This document shows positions 1 through 64,000 of a DNA stretch of 64,000 nt, one piece after another (within the stretch, counting starts at the first letter, position 1; each line of letters opens with the position of its first letter). The DNA comes from Tetradesmus obliquus (lineage: Eukaryota; Chlorophyta; Chlorophyceae; Sphaeropleales; Scenedesmaceae). The notes under the pieces are model-generated. The model saw only the letters and a list, made by a program, of their open reading frames with translations. It did not search any database and had not been told where the DNA came from. The translations under genes were made by a program, and so were the position numbers. The stretch spans positions 682,001 through 746,000 of the forward strand of contig CP126199.1 in assembly GCA_030272155.1 (NCBI GenBank). Reading direction: 5' to 3'.

Positions 1-1040
1 GAGTCGTACCCAACAGCGGTTACATGGGTTGCCAACAATGCTGGTTGCCTTCACCATACCACTTTTTGCACAACAAGCCGCACTGCTGTTACCACAGCAC
101 CACTTCAAGCTGTGCTGGAGCCAGGTCAGCCATTCTAGCCCTTCAGATTCGCTGACAGGTCACCTCAGGCCACCCAAGAGCTTGCATCCGAAGGCGCGTC
201 GCGCAAGCAGACTGCCAGCCTGAGCAACTCTCAAGGCCAAATCTCAAGGCCAGCCGTCTCATGCTGTGCCCGCCGCGGGCTCAGGCTCAGTCGTATTATG
301 ACTGTTACATGAGGGGACACCACACGTTTCTGAGCCACTAGTACGCAGTTAGCAATCATGACGTTATCAGCTGGTGCGACACCTGCTGATACCAGCATGA
401 CAGCACATGCTCTACAGAATGCCTCCGTGCATGCCTGACACATGTTCTTCCACTACATGATGATCAGACACCTTGCAATCACAAACACAGACAGGCACCA
501 ACCTGAGCAACACAGCAGCAATTACTGGAGTAAAAAGACAGAACATCATGTATGATACACTGCTATGGCACCACAAATCCTTTTTCTTGAAAGCAGTTCA
601 GTTTGAGTGATCACCATGGTACGCCAGTTGTGCCCTAGCACCCCCCAGCACTGTGCAAGAGCAAAGGCTGAAGGTCAACTCCATTTAATGTTTCAAGTAG
701 ACGCAACTTGCTTGAAGTAACACCACATTTATATGTGCTATGGCAGGTGTTGCAGGCACGCGCTGTCTACGGGCCTGCCGCTGCACACTGTGACTGTGCT
801 GCTGAGGCGAGCGGGCTGCTGGTCAAGAACAGGTTGGCAGCACAGCATCATCCACACAAAACAGGCTGCAGGCAACACAGCTGCTGTTGAGTGCCACCAC
901 ATCTCACCGACATAGCACAGCTAGCAGAACGCAACAAACACATGCAGCAACCTTGCGAATCACGCCCTGCAGGCATGCACTTGGTGCCATTACGGCTGCA
1001 GCACTGCGGTGCTCCTGCACAGCAACTGCCATCATTAAAT
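1..1040. other. No gene recognised
   Basis: Only short open frames without recognisable domains or supporting splice structure were found here. The stretch lies downstream of the universal stress protein gene on the minus strand and may include its 3' untranslated region. It holds no strong tandem repeat until about position 1046, where copies of the stress-protein terminal exon begin. Confidence 0.5.
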
Positions 1041-1045
1041 TTGCC

Positions 1046-1760
1046 AAGGCCTCACACCACACCTGGGCCCTGCGCAGCGCTCCCACCACCACCAGGCTTC
1101 AAGCGAGCCGCTGCTGCTGCTGCTGCTGCTGCCTCAAACTCTGCCACCTCTGCCTCGTCCCCTGCAGCCACAACGAGCGCCAGCGGCACAGTGCAGTGCT
1201 GCTGCACGTACTGCTTGATGCCGGGGCCGCTGAGAATGCTGGACAGAACTGCTGCTGCAGCACAAACAACAACATTGGTTTGCCAAGGCCTCACACCGCA
1301 GCAGGGCCCTGCACACCACCAGCAGCATCACTGGGCTTCGCTGCCGCTGCTGCTGCTGCTGCTGCTGCCGCCTCGAACTCCGCCACCTCGGCCGCATCTC
1401 CGGCAGCCGCCACAATGGTCAGCGGTACTGTGCAGTGCTGCTGCATGTACTGCTTGATACCGGGCCCGCTGAGCATGCGCGCCAGCCTGCGGATGTGTTG
1501 TTGTTTCAGGACTGCATTGCTGCTGCTGAGCACAATCACAAAAATCCCCCAAGGTCTCACACCGCACCTGGGCCCTGCGCACTACCAGCAGCACTGCTAG
1601 GCGTCGCTGCTGCTGCTGCTGCTGCTGCTGCCGCTGCTGCCTCAAACTCTGCCACCTCCGCTGCATCCCCCGCAGCCGCGACAATCACAGCGGCACAGTG
1701 CTGCTGCACGTCCTGCTTGATGCCAGGCCCGCTGAGCATGCTAGACAGAGCTGTTGCTGC
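1046..1760 (-). repeat. Three extra copies of the USP terminal exon
   Basis: Three tandem segments, roughly 235 to 268 bp apart, each repeat the 3' part of the last exon of the universal stress protein gene. The minus-strand peptide core GPGIKQYVQQHC followed by AAAGDxAEVAEFE and an Ala run is readable near 1225-1100, 1470-1340 and 1730-1600. A fourth, presumed functional, copy lies at 1975-1834. The copies differ in CTG-repeat length and at scattered bases, so they are not a simple assembly stutter. They lie downstream of the stop used in the preferred model and could be alternative terminal exons, 3' UTR, or dead copies. Confidence 0.8.
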
Positions 1761-1833
1761 ACAGCAGACAACGACACCATCCATGCCAAGGCCTCACACC
1801 GCAGCAGGGCCCTGCGCAGCACCCCCACCACTA

Positions 1834-3359
1834 CTAGGCTTCCCCTGCTGCCGCTGCTGCTGCCTCAAACTCTGCCACCTCTGCTGCATCCCCTGCAGCC
1901 GCCACAATTGTCAGCGGCACAGTGCAGTGCTGCTGCACGTACTGCTTGATGCCAGGCCCGCTGATCATGCGGGCCAGCACGCCCCTGCTGCTGTGGTGCT
2001 GCTGGCCGCGGCCTGCTGCCAGGTAGACGTGGCTGCATTTCAAGTCTTGCGCCTTGGCGCAGATGAGCCTGCCTATTGTCTTGGCACACTGGGAGGCCTG
2101 CAGGCAAGTGTTTGTAACACTAATCATGTTATGATGTGTACACGTGGCTGCAGTTCAAGTCCTGCGCCTTGGCGCAGATGAGCCTGCCTATTGTCTTGGC
2201 GCACTGCGAGGCCTGCAGGAAGCAGAAGATATGGCAGTGATAGCAATAAGCCAAGCCGCACATGCCAATACATGCGATGGGTGGGACCCCTTCTGCAGTT
2301 GGACCTGCCCTCCGTCTTGGCGTACTATGAGGCCTACAGGCAAGCAAATGTTAAAAAGAATCACGTCTTGGCGCACACAAGGAGGCATCTAGGAAACTGG
2401 CGTCTTCCTGCAGATGACGCTAGATATGCTGTGCTTTATACAGAATCAGATACACCCGCCCGCACCTGCACGATGTGCACCGTGGGCCGCATCCCCAGAA
2501 CTTCCAGGGCGCCCAGGAAGCAGCACCAGCAGAAGCAGTGTGCTTCAAGGTGAACCGCAATACAATCAGTGGGAGAAACAGTTGTTAACGCGCACCTGCA
2601 CAATGTGCACCGTGGGCCGCAGCCCCAGGGCTTCCAGGGCGCCCAGGAAGCAGCACCAGCAGAAGCAGTGTGCTTCAAGGTGACGCACAAATAGGCGAAG
2701 TTCACCTCACCTGCACGATGTGCACTGTGGGCCGCATCCCCAGGGCTTCCAGGCTGTCCAGGAAGCGGCGCTGCAGCATGGCCAGCACCACGCGCTGCGC
2801 CTCCTGAGGGTGCGCCTGCAGCAGCAGCATGATGCAACATTGTTGCAGCGGGCGGATGTGACCACAGTATGGTGCAGTTTTGTTGTCGATGGCGTAATGA
2901 GCCGATTGTGCAGGGGTGGCACGCAGTGGTGCGAGCCGCATTTGTGCAGGACCACTGCTACTGCTGTTGCTGCTGCCGTTTGCGCAGCATGGCTGGCTGC
3001 ACCACTGCAAACAGATGCAGCAGTAGGACCCCGCGGATGCAGTAGAAACAGCAATGCTCACAATCATGTACGTGCCGTCACACACTGCAGTTTGACTCAT
3101 CAGTAGCACGGTTCAGGTAAAAAAACGGTGTATATGGGGTACCACAAGCACACTCTGCACACGGTACCTGCAAAAAGTAGTCACCTCCCGGCAGCTGGTT
3201 GCTGCCTGTGCCTGCTGTGTCACGCATGGTGACATGCAGCAGGTGCAGCTTGTCCCCTGGCAGCAGCAGGTCACTGTCCAGCACCCACTGCAGCATCAGC
3301 TGGCAGGCATCAGTGTCATCAACTGCAAGCAGGATGGCCCTGCCCTCGCTGCTGCTCAT
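1834..3359 (-). CDS. Universal stress protein (UspA-type), three exons
   Basis: The model is complement(1834..2097, 2711..2815, 3168..3359), every junction in phase 0, giving 186 residues. The N-terminus reads RAILLAVDDTDACQLMLQWVL and then LHLLHVT, the first beta-alpha-beta unit of the USP fold. Exon 2 gives a helix and VHIVQ. Exon 3 gives AKAQDLKCSHVYLAAGRG, then GPGIKQYVQQHCTVPLTIV, the USP C-terminal signature. In USP families this part forms the ATP-binding loop (G-2X-G-9X-G-S/T). Here the usual Gly-Ser/Thr position reads Gly-Pro, so nucleotide binding is uncertain. The length fits single-domain plant and algal USPs, which are small cytosolic or organellar stress proteins. The ATG at 3359 is the first in frame. 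The protein ends in an Ala tract encoded by a CTG repeat. Both introns carry extra copies of the adjacent exon edges. Confidence 0.85.
2027..2690 (-). repeat. Intronic copies of USP exon 3 start and exon 2 end
   Basis: The segment 2146-2222 is a close copy of 2027-2103, the start of USP exon 3 (SQCAKTIGRLICAKAQDL). Shorter pieces of the same edge recur near 2300-2340 and 2365-2395. The end of exon 2 (LGMRPTVHIVQ) recurs near 2530-2466 and 2650-2595, each followed by a GT. All lie in the single intron 2098-2710, so copies of both flanking exon edges sit inside it. Confidence 0.75.
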
Positions 3360-3432
3360 GGCTGCTGGTGTTGGTTCTTATGCTGCAGGATATGGGTGGC
3401 ACCAGGGTGACGCTGTGGCTTACTGCGCCGCA

Positions 3433-3433
<1 letters not shown>

Positions 3434-3485
<52 letters not shown>
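3434..3485 (+). repeat. CTG/CAG trinucleotide tract
   Basis: An uninterrupted run of about 17 CTG units just upstream of the universal stress protein start. It is non-coding in the preferred annotation. Similar runs occur across the window and often encode Gln, Ala or Leu runs in whichever frame is open. Confidence 0.9.
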
Positions 3486-4533
3486 ATGGGGATGATGACC
3501 TGGTGCTCCTGCTACTGCTGCTGCCGCTCTATCTGGCCGGCTGCTCGGTCACAAGTTGACAACGTTGGTCATGCTGCAAACATCGCCCGTGGATGTGGAG
3601 CTGATGATGCTGTGCGAATCATAAGCTTGTTGCAGTGCCTGCCTGCAGTGCTGCTCTTCGGCACACTGGTGTCGAAGAACAAGACAGACCGTCAAGATAG
3701 ATATAGCACAGCCTGATAGTCGCTTTAGCTTTTTCGACCGTGGACAGTCAAAGCTAAAGCTGTGTCACCCGGTCTGTCTCGCGAAACCCCTCCTTGCGAA
3801 TGCCTCCTGTCGCGCGTTATAGGCAGCATTGCATGGTGTAAGAACACTTTCTGGATGAAGGGCCTTTTGTACGCCTGACGGGTGTAAAGTGTGCTGCTCC
3901 TGCAGCTTGCAGGCTGCAGTACACAACGGTCACTTGCAGTGCAGAGGACAAAGCCACGTGGTTGATTGTGTACAGGTACAAGTCGGCTGTGCTGTCGAAG
4001 TGTAGCTGACTGGATCACAGACAGTCCTTGCAAAGACACAATGCTGAACATGCCAATGATGCTGCTAGGTAACTTACAAGGCATCATGCCTGCAGTGCAG
4101 TGAATGCACACAACTGCACCAATTCGTTACCGCAAGCTTGTTGCTGAGGTGTCAAACAGATATGTTGCCCGGTAGTAGCATGATCCCTGTGCATCACACC
4201 GCCTGACCACACACACCATGCACCTTTTGGCTTTCGGAGAGAGCACGTGCTGCTACTAGCACTTGCAAGTCAGCCGCCATCAGCTTGAAGTTCCAGGAGA
4301 ACTCAACACCATGACACCATACTGCAGCAGGAAGTGCAAAACCCATAACCTTAAAATACATGCATACAACATGCATTCACTGCAGCAGCAAATCTCATGA
4401 CAGCGGGGTATCAGCCCAACCCAATACAACAAGAACCAGCTCACACGCCAACATCACAAAACATTTTCACACCTCAAACTCTTGTAGTGATACAGCAAAC
4501 CACAATACATCTACAAACCCCAAGCTGCTGGGA
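3486..4533. other. Intergenic; holds a lone copy of a 65-bp repeat
   Basis: No convincing gene was seen between the stress-protein start and the 3' end of the Gln-rich gene. Positions 3540-3576 match the 65-bp unit that is tandemly repeated at 5926-6263, including the core GTCACAAGTT followed by AACGTTGGTCATGCTG. The copy is isolated here. Confidence 0.6.
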
Positions 4534-5142
4534 CTAGTGCTGTCCCTCATCCTCCCCGCTGCCAGCTGCCTCCCCTGCCCCATTGTCCTGGCTGCCGCTG
4601 CTGCCCTTGCCCCCGCCGCTCTTCAAAAAGTGGAAGTACTTGTACAGCGTCATCTTCCACTCACTGCGCTCGGCATCCAGCGCTGCAGCTGCTTCAAGCA
4701 GCAGCGCTGCCTCACTTCCACGCTCGTCAGTGGCCCCAGGCCCCACCTCAGTACTCTCCCTATCCTGCTCTGCAGCTGCTGCTGCAGATGTATTAGTATC
4801 AGGCACACCATTGCTATGTCCAGCAGCCTCATTTGCACTCTGCTGTTTCATCTCTGCTATCTGCTGCGCCTTCTCCTTGACCTGTGCAGCCATAAAGCGC
4901 ACTTCATACCAGCGCTGGAAGGGACCCCTCCTGCCGCCCCGCCACTTCTCCAAGCCTGCTGCATCAGCAAGGGCAGGCGTCCAAGGCAGGCCTGCATCAT
5001 TGACATTTCCCATGCCATCCAGCGCAATCAGGTTCTCAGGCAAGGGGTCTACAAAGTGGAAGTGTGCCAGGGCCTTGATTGTGCCCATGTCACCAAAGCT
5101 GGGAAAGGCTCGCACCACAGGCCGCTGCTGCTGGCCTGCAGG

Positions 5143-5199
<57 letters not shown>

Positions 5200-5617
5200 G
5201 GCTGCGGCTGGCACTGCATGAGGCCCAGCAGCAGCTGCTGCCTGCAGAGGTTGCACAGCCTCAGCCCCTGGCACCTGCTCTGCCGTAGGCAGCCAAGGCA
5301 CTGCAGCAGCACTGGCAGGGCTAGCTGCTGCCGCATCACTGCTTGTTTGAAGCATCGTCCGCGGCCGCTTGGCACCTACTGCTGCTGCTTCCAACCCATC
5401 GACCTTGTTCTTCAGCATGCCTAGCTGCCTCTCCAGGTGCAGGAACATGGACACAGCTACTGACACAGGAATGATGGCTCCCTGGCCCTTCAACAGCTGC
5501 TGGTTGATCAGCTGCTGGGTGGCTGCAGACATGCCTTCACCAGCAGGGTGCTGCTGCAGGACGCTGCACAGCTGGTCAATGCTGCCCATGTGCTGCAGGG
5601 GTCTACCTGCGGTCCAG

Positions 5618-5655
<38 letters not shown>

Positions 5656-6613
5656 AGGCTGCTGCTGCTGCTGAGGCTGCTGCTGCTGAGGCTGCTGAGG
5701 CTTGGGCTGCTGCTGCTGCGGCGACAGGAGCAGGGATGGCTGACAATGTGCGGCTGCTAGCTCTGCAGTACCCAGTGCAGCACTTGAAGTGTCGGCTGCA
5801 GGCGGCTGCTGCTGCTGCTGCTGCTGGCTGGGTGCAGCAGCAGCATCGCCGATTCTAAGGCCAGGTGGCTGCAGCATCGCCAGCAGGTCACCCTGCGCCT
5901 GTTGCCTCTGTTGCCTGACTGCTTTGTGATTTGTTTCATGGCGCTAATTAGTCACAAGTTAAACAACGTTGGTCATGCTGTGTGATTTGTTTCATGCCGC
6001 TCGACCTGCTGCTTATTCACAAGTTAAATAACGTTGGTCATGCTGTGTGACTTGTTTCATGCCGCTCGACCTGCTGCTTATTCACAAGTTAAACAACGCT
6101 GGTCATGCTGTGTGATTTGTTTCATGCCCCTCGACCTGCTGCTTAGTCACAAGTTAAATTACGTTGGTCATGCTGTGTGATTTGTTTCATGCCCCTCGAC
6201 CTGCAGTTTAGTCACAAGTGAAATCGTTGGTCATGCTGTGTGATTTGTTTCATGCCCCTCGACCTGTTGCTCTAGCTGCTGCAGCTGCTGCTGCAGCAGC
6301 AGCAGCTGGTCCTTCATGTTGTCAGAATGCTCACGCTAAGTGCTGCTTCGCCACTAGTGAAGGAGGCAGATGCGGCTGCAAACTGCTTTGTTACATTGCA
6401 TTGTCGGACGCGCAGCTCTTGTATCAGCTGCAGCAGTGTTGTCTCATGTGCCTGCAAAGCACGCCACAGCTGCTGTTGTACGGTGACAACGTCATGCTGC
6501 TGCTGCTGCTGCTGCGACTGCTGCTGCTGCTGTGCTGGTTGTTGTTGCTGCTGCATCTGTAGCTGCTGCTGTTGTTGCTGTTGTTGCTGCTGTTGCTGTT
6601 GCTGTTGCTGCAT
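4534..6613 (-). CDS. Gln/Ala-rich protein of unknown function
   Basis: The model is complement(4534..5943, 6264..6290, 6335..6613), all phase 0. An alternative start at 6317, extending exon 6264..6317, is also in frame, so the 5' end is unsure; the implied 44-bp first intron is short. The protein has long Gln runs at the N-terminus and around 5660-5800, an Ala run near 5200-5145, and a conserved-looking core (VRAFPSFGDMGTIKALAHFH, then WRGGRRGPFQRWYEVRF). It ends in an acidic, Gly-rich tail. The Trp-Arg...Arg-Trp-Tyr pattern vaguely recalls GCR1-type DNA-binding domains seen in algal proteins, but I do not recognise the family with confidence. Low-complexity composition suggests a nuclear regulatory protein. 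The second intron is filled with a 65-bp tandem repeat. Confidence 0.6.
5926..6263 (-). repeat. 65-bp tandem repeat filling an intron
   Basis: Five to six units begin at 5926, 5982, 6047, 6112, 6177 and 6240 (spacings 56, 65, 65, 65, 63). On the minus strand each internal unit boundary reads CAG followed by GTCGAGxGGCATG, so a potential acceptor and donor abut. The array coincides with the intron 5944-6263 of the Gln-rich gene. The unit includes the coding start of the downstream exon (RHETNH), so the intron seems to have grown by repeating the exon edge. Confidence 0.85.
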
Positions 6614-7219
6614 TTGCTGCTGCTGCAGCGGCCTCAGCACCAACTGCCACGCTAACGAAGGTCGCGAAGTGCCACGAGGAGTGCAGGCCTCTGCAGTGTC
6701 GGTTTGGGTTAATACAATCCAATTATTGCGTTAATCATTGGCTGCCCACCACTCCAGACGGTAGGTCAAGAGCCTGCATACAATGCAAAGGTTGGCAGTT
6801 TGAACTGACTGACAGTGCCACTGACACACATGACAAATGTTCAGACGGACATGCTAGAACGCAGCGTCCTGCAAGCATAGTTGTTCTGATGCGTGACCAG
6901 CTTGTAAACCCGCAGCACACTCCTCCATTGAGGCACAAGCACAGGTGTCAGGTGCAAGCTTAGTGACGCTCCGTTGGCGAGCGGGGCTCCTACCGATCTT
7001 CTGCATGGTGCGCTGTCCACACTAGTACTTGAAACCTTCTTATATCTAGGCTTTTAGTTGTTTGTCTTTCGGTTGCTCAGTTGCCTGATGCGTGCTGCTG
7101 GCACCGGTGCTCCTGCTGCTGTCACACCAGTCACCCTGCAACCCTTTCTATTGTGTCTGCAGGCAAGCCTCGGTAATAGCTAGGCACAGCTGCAGCTTCG
7201 CTTTGTAGCTAATGTCTCA
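6614..7219. other. Divergent intergenic region
   Basis: This separates the minus-strand Gln-rich gene from the plus-strand G-patch gene and so probably contains both promoters. No clear TATA box or other motif could be assigned. Confidence 0.5.
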
Positions 7220-8599
7220 ATGATGGGGCAAGCTGCAGCTGAAGACCAGCAGCAGCTGCTGCTGCATGCAGTTCAGCGCGCGTGGCCAGGCTCAGATGCT
7301 GTCTCGCAGTTCAAGCGTGCAGCAGCCAGCGTCCTGCTTTCACAGCCACATCAGACAGCCAGGACGCATGTTATCGCTAATCAGCTGCATGATAGGGGCC
7401 TGTCAAAGAACCAGCTAGGCATTGAGGCTGATACCAACTCAATCTTTGAGGCAGACCGCTTGTTCAGGCGGGGATCAAAGGGCAAGGGATGGCAGCTTGA
7501 CATCTCAGCACTTCGGCATGTCTTTGAAACAGCAGCAAGCCAGCAGCAGCAGCAGCAGTACGGCCCACCAGCGCCGTCAGCAGCAGGTGCTGCTGCAGAT
7601 GCCAACGGCTTTCAGCGGCAGCAGCCACATGTGCGGGATCGGCACGAGCAGCAGCGGCAGCAGCAGAGATGGCCTGAACAGGAGAGGCATAGGAGCTATC
7701 ACGATCGGCAGCAGCAGAGCCACCAAGATGAGCGGCAGCAGCAGCGTTCAAGTTATCTGGGCGTTGCTGCAAATGACAATCCTTCCAGCATAGCAGGGCC
7801 TTGGCAGCCGCAGCTGCGGCTGCCTGCATGGATGCAGCCAGCACCCACCATGCCTCCCTACCACCAGCAGCAGCAGCAGCAGCAGCAGCATTACCAGCAG
7901 CAATACCGGCAGCCGCCACAGCTGCGGCTTGGCTGCCCCTTTGCATCAGCCAAGCCCTGGCTCACTGCACTGTCACGGCTGCTGCAGCGGGAGCTGCTGC
8001 CCACCTGGCAGGCAGAGGACAGGCAGTATGCAGCACAGCAGCAGCAGCAGGGGCTGGGTAGGCCGGGCAGTGCTGCTGCTTTGAAGAGCAGCAAGCGGCG
8101 CAAGAAGAGGCGGCAGGAGGAGGCTCCTAGGGGCCCTATTGCTTGGGTGCCTGGGGGTGTTGTGGGCGGCGATGGAGATGAGGAGCCAAGCATGCTGTCT
8201 GGCTCAGCAGCAGCAGCAACAGCCGGCGGGCCGTCAGTGCAAGATGCAGCAGCAGCAGCAGCAGCAGCGCGAGAAGCGGCAGCAGCGGCAGCGGCGCAGG
8301 CTGCTGCTGCCGGCCGCTGGGGTGCTGCACACTCGCTTATGGAGAAGATGGGGTACAGGCCTGGGCAGGGTTTAGGCAGGGAAGGCCAGGGTATAAAGCA
8401 GCCGCTGCAGACGCTGCAGAACAAGCGCAAGCGGGGCTTAGGGTTCAGCGCTGGGCAGGAGAATGATGAGCAGCAGGAGGAAGATGTGCAGCTGCAGCAG
8501 CAGCAGCAACAGCAGCAGGAGTGGCAGCGGTTGGTGCGGCAGCAGGAGCCCCAACGAGATTGGCACGACTGGCAGCAGAGGATGGGGCAGCGGGTGTAG
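7220..8599 (+). CDS. G-patch domain protein, intronless
   Basis: One open frame of 459 residues starts at the ATG at 7220; a second ATG follows directly. Residues about 364-410 form a clear G-patch: SLMEKMGYRPGQGLGREGQG, then a basic stretch ending KRGLGF. G-patch proteins bind RNA or activate DEAH-box helicases in splicing and ribosome assembly. The N-terminal 100 residues are ordinary mixed sequence without a recognised fold. The middle is Gln/Arg/Ser-rich and low-complexity, a run of basic residues (KRRKKRRQ, near residue 295) could be a nuclear localisation signal, and the C-terminus is Gln-rich. Absence of introns is unusual among its neighbours and could mean retrocopy origin or simply a compact gene. 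Exact orthology cannot be decided from sequence alone. Confidence 0.85.
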   Translation: MMGQAAAEDQQQLLLHAVQRAWPGSDAVSQFKRAAASVLLSQPHQTARTHVIANQLHDRGLSKNQLGIEADTNSIFEADRLFRRGSKGKGWQLDISALRHVFETAASQQQQQQYGPPAPSAAGAAADANGFQRQQPHVRDRHEQQRQQQRWPEQERHRSYHDRQQQSHQDERQQQRSSYLGVAANDNPSSIAGPWQPQLRLPAWMQPAPTMPPYHQQQQQQQQHYQQQYRQPPQLRLGCPFASAKPWLTALSRLLQRELLPTWQAEDRQYAAQQQQQGLGRPGSAAALKSSKRRKKRRQEEAPRGPIAWVPGGVVGGDGDEEPSMLSGSAAAATAGGPSVQDAAAAAAAAREAAAAAAAQAAAAGRWGAAHSLMEKMGYRPGQGLGREGQGIKQPLQTLQNKRKRGLGFSAGQENDEQQEEDVQLQQQQQQQQEWQRLVRQQEPQRDWHDWQQRMGQRV

Positions 8600-11000
8600 C
8601 AGCATGGGCTCTGCTGTCTTTGTATCCTCATGTCTGTGTTTGGGCTGGCCAGCCCATGGGCTTTGCATCATCCTCAGGCACATGTGTCTGGGCTGGGCTA
8701 GACTACACTGGGCTGTGCAATGTACTCAAGTGCATGTGTGGAGATGTGCTGAGCATGCGGTGCAGCATAGGTTTGCAGCACTTGCAAGCCAATTGGCACT
8801 GCAACATGACTGCAATTTTGGCAGGCTGTAGTGCACTTATTACACCCAAACTGGTCAGTTGCGTCACTTGCCTGTGCGGCAGCAGCTTGCATGGTGTCTG
8901 CCATATGCAATGGCGGCTCAGGCCTGTCTGTCGCCAACCGTTCCTGGATTGGTACGGACCTTGTAACCATTGACTTGGCAAACATTGAAACTAGTCTGGG
9001 ATTCCCCTGAGTACTGGCCAGTCACAATGTATATACATAAATACATATACATATATGTTACACAACAGGTAACAACGTGGCGGCAGGCAGGCACGCGCGC
9101 AGACGACCCGCCAGCGAGTTGCATTATGCTTATGCTTGTAATGAATGCAATCGGCAACTTTCTGTATATAGGGTTGTGGGCCCGCCGGGTGCACTTGCTG
9201 CTGCGCATGCATGTGCATGCATGTCACACCAGAGCTAAAGCGTTTGAACAATTCCCTGGCCTCCAGCAACCGTTGCGTGACTCCAACCAAGTGCAGGCTG
9301 TCATTCATACCATAACAATCAAACACATCTCGTACATATATATGTACCGTACATATATATGTGTCCATGCATGGACTGCAGCCCGTGTACGAGGTGTGTG
9401 TGATGTTATGGTATGAATGACAGCCTGCCAGGGGCATTGTATGCCAGGGCGCAACGGACGTGCATGCTGCAATAGATTTGATCATCAACGAACCCTGGCA
9501 TCAATGGTATCTGCTGCACACACCAACAGCTAAGGCCGCATAAGTAAGCGCCCTCCACCAGGCTTGCCTGGCACTGTCTGCACCTTGCACACCTGGCCAC
9601 CTTGTGCGGCACACTGTGCAGGCTGGCAGTCCCACATCACACATCACACATCCCAAACAATAATACAATACAGTACTTTGATTTCCAGACTCGCGTTGTC
9701 GGTGGCTGCTGCCACCAGCCGTCACAGCACTGGAGCCTCGCTTGATGTTCAACCGCACAAACCAACCAGAAGCCGGTGCCACTGGCAGATGACAGGCTGT
9801 AGCACAAAATGACATCTCTTCAGAATGTACACCAGGTTTGTACAAGAAGCTCTTCATGCTGATGCCGACAGGATGATGATGAGGCATTGAGTGACGGTGA
9901 TGATGATGATGATGATGATGATGTTGCTGTTGATGAGCAACATGCTGGACGCTTGAGATGCCCCTTTCCCCAAACATACAAGCGTGCCAAACAGCCAATG
10001 CCCAAGACAATCCAAGCTGGCCAGCGGCCCATACCCACTGTTGCGCGCTTTGTAGCAGTTCAACGCATTCTCACTTGTTCACCCAAGCTGCAGCTGACAG
10101 GAACAAAACAGCACCCTGGCCCCCATGCACCCTTGCAGCACGCTGCTCACATATGCACACACACCATGAATTTAATATCTTGCTCAGCTTCCAAAGTTTG
10201 TGACGATCATGGGATCTTTCTGCAGCAGACCCCCCAGGCCAGCTTCTATGTCTTGTGCTCAACTTTAATCATCAGCACAGCAGCCCTTCCTCATTGTGTC
10301 TCTTGCTGTAACGGCTCCTCACACTGCTTTTGCCACTGCATACATCCCCAGACAGACGCATTGATGCCCCAGATCTCATGGTTATTCATCAGTTATTGCT
10401 GCCAATGCTCACATTGACTGCTGCTGCTGGCACTGGGTTAGCATAACCCCGTGGTGCTTTGTGCAATGAGATCCGCAGCAGCACATAGACACAACAACTT
10501 GAAGCTGCTGCAGCGAGTACTGCAGCTGCTGCTCCTTGATACGCCCACTGCACCCTTTGTGTCAACAAGCCTCAAGCGCACATGTAACCTCAGACAGCCC
10601 TTCCAAATGGTTTAAAACCAAGCAGCATACATGTTCCGCTGCCAGCAGCACTGCCTGCAATAAATCTGCTGCAGCTGCTCTCGCTGATGTGCCTTGTTCC
10701 ATAAACTCCCCACCAATCACAACTTTTACCTGCTGTTTCCTCTGGCTCATTCTCTCTCTCCATGTCATCCGACCGCCAGCAGTGCACTCGCACAGCTCCG
10801 CAGTTAGGCAGTACCACAGCCCTGCGGCCGCTGGCAGCGGCGGCACTGGGGCTCAGAGCCTGTTGTATGCACACTGCTGCTGCTGCTGCTGCGCTGCCTT
10901 GGCCGGTCCCCTGAATACAATCTGGCTGCTGCTGCTGCTGCTGCTATCAATCCCCTGGCGGGCATCCCACCAGCTTACTGACGAGCGTTTATTGCTGCTG
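8600..11000. other. Intergenic region with AT-rich tracts
   Basis: Between the G-patch gene and the 3' end of the lipase gene I see no supported gene. A TGTAA, the usual green-algal polyadenylation signal, lies at 8963, about 360 bp past the G-patch stop. A 136-nt fold-back lies at 9293-9428. A GAT repeat at 9870-9925 opens a short acidic frame that I could not support as a gene. Confidence 0.5.
9293..9428. repeat. Fold-back with perfect 25-bp arms
   Basis: Arms 9293-9317 and 9404-9428 are exact reverse complements (GCAGGCTGTCATTCATACC plus six more bases). Pairing continues imperfectly inward for about 18 bp. The loop contains two near-identical palindromes around GTACATATATATGTAC. It could be a microRNA-type precursor or a miniature fold-back transposon; no target duplication was evident. 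Confidence 0.8.
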
Positions 11001-11009
11001 CTGCTGCTG

Positions 11010-11600
11010 CTGGCCTGGCAGGCCTTAGAGCAGCTGCTTGTGCGGCCACACCTTTCCTCCATCCACATTCGCGCACACCATGCCCCTGTTGGGCACTGGG
11101 CTCCACCAGCAGCTGGGCAGGCGACAGCCAGCACACCCACTGCTGTTGCTGCTGTTCTGGCAGACGCTGCGACAGCTGACTTACTGCTGCTGCTGCTGCT
11201 GCCGCTGCCCTGGCAGATCACCCGGCAGCTCCTTGCGCAGCCACACGCTCTTGCCGTCCACATGTCCGCACACCATGCCCCTGTTGGGCACGGGGCTCCA
11301 CCAGCACTTGGGCACATGGTAGCAGGCACACTCACTGCTGCGGCTGCCCTGCCAAATGGTTCAGCAGCTGCTGCTGTGCTGCCACGTCCGCCAACACCAA
11401 GCACATGTAGGTGTACACCTACTGCTGCTGCTGCACTGGACCGTCACCCAGCAGCTCCTTGCGCAGCCAGACCCTTCTGCCCCCAACCTCAGCGCACACC
11501 ATGCCCCTGTTTGGCACGGGGCTCCACCAGCAGCTGGGCAGGCAGTAGCTGGCACACTCACTGCTGCTGCTGCTGCTGGCCCATAGCAGACGTTCCAGCA
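11010..11600 (-). repeat. Extra copies of the lipase terminal exon
   Basis: The 3' part of the last lipase exon (CWWSPVPNRGMVCA, then KVWLRK or similar) recurs in three further tandem copies near 11550-11430, 11330-11190 and 11115-11015. At least one (near 11570) keeps a GTGAGT after its Gln run, a donor-like motif that overlaps the TGA stop, as in the main copy at 11645. The lowest copy ends in a TAA. The copies could be alternative terminal exons or untranslated relics. Confidence 0.8.
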
Positions 11601-11644
11601 GCCCAGTTGCTGCTGCTGCCCTGGCGGATGTTCCAGCAGCTGAC

Positions 11645-14600
11645 TCACTGCTGCTGCTGCCCTGGTAGATCACCGAGCAGCCCCTTGCGCAGCCAGACCT
11701 TTCTCCCCCCAATGTCAGCACACACCATACCCCTGTTTGGCACTGGGCTCCACCAGCACTTGGGCACGCAGTAGCTGCTCAGCAGCACGTCGTCACTCTT
11801 GTTGACCAGCGCCTGGGGCCGCGCTGGGTCCATGCTGTGCAGGTATTGCTGCAGCACGATAGACAACACTTCGTGGCAAGGCGGCATGGGCCAACGGGCG
11901 CCAGTCTGGCGTCTGTTATTGGCTGGGGGATATAGGATTACTGCTGGGTGTTTGCCATGCAGCGCATTTGACTTGCAACAAATCAGCATTACGTTTGCAA
12001 CATAACACAACACGCTGGGCGCTCACCTCCAGGTTGTGCACCCTGATGAACGCCCCAATGCACTGCCCAGCACGGCAGCAGGACACCGCAAAGGCTGTAT
12101 GCCACGCAGTGCATGTGACTTACAGCTCACCAACATGACCAGGTGGACAGAGAAGTACTTATAAACGCCAGCGACCCGCCTCCAGGTTGTGGCGCGCCCC
12201 AATGCTGCCCCAGTGAGCTGCCCAGCACAGGAAGGACACCGCATGCTGCGTGCCATACAGACTATGTGATGACACGTTCACAATGGACTTGTACACCCCA
12301 GCGGCCCACCTCCAGGTTGTGGCGGGCCCCAATGGCTGCCCCTGTGAACTGGCCTGCCCTGTAGTAGGGCACCGCCAGGCTGTTGAAAAGCAGCTCCTGG
12401 CCGCCGTGCACGTACCTGCACATGAGGCAGCAGCAGGAAACACAAATATCAAGCAGCAGCAAGACATGCGGCAGCAGCAGCATCAGGCTGTTGAACAGCA
12501 GCTGCTGGCCGCCGTGCACGTACCTGCGCGCACGAGGCAGCAGCGCAGGCACAAATAAAGTGACATAAATAACACACATGGCAACAGGCTGTTGAACAGC
12601 AGCTCCTGCCCATCACCATGCACGATCCTGAGTGCATGAGACAGCAGCGCAGGCAGGAACCACAGTGCAGTATTATAGCACAGAGTGCTGCAATACACAG
12701 CACGGCAATGCACAGCACGGCAGCGCAGCACGCGCACCTGAAGGAGGGCACGCGCACTGCTGAGAGCACGCACGGCAGAATGCTGTATAGGATTTGCCGT
12801 ACACGTGCACAGCACGACAGTACGGCAGTTGCACCCACCTGAAGAAGGGCACGCGCACTGCTGACGACATTAAAGCAGAACACAGCAGTGTCGCACGCTG
12901 TACACAGTACGACACTCCTGCAGTGCACAAACCTGAAGAAGGGCACGCGCACTGCTGACGACATTAAAGCAGAACACAGCAGTGTCGCACGCTGTACACA
13001 GTACGACACTCCTGCAGTGCACAAACCTGAAGAAGGGCACGCGCACTGCTGACGACATTAAAGCAGAACACAGCAGTGTCGCACGCTGTACACAGTACGA
13101 CACTCCTGCAGTGCACCCACCTGAAGAAGGGCACGCGCACTGCTGACGACATTAAAGCAGAACACAGCAGTGTCGCACGCTGTACACAGTACGACACTCC
13201 TGCAGTGCACAAACCTGAAGAAGGGCACGCGCACTGCTGACGACATTAAAGCAGAACACAGCAGTGTCGCACGCTGTACACAGTACGACACTCCTGCAGT
13301 GCACCCACCTGAAGAAGGGCACGCGCACTGTTGACGACATTAAAGCAGAACACAGCAGTGTCGCACGCTGTACACAGTACGACACTCCTGCAGTGCACCC
13401 ACCTGAAGAAGGGCACGCGCACTGCTGACGACATTAAAGCAGAACACAGCAGTGTCGCACGCTGTACACAGTACGACACTCCTGCAGTGCACAAACCTGA
13501 AGAAGGGCACGCGCACTGCTGACGACATTAAAGCAGAACACAGCAGTGTCGCACGCTGTACACAGTACGACACTCCTGCAGTGCACAAACCTGAAGAAGG
13601 GCACGCGCACTGTTGACGACATTAAAGCAGAACACAGCAGTGTCGCACGCTGTACACAGTACGACACTCCTGCAGTGCACAAACCTGAAGAAGGGCACGC
13701 GCACTGCTGACGACATTAAAGCAGAACACAGCAGTGTCGCACGCTGTACACAGTACGACACTCCTGCAGTGCACCAACCTGAAGAAGGGCACGCGCACTG
13801 CTGACGACATTAAAGCAGAACACAGCAGTGTCGCACGCTGTACACAGTACGACACTCGTGCAGTGCACAAACCTGAAGAAGGGCACGCGCACTGCTGACG
13901 ACATTAAAGCAGAACACAGCAGTGTCGCACGCTGTACACAGTACGACACTCCTGCAGTGCACAAACCTGAAGAAGGGCACGCGCACTGTTGACGACATTA
14001 AAGCAGAACACAGCAGTGTCGCACGCTGTACACAGTACGACACTCCTGCAGTGCACAAACCTGAAGAAGGGCACGCGCACTGCTGACGACATTAAAGCAG
14101 AACACAGCAGTGTCGCACGCTGTACACAGTACGACACTCCTGCAGTGCACAAACCTGAAGAAGGGCACGCGCACTGCTGACGACATTAAAGCAGAACACA
14201 GCAGTGTCGCACGCTGTACACAGTACGACACTCCTGCAGTGCACAAACCTGAAGAAGGGCACGCGCACTGTTGACGACATTAAAGCAGAACACAGCAGTG
14301 TCGCACGCTGTACACAGTACGACACTCCTGCAGTGCACAAACCTGAAGAAGGGCACGCGCACTGCTGACGACATTAAAGCAGAACACAGCAGTGTCGCAC
14401 GCTGTACACAGTACGACACTCCTGCAGTGCACAAACCTGAAGAAGGGCACGCGCACTGCTGACGACATTAAAGCAGAACACAGCAGTGTCGCACGCTGTA
14501 CACAGTACGACACTCCTGCAGTGCACAAACCTGAAGAAGGGCACGCGCACTGCTGACGACATTAAAGCAGAACACAGCAGTGTCGCACGCTGTACACAGT

Positions 14601-17600
14601 ACGACACTCCTGCAGTGCACAAACCTGAAGAAGGGCACGCGCACTGTTGACGACATTAAAGCAGAACACAGCAGTGTCGCACGCTGTACACAGTACGACA
14701 CTCCTGCAGTGCACAAACCTGAAGAAGGGCACGCGCACTGCTGACGACATTAAAGCAGAACACAGCAGTGTCGCACGCTGTACACAGTACGACACTCCTG
14801 CAGTGCACAAACCTGAAGAAGGGCACGCGCACTGTTGACGACATTAAAGCAGAACACAGCAGTGTCGCACGCTGTACACAGTACGACACTCCTGCAGTGC
14901 ACAAACCTGAAGAAGGGCACGCGCACTGCTGACGACATTAAAGCAGAACACAGCAGTGTCGCACGCTGTACACAGTACGACACTCCTGCAGTGCACAAAC
15001 CTGAAGAAGGGCACGCGCACTGCTGACGACATTAAAGCAGAACACAGCAGTGTCGCACGCTGTACACAGTACGACACTCCTGCAGTGCACCCACCTGAAG
15101 AAGGGCACGCGCACTGCTGACGACATTAAAGCAGAACACAGCAGTGTCGCACGCTGTACACAGTACGACACTCCTGCAGTGCACAAACCTGAAGAAGGGC
15201 ACGCGCACTGCTGACGACATTAAAGCAGAACACAGCAGTGTCGCACGCTGTACACAGTACGACACTCCTGCAGTGCACCCACCTGAAGAAGGGCACGCGC
15301 ACTGCTGACGACATTAAAGCAGAACACAGCAGTGTCGCACGCTGTACACAGTACGACACTCCTGCAGTGCACAAACCTGAAGAAGGGCACGCGCACTGCT
15401 GACGACATTAAAGCAGAACACAGCAGTGTCGCACGCTGTACACAGTACGACACTCCTGCAGTGCACAAACCTGAAGAAGGGCACGCGCACTGTTGACGAC
15501 ATTAAAGCAGAACACAGCAGTGTCGCACGCTGTACACAGTACGACACTCCTGCAGTGCACCCACCTGAAGAAGGGCACGCGCACTGCTGACGACATTAAA
15601 GCAGAACACAGCAGTGTCGCACGCTGTACACAGTACGACACTCCTGCAGTGCACAAACCTGAAGAAGGGCACGCGCACTGCTGACGACATTAAAGCAGAA
15701 CACAGCAGTGTCGCACGCTGTACACAGTACGACACTCCTGCAGTGCACAAACCTGAAGAAGGGCACGCGCACTGTTGACGACATTAAAGCAGAACACAGC
15801 AGTGTCGCACGCTGTACACAGTACGACACTCCTGCAGTGCACAAACCTGAAGAAGGGCACGCGCACTGCTGACGACATTAAAGCAGAACACAGCAGTGTC
15901 GCACGCTGTACACAGTACGACACTCCTGCAGTGCACAAACCTGAAGAAGGGCACGCGCACTGCTGACGACATTAAAGCAGAACACAGCAGTGTCGCACGC
16001 TGTACACAGTACGACACTCTTGCAGTGCACCCACCTGAAGAAGGGCACGCGCACTGCTGACGACATTAAAGCAGAACACAGCAGTGTCGCACGCTGTACA
16101 CAGTACGACACTCCTGCAGTGCACAAACCTGAAGAAGGGCACGCGCACTGCTGACGACATTAAAGCAGAACACAGCAGTGTCGCACGCTGTACACAGTAC
16201 GACACTCCTGCAGTGCACAAACCTGAAGAAGGGCACGCGCACTGTTGACGACATTAAAGCAGAACACAGCAGTGTCGCACGCTGTACACAGTACGACACT
16301 CCTGCAGTGCACAAACCTGAAGAAGGGCACGCGCACTGCTGACGACATTAAAGCAGAACACAGCAGTGTCGCACGCTGTACACAGTACGACACTCCTGCA
16401 GTGCACAAACCTGAAGAAGGGCACGCGCACTGCTGACGACATTAAAGCAGAACACAGCAGTGTCGCACGCTGTACACAGTACGACACTCCTGCAGTGCAC
16501 AAACCTGAAGAAGGGCACGCGCACTGTTGACGACATTAAAGCAGAACACAGCAGTGTCGCACGCTGTACACAGTACGACACCCCTGCAGTGCACAAACCT
16601 GAAGAAGGGCACGCGCACTGCTGACGACATTAAAGCAGAACACAGCAGTGTCGCACGCTGTACACAGTACGACACTCCTGCAGTGCACAAACCTGAAGAA
16701 GGGCACGCGCACTGCTGACGACATTAAAGCAGAACACAGCAGTGTCGCACGCTGTACACAGTACGACACTCCTGCAGTGCACAAACCTGAAGAAGGGCAC
16801 GCGCACTGTTGACGACATTAAAGCAGAACACAGCAGTGTCGCACGCTGTACACAGTACGACACCCCTGCAGTGCACAAACCTGAAGAAGGGCACGCGCAC
16901 TGCAGACGACATCAAAGCAGAACACAGCAGTGTCGTACTCTGTACGCATTACGATGTCCCTGCAGTACACACCCACCTGAAGAAGGCCACGCGCACTGCT
17001 GACGACATTAAAGCAGGACACAGTACTGCCGTACTTGGTACACAGTACGGCGCCCCTGCAACGCACCCACCTGAAGAAGGGCACGCGCACCGCTGAGGGC
17101 ACGTCAGGCGCCACGTCATGCACGTTGACCAGCCGCAGCATGCCGCCCACCACTGGGGCTGCTGCTGCGTCAGTCTTCTTCCGCAGCAGCTGCACAGGAA
17201 ACAGGGCCGCAGCGCAGGCGTGTGGCGAGTTGGTGCATACAGTATATGTCTGCAAGAGTGCAGCTGCTGAGCAGCACTACAGAGAGTGCCAGGCGCCCAA
17301 TATGCTTGTCTGTGTTGCTCCTGCCGCAGCTTCGGTGCATCTGCAGCACAAACATGCTGCTGGCACATGCACACGCATGTGCATGGTCTGAAGTTTTTGA
17401 TGTCAGCAGTGGCTGCTGCGCGCTTTGGCAGCTGCCTGCTGATGCTGTTTGCACCTTACCTGCTCAGCTGCCCTGCTGGCGGCGTCATTCTTCATGTCTT
17501 GCGTGCCTGCCCTGAACCACAGGTGCTTCATCAGCAGCCAGGGGCGGTCCCTGAAGACAGACCCCAGCCAGCTCAGCTGCAAGCGGCAGAGCAGCAGATT

Positions 17601-20600
17601 TGCAACACACAGGAGAAGTGATAAGCTTTTTGCGTGCCGGCCCTGAACCGACGCTGAACCACAAGTGCTTCGCCAGCAGCCAGATGCGGTCCCTGAACAC
17701 AGACCCCAGCCAGCTCAGCTGCAAGCGGCACGGCAGCACGGCATAGACAACACAGAGGCAGTAGAAGAGTATTCAGATACAAAAAAATTGCAGTGGGGGT
17801 AAGTTGTGGATGTGAGACGTAATCCTCAACTGTTCCAGCTCATGCCCGCAGTGTGCGTGCAGTGCATCAACCACAGCTTGCACTGTAACGCAGCAAGCAG
17901 CAGCACATTGAACAAAGAGTTCACGCGCACCGCGCTGCTGTGGTAGCCGTCGGCATTGAACAGCAGCTCCCTCACTGCCAGTCGGTCGATCAGCGAGCGG
18001 GCCTTAAAGGCATTCGCATATGCCGCATTGCCCACGCGCGGCGCAGCAAAGGTGATGCCGGCCACCAGCGGCACTGCCTCTGGCCCGCGCTGCTGCTTGA
18101 ATGTGCCACAGGGCTGACATGAGCTCCAGGCGCTGCGCTGCTGTCTGGGAGTACAGGTCTGGCTTGGCCTGCAAGCAACAGCAGCGGCAAGTTGCAGCAG
18201 CAGTCCGTAGTTCGGCAAGTGATTGCGCTGCTTGTGCAAACCACCCTGTTGCTGCAAAGAATCAGCAGTAGCTCAAGATACGATTATGTGGTTCATCCAG
18301 CGGGGAGATCCTCATCGCCTGCAGGGTGCAGGGGCTATATGGTTTACTCTGATGTACAAGACTGCATACACAGGTATATGTCTACTGTCTACAGCATGAG
18401 GGGACAAGACAACAAGTGCTCAAACAGCCTGCAAGTTGCCGAAATCCGCAGCCACCCTGTACTACTGAGCTGAGCTTCACTCATGTCGGGCGTTAAATAA
18501 CCCGCAAGGCTGCTGCTGCGGCTGCTTGCTGCTGCTGCTGCTGCGGTTGTAGGCGGGGCTGTCCAGCACCCACCTGCAACTCTTTGTACTCGTTGCTCTC
18601 CTTGGGGTCCTTTGCAGCCTCCAGAGCTGCCGCCACTGTGGTAGACAGGTCGTATGCACACAAGCTGGCCAGCGCCCCACCCAGGCTGTGGCCAGTCACA
18701 GTGATGCTGCGCACAGTCTGCACAGCACAGCAGAAAGCAAGCAAAGAGTCGTCCAAGGAAGTTGGAAGTTGAAGGCAGCTGCTGTCTGCAGAGGGCTTCT
18801 GCAAAGCAGGCGCTGCTCAGCAGCCTGTGTGGGCTTCCTTCGAGCAGCACAAGGGCATGCTGAAGCTCAGCAGCCTGTCTGGGCTTCCTTCGAACAGCAC
18901 AAGGGCATGCTGAACCGACGCCATGCCCCCCTTAGCCAGGCTTAGTAGCAGCCCAGCTCACTCTACTAACCTTACTCTGTCTCGCTAACGGCACATAACT
19001 CGATCTGGGTTAGTCGAATTCTATTGGGTTAGTACCACTGAAAACCTGGGTTAGTAGGTGGGCCTGTCTGCTATTAGGTCCAGGCTGTGGCCTGTCATCA
19101 AGATACTGCTCCCCACCAGCCCAGACCAGCAGAGCAACAGGAGATAGTGATCGGCGACTAGCCGACCGGGGTGCCCTGCCACTGCCTGTCCCGCACTGAG
19201 TTTTGCGGGCAAGGGAGTGACACATACATGTCAATGCGTGCACGGTTACTACTTGTGTCGCCATTCAGCCCTTTGGGATGCTGCTGAGGATGCGGCAGCT
19301 GGGCCACATCTCAACTGTGCAGCAAGTGTGTCAGTCAACTTAGTCAAAGTCAAAGTTTGACCGCCATGCAGTGTGCCTTACCTTGCCCTCGCTGCTGAGC
19401 ATCTGCAGCTGCTGCGTGAGGGTAGTCAGGATGGTCAGTCGGGGGCTGGCCGGCAGCTGCTCCGTGACATTGTCACGGTCCTTGGCATCTGCGCAGCAGA
19501 ACACAATACACATCTGGCCGTATGTCTCCATGGAGACGGTTGTAGAACCAGCTGGTGCTCAAATGTTTATTCTCTGAGCGTCTGGATTTGCGCAGCACAG
19601 CGGTGCAGTTCCACCCCTGCAGTGTATGTGCGTTGCTCTGCCGCGTGCTTTCTGATTGAATGCCAATGCACTACACCTTGCCACACACCACCACACCACA
19701 TTTTACAATGTATGTAGCACAGGAATATGCATAAGCGGAACTCCACCTGTTTACATCTGCTTGAAGCCGTGGGACACCAGCGGGTTGGCCCCCAACCAAC
19801 CTTCAGGTCAAATCACACTGCACAGCGCAGCAGCACAGCAAGCAACCCACCTGCATACATCTGCTTGAAGCCATACGACACCAATGGATCCCCTTTCAGC
19901 CCAGCAAACGAGCTGACAAGCGTGTCACCGAGCACCTGCGCTCCATACAGCAGCCATGGCCCCAGCGCCATCACCAAGCTGCGCAAGTCCCTCAGCCAAT
20001 GGTTGGGGTGTGCAATTCGAGCCTGCACAAAGCCGTTGACCACCCAAGCTGCTGATGCAAGCGCCAGGCTGAAGGGGAGTGGCCCGCTGTCTGCGTTGAT
20101 GGTGATGCCCAGCAGGGCTTGCAGGAAAGCGGCTGCTGAGGTGATGGCGCCTTGCAGGAAACTGCGGGCTGAGCCGGCAGCTGCGCTGAGGTATGACTTT
20201 ACCCAGGCGTCGACTGCAACCATCGCTGCATACATAGCCGGGGCAGATAAGATGCAGCAGCAATGTAGAAGTCAATGGACAGCAGTGCTTGATGTAGCAG
20301 CAGCAGCAGTGTTGGTGATGCCTAGTAGTGCTTGCAGGAAGTTGGCTGCTGAGGTGATGGCGCCTTGCAGGAAGCTGGGGCTGGAGCCAGCCGCAGCACT
20401 GAGCCAGGATTTGACCCAGGCGTCAACTGCCACCACACCTACAAGCATGGCACGCAGCGTTGTAGCTGCAGCAGTGCACATCAAGCGATGGGTGCCAACC
20501 GCTGTGATGCGCCAGCAGGCTTGCATGCTGCAGCCGCTCTTGCCTGGGCACTGCATTTCACAGCAGTGCATGCACACGTCGCGGGCATCTGCTGCTCAAT

Positions 20601-23600
20601 GCATGCACATACATTGAAGCACGCGCGCAGCACTGCACAATGGCCTGCTTACCTGCAGGCAGCGCACCCGTGTGCATTTGCATCGCCCACAGAGCCAGCA
20701 AGCTCAGCGCTAGTGTGCCTGTGAAGGCCCCTGCGGTGGGCTGGAAGGGCCAGGCCCGCAGGAACACGCGGGGGCTCTGCGCGATGCCGCTGCCGTTGTT
20801 CCAGCGAACCTGAAGCACCTTGGCGTCCTGTTGCAGCAACACACATTGGACGAGCAGGTCAGGCAGGGAGGGAGAAGCACGTTGAGTGATGAAAGGTGTT
20901 GCAGTTCACCTGCAGTACCTTGGCGTCCTATGCAGAGGAACGCAAGCAGGTCAGGCAGGAAGAGAGGCGCACGTTGAGTGGAGAGCAATGTTCCAGTGCA
21001 CCTTGGCATCCATGACACAGGCAATGCACATGCAACGGCAGTACAAAAGATGACAGGCCCAGCGCTTGTGCTTCATTCCACACCCTCAGTGCAGCCGATG
21101 CATTCAGTGAGAGTCCTGCAAGACTCACGCAGCCGATGCACTCAGTGAGAGTCCTGCAAGACTCACGCAGCCGATGCACTCAGTGAGAGTCCTGCAAGAC
21201 TCACGCAGCCGATGCACTCAGTGAGAGTCCTGCAAGACTCACGCAGCCGATGCACTCAGTGAGAGTCCTGCAAGACTGAGACGGCCGCTGCTGTTGCTGC
21301 GCACCTGCAGCCACTCGTCGGTGGTGATGGTGCCCCTGAACACCACCGCAATGTCAACCTGTCTGCTGTCCGCTGGCAGCGCAGCGTGTGCCGGCCCTGT
21401 TGCAATAAAGCCCACGTAGTTGCGGCCCTCCTTGATGACCAGCTTGTATCCGCCAGAGTCAGCCTGCATCTGCTTCACAATCTGCAGCACGAACCCAAGT
21501 CACAAAGGCAGCCTCAAATTGATGATTCAAAGCCCACGTAGTTGCACCCCTCCTTGATGACCAGCTTGTAGTCGCCAGAGTCAGCCTGCATCTGTTTCAC
21601 AATCTGCAGCAGCAAAACGTAACGTTGTGGTTTCAAGAGTGAGGAATATGTGGGCTAACTACGTTCGGTTCCCTCCCTTTGAATGCTAGCAGCATAGTGC
21701 CAGCCAGCACACAGCAGCTCGGCATCCGCAGCAGCAGCCCAGCACCACAGAGGAGCACAATGCGCCTGCCTCATGGGCTGTTACAGCAGTAAACTTCCGC
21801 TCTGCACACGCCTGACCTTGCAATGTGCATTGCGCTTGCTGCTGCTGCACGCACCGTGTACTTTGCTGCCGCCTCGCCCACGTTAATGAACTCGCCGTTG
21901 TTGGCGCCCAGCGTGGACCCCTCCACCATTGCGCCAGCCATGCAGCCGCCAAAGAAGCGGCTGTACACGTCCTTCGTTTCAAGCGTGTCGTACACAGCCT
22001 GCACACATGCATGGTGGTGCAATAACAGTTGATGGGCTTCTCAGGCCCTTGCCAGGCCTGTGCTTGCCCTATCAGCTCATCCTTCGTCTCCAGCGTGTCG
22101 CACACAGCCTGCACGCATGCATGGTGTGAAATCAACAGAAATGATACCATTTTGATGGGCTTCTTAGGCCCTTGCCAGGCCTGTGCTGCCCTGTCAGCTC
22201 ATCCTTTGTCTCAAGCGTGTCATACACAGCCTGCATTTTATATGTGTAGTGTGTGTAGAAATGCTGGTTGAGAGCCACTGGCTTTTGGAAAGCATGTCAT
22301 ACCTGCCTGCCAGGCCACACCCTGTACTGCAGTGCAACAAGTGTTGCACAGTTCAGGCAGCGTTTTGGTTTTCATTTCTCTATGAAAGAGGCTGCTGGCG
22401 CGCTGCCTTCCCTGGCAGATGGCTGCGCTGAAACTGCGGTGCCGCCACCACTTTGCTCAAGGCGCGAGCTGCGCAGTGCGTGGGTTCCCTAAACCCTAAA
22501 CCCTAAACCCTTCTCAGCTTCGACTGTAGCACAAAGCTGCAGGTTGCATTGCTTGCTTGCTTGCTGCTGGACCTGCTGTGCCGCCTCACCTGCACCAGTT
22601 CTCCACCCTGAACCCTGAAGCATGAACCCTGACATACACATACTCTTCCCCCTGAACTCTCAGGTCTGAACTTTCAAGCCTGACATGCACTTTCTTTCCA
22701 CCCTCTCTCCACGTCAAAACCTGGAACCCTAGCCTGCACCACCGCGCCTCGCCACGCTCACCTGCACCATCAAGTGGTGCACGGTGTTCACGTAAAAGCC
22801 TGAACCTTAGCCTGAACCATTGTGACTCACCCCCTGGCACCATCTCGCCACCCTCACCTGCACCATCTCGCCATACTTCGTCACCTCCTTTATAAAGTCC
22901 TTGTCAGCGTAGGCCGCCTGCTGCAGCTGCTCCAGGGGTGGCTGGCTGAAGTGCTTGTCTGCAGCCTGCAGCAGCAGCACACACAAACCAGGCGACGGGG
23001 AAAAGTAACAGGGCACGCCAGGCAGCAGCCTGATGGTCAGCAAAGCAGCTGGCACCCAATAACTGTTGAGCACAGCTGCTGGCAGCTGGCAGTTGATGAT
23101 GTGCCACCTGAAGGCGTTGCCATGGTTGACTCAGGCCACCTTCATTTTCGCAGCTTGTTACAAGAGGATGGCATGCTGTTGCAGCCGCTACCCTGCTGCC
23201 TCTGTAAGTAAGAAACATCTTTGTGATGCAGCACATTAGGTGGAGGAGCACGCGCTGCTCTCCCACAGCGCTGTCATACACAGTGAAGCCGCCCCTCAGC
23301 AGCGCAAGACGTCACACACAATGCTGACTGCTACGCGGGTGCTGTCTCACCCCGACGCTCCCCTTCTGCTCTGCTTCAAAGGCTTGCTTTGCCGCTGCAA
23401 ACTTCCTCCAGTAGTCAGTGCGCTGCTGCTTCCAAAAGTTCATGAAGCCCTGGCTGTAGCGATTTAGGTCATCCTTGGCTGCATCTGGCGAGTTGACCAG
23501 CCAATGAGCCAGGTTGACGCCACCCTGCAGCTGCACGTACATCAGGCGCATGTATGTTTTTGCACAGACATGCCATGTCTGCGCAGTGCGCAGGTTTTGA

Positions 23601-24058
23601 CAGACAGAGGCTGCTGTTCAGGCTCCGCATCGAATATTCGAATATTCATTAATGCGCAACAAAACAAAGCTCCGACAGCTGCTGTTGCCCAGGCAGACAC
23701 TCGCATTAATTCCAGAAACAGATGGAATTATGGTGCTGGAACATGTAAACAACCTGGCACTACAGCTGCTGTGTGGTGCGGTTGCAGAAACACTGGAGAT
23801 GGCTTATAAGCCATAATAAGCCGTAATTACCTCCTGCGCTGCAGCGCTAGCGCCGGTGCCGTTGCTCTGGTCAGTTGCCAGGCGCGTATCCACTGCAACA
23901 GCAGGTGGCATGTTTGTTCCTCGCTTGGGCATGCCTGCTCTGCTGCTAGGCCTGGCAACGTGAGTGATGGTGCTCAGCCCCCTGCGAGCAGCAGCTGCTG
24001 CAACAGGCCTAGGGGTTGCAAGTGCTTTGCAGCCGTTGCTGTTTGGTCTGCAGTGCAT
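11645..24058 (-). CDS. Class-3 lipase, plant phospholipase-A1-like, many exons
   Basis: Exons on the minus strand: 24058-23831, 23524-23351, 22965-22858, 21998-21855, 21481-21305, 20827-20653, 20225-19851, 19488-19382, 18717-18574, 18168-17976, 17576-17460, 17189-17071, 12415-12310, 11848-11645; about 790 residues. The alpha/beta-hydrolase core is clear: DIAVVFRGT, the nucleophile elbow TGHSLGGALA (Ser near 507), ITFAAPRVGN, LVNVHDVAPDVP (acid residue), then GARHNLEQYLH (catalytic His). The tail YCVPKCWW...NRGMV matches plant PLA1-II/DAD1-type lipases, which release fatty acids from membrane lipids. The N-terminus is Ala/Arg/Ser-rich and may be an organellar transit peptide. Exon 7 (about residues 336-460) encodes a hydrophobic insert. 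Junction phases match everywhere except exon 10 (18168-17976), which reads in one frame at its start and another from about 18090 on: a one-base slip, an unmodelled splice, or an assembly error. Confidence 0.85.
12020..12640 (-). repeat. Copies of both edges of lipase exon 13
   Basis: The exon at 12415-12310 starts VHGGQELLFNSL and ends GARHNLE. Its 5' edge, with its acceptor, recurs upstream near 12530-12480 and, more diverged, near 12640-12575. Its 3' edge (RHNLE plus GT) recurs downstream near 12230-12160 and 12065-12015. The single middle copy keeps the frame. Confidence 0.75.
12831..17063 (-). repeat. 94-bp tandem array, about 45 units, inside a lipase intron
   Basis: About 45 head-to-tail units of 94 bp occupy nearly all of the intron 12416-17070. 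On the minus strand each unit carries GTGCGCGTGCCCTTCTTCAG followed by GT, matching the 3' end and donor of exon 12 (17189-17071). Most units are identical; common variants are GTTTGTGC or GTGGGTGC after the donor, and CTGCTGACG or CTGTTGACG. The two or three units nearest exon 12 and the one at 12738-12830 are the most diverged, as expected for edges of an array homogenised by unequal exchange. Each unit also has a TGCAG shortly after the GT. Open frames of 82 codons seen in every unit are by-products of the repetition. Confidence 0.97.
17640..17725 (-). repeat. Copy of lipase exon 11 start
   Basis: This repeats the first 28 or so codons of the exon at 17576-17460 (LSWLGSVFRDR, then KHLWF), including the TGCAG acceptor. 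It lies upstream of the real exon and diverges after the Trp-Phe. Confidence 0.8.
18815..18914. repeat. 50-bp direct duplication in a lipase intron
   Basis: Two adjacent copies of a segment running from TCAGCAGCCTGT to GGGCATGCTGAA differ at only a few positions. They lie in the intron between exons 8 and 9 of the lipase gene. Confidence 0.8.
19745..20445 (-). repeat. Copies of both edges of lipase exon 7
   Basis: The first about 45 codons of exon 7 (VAVDAWVKS, then FLQGAITSAA and LLGIT) recur at 20440-20290 with a good acceptor in the same phase, but without a clear donor. The last codons of exon 7 (FKQMYAG-like, with GTGGGT-like donor) recur near 19790-19750. The real exon between them (20225-19851) is the only complete one. 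Confidence 0.8.
20900..22235 (-). repeat. Copies of the starts of lipase exons 4, 5 and 6
   Basis: Upstream of exon 6 the DAKV(L)Q start recurs near 20935-20905 and 21015-20990. Upstream of exon 5 the start IVKQMQADSGDYKLVIKEG recurs at 21607-21530. Upstream of exon 4 the start AVYDTLETKD recurs near 22110-22080 and 22232-22200. Most copies retain a pyrimidine-rich, CAG-ending acceptor, and each diverges within the exon. Confidence 0.75.
21095..21284. repeat. 38-bp minisatellite, five units
   Basis: Units begin at 21095, 21133, 21171, 21209 and 21247 with exact 38-bp spacing and almost no divergence (CCGATGCACTCAGTGAGAGT, then CCTGCAAGACTCACGCAG). The array lies in the intron between lipase exons 5 and 6. 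Confidence 0.95.
22487..22512. repeat. Interstitial plant-type telomere repeat
   Basis: Three full CCCTAAA units followed by CCCTT lie inside a lipase intron. The motif is the Arabidopsis-type telomere unit, also used by several green algae, rather than the Chlamydomonas TTTTAGGG form. CCTGAACCCT-like degenerate words continue to about 22810. Confidence 0.9.
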
Positions 24059-24863
24059 AATGCCAGAGAAAAAGTTTCAATAAGCGAGTGAGCGCTTGGT
24101 ATTGTTGTTTTCCGCCATGGCAGCGTAACATCCATTCACCATGGCAAGTACCACAGTGGGCGAGTACGGATACGCACGGCACGATACAGGCCAACTGGTC
24201 TGCAGCTTCTATTGCATCAACACAAGCCTATGCGTTCGTCGAGCTAGGCCACTATTGCTGTGTCACCGCAAGCGGTCTGGTGCCAGTGCAGAATCCCCAG
24301 TGGTGATGCGAGCCTCACTTATCAGACATCCGAGTAGGATTGAAAGCAAATAATCAGCATGAAATTGTTCTAGTATAAACGTACAGTCCAAGCGGAGACA
24401 TGGCTGCTTGCAAGCACCCTGCCGTGCACCTCTGCCAAAAGAGATCGCTCCGAAACCTCACCTGCAACAACTAGCGTGCTGCCTCACTAGCATATTCATG
24501 CCCGAAAACCTCCAACTGTGCGGTCTAAAGCGCCTGCTGCGTTCTTCGCTGTGCGTTCACCTGACATAAATTGTTCACAGTCGTGAGGCAGCACCAGCTA
24601 TCACAAATGAACATCCACACAGCTTGTAAACGACGTATCAGCAGAAACGGAAGCGCTGTCTCCTCAAGGCAGGCATCCAAGTTGTACAAAGGCCCAAAGC
24701 CCAAAACACTCTGATCCCTGTGGGGTTTCCAATTTTCCTGGCTGAGCCTGGTGACTAAACGTGTTATAATATTAGATACATCGAGCAACGACGCTGAATT
24801 GTCGGATGGATTGCCGTCAAGGTGTGTCACTGCACCCTGCCACAGCAGCAGCAGCAGCTGGCC
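24059..24863. other. Divergent intergenic region
   Basis: This lies between the lipase start (minus) and a possible small secreted-protein frame (plus). It probably holds the lipase promoter. No motif could be assigned with confidence, and a minus-strand frame near 24525-25046 shows no recognisable domain. Confidence 0.4.
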
Positions 24864-25127
24864 ATGGCCGCCAGCTGCAGAGGCTCTGCCGCACTTGTGC
24901 TGCTGGTGACACTGCTTGCAATGAGCAGCGCTGCGCAATGTAGTATGGCAGGAGCTACCAGCACAATCAGCGAGCGTCACAACAATCACACGCATGCCCT
25001 GCTGTATCAAGCAACAAACTGCATTAGGGTTCTCAGCAAGCAGCATTCAAAGCAGGGTACTACCGCATCTAGTAGATGCTGTCGCGGAACAGGACAGCTT
25101 GCGACTGCTGCTGTGCACATCCCATGA
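24864..25127 (+). CDS. Possible small secreted protein
   Basis: An ATG at 24864 opens an 87-residue frame. Its first 26 residues look like a signal peptide: a short basic start (MAASCRG), a hydrophobic core (AALVLLVTLLAM) and a small-residue cleavage region (SSAAQC). The rest is Ser/Thr/Cys-containing and matches no family I know. It could be the first exon of a longer gene, since a GGTACTACC donor-like site occurs near 25057. Without a conserved domain or transcript evidence this remains tentative. Confidence 0.3.
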   Translation: MAASCRGSAALVLLVTLLAMSSAAQCSMAGATSTISERHNNHTHALLYQATNCIRVLSKQHSKQGTTASSRCCRGTGQLATAAVHIP

Positions 25128-25284
25128 AGAAGCTGTTACAAAGTCACTGCATCACTGTGATACAGCACCAGTCACTGAATGACGGTCAGACAGCAGTCCA
25201 GACAGCCAGCAAGTGCACAACAGCCGCTGGTGGCACCGTCAGTGCCGTTGCCCCCAGGCCATCGTGGCTACTGAGGGCGGCACT

Positions 25285-25463
25285 GACCAGGTTATCTTTT
25301 GAATGCAGGTAATACTAGAACAAATAGGAGGAGCAGCAGCACCACAACATTGAAGTTGCAGCAGCCATGCTGGTCCTGGGGGGCCCCTTCTTGCTATGTG
25401 AGTACGCATTATGTTGCATGAAATGATATACCTGAATTGATTGACCTGCTTGCACGTTATAAC
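25285..25463 (+). repeat. Dispersed repeat, copy 1 of 2
   Basis: This segment is clearly homologous to 62083-62280: both run from GCACTGACCAGG (or GCGCTGACCAGG) through TGCAGGTAATAC, CAGCAGCCATG and ATGTGAGTA, to CTTGCACGTT. The match is broken by small indels. It contains an acceptor-like TGCAG and a donor-like GTGAGT. It could be a short transposable element or a duplicated gene fragment. Confidence 0.75.
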
Positions 25464-25545
25464 CCTTGAATATACCAGCCGTGCTGTGCAGCTTGATGCC
25501 GTGTGCGCGCTTCAGCCTTGTTTGCCAGGAAGATCATCATCGATG

Positions 25546-25576
25546 ATTGTTGAATCATAATCGATGATTCAACAAT
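25546..25576. repeat. Perfect 13-bp inverted repeat
   Basis: Arms ATTGTTGAATCAT (25546-25558) and ATGATTCAACAAT (25564-25576) are separated by five bases. It lies in the intergenic stretch 25464-26026, where no gene was recognised. Confidence 0.85.
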
Positions 25577-26026
25577 AACTGCTGTAGGCTACAACGTAAC
25601 AGACGCAGCGCTATATACCAGCAAGGCACAAAAACTGCTGACTTCTCTGTGAATGCAGCTACCAGCAGGTGATTAGCACAATGCACTGCTTGTCCATAAC
25701 CCAGTATGAAGTAACATGTGACACTAACTGTCAAACATGAAAGCCCTGCACATTTCCACATCACACCGTCTCACTCACACACATGTCACACTCGAGCGCT
25801 GCACAGCTGCCCGCCATCACGCTACAAACCATGTGTCAAGAATCCCCTGCACCCAAAGTCATGACACATCAGCACATCCACAGCTCAAGCACATAAGCTG
25901 CAGCTTGTTGAAGCAGATATATCATGGCCGCAACCAGCCTCTCACCTCCCCAACCGCTGGTTGCCTACCTCTGCTGCTGATCTGAGACAAATAATCAGAT
26001 GACACCTGAAAGAGCCAATGCCCCTC

Positions 26027-28146
26027 TCACGCCACTGCCGGCTGCTTCGCTGCCTCTGCTGTGGCCCGCTGCGCTGCGTCCGCCTCCTCTGCTGCTCTAA
26101 CCGCCGCCTTGATGGCTGCGCGCAACTCCTTGCGCTGCTCCATGATCTCTTCCCGCTTGGCCTGCTGCGCTTCTCGCCGCCGCGCGCGGCGCGCTACGCG
26201 GCCCTCATCTGCATGTGCACAATAGTCAGGTTGTTTGCTTGCTGTTGTTGGTGTCGACGGTGGTGTTGACAGTAGGGTCTGCCAGAAAGGGCGGCAAGAA
26301 GAAATCGTCCAACATGCCAGCAGCATGTAACACCTGCTGCCTTGAAACATACAACGTGGCGGCATGTGCAGCCCAATGCTGTTGACGACTCTTGGCCCGA
26401 TAACGCTGCCATCAAGCTGCCTATAAGAACCAGCCCAGCCCCAAATAGCCTTGATACATATCAGCATGCATGAGGGGTGCACACTCACAGCTACGTCCCG
26501 TGGCGATGACTGGCGACAGGCTGTCCCTGTCTGCGTAGTTGCCCCATGCGCCGTAGTTCCCACCATTGATCTTGATGGGCCGCAGCAGCCGCGGCGCTGA
26601 CTGGCACGCCTCGCAGCAGCAGCCGTGAAACCTGGCGGCAGCAGCAGCAGCAGCAGCAGCGACAGCAGCAGCAGCAGTGTCAGCGGCAGGGTCAGAAGCA
26701 GTGACAGAAGCACAGCCCAGGGTGTAGGGAGCAACAAGCCTTGTTGTGCGTGTTGGTAAGCAACAGCAAACTGTGGCACGTATGGTGAGCGGCCGCCTAG
26801 TGATTCCCTACATGTGTCCGTTCCCAGGCAGCTGCCAGCAAGCACTGCACCACCATGCAGCAAGTGCAGGTGGCACCATAAACTTCCAACGAAGCACAAT
26901 CTGCCGGCCTCACTTGGCCTTGCAGGCGTTGCAGGCGATGAAGAGCTCGTTGCAGTCGATGTTGGCGCAGTTGACGTGCGGCAGCGCAGCGGGCGCCTCG
27001 CCGCACATGCTGCAGGGCACGGCAGCAGGCAGGCCCTCACCTGCACACCACATGGTTTGCGGGGCAGCAAGCAACAGGGTCAGCATGCCACATGATACAA
27101 ACGCAGCTTCAGCCCTGGCAGAGAGGTGACTTCTTCAGGCAGCAACTTCAACAGCAGATCAAGCTTGACACGTCTAGTCTGGTGAGGAGCAGCTATGGGA
27201 TGTCCAGGTCCACACAATTACACACCTGCTCATGTGGGGGCGTGCAGCCTTCTATTTCTCCAGTAACGATATGCGATATGCGAACCCCTGGCACTCACCC
27301 TCCTGCAGCTTGCCGTCCAGCGCGGGATTAATTGCCATGCGCCCGTCAGAAAACACATCTCAGCATCACACTGGTTGCAGCCGTCAAATCGAACAATTGA
27401 CAGCAGTACTCACCCTCCTGCAGCTTGCCGTCTAGAGCGGGATTAATTGCCATGCGCCCGTCAAACACGAACAGGCTGCCCTGCCAGTGCTCGCTGCCTT
27501 CCTCCTTCAGGTAGTGCTGGATGCCGCCGTGCAGCGTGTACAGGTTCTTGAAGCCCTTCTGGCGCAGCAGCGCGCTGTACACGTCGCAGCGGATACCGCC
27601 AGTGCAGTACATCTGCAGCAAAACATAGAAGTGTGAATGTTCAATTGGACGCAACAAACATAAGGGTTTGCAGTCCTTCTGGCGCAGCAGCGCACTGTAC
27701 ACATCGCAGCTGATGCTGCCAGTGCAGTACATCTGCACATGAGAAAGCCAGAAAATGCAGGCGGACGATGTGGGAGCGGGAACACAGCAGCGCAGCAGCG
27801 CACTGTACACATCGCAGCTGATGCCGCCAGTGCAGTAAGTCTGCGTGAGCACGCAGGCAGTTTAGGCTGTACACAGGCTTGCTGCAGGGCTTGTGGCCAG
27901 AGAAGTGATTATGGATAAGCAGGTGCTGCACGCGCCGCATGAGAGAAGCAGGGGCTTATGTTCGTTGAAATCTTAGGGCAAGCTAAGAAAGATGATCCAC
28001 TATGCCAACAGCACCAACCGCGGCCATGACACGCAAGTAGCCCTGCTGTGAGCAACCAAATGCGTCTCACCATGACCTCTGTGTTCTCTGGGTCGGTGCC
28101 TTTGAGTGGGGTGGGCACACTGTCCTCCCCTACTCCAGGCGTCTCT

Positions 28147-28189
<43 letters not shown>

Positions 28190-28615
28190 TGGTGGCAGTC
28201 ACATGGGTGTGCAGCACGCGAAGACGCCCAATCAAAGCAGCCCACATAACCACGCAAGTCCCTGTCACAGCGCTCAAGGATGCATCAGCATCAGCATACA
28301 TCCGCAGCAGCACCAGCAACATCGTCAGCATTAGCATTAGCATGTATCAGCATGCATCAGCACCACCGGTGGTGCATCAGCAGTCACCTACACACCTGCA
28401 AACACTTCTTCATCCGGCCGCGGGGCCCAGTCGAAGTGCCCGGCGTTCCACTGTGACCAAGAACACAGCACACAGCATTGACAAGCAACTGTCGCTGACT
28501 GACCAACCAACCAACCAACCTGCAAACACTTCTTCATCTGGCCGCGGGGCCCAGTCGAAGTGCCCCGCGTCCCACTCGTAGTCGTTGCGCAGGTCCATCA
28601 CCACCACGCGCTTGC

Positions 28616-28678
<63 letters not shown>

Positions 28679-30288
28679 TGCAAAAAGTGTCGTCAGCTGC
28701 GTAAGTGCGCATGGAGAGAAACAGCTACGTACATCACTGCATGTACTAGAAGCCTGTCTAGGACAGCAGAGCAGCATGCCAAAGTGTCGACAACCGAGGG
28801 CAGCCATGCTGCATGCACCGCCCTTCATTGACCCTGGTCACTCGGGGTGCTGTCAGTGCCGGGTAAGCAGGAGCAGGAGTGATGTGGTGCGCAGCGGCTT
28901 ACAGCACAAGGCTGCACGGCGGGGCACTGCCGGCACACAGCACAGTGCCGCCAGGCCGCCAGCACGCACGGAGGTGTGAACATCAGATACAGAGACGCTA
29001 CATGAAATCGCATGTGCAAACTGAAACTTGAATCTGTATACCAGTTCGCAACTACTTGGAGACGGACAGAAAACAGCACACACTGCCATGCTGCCACATT
29101 GCCATGCGTCTGACCAATCACACACGTGCTCGCGCAGGCAGCATGCGCGCAGCATGTGTGCCTAGCCCACCGGCACCTCAGCGCCCGCCGCCACCGCCGC
29201 ATTTACCGCATCGGCCGCATCCAGCTTTTCCCGCCACTGCTGCTGCTCAAAGAGTCTAATCACAAGATCATGCTCATGAAAGCAGCATGAACGCGCCACG
29301 CATGTCAAGCATGTGCCTAAATCCACACTGCCATGCGGCTGACTACAGCACTCATGCTTTCGCAAGCAGCATCAAGGCGCAATGCGCGCAGCATGTGTGC
29401 CTAACCCACCGGCACCTCAGCGCCCGCCGCCACCGCCGCATTTACCGCATTGGCCGCATCCAGCTTCTCCCGCCACTGCTGCGGCTGCAGCGGCGTCGCC
29501 CTCATGGCTGGGTCGGTGCATGGGATGGCTGCCATGCCTCCTGCCAAGCTAATCAGGTTGGGCTTGTATTTGAGGCGCAGTTTGGGGAATGCGGGGCCTG
29601 CTGTGGGCCACAGCGTGTGGAAGAGGCCGGCAAATTCTGGCTGGGCGGCAACCCAGGCCACATACGCCTGCAACACCAGAAGCAAAAGGCGGAATACAGC
29701 AGACAACAGGTTGGTGAGGAGCAGCTTGGGGTGTTGGCAGATGCGAACATGCGTGCAGGGGATGGCCGCCATGCCTCCTGCTGCGCTGGTCAGGTTTGGT
29801 TTGTATTTCAGGCACAGTTTGGGGAAGGCAGGGCCGGCTGTGGGCCACAGCGTGTGGAAGAGGCCGGCGAATTCTGGCTGGGCCGCCACCCAGGCAACGT
29901 ATGCCTGTAAAAGGAAAGCGACAAAAGAAGAGCATCGCCATCGCAGGTTTTCACATGGAGCAGCATGCACCAAGCGCGCCGCGGGCACCAGACAAGCGGA
30001 TGATGCACCTGCTGTTGCTGCTGCTGCCACTGAAGTCAATGCCCGCAGGCATCTTCATGCCTGCTGACAACTCCTATGTCCCCCTACAGGTGTCCCCCTA
30101 CAGGTGCGGCCGGTGCCCTGCAGCTGCTGCTGCAGCTCTTCCGCACAAACAGTGCATGCTGCAGCCGCTGCTGCTGCAGCTATGCCACCTGCCCTGCTGC
30201 TGTCAAGCCTCCCGCTGACCACTCGCAGCCATTGCTGACAAACAACACCACACCCACGAACACTGCGTTTGTGTGACATGCACGCATG

Positions 30289-30333
<45 letters not shown>

Positions 30334-31937
30334 GCACCTCTGTGTGCTCCCACAGCCCCCCTCCCTGGCAGTTGATGCCCCACAACAAAAACATACACTG
30401 GCCCTGCTGCTGCCGCTGCTGCGCCTGCTGCTGCTGCTGCTGCCGCTGCAGCTGCTGCGGCTGCTGCTCCTGCTGCTGCTGCTGCTGCTGCGCACCTCTG
30501 TGTGCTCCCTCAGCCCCCCTCCCTGGCAGTTGATGCCCTGGGCGCTGATGTAGATGCGGCCGCAGATGGAGTCCAGGCCATTGCTAGAAATGAAGGCCTT
30601 GTGGCGCGCCAGCATCTGCAGGCACATTAGCAGCAGCAGCAGCAGCAGCAGCATGCGTCAAATCTCCTTCAGCTGAGTTATAAGATGGAGTCCAGGCCAT
30701 TGCGAAAAATAAAGGCCTTGTGGCGCGCCAGCATCTGCAGGGACGTCAGACGCAGCATAACGCACCAGGCAGCAGTACTTATACATGTGCCGCAACCTGT
30801 TGCAACCTGTTGCATGCAGAGCCATACCTGCTGTTGTCATGGCGCCACTGCCCCTGTCGTGCCATGACAGCATCCAGTCAGCTAGTCACAAGCTTACCAT
30901 GTCACTGAATGGCCAGTGGTGCCACAACAAGAGCAAGCATACGTCCCTGCGTGCATGCTGCATGTGCAGATTCCTGGCTGCTGCTCGCTGTACCTGCTAC
31001 CACCGTGATTTGCAGCGGCAGCAGCTTCATGCTGCTGCTGCTGCTGCTAGATGGCTACTCTGCTGGTGCCAGCCAGGCATGCACTCCAGCACAGGCAGCA
31101 GCGGTGCACAGCCGTGCAGCTGGTGCTGTATGCTGTGGCAACATTGCTGCCCAGCAGCTGTTCTTTGCTGTAGCGCAGCCCAGCCGTGTTGCTACATGCT
31201 GTGTTGCTGTGGCAGCACTGCTGCCTGGCCCTGCAGCAGCTGCAGCACAGATCAGCACCACAAAACTCGCACAGACCAGCACACCCACAACTGGCAGCTC
31301 ACCTCCTCGGGGTCTGCAAGGTCCAACAGGTGGTAGAAATTTGCTGCTGCTGCACGCTGCATATGCATACGGCCACAAACAGCAGTGGCAGCTGCAGCAT
31401 GCTGCTGCTAGTGGCCTGCTGTGCTCTGCTGGTGCCAGCCATGCAGCCTAGCACATCAGGTGCACAGCCAAGCGGCTAATGCTGGATGCTGTGTTGCTGT
31501 GGCATTACTGCTGCGCAACTCTGCACTGCAGCTGCAGCACAGCACAGTCAAACTACAACAGCATAAAACCTGTTGCTCACCTCCTCAGGGTCTGCAAGGT
31601 CCACCAGGTGGTAGAAGTTGAGAACGGTCCAGTCTCCTGCAAGCTGCTGCTCTCCTTCTACTGCTGCTGCAGCACCGCCAGCTGCTTCTTCTTCTGCTGC
31701 TTCTGCTGCCTCTGCTGCTGCTGCCGCTATTGAGTGCTGCCAGCGCCTGCTGCCGCTGCAGCAGCTGACTGGCTGCACCTGGGCATGCAGCAGCTGGCTG
31801 ATGCTGCTGAGGGATAGGCTGCTGCTGCTGTTGCGGTTGCTGTTGACGCATGATGCTAAATGGGGTGGCAGCAGCACCTGGGCTCGAGTGGTCACCCAGC
31901 GTGCCTGAAGCTTGCTGGCATGATTGAACAGCTGCAT
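26027..31937 (-). CDS. Rhodanese-domain protein of the TrhO/UPF0176 type
   Basis: The nine-exon model complement(26027..26208, 26489..26631, 26914..27040, 27414..27612, 28071..28144, 28520..28616, 29410..29667, 30496..30615, 31581..31937) is 1,557 nt and closes in frame (518 residues), with junctions of phases 0, 1 and 2 all matching. Residues 1-60 look like a chloroplast or mitochondrial transit peptide. TrhO features follow: LNFYHLVDL, then GRIYISAQGIN, KLRLKYKPNL, and VVVMDLRNDYEWDAGHF. The rhodanese active loop is MYCTGGIRC, with Cys305 as expected nucleophile and Cys311. A C-terminal Cys-rich part (CSMCGEAP, NIDCNELFIACNACKAK, CCCEAC) resembles plant rhodanese-like protein 8. Bacterial TrhO hydroxylates U34 of tRNA; an equivalent organellar role is inferred. 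The end is a basic, Ala-rich helix. An ATG further upstream (32324) is open too, but the transit-like start at 31937 is preferred. Confidence 0.9.
27290..31345 (-). repeat. Partial exon copies in seven introns of the rhodanese gene
   Basis: Second or third copies of exon edges occur at 27345-27290 (NPALDGKLQEG with donor), 27735-27665 and 27842-27785 (YCTGG-type start of the active-site exon, with acceptor), 28452-28397 (FDWAPRPDEEVFA with donor), 29235-29160 (end of the KYKPNL exon), 29906-29760 (its start), 30375-30330 (CQGGGLWEHTE with donor), 30745-30680 (start ARHKAF) and 31345-31305 (FYHLLDLADPEE with donor). Starts lie upstream and ends lie downstream of the exon that keeps the frame. 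Confidence 0.85.
28811..28971 (-). mobile_element. 161-bp interspersed element, copy 1 of 3
   Basis: The reverse complement of this segment matches 47871-48031 and 48884-49044 over the same 161 bp, from CCGTGCGYGCTGGCGGCCTGG to AAGGGCGGYGCATGC, with only a few substitutions. Flanks differ, so the ends are sharp. It lies in an intron of the rhodanese gene. It has no clear terminal inverted repeats, poly-A tail or tRNA-like promoter boxes; its class is unknown. Confidence 0.85.
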
Positions 31938-33509
31938 GACTGCGTGCTGGCTATCTTGAGAGTGATATATATGCACTAAAGGCCCAGTAAATGAAGCTTC
32001 TCGCGAGAAAAGGCCAAAAGCCAGAGGCAGTCCCGCTACGCAGGCCGGAAGCAGCCCTATCAGCGGCCTCAGCTGGCGCCGCAGATACAAAACTACTGCA
32101 AGCTCCAATGCTGTTGAGAATTGTTCGATGAAAAGCAGGATTGCGACTGCATATACGAAACACCAGTAAGCTGGCCAGTCTGTAGGAGTAGTCGGTAGTT
32201 CGGCCGATGAACGTACTAAAACAGCAGCCTCGAACATCTCACTGCGCTGCAATTGCTTTGCGGAAATTATCGAGGCGTCCTGGTGGTGGGCGCACGTAAT
32301 GTAACAGGTAATGTGACGTGCCACAGCTGCTGCTCAGGCAGTGCACATGCGGTGACGCTGTTACCTGAAATGCGAAATCCGACTACATGGTAACGGCTCA
32401 GTTGACATCAGCAACTAAGCGAGCTGCGCGCTATTCTGCACACTCGCCAGTTGACTGGCCATCACACCAGGCCCTCAGTACCGGGTACTGCGGCAGATGG
32501 AATGAAGCAGCAGGACCCCGCGCCCATATTCCGGTTGCTGCAGCCTGCAGAAGCCACAGTTACAGATTGACTCATCAGACAAAAGACCATATGACTTGAG
32601 AGCATGGTCTGTGTGTTGCTTATGCAGCACATGTGGCTTGGCATGCCAAGGCCTGGCCTGAGCTCAGGGATGGCTGGAGATGCAGCACAGCGAATGTTCA
32701 ATTTTTCTAAAACTCTTGATATGACATCCCGCAGTCACTACAGAGGTTGTCTGCCAGTGATGCGGGCGGTGTTCAACCCAATTTAAAAGTGCATGAAAGT
32801 GGCACTTGGGGTACATTGCGGTGCAGGGCATGACCTTCTGACGGAGTTAAGGGTATGACCTTCGGACGGGGTGCAGGGCGTGGCCTTCAGATGGGGTGCA
32901 GGGCGTAACCTTCTGACCGGGTGCAGGGCGTAACCTTCTATGGACACGACACAACATGATTCGTCTATAAAGACCACGATTGGATCCTCACATGAGTATC
33001 ATCTGCACTAAATCAAAACGCTCTGTTGTGTCCTTTCAAGTTGTTCCTTACTGCTCCCTTACCGTTCCGGAATAGCACCAGCCGTGCAGAAGTTCGCTAC
33101 ATTCGCGCATCGGGATTGAGTCATCTACGCAATAGTTGTAAACGCTTGAAGCCGTTTTAAGGTGAGCTGCAATCTGTTGATGCCGGTCACGGTAGCAGCA
33201 CCATGTGCAGCTCACAGCGTGTCTCAGGATGCAGCAGTGTAGCTAGCAACTTGTTTGGCAGATAGAAGCATGTCCAATCAGTGCGATGTGAAGCAGCTGC
33301 CGTCAGCCTTCTCCTCCTGACTCAGCAGATGGCAGGCTGGCAGGCCTGCTGCTTTCAGGCTTGATTGGTCATGCCAGCAGGCACCTGTACCCTAGCTAGT
33401 GCTGCTGCAGCCAATGTCCGGAGTGCTCCAACTGCCGATACAAGCCTCAGCTGACAGTTGTGTGGTTCAGCCTTGTTCTTGGGTTCCCCGAGCAGGCTCC
33501 TAGCGCTAG
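31938..33509. other. Intergenic; short tandem repeat at 32818-32940
   Basis: No gene was recognised. About five degenerate units of roughly 23-26 bp around GGTGCAGGGCGTAACCTTC lie at 32818-32940. The promoter of the rhodanese gene probably lies at its lower end. Confidence 0.5.
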
Positions 33510-33512
33510 CAT

Positions 33513-36500
33513 CACTATGGTCACCAGCAAGTCCAGTTGCAGGTCAAGGCACGTCCAGTTGCACACTATGCAACTGGACGTCACATGTGGCACGTCAAGT
33601 TGGGACTGGACGTGGGCGACGTCCAGTTGACAACTGGACGTCGAGAAAGCAAACTGGACGTGCAACTGGACTCTGTTACAGTGCGCGAAACTGCAATGAA
33701 GGGTATCAAATAATGAATACATGATGCAAGAAACGAGTTTTGAAGCCAGCACGACGACTCCGAAAACTCAAGTTGGCGCTGTCGACCTCCTGGTGACTTG
33801 TCACTGCAGCTGCAACTGCTAAGGTGGTTGAATGCAACCAAGCAGCCAGCTGCTGCAATACAACACAAACAAAATGCAGGACAAACAACACGACCAGTAG
33901 AGCAGCAGTGCGCTGACCGCATTGCCCTCCCCATCATGTCTCTGGCAGTGACATGCGCTGATGTGCCAACCACCTGTGCAGACATAAACTGCTACAACGC
34001 TGTGAGCTGAGGTGCTCTTGACCACCATGAAGATCCGCCCTGCATTTGCGAATGCAACGCTGGTGCCTGTACCCTGTTTCTGCCAAGGCTGCAGCATCTG
34101 TTCCATGGATGGCTGGACCGTGGCATCAGTTGCCAAGTTGCGCCCCTGCGGTGGCGCGCAGAGACACAGCAACATTCTTTGTGACTCGCTGGCAGCAGAG
34201 TGTGGCATTTGTTAACAGCGACAGTGTTTGACAGGACAGTTTTTGAAATGCATGCGTGCAATGCCCATCACCTGCAGCTGCTAATCAAGAAACACTGAAC
34301 ACTGCCTCAGTGCAATTCCGAATCTGGTGTGGCGACCACGCAGCTGACACAACCCGGCTACCGGCGCAGCTGCGCAGCTTGTAAACAATCCTGTGTTCAA
34401 TGGAAGGCGCTGCTAGCAGCGCTACAGCAGCGCTGCTGTACAAAGATCCTGGTGCAGCACGGCCTCATGATTGCGGGCTACTCCTACAGCGCCAAGACCA
34501 GCATCTGGTGCATCCCACATTGTTAGCATAAGTTGCTTGAGCCTTTCGCCTAGGGTGCTCACCAGAAGTGCGCCAGCCGCATCATGCTGCCATTCTAGTG
34601 ACGCTGCATGTGTGCCCTGCCAGCAGGGCACCGTGCCCTCTGGTGGCACCAGAGAGAAACCTCGTGCCGAGAGGTCAGCCCAATGCGGCACTGCCTGCTG
34701 CTGCACTTGATCAGGCAGTGCAATGCACCCTGCAATCACGTACCGAACCATGCAGGTGGTTTCTGCTGGATGACTTGTGTGAACAAGTGCAGCACTGCGG
34801 TGACTGCATGCATGCCAGCAGGTGAGGTGTGTTTGCAGCGCTCTGCAGGCAGTGTTGTACACTTTGGCAAAGCACTCTGCAAAAAGCAAATCACGGCTCT
34901 CTTTCCGTACTTGAAGAAGATGCAACAAGGAAGATCAACGCCCGGTGTTGTTGAGCACAGCAGTGTACAGCAGCACCTGGCATGCATGGCACCCGAGTGG
35001 TGTTCAGAATCCAATGTCCATGCGTCTGCCTCGCCGTACTACTTACTGCTGGTTGTTGTAGTGGAGGATGACCCTTACTGTATGCCTGCCAACCATGGCG
35101 CGTCCCAGGCGTGGCGTGGCAATTCCTCTGCATTGCACACCACAGCAAAGCAAACTGTCAGCAGTTGTAGCAGCTGTGTGGGGGAGGAACATGACTGCAA
35201 CAGCGCCAAAGCAATTTTGCTGGATGTCCTGCAGGTTGATGAACATAATTCTAGAGGTTGCGCTGTGTGGCCCAAAAGGTGCAGTGGGTGCTGCATTTGA
35301 CTACGATCCTTTCCCAGGGAGTCCTCCTGACATACCTTAGACACAAGTCTGATATTCAGGTGATTTGTTGGAGCCTGCGTGCAGCGACAGCAGCGCTGGT
35401 GACCACATATGTGGTGGCGATGCATAGCTGGACCTGGTGAAGACCGATGGGCATCCAGCACTCTGACGACAAGGCTGACACTGCTGTCACTGCGAACAGT
35501 AGTTCACTCACGGTGTCCGTGCCGCAGCCGTTTTAAACGGCTGCATTGCTGCGGCTGTTGGCAACAGCTTCACATGTAGCAGCAGCTGCTGCCTGCAAAC
35601 TGCTCTGTTCCTTCTGCAGCTGGTCCGCCTGTTGCCCATCGTGCCATGGAGGGTTGGCACGTAGTTGCAAGAGAACCAAGAGCAGCTTCTCACGCATAAG
35701 CCTGCGTTCAGCAACCTGCAGGATCCATCATACAGCTGGCTACTGCTGCACATACTTCTGCTGCTCGATCGGCCAGCACCCGCATGAATCTGGAGCACGT
35801 AGATAACTGGATGGTGTTTTGTCTAATGACCGTGTTGATGATAAAGAACTGCTCGCGGACGCTTGCGCGAGCTTGCAGTATGTTGCAGCAGCATTAAAGC
35901 TACAGAGTGCATCACGTCTCAGGAAAACACCCCTACTATGCATCAAAGTGGTTGTCATAGCTCAGTTGAATTGCGTGCTTGCCCTCATATCATTATTTAC
36001 CTCGCCACCTGTCTTCGTGTTTGTACTGTAACATATGTAGCTGTTGCTGTTAGCAAACCCCAAAAAGCACAAGCTAATCAGCAGAAATGATGCAAACGAA
36101 ATGAAAACGTTTGATCAGACACAGATGCGCGCTCGCACGTCTATCTCTGTGACATGGGCTCAGCGTAGGGGCCGTGGCTGTGGACACGATGCTTTGTTCG
36201 CGCGCAAAATCCCTGAGTCGCCTTTTTAGGCAACTTAATATACCTGAAATGTGGCAGCGGGCGTGTCAGCGACCGCCGTGATGGTAACTTGATGCGGTGA
36301 CAAACCTGCCTGCACGTTGAAGCACGTTCTAGCCCATTGTCCTAAACGCTTTTGCAGTTAGGCATCTTTTTTGAGTTGTGTTAGAGGAGACGACGCTGCT
36401 TCGGTCCTGACAAACCCTACGGCATTTCAAGCAGGAACAGGCAGCCTAATCAGCGAAATACATGTTCTTGACGCTTGTTTCATCTGTGTGTGTTGTCTAC

Positions 36501-36676
36501 TGCGGCAATCGGGCCTTCAGTGAACATTTGCCCTCCCAGCAGCAGCTCAAATCCAGTTGCATGACGACTGGATGTGCATCTGGACGCGCATACCCGCCAA
36601 CTTGACGCGGTTTGTGGCAACTTGACGTGCCTTGACGTGCCTTGACGTGCAACTTGACAGCCTGGTGACCATAGTG
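33513..36676. mobile_element. CACTA (EnSpm-type) DNA transposon, 3.16 kb
   Basis: The left end reads CACTATGGTCACCAG (33513-33527) and the right end is its exact reverse complement, CTGGTGACCATAGTG (36662-36676). The element is flanked by the 3-bp direct repeat CAT (33510-33512 and 36677-36679), the target-site length typical of CACTA elements. Homology between the ends continues inward for about 40 bp. Next to each end lie many short repeats in both orientations built on ACGTCCAGTTGC or ACGTCAAGTTGC, including two near-perfect palindromes at 33559-33589 and around 33629-33655; in CACTA elements such subterminal repeats bind transposase. Internal frames (minus 34208-33819 and 34928-34422, plus 34608-35300) match nothing I recognise, so it is probably non-autonomous or decayed. 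A 10-bp-arm palindrome lies at 35524-35544. Confidence 0.85.
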
Positions 36677-36977
36677 CATGCTTCACTGCTTTGAGGACAA
36701 GCTGCATGGCCGACACTGCAGCTGCAGCATTTGCTGATGCTGCTGTACACAATGGCGCTTGCAAGACTGCTGCTGCCTTTGCCATATCAGCTGTGCTGCT
36801 CCTGCTGAAGAAACACAGCACTCCCTGCGAAGGCTGCTAGTCACTAGCCAGTCAGTGACACTCCAAGTTGATGCATTTGCTGACACTGCGCTGCACCGCT
36901 GCCTGCGTTCCGCTGCTATGCACAGGTGCACCACCCCAACACAAATGCACCAAGGCTTACTGCATCGCCCCCGCAAG

Positions 36978-37885
36978 ATGCTGACTCATCACGCCATGCT
37001 CGTGGCCGTGGCACTGGCATTGCTGTGCACCACAGCAGCTGGACGAACCTTAAAGGCTGCAGAGACTGTTGACACTGCGGACACTGCGGACACTGCAGCT
37101 GCGACTGCCGCCAAGTGAGCTAAGCATCGCGTGCACCCGGCGTGCACCCGGCGATGAACTATTCAAATGCACAAGCATATGAAGCGCAGGGCATTTTTGT
37201 TTGTTGCCCTGGTTTAAAGTGTTTGGGTGCAGAAACAGATGTGCACCTGTCACGCTGTTGCAAGCCGCGTTTTTCAAGTACAGCTGACTGCATGCTGACT
37301 CAGTCGGGGTGGCAGCGTGCAGTGCATTTGCTGGCACTGGCAAATGTAACGTCAAAGTCAGGTTGACACCATGCAGCTGCAGTAGAGTCTGCTGTGCAGT
37401 AACTCCCAGCGCAATGATTTTTACCCCTTCACATGTTCACACGTATTCTCCCTGCACTGCATATGCGCCTCTTGCGCAGCTACGACCCTAACGGAAACTA
37501 CGGGCCTAACGGAAACTACGGGCCTAATGGGAACTACGGGCCTAACGGGAACTACGGGCCTAACGGGAACTACGGGCCTAACGGGAACTACGGGCCTAAC
37601 GGGAACTACGGGCCTGACGGGAACTACGGGCCTAACGGAAACTACGGGCATAACGGAAACTACGGGCATAACGGAAACTACGGGCATAACGGAAACTATG
37701 GCTTCTATCCACCTCCTAGCTATGACCCGTGTGCATGCAGCCCCTCCGACCCCTGCCACAGGGAGACGTGGTCACGCTGCGGGCTTGCACGGATGAACAT
37801 CTGCACGCCAGTGGGTGGCAGGGCATGCAGCCGCAGCTACACCACTGTCACCTTCAAAACGGCGATGTGCTGCTCAGCATTCTAG
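36978..37885 (+). CDS. Secreted protein with GPNGNY tandem repeats
   Basis: The two-exon model join(36978..37114, 37480..37885) gives 180 residues. Exon 1 starts [17 protein letters not shown], a good signal peptide, and ends in a Thr/Ala/Asp stretch. The donor GTGAGC at 37115 and the acceptor CAG at 37477-37479 join in phase 2 so that AA plus C creates the Asn of the repeat Asn-Tyr, independent support for the splice. About a dozen six-residue repeats follow, Gly-Pro-Asn-Gly-Asn-Tyr changing to Gly-His-Asn-Gly-Asn-Tyr. The C-terminus is Cys-rich ([11 protein letters not shown], then CGLARMNIC and CC). The architecture resembles extracellular structural or adhesive proteins of the cell wall; no family was recognised. 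Confidence 0.7.
37484..37700 (+). repeat. Coding 18-bp minisatellite
   Basis: About 12 units of 18 bp (consensus CCTAACGGGAACTACGGG) encode the GPNGNY repeats. The last few units change CCT to CAT (Pro to His) and most bases are otherwise conserved, which suggests recent expansion. Confidence 0.95.
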
Positions 37886-37897
37886 GCTAGGCATGCT

Positions 37898-37946
<49 letters not shown>

Positions 37947-38959
37947 ACAGCACAGTGAGCGGCCAGCTGGCAGGTCAGCTGACCAAAAGGCAGCAATGTG
38001 CTGCTGGCCATGCTTGACGATGGCTGTGTGTGTGCGTGGCTGCCGTGGATTTGTTATCGTTGTCAGCAGGATGTGATGATGATGTGTGTGTGTGGAAACT
38101 CAATGGTACGATTTAACTCACCGCCACCATAACATGACCATTTTGAAAGAGCACGTGCATTTGGACGCATTCACACGACTGATGTGGAAGCACAGCTGTC
38201 TGAAACCTCGTAGTGCTTGAGGCTCAACGCAGCTGGCGGTGGTGTGCGGCTGAGCCTGCATCCAAGCCTGTGTGCGGCTGAGCCTGTCAAGCAGAGCCTG
38301 CCTGTGGTTTCTGTGCATGACTGTCAGCTGTGTCTGCTGCGATGGCTGTTGCTTTGCCAGCTGCCTATAGCGGCTGCCTGACATAACACGGGCCGCCCCA
38401 CACACATTTTGTGACTGTTGTGCCAGGCACGGACGCTGATTACGACATCAAAACTCAAAGGCAGCCTTATAGGCTGCTGCAGGAAGCAATCTTGTGCTGA
38501 TCAAGGCACATCATACGCATGCCATGCATCATCGAGGTTATTACCCATGTCGCATGTTGCCTGTACCTGAAGCATGCGTGCCAGACTAGTAGAGCCTTAT
38601 GCTGTTTTTGCACTGTGGTTGCAGTTGGTCTGATGCACTTGGCGGCAGATGCAGGGCTGGTGCAGTTTGGCTGGCGGGCCCTCTGAATTTGCCAGGTGCG
38701 GCAGTAGTATATTTCGTTCGACTTGATGGAATCCAACATATCTCGCATGTCAGTTGCTTTGCATCGACACAACGACCCTCTCTGCCAAGGTCACCTTGCC
38801 AGTGGCATGCAGCTGCACTGAGTGAGCTTGGTATGATACTGCACTGTACTCTAGGGCTGGGCGCCTAGTCCTGTTTGGTCCGATGTCTGCTTTTTGTTGA
38901 AGGGCCAGCTGTCAAGCAGCCTCTTCTGACATATCTAGATCTATGGCAGCTGCTACCAA

Positions 38960-39236
38960 GCATGCTGGTACCTTTGTTGCGTGTCTTAGTACTACGCTCG
39001 AGGCAGCTGCTACAAAGCATGGCTGGCACCTTTGTTGTGTGTTTTAGTACTACGGTCGAGGCAGCTGCTACAAAGCATGGCTGGCACCTTTGTTGTGTGT
39101 TTGAGTACTACGACCGAGGCAGCTGTTGCAAAGCATGGCTGGCACCTTTGTTGTGTGTTTTAGTACTACGCCCGAGGCAGCTGCTGCAGAGCATGGCTGG
39201 TACCTTTGTTGCGTGTTATAGTATCACGTACAAGGC
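38960..39236. repeat. 58-bp minisatellite, about five units
   Basis: Units start near 38960, 39017, 39075, 39133 and 39191. The consensus includes GCATGGCTGGCACCTTTGTT and TAGTACTACG followed by GAGGCAGCTGC. Divergence between units is low. Confidence 0.9.
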
Positions 39237-39474
39237 TGGACTGTAATCAATCAGCTGATCTGCCAGCATGCCGCCTTGTGAATTTCCATATGCAAGAGTG
39301 GTGAAGGCTGGCAGTGGTGGTCACATATGCACCCCATAACACATCATGGTGCTTGATTGGCAGTGATGTGGATGGTGTAGCAGTAGCACCAACCTGCGGC
39401 ACCTGTGTTGCTTTCTTTGCAAAGTACTGCCAGCGGTCTTGCATGTCATGCAGTTCCTAGCACCTGGTGCAGCG

Positions 39475-39795
39475 CCATGGGCTCTTTCCTGCAAGCCGTC
39501 AGCTACATACCTGTGTGTTGCACTTGGGTATTCTCTGCAAGCGGTTGCTACATTGCTGTGTGTCGCCTTGGACTCTTTTCTGCGAGCTGCTCCTACATTG
39601 CTGTGCGTCGCCCTGCAGTCTTTCCTGCAAGCAGTTGCTGCATTGTCTCGGCTCTTTCCTGCAAGCTGTTGCCTGCTACATTGTCGTTTGACGCCCTGGT
39701 TGCCCTGTGCTGTGTTCTGCAAGCTGTTTGCTACATTCGTGTGTGCTGCTCTGGGCTGTTTCCTGCAAGCTGTTGCTTCGCTATGGGTCGCTGTG
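39475..39795. repeat. Degenerate tandem repeat of about 45 bp, roughly seven units
   Basis: Units share TTTCCTGCAAGCxGTTGCTAC followed by ATTGCTGTGTGTCG-like sequence, with variable spacing. Long frames on both strands here follow from the repetition and are not called as genes. Confidence 0.75.
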
Positions 39796-41184
39796 GACAC
39801 CTTGCAGTTGCTCCTATGGATGTGATGTGAAGGCAACCAAGGTGTGCAACCCAGTGGATGTCTTGACACCGTGAATGCATATGCATGTTTCTGCCTGACA
39901 GAATATACTGCCGGCATGGCGGCATCGGCCACTGCCCTTATACAGCTAAACCCGTTGGCGACCTTCTAGTCTAAACTTCCTGTGTTGTCCTGTGGTTATT
40001 CTGCGCTAAAGGCGGCATGCATTGACTATGCAGCCTTATCACATAGCATGTCACAGACAAGCTGTTCTGTGATCATCAGCAGCAGTTGGCCTTGCACCAT
40101 CATGCACGTGCTTTTGCTTGAAGACTTGCTGTTTTGGAATGAATTTAGACACCCACCAAGTCCTGAGGACTACTTGCTGTGCTGACGCAGCGCAATCATG
40201 TTGCTCCGGCAGGTGACCACCTTGCCACGCCTGCCACCCTGAGTGGATCCAGTACCACTCATGAAATTGTTGATACAGTACTTTACGTTACTTTACGTTA
40301 CCTTATGTTACATAATCCACTCAACCAAGGAGTGGGAACCCCAATCAGGAGCCAACCAGAGGCTCAAGGGTTTCAGAGGCGCAAAGGGAATACCCTGTTC
40401 TGGCAGCCGGTTTCATCATGTGGGTCCTTTGGAGAAAATTGCACTGTGAGGATGCATGAGCGCATGAAAGGTGTTTTTTTGTGTGAGGGTGTACAGTTGT
40501 TCCTGTATATCATCGCCCTTCTGCAGGATGCAGCCGAGGCAGCTGTGCAGCTGTTGTCCTGACACACATCCAGCGTGTGTACACAGGGGGCTGGCTGGCA
40601 GCTGCTTAAATCAGCTGTTTTTGTTTGGTTTTGTTGCTGTTGCTTGCGTCCGGACCACACCGTATTCAAAGGTAGCGCTGAAACAGTACGTGCATGGCCA
40701 AGTTTGTGCAGCCACTGAGTGGCAAAACATGGCTGGGCAAACCATGTATCCCACTGTGAGCACCCAGCTCACTGTCTCAGCATGGGTGGCACCACCACCA
40801 AAACACGATGCGTAATTTCTGATACTGCCCCATTGTAAGGCTTTTGTGTTTAAAGCTGCAAGCCTTTGCTACACAGGTTGCTGCAACACGTGTTACTGTG
40901 CAGTGTGTCAACTGGTGACCCGGTGACACCTATCTGGGATCTAGTGAGTCCATGTCACTGCAGAACAGGCATCATTAAATACCACTGAGCTGCACAACGT
41001 GCTTCAGATTTAGTTGCGATCACATGCACAGCTGTGCCGTCACGTAGTGCCGACAGGCTACCAAAGTGTACGCTTCAGATGCCTGCAGAGGCAGTAATTG
41101 TTCTGAAAGCTGTCATATACTTTTTGAAAGCCAACTGCGTTCCTTAGAAGCAACGAGCACGCTTCAGGCCCATCGACAGCAGCC

Positions 41185-42272
41185 ATGTCGGATTCAGAGC
41201 AGGAGGAGCAGGTTCCACAGGCTAAAGTCAGGGCCCCAAACAGGCACAGGTTCAAGAACATCGCACAACGTATCGATGAGGTGCGCGGAAGCAGTGCTAG
41301 CTGCTGCAGGGTAGCTGGCAGCCTCCTGGCTGCTGCTGTGCTGCTGCTGCTGCTGCTGCCAGGCCACCGGCAGCAGCAGCATATGCCACCAGCAGCACTA
41401 GCCAACAACCCCGTTTTGGCATGAAATGACAATACAAGTGGCGTTCAAAACATTACCTATCTTCACTCAGTGTGTATGCATGTGCGCACCGGAGGCAGCC
41501 TCAGTTGTCATGGTGCATGGTGCCCTGCGCTATGCTGCTGGTGCAGCAGCCGCGCTTGCAGCCATGAACATGCTTCGCACTTCATGGGAGCTGCGATAGC
41601 AAAAGAACAAAATGCCGATTGTCAAATGTTGCTGGCGCACACAGGTGGACGTGGACGTGTACAGGCGCGTGGGCAAAGTGCGCAGCACACCGCTGAATGG
41701 CGCCTCCTGCTTCTTCCAGGAGAGCCTCACAGAGTAAGTGGCACAGCTCCAGAGATGGCAGTTATTATAGTATAGCAAAGCAGCTGTATGTTGGCATTGC
41801 ATGGCTTGACATGCTGCATGGCGCCTCCTGCTTCATCCCAAAGAGCCTCACAGAGTGAGTGCCGCTGCTGCTGCTGCCTTATGCCTCTGCAACCTGTCAG
41901 CTACATATACATATCCTATCAATACAGACTGTCCAGCTGGTTGTGAACATTGCTGCTGTGCTGTGTCCAGTCCCAAAATTTAAAGCAGTGAAGGCGCAGT
42001 ACTCCCCATGTACCGACTAGTCGCAGCTGGGACGGGTGATGCCCAGCAGCAGCACAACAACACGACATGCTGTATAGACAGTGCTGCTTGCAGCAGCAGG
42101 TCTCTTGCAGAAGCCTCACGCCCTGCTGCCATGTTGTCCTGTGTTACCTGCAGGTGGCGGGAGCTGAATGCAGCAGCAGGGTGGCTGGCAGCAGAGCGGC
42201 AGCTGCGGCCGCTGGCACAGAGCCTGCCGCTGCTGCTGCACCACAAGCAGCAGGTGAGGCAGCCGCGGCAGG

Positions 42273-42309
<37 letters not shown>

Positions 42310-42956
42310 CGGCACACAATGTCATATGTGCTTCTCAGCACATCAGCAAAGCACAGTTGCTGCTGCAGCACAGACTTGCAGCAGCCGTGTTGTGTTCTGC
42401 CAGACAGCTGTTGGTGAATGCTGCAGCAGCGACCGCTCGTCAGTATGTCTCAGCTCAGTTCACCACAGGTGCAGCTGCCACATCTCCATGCCTGCTGACG
42501 CTACTGCCATCTTTTGCTGCTGCCAACTTTTTCTGCTGCTGCTGCTGCTGCTGCCAGGTGCTGCAAGTGCTGCTGTCCAGCCTGCGGCCCGATGCGCCGC
42601 TGGCGCTGCCGCCGCTGTTTGACCTGCTGGCAGCAATGGCGCGGGACCTGCAGGGGGAGATGGTGCCGCTGCTGCCGGCAGTGTGGGAGAGGTGCGTGCT
42701 TTGTTTAGGTGTAAGTAGCTGCAGTGCCTGAGGTATCAACTTTGATGTGCAGGCAGGAACGGTATCTGCAGAGCGAGATGGCGCCAGTGCTGCTGGAAAC
42801 CTTAGAGAGGTGTGCGCATCTGTGGCGGCAGCGCTGCTCTTGTGGCAGCGCCCAGGGTCTCCTTAGAGCAGCGCAGCTGTTGTTGAGCAGCACTGTAGCT
42901 TGTGCAGCAAACGCAGTACACCATTGGTGATATTCAACGGTGTACTCAGCCCTTGC

Positions 42957-42990
<34 letters not shown>

Positions 42991-45900
42991 AGGTTCACGT
43001 GGCTGGTGTCTCCCACTGGCGGTGCTGCTGCCTCCGAGCCTGACCTGCTGCAGGCGCTGTTCAACGCAGCAGCAGGCATCTGCAAGGTGCTGGCCAAGCA
43101 GCTGACAGCAGCACTGCCGGCAACATTGAAGCACACAGCAGGTGCGTAATACGAAGTAGCAGCAGATAACAGTCGGTCTTTTAGATGCAGCAGCGGGCAT
43201 CTGCAAGGTGCTGGCCAAGCAGCTGACAGCAGCACTGCCGGCAACATTGAGGCACACAGCAGGTGCGTAATACGAAGTAGCAGCAGATAACAGTCGGTCT
43301 TTTAGATGCAGCAGCGGGCATCTGCAAGGTGCTGGCCAAGCAGCTGACAGCAGCATTGTGGGCCACGCTCAAGCACACAGCAGGTGTGGCTGCAGCAGCT
43401 GGCGTGGGCTATCGTACAGTTGGCTTTGCTCGTCTATGAGGTCAGCGCAGTACAGCTTGCTGCACATGTCCCGCTCTTACTGCCCCTGCCGCTGTGCCTG
43501 CAATCATGTGTGCTTGTTACACAGGCCTGCGCTACCACAGCGAGCGCCACGTGCGCTGCCTAGCAGCCGAAACCCTCGGCTTCCTGCTGCGCCAGGCCAC
43601 CCCCAAGCAGCTCTCAACACCCATTCCTCATTGCTGCTGGCCTGCCGTGTTTGTTGCTCACTGTAATCTCTGCAGGCTTGCGCTACCACAGCGAGCGCCA
43701 CGTGCGCTGCCTGGCAGCAGAGACCCTCGGCTTCCTGCTACGCCAGGCCACCCCCAAGCAGCTCAAGTCAGGCCTGCGGGCTCTGCTAGGCGAGGCAGCA
43801 GTGCGGCACAGCGCTGCTCGAGTGCATGGCGCTGGGCTGCTAGCAGCAGAGGCAGTGCTGGGCACTGAGCATGGTCTGCACAGTAAGGCCCCAGGGCTGC
43901 TGCAGCTGCTGCTGCAGGAGGATCTGCTGGTGCCTGAGGACTTTGGGGCGAGCCCGGCAGCAGCAGCAGCAGCAGCAGAGGGTGGTGGTGGTGGTGCTGG
44001 TGGTGATGGCGATGGTGATGGTGGTGATGCTGCAGCTGCAGCAGCAGCAGCAGACGATGGTGATGCTGTTGCTGTGCGGGCAGTGAAGAAGGCGCGGAGG
44101 GCAGCCAAAGGTGATTGACTGCACTCGCAGCAGTACATGTGTAGCGGAGCACAGCGGTCAGTGTGAGAGCTGCTTGTGGCGCACACTGCTCAGCATGTGT
44201 TGCTGTTTGCTTCTGTGCGGGTGGGTGGGAGCGTTGCTGAGGGATGTGCTGAATAGAGCTGTTGTGTGTTGCTTGACATGCACAGAGAGCTTGTGGTCTA
44301 CTTTGGCAGCTAGCTGGATCTGACAGCCCACCAACAGTGTTTTGCCCCCTGCTTCAAGTCAGTCTGCCTGTCTTATGCTTTTTCCTGTGCAGGCCTGACT
44401 CGTGAGGTGCTGCGGGTGCGCTGCACAGCAGTAGCAGCGGCTGCCTTTGCCAGGCTATGGGAGCACACCCGCAGGGGCAGCACAGCAGCACTCTGGGAGG
44501 CCCTCGCTGCAGCACTGCAGCGGCGGCTGGCAGCAGCAGAGGCGGCAGCAGCAGCAGCAGCAGCCAGCAGCACCAGCAGCAGTGCGGCTACAGATGCAGC
44601 GGAAGCAGTCAGCAATGCAGCGCGTGCTGTGATGCTGCTTGCACAGGGCGTGCATTTCTTCAGGGGCAGTCGGGTGGAGGATTACGGCCCACTGGTCACA
44701 CTTGCGGGGCGGCTGGTCACACTTCTGCCGGCCCTGCAGCAGCTGCAGCAGCTAGGCGGCGAGCAGCAGCAGCAGCAGCCGCCGGCGGTGCTGCTGCAGC
44801 TGCAGTTGATCCAGCAGCAGGCAGAGGAGCACCTGTTCACTGCAGCAGACTTTGCAGGTCTCACTCTTTCTCACTCCACACACCAGCTGGTGCTGGGTGT
44901 TGTGCTAGGTCACACAAAAGAGGTGGGCGCCAGCAAGGGCCTGTCATTCCTAAAACCCCATGCTGCCAGGTGGGGCGGCCTCTTCAGCCAGGGTGTAGTG
45001 CCAGATCGCGAGCTGCTAGGGTTTATCCAGGGTTTGGTCACGCCTCCAAGCAGCGCAGCAGCAGCAGAGCTGTTTGCGCCGCAGCTGCTGGGGGCCCTTG
45101 GTAAGCTGCTGATGCGTCAACTGGGCAGTACAAGTGATGACCTGGCCGCCGCAGCAGCAGCAGGCAGTACAGGTAGCAGCAGCAGCAGCAGCGTGGGAGG
45201 GCAGGTTCTAGCAATGCTGATAGAAGTATGTGAGCTTTTGAGGCCTGCTGCCACAGTAGGCTCAGGGCTACCGCTGCTGCTGACAGCACAGCCAGGTGGC
45301 GTTGAGCTGGCAGCAGCAGTACAGCAGCTTGCAGGAAGCTGGAAGGCTGGCAGTACAGCAGGCAGTACAGTTGATGCCAGGTCAGCACTGCTGTACTGCT
45401 GGGCTGGGCTGCAGCTGCTGCCGCATGCGTGTGCAAGGGCAGAGGACACAATCAGCACCTACAGCAGCGTCATGTTAGAGTGCAATGCAGCCATTGCATT
45501 GCTGCAGCAGCAGCAGTCTGAGGAAGCAGCTGCAGCCAGCAGCAGCAGCAGCAGCAGCAGTGTCAGCGTCAAAGACTTGTTGCAGCTGCGGGGTATGGCC
45601 CTCACAATGCTGGCGCAGCTGCTGCCAGCAGCAGCACCGCTGCAGCTGCCTGCTGTTGCTGCTGATGCCCTGGCCTGGCTGCAGCAGCATGGCAGCAGAG
45701 ACTATGCCACAGTCTCAGCAACCGCCATGGTTTTGGAGGCTGTTAAAACCCGGCTGGCAGATCCTGCAGGGTTTGCAGGAGCCGCAGATAGTGCAGCAGC
45801 AGATGATGCAGCAGCTGCTGCATCTGCAGCAGCGCGTGGAAGGCTGCTGCTGTGTTCCCACCAGCTGCCAGCTGTCATTCAGCTGCTACTGCCATGTTTG

Positions 45901-48900
45901 ACTACAGCAAGTCAAAAGCTCAGGGCTGCAGCGCTACAGCTGCTGTGCAGCTTTGACCAGCCGGCATTCCTTGGCACAGGCGGCAGCGGCAGCAGTAGCA
46001 GCAGCAGCATTGATCCTGCAGCGCAGCAGCATCCAGCGCAGCAGGGGCAGGCAGAGCGCACCGCGTTTCAGGGTCTGTCATGTGACGTGTTACTAACATT
46101 ACGTGACATCCACCTGCGGCCGTGCAGTGTGGAGGCAGGCAGGCGCTGGGCTGTAGCACTGGAGCGGGTCAGCAACCACTTGGAGTATGGGCGCGTGCCT
46201 GCGCTGCTGCTGCCGGCGCTGGTTGCTGGGCTGATCGGCACACTGCACATCAGGTGGGCATCCTCTCTTGTGCAATCTATGCTTCATTAAGCAAACATAT
46301 GTTCAGGATATTGTGTGCATGCCAGTGCCAGTGCCGGTAGAAGTGATGTACCATGCGTGCAGCATGGGTGCGCTGCACATCCGCTGCATTCCAGGCAGTC
46401 TTGACTTATGCGACACTGAACTGTGCAGCCAGGAGTGTGCGTGACAACAGCTCTCCTGCGGTCACAACCCCTCTTCATGCTGTGTATCTGCTGCTGCACT
46501 ATGCACTGTGTACTGTGTGCTGCTGCAGGTTCTCCCCGCTGTGGCAGCCAGCCAGCCAGGCGCTAGGCTGCTCCTTTCTCTGATGGTGTGTGGTGTTGCT
46601 GCTGCTGCTGCTACTGCTGCTGCTATGTACCAGTGTAACATCATCATCATGTTACCATTTAAGCCATAGCAACGTCGCCATCGGCCCCGCGCCCCACAGG
46701 AGCGGCTGAACCCTGTGTAACATGTATGATGTGTGCTGCTGCAGGTTTTCTCCGCTGTGGCAGCCAGCCAGCCAGGCGCTAGGCCAGGCCCTGAGCAGCA
46801 GCGCTGACTCGGCCTGGCCGCTGCTGCTGAGCCACATCAGCCACGTGCAGCAGCTGTTCCTGGCAGGCCAGGGCAGCAGCACAGCAGAGGCTGAGCTGGA
46901 CGATGAGTCAGCAGCAGCAGCAGCAGCGCCAGGTCAGCAGCAGCAGCAAGGTCAAAGTTTGACCGGAAGTTTGACCGAAGGTTTGACCGGGTTTGACCTG
47001 CAGCAGCAGTGGCAGAGCTACTGCCAGAAGGGGTATGGCGTTGCAGCAGCAGCGTCAGGCAGCTGCACAGATGCTGCTAACCGGCTGACTCACATCTTGA
47101 AGGGTTTAGCTGCTGCCACTGCGCCTGAGGTTTTAAACAAGGTTTCAGCGGATTGGGTGCCACTGCTACTGACGTTTGCCGCTGCTGTCACGCATGGCGG
47201 AGCAGCAGATGAGGCAGGCGAGGATGAAGGGCAGGAACAGCCTGCCACAAATGCAGCAGCAGCAGAAGAAGCAGAAGATGAAACAGCAGCAGCAGCAGCA
47301 GCAAGTGAGGATGCTGCAGTGGGTGCCAAGCGGAAGCAGCCTGAGCCAGCAGCTGCAGGAGAACAGCCAGCAGCAGACCAGCAGCAGCAGCAGCAGCAGC
47401 CGTCGGCCAAGCGCCAGCGCGGCAGCGGTTTAGCGGGTGCTCTGTGCCGCGAGGGTTTAGGCGGCCTGGGGTTCAGCATCAGGGCTTGGCGGGGTGTGAT
47501 GATGGAGTGGCTGGCGCTGCTGGGGGCGCTGAAGAACCCTAAGAAGCAGCAGCGGTGAGTCACCCGGAACGCATTGGAAAGCTTTTGTTTGGTATTGGGC
47601 TTGCTGCATGTTGTGAGGGGGCATGTCGCAGCAACAGAGCCAGTGCACGCGCAGCTGGATACAGCTTATGTGACAGATGTTCAGTTGTAAGAGCAGCGGT
47701 CAGTCACCCAGCAGGCGTTGGCAAAGCTTTTTGTTTGGAGTTGGGCTCGCTGCATGTTCTGAGGATGCAGCAGTGTGGCAGCAACACAGAGCCAGTGACA
47801 CGCATAGCTGCACATTGTGCTTGTGTGTCAGCTGTTCAGCTGTTCAACGACACGTGCATGTGAACATCAACCGTGCGCGCTGGCGGCCTGGCGGCACTGT
47901 GCTGTGTGCCGGCAGTGCCCCGCCGTGCAGCCTTGCGCTGTAAGCCGCTGCGCACCACATCACTCCTGCTCCTGCTTACCCGGCACTGACAGCACCCCGA
48001 GTGACCTGGGTCAATGAAGGGCGGCGCATGCATATCACTCAATGCACATCCATGCAGTAAACGAGATCCAACTGCTTTGTATAGCCTGCTGGTCAGATCT
48101 GTGTGCAAGCTATCGCTGTACGTAAGATGCTACCTGTTGCAACCCCTACATTCACAACCTTGCTGCGCTGCTGCTGCTGCTGCTACTGCTGCTGATGATG
48201 ATGATGCTGATGCTGATGCTGATGCTGCTGCTGCTGCTGCAGGGCTGCCGAGCTGCAGGAAGCCGTGGCGCGGCAGCTGCTGTCATCCGACCCCTCCCTG
48301 CAGACTGCTGCGCTGCGCTGCCTGTCATCTTTCAAGCTGTCATTCCTGCCAGCACACCTTTTGAATGTGCTGCTGCAGCTGGCTGACGTGGCAAAGCTGC
48401 GCGGCGGGCTGGTCAACATCCCGATCATGTTTGACCGGGGCGTTGACCAGGGCGTTGACCATGGCGGGGATGAGGCGCAGCGGCAGCAGCAGCGGCACTT
48501 GCTGAAGAAGAAGAAGGGAGGCAGTGGGGATGTGGGCAGGGTGGACCCCCACACACGGCCAGGTGAGCAGCAGTGAACATATCTTAGCTATTGTGCACAC
48601 CAGTTTGCTGTGAAGCTCTTGGTTGGTTTGTGGTGGTGGGGATGTGGGTAGGGTGGAACCTTACACACGACCAGGTGAGCACCAGCAGTGAACATAGCAC
48701 GCTTTTGGTTTGTTGAAAAAAGGAACTTGGTGAGAATGGGTTGTATGGAGGCGTGGTTGTGGGTATGCCCATAGTCAGCAACGTGATTCCTGATGTGTTG
48801 CAGCGAAAGAGTGTGAGTGCACGAAACACAGCGCCTGCGTCACAGCTGTGTTTGTCTTTGCTTAGCAAATGCTTGTTCCCCAACCGTGCGTGCTGGCGGC

Positions 48901-49731
48901 CTGGCGGCACTGTGCTGTGTGCCGGCAGTGCCCCGCCGTGCAGCCTTGCGCTGTAAGCCGCTGCGCACCACATCACTCCTGCTCCTGCTTACCCGGCACT
49001 GACAGCACCCCGAGTGACCAGGGTCAATGAAGGGCGGTGCATGCTCAACATTGATGACTGTCCTTTCAAGAAAACTGCAAGACCCTTTGCTGTTTATCTG
49101 CTGTGTTCGTGCAAACTTGGCTGCTGCCTGAGCTGGTGTATACAGCCAACTTCTGTCGCGGCTGCCGCTGCAACCTGAAACCTGCACATGACACGAAACC
49201 CCACAACTCTCTCCTCGACCGCTCAGCACCGTCATCACCCTCACCTGAGCAGCAGTATCAAGTCTTGTACATTGTCTTTTTTATCTGCAGGCTTTGTGTT
49301 GCTGCTGACCATGGTGCTGTACCCCAAGCTGGCCAAGCACACTGCTGAGGAAGCCGCCTCCTCTCATCAACGTCAAACAGCCCATTATTCCTCGCTTTAC
49401 TGCTTTGTATGCTGCGTTTGCAGGCTTTGTGCAGCTGCTGCCTTTAGTGCTCTACTCCAAGCTCACGCAACCTGCCACTTTTCGGGCCCCTCTTGTAAAC
49501 CATTTTGCTGCTTTTGCTTGTTTCTGCAGGCTTTGTGCCGCTGCTCACCATGGTGCTGTACCCTAAGCTGGCCAAGCGCAGCGGCAGGCTGGGCGGCAGG
49601 GGCGCCCCCGGCAGTGCACGCGCAGCGGTGCTCAACGCACTCGCTGCGCTGCAGCCGGCTGAGCTCACCCCTCTGCTAGAGCTGCTGCTGATGCCTATCA
49701 GCAGCACCTTCAAACAGCCAGAAGACCAGCT

Positions 49732-49764
<33 letters not shown>

Positions 49765-51405
49765 TGTAGAGGCAGCCGCCGGCTTGCAGGATATCAATTC
49801 CTACAGGCTGATCCCGGCGCCCTGGTGGTCAAACCACTTGGTCAACTCGCCCGTTGACTGGTGGTTGACCGCCGTTGACCGGTTAACGCTGGCGGCGCAG
49901 CCGCTGCGCAGGCGGCAGGGCTTTCTGAATGCCTTTGAGGATCTGCTGAGTCACCTGGGGTACCAGCTGCAGCCGCTGATGCCTGCTCTGCTGGCAATTA
50001 CGCTGCAGCTGCTGCAGACGGCATCTGCTGGCATGCAGGCGCAACAGCAGGACGCAGGCGCAGCAGCAGACGAAGCAGCTCCAGCTGCGGATGCGCAATC
50101 GAGGGAAGAAGGCAGGGCAGTGCGCTCGCAGTGCTTGCGGCTCCTGGCGCAGGTTTTTAGCCGCTTCCCAGCCACCCTAAACCTGAACCCTATCTGGCCA
50201 GGGTTTTTCGCAGCCGCTGAACCCTTGATGACTCGGCTGGTGCCAGAGTCAGCTGGGTCCGCACCTCCAGCACTGCTGGCGGCGGTTGAAGCCCTTGCTG
50301 CAAACCCTGGCCTGGCTAGGGTTTTGGGAGACCTGCCGAGTCAGCAGCTTGAACCCCAGGAAGCTGGCAGCAGCGGTTTAGCAATGGACGTCGACAGCCA
50401 GCAGCAGCAGCAGCAGCAGCAGGATGGGTCGGCTGATCCAGGGTTTAGCAGCCAGTGGCCGCCAGGTCAGCAGCCGAGCTGGGCTGCCCAGGGTTTAGGC
50501 GGCAAGCTGCTCTGCAGCTGCATTAGGGTTTTGGGCTCTAAGGGCTGCAGTGAATCTAGCAGGGCAGCAGCGCTGTCTGTTGTGGAGGCCTGTCTGGCGC
50601 TGCAGCCGCAGCAGCTGCTGGCGGCTGTGCTGCTGCGGTGGACGCCGCTGCTGCTAGTGGAGCTGAAGTCCAGTGTGGAGGCTGTGCTGGTGGCTGCTGC
50701 TGCTGCTGCTGGGCCTAACAAGGGCGGCAAAGGCAGGGTGAGTTGGTGTCGGTTGCTGCAGCTGTAGCGCTTGTGCGTGTCCGTTGCTGCAGCTGTAGCG
50801 CTTGTGCGTGTTTGAAACCAGCTGCTTTGGCAGACAGCATGGCCAACGTGTGTTAGTATGTTGCTACAGCCGGGTGTGTGCTGGTTGAGCTGAAGGCTAG
50901 TGTTGAGGCTGTGCTGGTGGCTGCTGCTGCTGCTGCTGGGCCTAACAAGGGCGGCAAAGGCAGGGTGAGTCAGGAATGGCTGCAGCAGCTGTAGCGCTCA
51001 TGAGTGTTTCAAATCAGCTGTTACTGCGTACAGTATGGCAAGTTGTTGTATCTGCAATGGTACCTGATGTATTGCAATCCTTACAAAAGCCAGCTACATG
51101 CAATTCATTCTCTGCTGCAGGGCCCCAAGGGCCGTGGAGGGCCCCACCAAAAGCGCCCCTCAGTGCACCGCCAGCTGGCGCTGCTGCAGGCGCTAGGCCA
51201 GCACTGCACCGACAATGCCACAGCCGCCAGCTTGGCTGCTGCCCTTGTGGCGCTGCTGCAACCACCTAATAGTGGCAGGAGCGGCGGCAGCAGCGGCGGC
51301 AGGGCGGGCGGGGGGTTAGGCAAGCGTGCTGCATTGGATGAAAAGGGCATGGGGAAGGCTCTGGGGGCAGTTGCTGCGCTGTGGAGGGCGATGCAGCAAC
51401 CGCAC

Positions 51406-51460
<55 letters not shown>

Positions 51461-52277
51461 CTGGCAAGAGTGGGGACGTAGCAGCAGCAGAGGTAGAGCA
51501 GCAGCAGGTGCTGCTGCAGCACTGGGAGACGCTGTCGCTGCTGTTTGGGCAGCTGGGCAGCAGAGACGCCCGCAGCGCAGCAGCAGATGCCCTGCTCGCC
51601 CTCAGCGGCCTGCTGCAGCACACAAGCAGCAGCAGCAGCAGCGTCACTGCTGCCAGTGACTCAGCTGATGCAGCACACGCAGCTGAGCAGCACTCAGCTT
51701 ACTCAGCTGTTGCAGCTCAGCTTGTGGACCTCAACTCGTGGTCGGTTGAGTCATTGGATGATCCCGACTACAGCCGCCGCATGGGCTGCTACAGCCGGCT
51801 GCAGCCGCAGATCTGGGCAAGCTACAGCCGCCTGCAGGCGCTGCCGCTGCTACTGCAGGGCTTCTTTGACCTGCGCAATGGCGATGACCTGGCCATCCGG
51901 CAAGCTGCTGCTTCTGCGCTGAGCAAAGCAGTAGACGCCATGGCGCAGCTCGAGCAGCAGCAGCAGGGGATTGGCCTCGAATCACCAGCAGCAGCAGCAG
52001 CAGCAGGAGGTGTGCAGCTGGATCAGGACGATCCGCTGCGGCTGCTGCCCCGTGTGCTGTACCCGCAAGCCAAGTCCGGCCTGCGCAGCAACAACTTGGC
52101 AGTGAGGCAGGAGCATGCAGCGCTGCTGCGGGCGCTGGTGCTGGCCCTGCCGGGGCGCTTTCCAGATCTGCTGCCGCTGACAAATGCAGATCCTGAGCAG
52201 GACTTCTTTTTGAATATAACACATCTGCAGATCCACAGGAGGGGCAGGGCGCTGCAGCTGCTGGGGCGGCTGGCAGC

Positions 52278-52309
<32 letters not shown>

Positions 52310-52442
52310 GAGAGGATGCTGCTGCAGAGGCGGGCGCAGCGAAGAGGCAGCGGCTTGCTGATGGCCAGGTGGCAGCTACACAGCAGCAGCAGAATGGCGA
52401 AGAGGATACAGCGGCAGCAGCAGGTGGTGCCAAGCGCCCACG

Positions 52443-52475
<33 letters not shown>

Positions 52476-52826
52476 CAAGGCTGTGAGTGTGCGTGTGCTG
52501 ATGGACATTGCTGCTCCGCTGCTGCAGCAATTCATCATGGAGGGTGCCGGAGTAGGCAGCGGCAGCGCTGCTGCTGCTGCCGCTGCTGCCGTGCAGCGCG
52601 GCGGCCACATCAAGACACAATCTGACAGTGACCGTGAAGGAGCAGTGGCAGATGTTGCAATTGATGCTTTGCGGGAGCTGTGCCGGCTGCTGGGGTGGCA
52701 GCAGTACAGTGGCTTGTTGCAGCGCTGGCTGAAGCTGATGACTCAGAGTCCTCGGAAGCAGGTTATTAGGGCTGCCTGTGCTGTGCTGGATGCATTTCAC
52801 TTTGAACTGGACGTGGAGGAGGCCCC

Positions 52827-52864
<38 letters not shown>

Positions 52865-52893
52865 GGAGCGGGGCGATGGAGGTGGATGGCGCA

Positions 52894-52931
<38 letters not shown>

Positions 52932-53803
52932 TGATGACGATGCTGCTGCCGAGCAAGACACAGAGGAAGAAGAAGACGAAGAGCAGCAGCAGGAGCATGA
53001 GGAGGATGAGGAGGCAGCAGCAGCAGCAGCAACAGCGGAGCGTGCTGCTGCTGCTGCTGCCGATGTTGCTGCTGCTGCCAAGCAGCTGCTGATGAAGCGA
53101 GTGCTGCCTGTGCTGCAGAGTCAGCTGGTGATTGATGACCAGGAGGTAGCAAGGGCACCTGTGGCGCTGGCTCTGGTCAAACTGATCAAGGTGAGGGTTT
53201 GGGTTATCAGGTTTCAATCGTTTGACTTCAGGGTTTGCCAAGGGTATGGTACTTGATGACCAGGAGGTGGCACGGGCACCTGTGGCGCTGGCCTTGGTCA
53301 AACTTATCAAGGTGAGGGTTTGGGGTTCTAAGGTTCAAACTGTTTGACTCGGAGGGTTTGCCTGGAGTATGGTGATTGGTGATCAGGAGGTGGCTAGGGC
53401 ACCTGTGGCGCTGGCCCTGGTCAAACTCATCAAGGTGAGGGTTTGGGGTTTGAAGGTGGTAATGTTTGACTGTTGTCGCCAAGGTTGCTATGTTTTATGC
53501 ATATCTGCTGCTGGTTTTTTCTGTGTGAGCTGCACTGCACCGTGTTCAATTGCCAATCCAGGTGATGGCCACTTACATCGCTGCTGCCGCTGCCACTGCT
53601 GCTGCTGCTCGCAGTTGCTGCCGGCTGATGTGGAGCGTGTGGCGCTGCCGCGCTGCCTCACCTCCATCGCCTGCCAATTGCCACATTGCTGACCACTTAC
53701 GTTGCTGCTGCTGCTGCTTCTACCTTGCAGCTGCTGCCTGCTGACGTGGAGCGTGTGGCGCTGCCGCGCTGCCTCACCTCCATTGGCTGCTAACCACTCA
53801 CAC

Positions 53804-53838
<35 letters not shown>

Positions 53839-56800
53839 TTCGCCTTGCAGCTGCTGCCGGCTGATGTGGAGCGTGTGGCGCTGCCTCGCTGCCTCACCTC
53901 CATTGGGGGCCTGCTGCGCAGCCGGCTGCACAGCAGCAGGGACGCTGCACGTGCCGTGCTGACCGACCTGTGCCTGGAGCTGGGCCCTGAGTACCTGCCC
54001 ACCGTCATCAAGTGAGCTGTTATTACTTTGTTAGTTTTGATCATTACTGGCAGGTGCATGCTGTGTCGTTCTGACTGACCTGTGCCTGGCGCTGGGCCCG
54101 GAGTACTTGCCTACAGTGATCAAGTGAGTAATGGCTCAATCTACTATATACGTTGTGCTTTGTGGTGTGCTGACTGACCTGTGCCTGGAGCTGGGCCCGG
54201 AGTACCTGCCCACAGTCATCAAGTGAGTAATGGCTCCTCTGTGCTCTGCTGTGCTGTGATTGTTAGTGCTGTGCTTTGTTGAGTGCTGCCAGACCTGTGC
54301 CTGGAGCTGGGACCTGGGTACTTGCCCACAGTGATCAAGTGAGGCTCCAGCTGTTTGAACCCCTGCACCCTGTTGGATACTGTGTCTGAGTATGACTTGA
54401 GTTGTTTTTGTAGGGGTACAGGCAATGTGCTTTGGTAAATGAAACATCTTTTGGCAGCTTTAGGAACGTCGCCGTCCACAGCAGAAGACCGGTTGGCGTG
54501 GTCGCTGACGTGTGTTGCTGTTGCTGCTGCTGCTGCTGCTGCTGTTGCTGCTGATTACAGCGTACTGCGACCCGTGCTGCCTGACAAGGGCTACACCGCA
54601 CACGTGCTGGGCTTCACCGCTGACGTGTCATCCTGCTGTGTCTGCTGCTGCTGCTGCCGCTTCACCTCTCCCCATTTAGTGTGCTGCGAGCTGTGCTGCC
54701 TGACAAGGGTTACACCGCGCACGTGCTGGGCTTCACGGCTGCGTCGCTGCTGGCGGCGCACGTGGCGGCTGGCGTCAGCCCTGGCGCGCTCGACGAGGCG
54801 CTGCCACTGCTGCTGCCCACGCTGGAGGGTGACCTCTTCTGCTCGGTGAGACTCCAATGACATATTAACATATTATCAAAATTACCGATGCACGTGGTAC
54901 GTTCCATACATGGGGTGATTGATGAGGCGCTGCCGCTGCTGCTGCCTTCGCTGGAGGGGGACCTGTTCGGCTCGGTGAGCTGCTTGTTGCATGGGTTGCT
55001 GGTTTTGATAGGTGCTTCTTCAAGGTAACTGGGTTCCGCTGCTGCTGCGCATGCTGAAGGGCGAGTTGTTTGCCTTGATGAGGGGCTGCTCAAGCAAACT
55101 GTTGGGGATTCGCATGTGCATGAGTGCTGGCGGCGCACGTGGCGGCTGGCGTTTGCCCTGGCGCGCTTGACGAGGCGCTGCCGCTGCTGCTGCCCACGCT
55201 GGAGGGGGACTTGTTCGGCTTGGTGAGGCGCTGCTTGTAAGGATACCATTAGTAGCGACGGTTGCCCCTGTGCGTATACATGTGTGTGGCTGCCGCTGCT
55301 GCTGCCCACGCTGAAGGGGGCCAGATTTGCTCAATGGGGCGCTGATAGGTTTTGTGATGCTTGCTTGTGCATGTGCATATGCAGGTCTCCGAAGTCAAGG
55401 AGGCCACTGCCTTTGCCGGCAAGTACAGAAGAGGCCAAGCGCGGCAGGGCGTATGAGGCCTACCAGCACCTGGCAGCAGCAGTCACTCTTGACAATCATA
55501 TCACACTACTGCTGTGGCTGCCTCTCACACGCTGCAGGTCTTTTAGGCAAAAGAGGCCACCGCCCTTCGATGCACCACCATGCAATTCAAGCTTGCTCTG
55601 ACATCAGGCCGCTGTGTTTTTCATGCTGCTGCCTGCAGGTCAGTGAGGCTAAGGAGGCGACCGCTTTTGCGGGCAAGTACAAGGAGGCCATCACCGGCTC
55701 ACCTTCAATCTCATAACCTCACAGCTTGGGTGACGTTCTGATCGCATCTTGCGTAATGTTCTGCACTGCTGCTGTGCACTACCTGCCTGCAGGTCTCTGA
55801 AGCCAAGGAGGCCGCTGCTTTTGCAGGCAAGTACAAGAAGGCCAATATTGTGGCTTGCAGTAACGTTGAACGCTTACTTCAAAATTGGACTGCTGCTGTT
55901 ATGTACAACACTGCAGGTCAGTGAGGCCAAGGAGGCCACTGCTTTTGCGGGCAAGTACAAGGAGGCCAAGCGCTGCAGGGCCTACGAGGCCTACCAGCAC
56001 CTGGCAGCAGCAGTCACCCCCCAACTTTCATCTCACGCTACTGCTGTGGCTGCCTCTCACACACTGCAGGTTGCTGCGGCTAAGGAGGCCACCGGCTTGC
56101 TTTCATTTCACCATGCAGCTCAAGCTTGCTTTGACATCAGGCTGCTGTGCTATTACGCTGCTGCTTGCAGGTCTCTGAGGCCAAAGAAGCCACTGCTTTT
56201 GCAGGCAAGTACAAAGAAGCCAAGCGCTGCAGGGCCTACGAAGCCTACCAGCACCTGGCAGCAGCAGTCACCTTTGACACACAGATCACGCCGCTGCTGC
56301 AGCTGGTTCAGGGCAAGCTGCCATCCGCAACAAGCCCCAGCATACGCGCAAAGCTCGAGCAGCTGCTAGCTGCTGCTGCGCGCGGCGTTGGGGTGAACCC
56401 GAGTGTTACTGCGGAGGGTTTAGCAGTGTGGCTCGGGCGGGAGTTGGATGGATGTTTGAAGGTGGAGGAGGCTGCGAGGGCGAAGGCGAAGGCGGCTGTG
56501 GGTGCGGCGAGTGCGACGGGCGCTGCTGCGGGCAAGCGCACACCAAAGCAGTTTCGCGATGCAGCTACTAACGGTGCAGCAGCAGATGCGGCAGATGCAG
56601 ATGAGGCAGAAGAAGAGGAGGAGACAGCAGCAGCGCAGGCAGCAGCAGCAGGCGACGGCTCGCAGCACCTGTATCTGCTGGTGGCTTTTTGTCTGGCTGT
56701 GCTGAATGCCGCGCTGAAGAAGGGTGTGCTGGCAGGCAGGAGCGCTGAGGTGCTGGCGCTGCTGGACCCGCTGCTGCCGCTGTTGGTGCGCTGCCTGTAC

Positions 56801-59800
56801 AGCAGGCACCTGGGGAGCGTGCAGGTGGGTTGCTGGCGGGATTGCTGCAGTTTGATTTGCTGTGGTGTTGTGTTGTGTTGTGTTTTGCTGTCGTTGGTGT
56901 GTGGCTGCTTGTACAGCAGGCACCTGGGCAGCGTGCAGGTGGGTGGCGGCTGCCAGAACAAAGCATTACAGTCCGGAATGTACCTCACCCCACAGCTATC
57001 GCTGTCTGCAGCTGCTGCTGTGATGGCGCATGTGCAGTTGTGCTTGCTGCTTGCTGCGTATGTAGTTTGGCAGCTGGTGCGCCACTGTTGGCTGCAAACA
57101 GACGATCAGTGGCCTGCAGGCCTGCTGCGATTAGACAGCAGCTTTACTTGCTTGCTTCAATGTTAAAGCCGGTTGTCATGGCTGTGCCGTCTTTATAGGT
57201 TTACAAAGGTCGCATGGATGTTGCCTTTGTATACCTCCTTGCCCTGTGCAGGCCGCGCTAAAGGCGCTGACGCTGCTGGTGGGCGTGCAGCAGCTGCCGG
57301 GGCTGCCTGCCGCTGCTGCTGCTGCCGGCAAGGCGCTGAGCAGCCTGCTGCGCAAGGTGCCTGACGCGGGCCACCCCCTGGCGCAGGACTGCTTCAGGCT
57401 GCTGGGAGGTGCGGCTGAGGATTTGTCCCTGACTTTTTTCTGCTGTGGTAAATTTTTTAGAGGGTGTTTGTGCTTGGTGGCAATGGGTGCCATTGTAGCA
57501 GCCATGGCGAGCACATGTTTGATGCTGACTGCCGTTGCCACTGTGGTTGGGTGGAGGTCCTGTGGTGTGTGGTTGGTGACGGAGTGCTGCGCAAGGTGCC
57601 TGATGTGGGTCACCCCCTGGCCCAGGACTGCTTCAGGCTGCTGGGAGGTGCGGCAGCGAGCTACGCGTGGTGTGTCATCAATCAACACACGTGTAGGTTA
57701 GGGAAGGGGGTCTGTTTGACGATGGGGACCCCATGCGCCTCCACACCTCCTGCCATCCGCACTGATCTCAGGGGCTCGGCAAGCGCTGGGCGGCGCAAGG
57801 GCAGGCCAACCACAGCAGACGCAGCTGCAGGCGCAGCAACAACTACAGCAGCCGCAGTGCTGGACGGTTCCTCCCAAACATGCTGCCGTCACTCACTGTC
57901 ACTCACTGCGACGCCTCACCATCCCTGCTGCCACGCCTGCATTCTTTGTTCTTCCTTTCCTGAACACACCTTCCCTGCTGCTGCTGCTGCTGCTGGTGCT
58001 GGTGCTGCTGCTGCTGCTGCTGCTGCTGCCTGCTGCAGCCATGCTGCGCGACTGCCCCAGCTACAACCCTCCCACACCGCAGATCCGCTTCCTACTCAAA
58101 TGGATCGCAGCAGACCTGCAATCCGGCGGAACAGCAGCCAGCGCAGCAGCAGCACTAGCAGGCACCAGCGGCGGCGGCAGCAGCAGCAGCAGCGGCGAGC
58201 GCGTGAGCGGCTACGGGCTGCTGCGTGCTGTGCTGGCGCGGCGGCTGCTGGTGCCGGAGGTGTATGACGTGATGGACATCGTGCAGAAGCAGATGATCAC
58301 GTGAGTAATCTTTATTTTGTGTGATTGTTTGCGGCTGAAGTGTTTGTGTTTGGTGTTTGTTGAAAGGTGCTGGCTTGTAGTGGTGGCAGCTGTCATACTT
58401 GATCCCTGCCTAAATGCTGCAGCAGCAGCAGTAGCTGTTACAGGTGTAGTGAGCGGCTACGGGCTGCTGCGTGCTGTGCTGGCGCGGCAGCTGCTGGCGC
58501 CTGAGGTGTACGATGTGTTGGACATCGTGCAGAAGCAGACGATCACGTGAGTGCTTTGTTGTCAGGCAATGTGGCTGCAGGTGTTGGTTACCGTGTGCTG
58601 AATGATGTTGAGCTGTGTTTCAAGTTTCGCCCATGGCAGCTGTCGGACCCGCTGACTGCATGAGAGGCTGCTGCTGCAGCAGTTGGGGCAACAGTACTGT
58701 TGGTGGGGATGCTGCAGCCGTGTTGCTGTGGCCATTGCTGGTGCCGGTGAGATGTGTGATGGCATGGATATTGTGCAGAAGCAGATGATCACGTGAGTGC
58801 TGCCAAGGTTGCAGAGCAGCTGCCGGGGCTGCATATCAGCTGCAGTGCAGCCGCTTTTGCTGGAAGGTTGGTTATATGTTGTGTTGGATGCGGCTGTGGT
58901 ATGTGGCAGGCTGCCTGCTTCTTCCCCTGCAGCAGCCACTCGCCGCATCCACACTTAACTGACGCTGCTGCTGCTGCTGCTGCTGCCGCCGCTAATCTTC
59001 TTACTGCAGGAGCCACTCGGCGCCCGGCCGCGCCACTGCCGCTGCCTCGCTGCTGCAGTTCCTGCTGGATTACCCCCTCAGCCCCAGCAGGCTGCAGGGC
59101 CATGTGGCCTTCCTGTTATCAAATGCCGGCTATGAGCACGAGAGTGGCCGGCTGGCGGCGCTGGAGATGCTGCAGCAGGTGCGGCGGCTGAGTAGGACAC
59201 CTGCGCTGGCTGTGCTGTTATGGTGTGTACAATTGCTGTGCACCTGAGCACTTGGTTGGTGCTGGAGATGCTGCAGCATGTGCAGCCGCTGCGCACGTGC
59301 TCAAGCTTTGCTGGTGTGTTAGTGGTGTATGCTGGGCCCCAGCAGGCTGCAGAGCCACGTGGCCTTCCTGCTGTCCAATGCTGGCTATGAGCACGAGAGC
59401 GGCCGGCTGGCGGCGCTGGACATGCTGCAGCAGGTGCGGCGGCTGCGCAATTTCCATCTATACGTGCATTGGTGATGTACTGTGCAGGTGTACATGTTCT
59501 GCTACTGTGTGATGTTGTTTAAGGGTTGTTGTTATTGTTGTTTACATGTACATGTTGTGTTTGAGTGGGCGGTTGGACTACCCGCTCAGCCTCAGCAAGC
59601 TGCAGGGCCACGTGGCTTTCCTGTCGTCCAATGCCGGCTATGAGCACGAGAGTGGGCGGCTGGCGGCGCTGGAGATGCTGCAGCAGGTGCGGCAGCTGTG
59701 ACAAAGCACTTCGTTAGTGTGTTACTCAGACAGAGTTTCTATGTCTAAGTAGCTGCGCTGTGGTTGGTACTTGTGTTTTCTTCCTTTGGAGGGCTGGCCT

Positions 59801-60855
59801 CGTGCAATGGATTCACAACAGGTAACGCCTGCACTCGACCCTCACAGAAAATGGCTGCTGACAACAGTTCCAACCTGCTGCTTGCTGCTTGCTGCTGCTG
59901 CTGCTGCTGCTGCTTTGCTGCTGCAGGTACTCTTGAAGTTCCCGCCGGAAGTCACTGCCAACTTGGCAGCCACAGCATACCTGCCGCTGGTGACACGTCT
60001 GGCAAACGAGACCAGCCCCAAAGCCCGCACAGCAGTAGCAGCCACGGTCAAGCTGCTGCACAAGCAGCTGCAGGCGCAGCAGAATGACCAGCTAGCTGGC
60101 TTTGCGCAGCAGTGGCTCTTCAAGGGCGCAGACATGCCACACCAGCAGCAGCTGCTGCTGCTGCGCGCTGCAGCAGCACATGCGCTAGGGCTGCTGGCTG
60201 AAGCAGAGGGTCCGAGGTTTGGCCAGCGGCGGCTGAGTCCGGAGTTTGTGGGGCGGCTGGTGCCGCTGCTGGATGGGGCGGCAGCAGCAGCAGATGCAGC
60301 ACTGGCAGCGAGCTTTGCTGCCGATGATGCTGACGTCGAGCAGCAGCAGCAGGGTGAGGAAGCTGGTCTTGCAGGTCTGTCTGGAGGTGTGCCCCGCTGG
60401 CAGGAGGTGTACCATGTGCTGCTGATGCTAGAAAAGGCTGCCAGTGGGCCGCAAGGAATAGCTGCAGTGAGCTGGCAGCAGGGCCAGCCGGTGCAGCAGC
60501 TGTGGCGGTTGCTAGTGCAGCGGCTGCTGCTGCATCCGCACCTGTGGGTGCGCAAGGTGGCTGCGCGGCTGCTGGGGCTGGGTTTGGCTGCGCCTGGTGT
60601 CACAGACGGCCTGATCCAGATTGCTGCTGGGGGCAGCAGTGCTGATGAGGCAGCAGCAGCAGCAGCAGGGGGTGCTGGCAGTAGTGAAGATGGCAGCAGT
60701 AGCTGCAGTGTAAGTGCAGGGAGTCTTGCGCTGTTTGTGTACAGGCAGTTAGAGGCAGAGGTGGTTGATGAGGGCCTGTGCACGCAAGCAGTGAAGTGCT
60801 TGGTGGCGCTTGCAAAGCACCTGGCAGCACAGCAGCAGCAGCAGCAGGGGCCTGC

Positions 60856-60894
<39 letters not shown>

Positions 60895-61684
60895 TGGCAG
60901 TGAAGATGAAGAGGACGCAGTTGATGAGGGAGCAGCCAGCAGTGAAAGCGACGAGGAAGCAGCAGCAGCAGCAGCAGCAGCGAACGGCCATCGCCATGAT
61001 GATGAAGATGCCGAGGATGATGATGTGTCAGACCACGAGCAGCAGCAGCAGCAGCAGCAGCGGCAGCAGCGCAAGGCAGAGGTGTCACTGCAAGGCCTCA
61101 TCGTGCGCATGGTAAGGCTTGCAGAAGACACCCGCCACGCGCGGCAGCTGCAGCGACTCGCCGCGCTGCGCTGGATCGCCGCAGCAGCAGCAGCCGTCGG
61201 CACGGGGCCGCTGCTGCCGCACCTGCCGCTGCTGCTGCGGCCGCTGTACCGCATTGCAGAGGCAACCGGGCCCGCGCAGGCCCGCCAGCAGACCGATGCT
61301 GGTGCTGCTGCTGCTGGGGGCACTCCTGAGGAGGTCCGTGCGCTGTCTGAGCAGGTCCTGGCGCATCTGCGCAACCTGTTCGGCGCCGAGCAGATGCTTG
61401 CGGCGTACACGGCGGCACGCGAGGCAGTGCGGGCCGCACGCGCAGCGCGCAAGACGGCTGCGGCGCGGCGTGTGCTGTTAGATCCTGAGGCAGCTTCACG
61501 GCTGAAGCTTAAAAAGGGCCGGAAGAAGAGCGAAGCAAGGCAGCGCAAGGCGGAGCAGGCGAGGCGGCAGAGGGCTGCGCGGGGCTCTGGCGGTTTTGGG
61601 TATAAGGCGAAGCGGGGCGGGGGTGCTGGTGGGAAGGGGAGGGGTGGCGGGGCAGCAGGCGGCAGGGGCGGCGGTAGGCGATAG
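41185..61684 (+). CDS. UTP20: UTP20-like small-subunit processome scaffold (DRIM)
   Basis: Eighteen exons: 41185-41280, 41645-41733, 42154-42253, 42558-42691, 42993-43141, 43676-44110, 44393-46253, 46745-47554, 48243-48562, 49530-50737, 51121-53190, 53851-54011, 54680-54845, 56171-56824, 57252-57408, 58039-58300, 59010-59178, 59927-61684. They total 10,599 nt with every junction phase matched (3,532 residues). UTP20 hallmarks appear in order: the start HRFKNIAQRID, ESLTEWRELN, LDDPDYSRRM, then DFFLNITHLQIHRR (about residue 2095), GYTAHVLGFTA, SLLQFLLDYPL, GYEHESGRLAALEML, and a Lys/Arg/Gly-rich tail. UTP20 is a HEAT-repeat nucleolar protein of the U3 processome, needed for 18S rRNA maturation. 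Human UTP20 has about 2,785 residues; most extra length here is Gln, Ala and acidic runs in exons 7, 8, 11 and 18. At least ten introns carry copies of adjacent exon edges, and two carry the 161-bp element. Confidence 0.92.
43062..43383 (+). repeat. Threefold 121-bp duplication of a UTP20 exon end
   Basis: The last 80 bp of exon 5 plus its donor and 41 bp of intron are repeated at exact 121-bp spacing (TGGCCAAGCAG at 43091, 43212 and 43333). The copies are nearly identical, including GTGCGTAATACGAAG after the donor, so this duplication is recent. Only use of one copy keeps the frame. Confidence 0.95.
47871..48031 (+). mobile_element. 161-bp interspersed element, copy 2 of 3
   Basis: Same 161-bp unit as 48884-49044 and the reverse of 28811-28971. 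It lies in the UTP20 intron 47555-48242. Differences from the other copies include CGCGC in place of CGTGC at the left end and GACCTGGGTC in place of GACCAGGGTC. Confidence 0.85.
48884..49044 (+). mobile_element. 161-bp interspersed element, copy 3 of 3
   Basis: It lies in the UTP20 intron 48563-49529. It is preceded by CCCCAA and followed by TCAACA, sequences unrelated to those around copies 1 and 2 apart from a shared CAA before copies 2 and 3. Confidence 0.85.
49291..49575 (+). repeat. Three copies of a UTP20 exon start
   Basis: TGCAG followed by GCTTTGTG...CTGCTG occurs at 49291, 49423 and 49530. Each reads GFVxLL and continues toward VLYPKLAK or a variant. The third copy continues into the long exon 49530-50737 and keeps phase. 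The second copy is the most diverged. Confidence 0.85.
50669..50966 (+). repeat. Two copies of the end of UTP20 exon 10
   Basis: The segment encoding ELKSSVEAVLVAAAAAAGPN and ending GGCAGG plus GTGAGT (50669-50742) recurs at 50888-50971. The second copy lies in the intron 50738-51120. Confidence 0.85.
53127..53440 (+). repeat. Three copies of the end of UTP20 exon 11
   Basis: The segment encoding DQEVARAPVALALVKLIK with donor GTGAGGGTTTGG is present at 53127-53205, 53248-53325 and 53372-53445. Spacing is about 121-124 bp. The first copy is the one joined to the exon body. Confidence 0.9.
53611..53905 (+). repeat. Three copies of the start of UTP20 exon 12
   Basis: LLPADVERVALPRCLTSI with its acceptor is encoded at 53611, 53731 and 53851. 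The third continues through the exon. Spacing is 120 bp and divergence is small. Confidence 0.9.
53960..54348 (+). repeat. Four copies of the end of UTP20 exon 12
   Basis: DLCLELGPEYLPTVIK with an AAGTGAG donor is encoded at 53966-54016, 54078-54130, 54176-54228 and 54292-54346. The first is contiguous with the exon body. Confidence 0.9.
54559..55325 (+). repeat. Copies of both ends of UTP20 exon 13
   Basis: The start (VLRxVLPDKGYTAHVLGFTA) occurs at 54559 and 54680. The end (ALPLLLPTLEGDLF plus GT) recurs after the real exon near 54920-54976, 55125-55224 and, in shorter pieces, 55040-55065 and 55288-55320. Confidence 0.85.
55386..56260 (+). repeat. About seven copies of the start of UTP20 exon 14
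   Basis: The acceptor plus the coding start VSEAKEATAFAGKYKEAKR occurs at 55386, 55639, 55793, 55917 and 56171, with weaker copies near 55545 and 56069. Several copies extend into AYEAYQHLAAAVT. Only the copy at 56171 continues into the full exon (56171-56824). Confidence 0.9.
56900..56945 (+). repeat. Copy of the end of UTP20 exon 14
   Basis: CTGTACAGCAGGCACC followed by AGCGTGCAG and the donor GTGGGT repeats the last codons of the exon ending at 56824. Confidence 0.85.
57585..57660 (+). repeat. Copy of the end of UTP20 exon 15
   Basis: LRKVPDVGHPLAQDCFRLLGG followed by GTGCGGC repeats 57348-57415, with few changes. It lies in the intron 57409-58038. Confidence 0.85.
58448..58800 (+). repeat. 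Two extra copies of the end of UTP20 exon 16
   Basis: After the exon end at 58300, the segment GYGLLRAVLAR...IVQKQxIT plus GTGAGT recurs at 58448-58553, and a shorter, more diverged copy ends at 58799. All three keep the donor ACGTGAGT. Confidence 0.9.
59328..59700 (+). repeat. Two extra copies of the end of UTP20 exon 17
   Basis: The segment encoding LQGHVAFLLSNAGYEHESGR and the following LAALEMLQQ plus GTGCGG recurs at 59331-59440 and 59579-59695. Copies differ at a few codons (for example LEMLQQ versus LDMLQQ). Confidence 0.9.
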
Positions 61685-62082
61685 GCCGCAGCATATGCGG
61701 TGGCTGGTGCGATGCTGAGTCTGTGTGTGGTGGTGTTTTGCGTTGCTGGGGTTGTCGCTGTGTACAGCTGCGTGTGATGATGATTCTGGCGCTGCTAACA
61801 CAGCAGGCTGAGGAGTTGCTCAGCTGGCTTGTCTGCTGCGCGGAGTAGCCTAGGCTGCCAGTGCAGTGTGAACTTGACTGCTCAGCTGGGCGTAGTCAGC
61901 AGCGTAAAAGGTGTAGCTGCCTGTGCTATGGGGCAACTGGCATGCCATGCAGCACTGGCGGTTGTGCTGTGGCACAGTCATGCTTGTTTCGTTTGTACAC
62001 ATTGTAGCGCGCTACGTGGTTGCCTGCAGCTATGCTGGCTCTGGTGAAAGTCAGGCATGGCAACAGAGGTCCTCTCAAAGTT

Positions 62083-62280
62083 TTGGGACGGCGCTGACCA
62101 GGTGTTGTTATGAGTGCAGGTAATACAAAAGACACATAGGAGCAGAAGCAGGAGCTGCACATGCTTGCAATCTGAGGTTCAGCAGCCATGGTGGCCTTTT
62201 GGGGGACTACTTCTAGCCATGTGAGTACTCATTATGCTGCATTATACTTGGAATGGTTGACTTGCTTGCACGTTGTACCA
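62083..62280 (+). repeat. Dispersed repeat, copy 2 of 2
   Basis: Homologous to 25285-25463 in the same orientation, sharing GGTAATAC, CAGCAGCCATG, ATGTGAGTA, ATTATG(C/T)TGCAT and CTTGCACGTT in order. It lies about 400 bp downstream of the UTP20 stop. Confidence 0.75.
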
Positions 62281-62736
62281 ATTTTATAAAGTGTTAGAGC
62301 TCCCCACACGCGTGCAGCGGCCGTTTGTGTGCTCCCCATGTGTTCTTTCAGTGTAAATGGTTCACTGGAGTCTGGCACTGCGCAGTGCAGGGTTTTGGGC
62401 TGTTCTTCAAGATTTTCCGCTTGCTTGACATCGAGCCGGACGCCAGCTGATGTTGAAGCATTTGAAACACTGACATGAATGACCGGGAGTCATCATGTCA
62501 TGCAACGGCTACAGTGGTGGAGGTCCACGAGAAGCTGGAGCCGAAGCCGGCCCGGCACTTGCCATGCACCCTTATGCTGCACTCGCTTGGAGCTAATTGA
62601 AAGATAAAAACATATTGATGCAAAAAAACATGTTAAAGTAAAACAGTATATGGCGATGCTGCAACAAATCGCTGTGCCTGGCACACGGCGGGAAACTGCG
62701 TGTTACCTTCCGCACGCGGCTGCTGGACCGGACACT

Positions 62737-62743
62737 ATATAAC
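62737..62743 (+). promoter_or_regulatory. TATA-like box
   Basis: TATATAA in GC-rich surroundings, about 245 bp upstream of the ATG at 62989. An untranslated leader, possibly with an intron ending at the CAG before 62963, would fit. The assignment rests on motif and position only. Confidence 0.3.
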
Positions 62744-62988
62744 ATGCAGGTATGAGTGCATTCGATGGAGCGTCGCAATTTCCAAACTGAGAGTGGGCCA
62801 ATAAAACTGCATCTGTCGCCTTTACTAAAGGCTAGTAGAGGGTTGTTCTGCATAGCTGTGGCCACTGGTGAGTGCTTACGCCATCTCTAGTCGCAGTTAA
62901 GTGCGCCAAACACCAAAGAACAAAAGCTGATAACAGTTTGATTCCACCTTTGCTGCTTGCAGGAACTGCCACAAGCACAACGGCTCAA

Positions 62989-63924
62989 ATGACTCATCAC
63001 AAGACACGCAGCAGGCGCTATCACCAAACTCTCCATACTGAGCATCACCACTATCACCAGCATCACCACTACCAGGAATACTACGCTGGCATATGGGATG
63101 GGCAGCTGCAGGGGCAACAGCATGCAAACAAGCGGAAGCATGAAGACCCTCCAGAGCAACAGTGGCAACAGCAGAGCCTGCAACACCACCACCAGCAGCA
63201 GCAGCAGCACCTCCAAGAACAACAGCAGAGCAAGCGGCGGTGCATCTGGGACGCTCAGCTACAGCTGCAGCTGCAGCCTGGCTGGAAGCACGCCCGCAGC
63301 ACACGCCAGCGCCGCAGCAGCCATGGCCATTGCAACCACCCTGCTGGCAACAGCAGCAGCAGCAGCGCCCCCAAAGCCCCACAACTACAACAGCCCAGTG
63401 CCGTGTTCCCTGCTGCTGCTAACAGCCTGCTGCACCAGCACAGCCTGCAGCGGCAGGCTTCAGCTGCTGCTGTGATTGCTCTCGTGCGCGCCAACAGCCG
63501 CAGGCTCTTCAGGACCGGCAGCGGCAGGGCAGTCGTGCTAGCAGCAGCTGCTGCCGCCGCCACCGCTGCTGCCACCGCTGCTGCTGCTGCTGCTGCTCGT
63601 CATCCTGCGCTGTCCTGCAGCAGCATTCCAAGCTCATGGATGCAGTCAGCACCTCCTGGAGTCCAGGCCTATGCCGAGCAGCTCTTCAGTAAGGTTTGTG
63701 CATCCATCAACATGGCACGGGAGAGCTACAGCAGCACTGCTGCACTGCAGGCCGCCTGCGTGGTGCTCGGCTACAAATGGGTGCTCACGCAGGAGGAGGT
63801 GCACGTTGGCCGCGTGTTTGCGCGCTGCATGCGGCGCGCAGGCGCGGCTGGTGAGTGCTGCTGCCTGATGGATGCTGAGCTACGTGTGATGGCTGCAGCT
63901 GGCTGGCGGCTGTGGCTGGAGTGA
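62989..63924 (+). CDS. His/Gln/Ala-rich protein with possible cyclin-like C-terminus
   Basis: The first ATG in an open frame that continues upstream is at 62989, giving 311 residues. The N-terminal half is His- and Gln-rich low complexity, then Ser/Ala-rich. Residues about 245-311 are well-behaved: YAEQLFSKVCASINMARESY, ALQAACVVLGYKWVLTQEE, and LMDAELRVMAAAGWRLW. The last pattern recalls the end of the first cyclin-box repeat, but the match is too weak to name a family. A GTGAGT at 63850 could be a splice donor, and TGCTGCCTGATGGAT is repeated at 63861 and 63983. The gene may therefore have further exons beyond the window, with the stop at 63924 lying in an intron. Confidence 0.5.
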   Translation: MTHHKTRSRRYHQTLHTEHHHYHQHHHYQEYYAGIWDGQLQGQQHANKRKHEDPPEQQWQQQSLQHHHQQQQQHLQEQQQSKRRCIWDAQLQLQLQPGWKHARSTRQRRSSHGHCNHPAGNSSSSSAPKAPQLQQPSAVFPAAANSLLHQHSLQRQASAAAVIALVRANSRRLFRTGSGRAVVLAAAAAAATAAATAAAAAAARHPALSCSSIPSSWMQSAPPGVQAYAEQLFSKVCASINMARESYSSTAALQAACVVLGYKWVLTQEEVHVGRVFARCMRRAGAAGECCCLMDAELRVMAAAGWRLWLE

Positions 63925-64000
63925 TCAGCTGGCACTGTAAGTCTACAGTAAATAAGGTGTTACCTGAGCGCCTCCAAAAAGTGTGCTGCCTGATGGATTC
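63925..64000. other. Window end with a partial exon-like repeat
   Basis: The last 20 bases repeat a coding piece at about 63861 (TGCTGCCTGATGGAT). This looks like the same exon-edge duplication seen in the other genes, cut by the window border. Confidence 0.4.

Follow-up and report, generated by a model that had tools for sequence, protein, structure and literature searches.

The window analysed here is a 64,000-nucleotide stretch of contig CP126199.1 of Tetradesmus obliquus, whose genome comprises 104.66 Mb in 17 contigs. GC content is 57% for both the window and the sampled loci described below; for the species, a GC content of 57% and a mean intron of 462 bp are given in the accessible part of the published account (PMC5966456). 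Comparison of the window with itself reveals local direct repeats with offsets grouped near 110-130 bp and at about twice that distance. Read by eye, these are exon ends followed by GTGAG that recur downstream, and exon starts preceded by TGCAG that recur upstream. The window also holds a 94-bp satellite, which was removed before repeats were counted in the genome sample. In a Pfam search, Lipase_3 and Rhodanese pass the cut-off, while Usp falls below it (16.7 vs 24 bits). The repeats considered below lie in four gene regions:

1036..2769, minus strand: USP-like gene region (Usp below cut-off), about four units with a period of 239 (1036-1977; also given as 1040-1978), a further pair at 2023/2138 and a triple at 2460/2591/2705
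21407-21489 / 21529-21611, minus strand: repeat pair in the lipase-like gene region (Lipase_3), offset 122, 94% identical, a candidate exon edge by reading
27293..30775, minus strand: rhodanese-like gene region (Rhodanese), repeat pairs with offsets 115, 120, 124, 229, 237, 158 and 119, among them pairs starting at 27293/27408, 28386/28510, 29094/29323 and 29516/29753
43676..61684, plus strand: UTP20-like gene, 13 modelled exons with the 5' start outside the model, based on Pfam, human and yeast UTP20 and a single frame

The UTP20-like gene encodes UTP20_N and UTP20_C (Pfam), and pieces of it match human and yeast UTP20; with both domains present and collinear with solved UTP20, the predicted host gene is UTP20. 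Its modelled exons are:

Exons 1-7, plus strand: 43676-44110, 44393-46253, 46745-47554, 48243-48562, 49530-50737, 51121-53190, 53851-54011
Exons 8-13, plus strand: 54680-54845, 56171-56824, 57252-57408, 57772-58300, 59566-59686, 59792-61684

At every intron the model uses the outermost edges, namely the donor copy that comes first and the acceptor copy that comes last; the shortest intron is 105 bp (59687-59791). Joined in this way, the 13 exons are in phase at 12/12 junctions and give one frame with a sole, terminal stop, as the preliminary description of this DNA had claimed, with a length of 3,460 residues (start unmodelled) in place of its 3,532. Because the exon chain comes partly from a frame-aware predictor, the phase agreement of the 12 junctions is not fully independent, and protein homology is therefore the firmer evidence of single-copy use. 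A 226-residue stretch over three copy-laden introns aligns collinearly with residues 1810-2022 of human UTP20 (E 7.9e-28) with no gap at any of the three exon joins, which places the copies in those introns outside the conserved protein, no part of them being found within it. In the remaining introns of the gene, the case for the copies being non-exonic rests mainly on frame.

When 160-bp exon edges of this gene are compared with their own introns, 25 matches are found (13 donor-type, 12 acceptor-type), covering 14 of 24 boundaries; at the other 10, no copy is visible in this comparison. Donor-type copies adjoin the upstream exon and acceptor-type copies the downstream exon. All lie on the plus strand:

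43525..43613: acceptor-type copy, 89 bp, of exon start 43676, offset 151; 94% identical, 5 synonymous and 0 nonsynonymous codon differences
46529..46568: acceptor-type copy of exon start 46745, offset 216; 95% identical, 2 synonymous and 0 nonsynonymous differences
48636..48674: donor-type copy of exon end 48562, offset 112
49291-49341 and 49424-49463: two acceptor-type copies of exon start 49530
50879..50964: donor-type copy of exon end 50737, offset 227; homology runs 43 bp into the intron
53247-53311 and 53370-53434: two donor-type copies of exon end 53190; unit about 122 bp, intron part partly alignable
53615-53667 and 53731-53786: two acceptor-type copies of exon start 53851
54063..54338: three donor-type copies of exon end 54011, ending at 54123, 54222 and 54338
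54561..54622: acceptor-type copy of exon start 54680, offset 119
54921..55222: two donor-type copies of exon end 54845, ending at 54974 and 55222
55289-55318: fragment of exon end 54845 that stops before the donor (site lost or never had)
55385..56018: acceptor-type copies of exon start 56171, starting at 55385, 55639, 55793 and 55917; the array sits inside a block duplicated at 532 bp offset, and two further short copies of this exon start are seen by eye near 55537 and 56068
56886..56938: donor-type copy of exon end 56824, the sole case of 24 that leaves the frame open if used
57585..57647: donor-type copy of exon end 57408, offset 239
58416..58792: two donor-type copies of exon end 58300, ending at 58546 and 58792
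59066-59178 and 59336-59433: two copies of most of the 121-bp exon 59566-59686

Nine of 36 HSPs were left out as microsatellite-like or short (eight from the GCT-rich end of exon 51121-53190, plus 59258-59278). From the 27 that remain, a curated set of 24 omits fragment 55289, for want of a donor, as well as 59066 and 59336, each spanning the greater part of an exon; counted from the 25 matches, this set is the same less 59066 and 59336, plus 43525, which lies 5' of the first modelled exon. Comparison of exon edges with other introns gives 16 matches in 264 comparisons, 11 of which are the same copies, as the 160-bp edge of a short exon covers both of its ends, and 5 of which look GCT-repeat-like. 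No wrong-side matches are found for exons longer than 330 bp, the only ones scored, and shuffled introns give none in 5 rounds.

Substituting an inner copy for the live edge causes a frameshift or stop in 23/24 curated cases. These broken frames, together with the collinear single-copy alignment to human UTP20, make it most likely that the extra copies are removed by splicing, as was originally proposed, and the two-sided symmetry reported at the outset is borne out in this gene. Splice-site choice, raised there as another possibility, would if free yield an open in-frame product in only 1/24 cases. That every well-resolved multi-intron gene carries stacked edge copies is too strong a statement, since 10 of 24 boundaries lack a visible one. 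For the lipase, rhodanese and USP genes, said to share this architecture, similar local repeats are present as candidate exon edges.

The splice sites of the 24 curated copies are intact, with GT in 13/13 and G at +5 in 13/13 donor-type copies, and AG in 11/11 acceptor-type copies. Copy donors score 4.2-7.5, compared with 4.7-7.5 for real donors, whereas a score of 4.5 is reached by 3.4% of intron GTs overall, those of the copies among them. Upstream pyrimidine content is 0.65 for copy acceptors, 0.69 for real acceptors and 0.52 for AGs throughout the introns; despite this content, the sequence upstream of copy acceptors is mostly non-homologous to that of the live site. Judged by eye rather than by a scan, acceptor-type copies mostly lack a far-end donor and donor-type copies mostly lack a good acceptor. 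Exon ends 54845 and 58300 do not carry a final AG.

Homology on the exon side extends about 40-110 bp and mostly ends at the splice consensus. Across 41 donor and 22 acceptor pairs, some of them picked because a motif lies no more than 24 bp from where the repeat stops, identity on the exon side is high and falls gradually from about 40 to 80 bp. Beyond the donor it stands at 0.95-0.96 over positions +1 to +5 and has dropped to about chance level by roughly +10. The same pattern is seen for pairs whose exon edges are at least 93% identical, with identity still near chance from +10 in donor pairs (n=11) and past about 15 bp in acceptor pairs (n=10), so that the exon part looks younger than the flank beside it. 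Of 40 strong shared donors, 22 are situated 5-9 bp from where the repeat stops. A boundary test on the UTP20 copies, found by exon sequence alone and with 59066 restored as a 25th pair, repeats the flank comparison without the 24-bp limit: without gaps, homology into the intron does not exceed 15 bp in 24/25 pairs, and gapped extension reaches at least 19 bp in 4/14 donor and 5/11 acceptor pairs. Real-copy flanks are alignable at z over 4 in 3/24 pairs, showing that their units spanned the boundary at birth, and 21/24 fail. Exon divergence is much the same with alignable flanks (0.113 in 3 pairs) as without (0.122 in 35), copy-copy pairs included. The flank of copy 55639 matches that of the live exon (z 16.5, 14.8% divergent), yet its exon part differs from copy 55917 at 3 of 52 bp, fewer than the 10 differences from the live exon. 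This discordance points to exchange, as a single case that uneven rates could also produce.

We also sampled 324 kb of the genome, consisting of the window, twenty 10-kb loci and 60 kb of contiguous sequence. The sample contains 365 direct and 2 inverted near repeats, compared with 0 in Markov-1 simulated sequence. Partial near repeats, one or more per locus, occur in 13/20 of the 10-kb loci; the window is therefore not exceptional in carrying local repeats with such a geometry. For repeats beyond UTP20, the case that they are exon edges is made by splice motifs and codon periodicity in place of gene models. Ungapped partial repeats end at a splice motif of correct polarity in 42/130 cases and of wrong polarity in 9/130, and frame periodicity reaches z 6.9 for partial repeats (153 pairs; 5.5 for the 118 pairs of the sample alone), compared with z 1.1 for full tandem repeats, where 11 pairs give little power. 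Nearest offsets have a mode at 110-129 bp for partial (29/126) and full-unit repeats (20/62) alike, with a second cluster at 220-259 bp, and this common mode suggests that partial repeats are full units after loss of the intron part. Identity is at least 99% in 3/126 partial repeats and at least 97% in 7/126. The proposal of active intron growth thus stands in part: local tandem duplication enlarges existing introns, also beyond the window, but so few near-identical repeats give no strong sign of ongoing growth, and the word active is doubtful.

In a genome search that ignores very common words, intron 55230-56170 matches only itself and its neighbours; for the other intron searched, the non-local matches among those listed all fall on the GCT-like stretch 54504-54558. 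For these two introns the copies are gene-local, apart from that repeat-like stretch, and a mobile element is ruled out. UTP20 proteins contain helical repeats of about 40 residues. An origin of the period in these HEAT repeats is ruled out, as the repetition is at the DNA level and includes splice sites, and comparable repeats occur in the lipase- and rhodanese-like regions.

We next consider how the copies have changed. Of 63 pairs, 42 passed our thresholds, namely a minimum of 30 bp, absence of stops and an unambiguous frame, and were reduced to 28, one per boundary, 14 of them in the window; frames outside UTP20 were taken from a codon score over 220 bp of exon, and some are possibly wrong. 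Over these 28 boundaries and 577 codons there are 121 synonymous and 72 nonsynonymous differences (63% synonymous, 121/193), distributed 45/30/118 over the three codon positions. A null that lets the copy mutate without restriction but limits the exon to synonymous changes gives 40-49% synonymous over mutation models that include strong CpG bias, so that the observed excess is about 4 standard errors; dropping CpG sites leaves the share at 64%. For the UTP20 HSPs, a separate tally that retains the nine excluded above gives 124 synonymous and 71 nonsynonymous; in another set, all 44 rows regardless of frame quality give 154 synonymous and 123 nonsynonymous codons with 5 stops. Comparisons between copies, with the live edge excluded, give 67 synonymous and 39 nonsynonymous codons, in pairs that are not independent. 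By origin, the synonymous share is 71% in the window (70/99) and 54% outside it (51/94), the latter not clearly above expectation. Singletons in eight families fall 26/11/38 over codon positions in copies and 1/3/16 in live edges, so copies do accept nonsynonymous changes; two stop codons occur among the 28 one-per-boundary copies, and copies 49424 and 58706 decay at all codon positions. It is a fair statement that the copies are under partial constraint, strongest in UTP20; the uniform non-coding divergence of a neutral intronic tandem repeat is absent from the pooled data, with a 54% share outside the window.

Our preferred reading, to which we assign a probability of roughly 40%, is that units near 115 bp, spanning the boundary, are duplicated in tandem and that the copies are afterwards kept exon-like by sequence exchange. 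Short segments astride an exon-intron junction would duplicate in tandem in such units, repeatedly over time and on both sides of the intron. If the acceptor and donor on either side of a complete exon are paired during splicing (exon definition), a duplicate would be harmless, because the extra copies would drop into the longer intron. The exon-derived part and splice consensus of many copies may then swap sequence with the live edge, through unequal crossing-over or gene conversion; the intronic stretches separating the copies would drift beyond recognition, and introns would grow as arrays of spare, spliceable exon edges. Exchange would explain the near-identity beside unrelated flanks, the intact splice sites and the gene-local families. 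It would explain the synonymous excess only if many copies once occupied the live position: given 63% synonymous where at most 49% is allowed, exchange alone needs an additional screening of copies through that position. In its broadest and, to us, doubtful form, the proposal is that exon edges are kept as spare, splice-competent intronic arrays, that the unit is set by the splicing or replication machinery, that exchange or stepwise splicing holds the copies exon-like, and that the intron consequently evolves as if coding. The intact splice sites of the curated copies are compatible with direct function too, which counts against the exchange reading.

Such direct function, with the copies acting as secondary splice sites under selection for unit-wise recursive removal of long introns or for regulated alternative transcripts, is a serious competitor, though we rate it as rather unlikely. 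It agrees with the intact GT, AG and +5 G, with donor scores like those of real sites, with the pyrimidine content (0.65 vs 0.69) and with the synonymous excess, and the unit lies near a legal intron length, the shortest modelled intron being 105 bp. Ordinary alternative splicing is disfavoured by the frames (an open product in 1/24) and by the seeming absence of second splice sites, so that the copies read by eye are not cassette exons; exon ends 54845 and 58300, without a final AG, imply that unit-by-unit resplicing at the junction is not general, and fragment 55289 has no donor to offer. Plain boundary duplication followed by neutral decay, in which selection purges only duplications inside exons, accounts for the location, tandem orientation and harmlessness of the copies, and the decay of 49424 and 58706, the many nonsynonymous changes among copy singletons (26/11/38), the two stops in 28 copies and the outside-window share close to neutral expectation would all follow from it. 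It predicts alignable flanks and no synonymous excess, however, and both fail in the pooled data: near-chance flanks lie beside 93-100% identical exon edges, 121/193 exceeds the expected 40-49% with CpG bias included, and copy-copy pairs, for which the expectation is still lower, give 67 to 39, albeit non-independently. Neutral decay is therefore a poor fit and distinctly unlikely.

Copying that stops at the splice site itself, such as synthesis of edge and consensus, but no intron flank, on an RNA or R-loop template, would produce the strong shared donors 5-9 bp from the repeat end (22/40) and the 21/24 real-copy flanks in UTP20 that are unalignable at z over 4. We regard it as improbable, since full-unit repeats share the offset mode of partial ones and a few flanks are clearly homologous, and by itself it accounts for neither the synonymous excess nor the fixed offset. 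An assembly artefact, in which diverged haplotypes were joined serially, would fit differences that resemble those of diverged coding alleles and the scarcity of identical copies, but is very hard to reconcile with up to five mutually different versions of one edge, with UTP20 introns in which donor copies are followed by acceptor copies instead of alternating with them, with the preferred offset, and with similar repeats in sampled loci on other contigs.

Several known systems resemble these arrays in part. Intronic minisatellites consist of tandem units whose array size is expected to vary; the units here differ from them in straddling an exon edge, with an exon part that stays similar, a remainder that is mostly lost and a preferred length of about 115 bp. 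Tandem or mutually exclusive exon duplication yields repeated exon sequence with splice sites, whereas here mostly edges only are copied, with one splice site each, and 23/24 copies are not swappable in frame. Introner elements are described, in the accessible part of PMC9860276, as a genome-wide source of introns in lineages such as green algae; unlike introners, which are similar across many genes, the copies match no exon but their own in either of the introns searched, apart from the repeat-like stretch noted above, and near-identical introns in many unrelated genes were not found for either. The nearest precedent, as far as the accessible text of the sources extends, is intron gain by tandem duplication (Rogers; potato RdRp, PMC4974935), with which the present case shares a local, direct tandem duplication containing the splice junction, the full unit being alignable in some copies only. 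In potato RdRp the duplicate, as described in the accessible part of that paper, holds the 3' part of an intron and the 5' part of an exon with the intron-exon boundary inside, a new intron arises and the duplicate remains in part exonic; in the present case, introns already in place enlarge on both sides by several copies, none of them in alignable protein. Within the accessible parts of the literature (including PMC5966456, PMC4974935, PMC9860276 and PMC10487979), where subscription titles are under-represented, we found no description of exon-edge copy arrays, nor of widespread, many-copy, two-sided growth of existing introns in which one unit size is preferred and the copies are kept exon-like. 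What the preliminary description did not contain is the unit near 115 bp, the abrupt end of homology at the splice consensus and the coding-like change in copies.

These arrays bear on how introns lengthen and on how splicing passes over many equally strong sites nearby. In one gene there are 24 natural decoy sites beside live sites that protein homology and frame point out, and many more are present in the genome; intron growth is thereby opened to direct study, through copies that lie outside the protein and yet are often coding-like. If the copies exchange with the live exon, exons would have a store of sequence in their introns; stepwise use of the copies would amount to recursive splicing on a new scale. 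Exon-edge copies would also mislead gene prediction, and the gene predictor used here did mistake copies for exons.

Within the UTP20-like gene, one block that includes intronic copies of a neighbouring exon's edge has itself been duplicated:

55380-56222, duplicated block, offset 532 bp

Several exon-edge copies lie together in this block, which shows that the arrays expand in larger steps too. At the live edge of exon 56171-56272, the boundary used in the modelled frame, A is found against G in the copies at no fewer than four third positions, and the singletons of this edge, counted against the copies, number four, all at third codon positions. The A-for-G differences possibly reflect clustered mutation or a replacement event.

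A 161-bp sequence is dispersed across three sites, with 98-99% identity:

28811-28971, minus strand, rhodanese-like region
47871-48031, plus strand, UTP20 intron
48884-49044, plus strand, another UTP20 intron

A genome search found no other matches, and its dispersal is recent and local rather than genome-wide.

Three tandem arrays were also located:

12808-17096, satellite array, 94-bp unit, about 46 copies, 97% matches
22487-22511, internal CCCTAAA repeat, 3.6 copies
37487-37698, tandem repeat, 18-bp unit, 11.8 copies, 96% matches

A genome search found no matches to the 94-bp satellite outside its array, and the CCCTAAA repeat belongs to the plant telomere type.

Across the whole 324-kb sample (the window, twenty 10-kb loci and 60 kb of contiguous sequence), CpG observed/expected is 0.54 and TG and CA are over-represented (1.7), a composition suggestive of CpG methylation.
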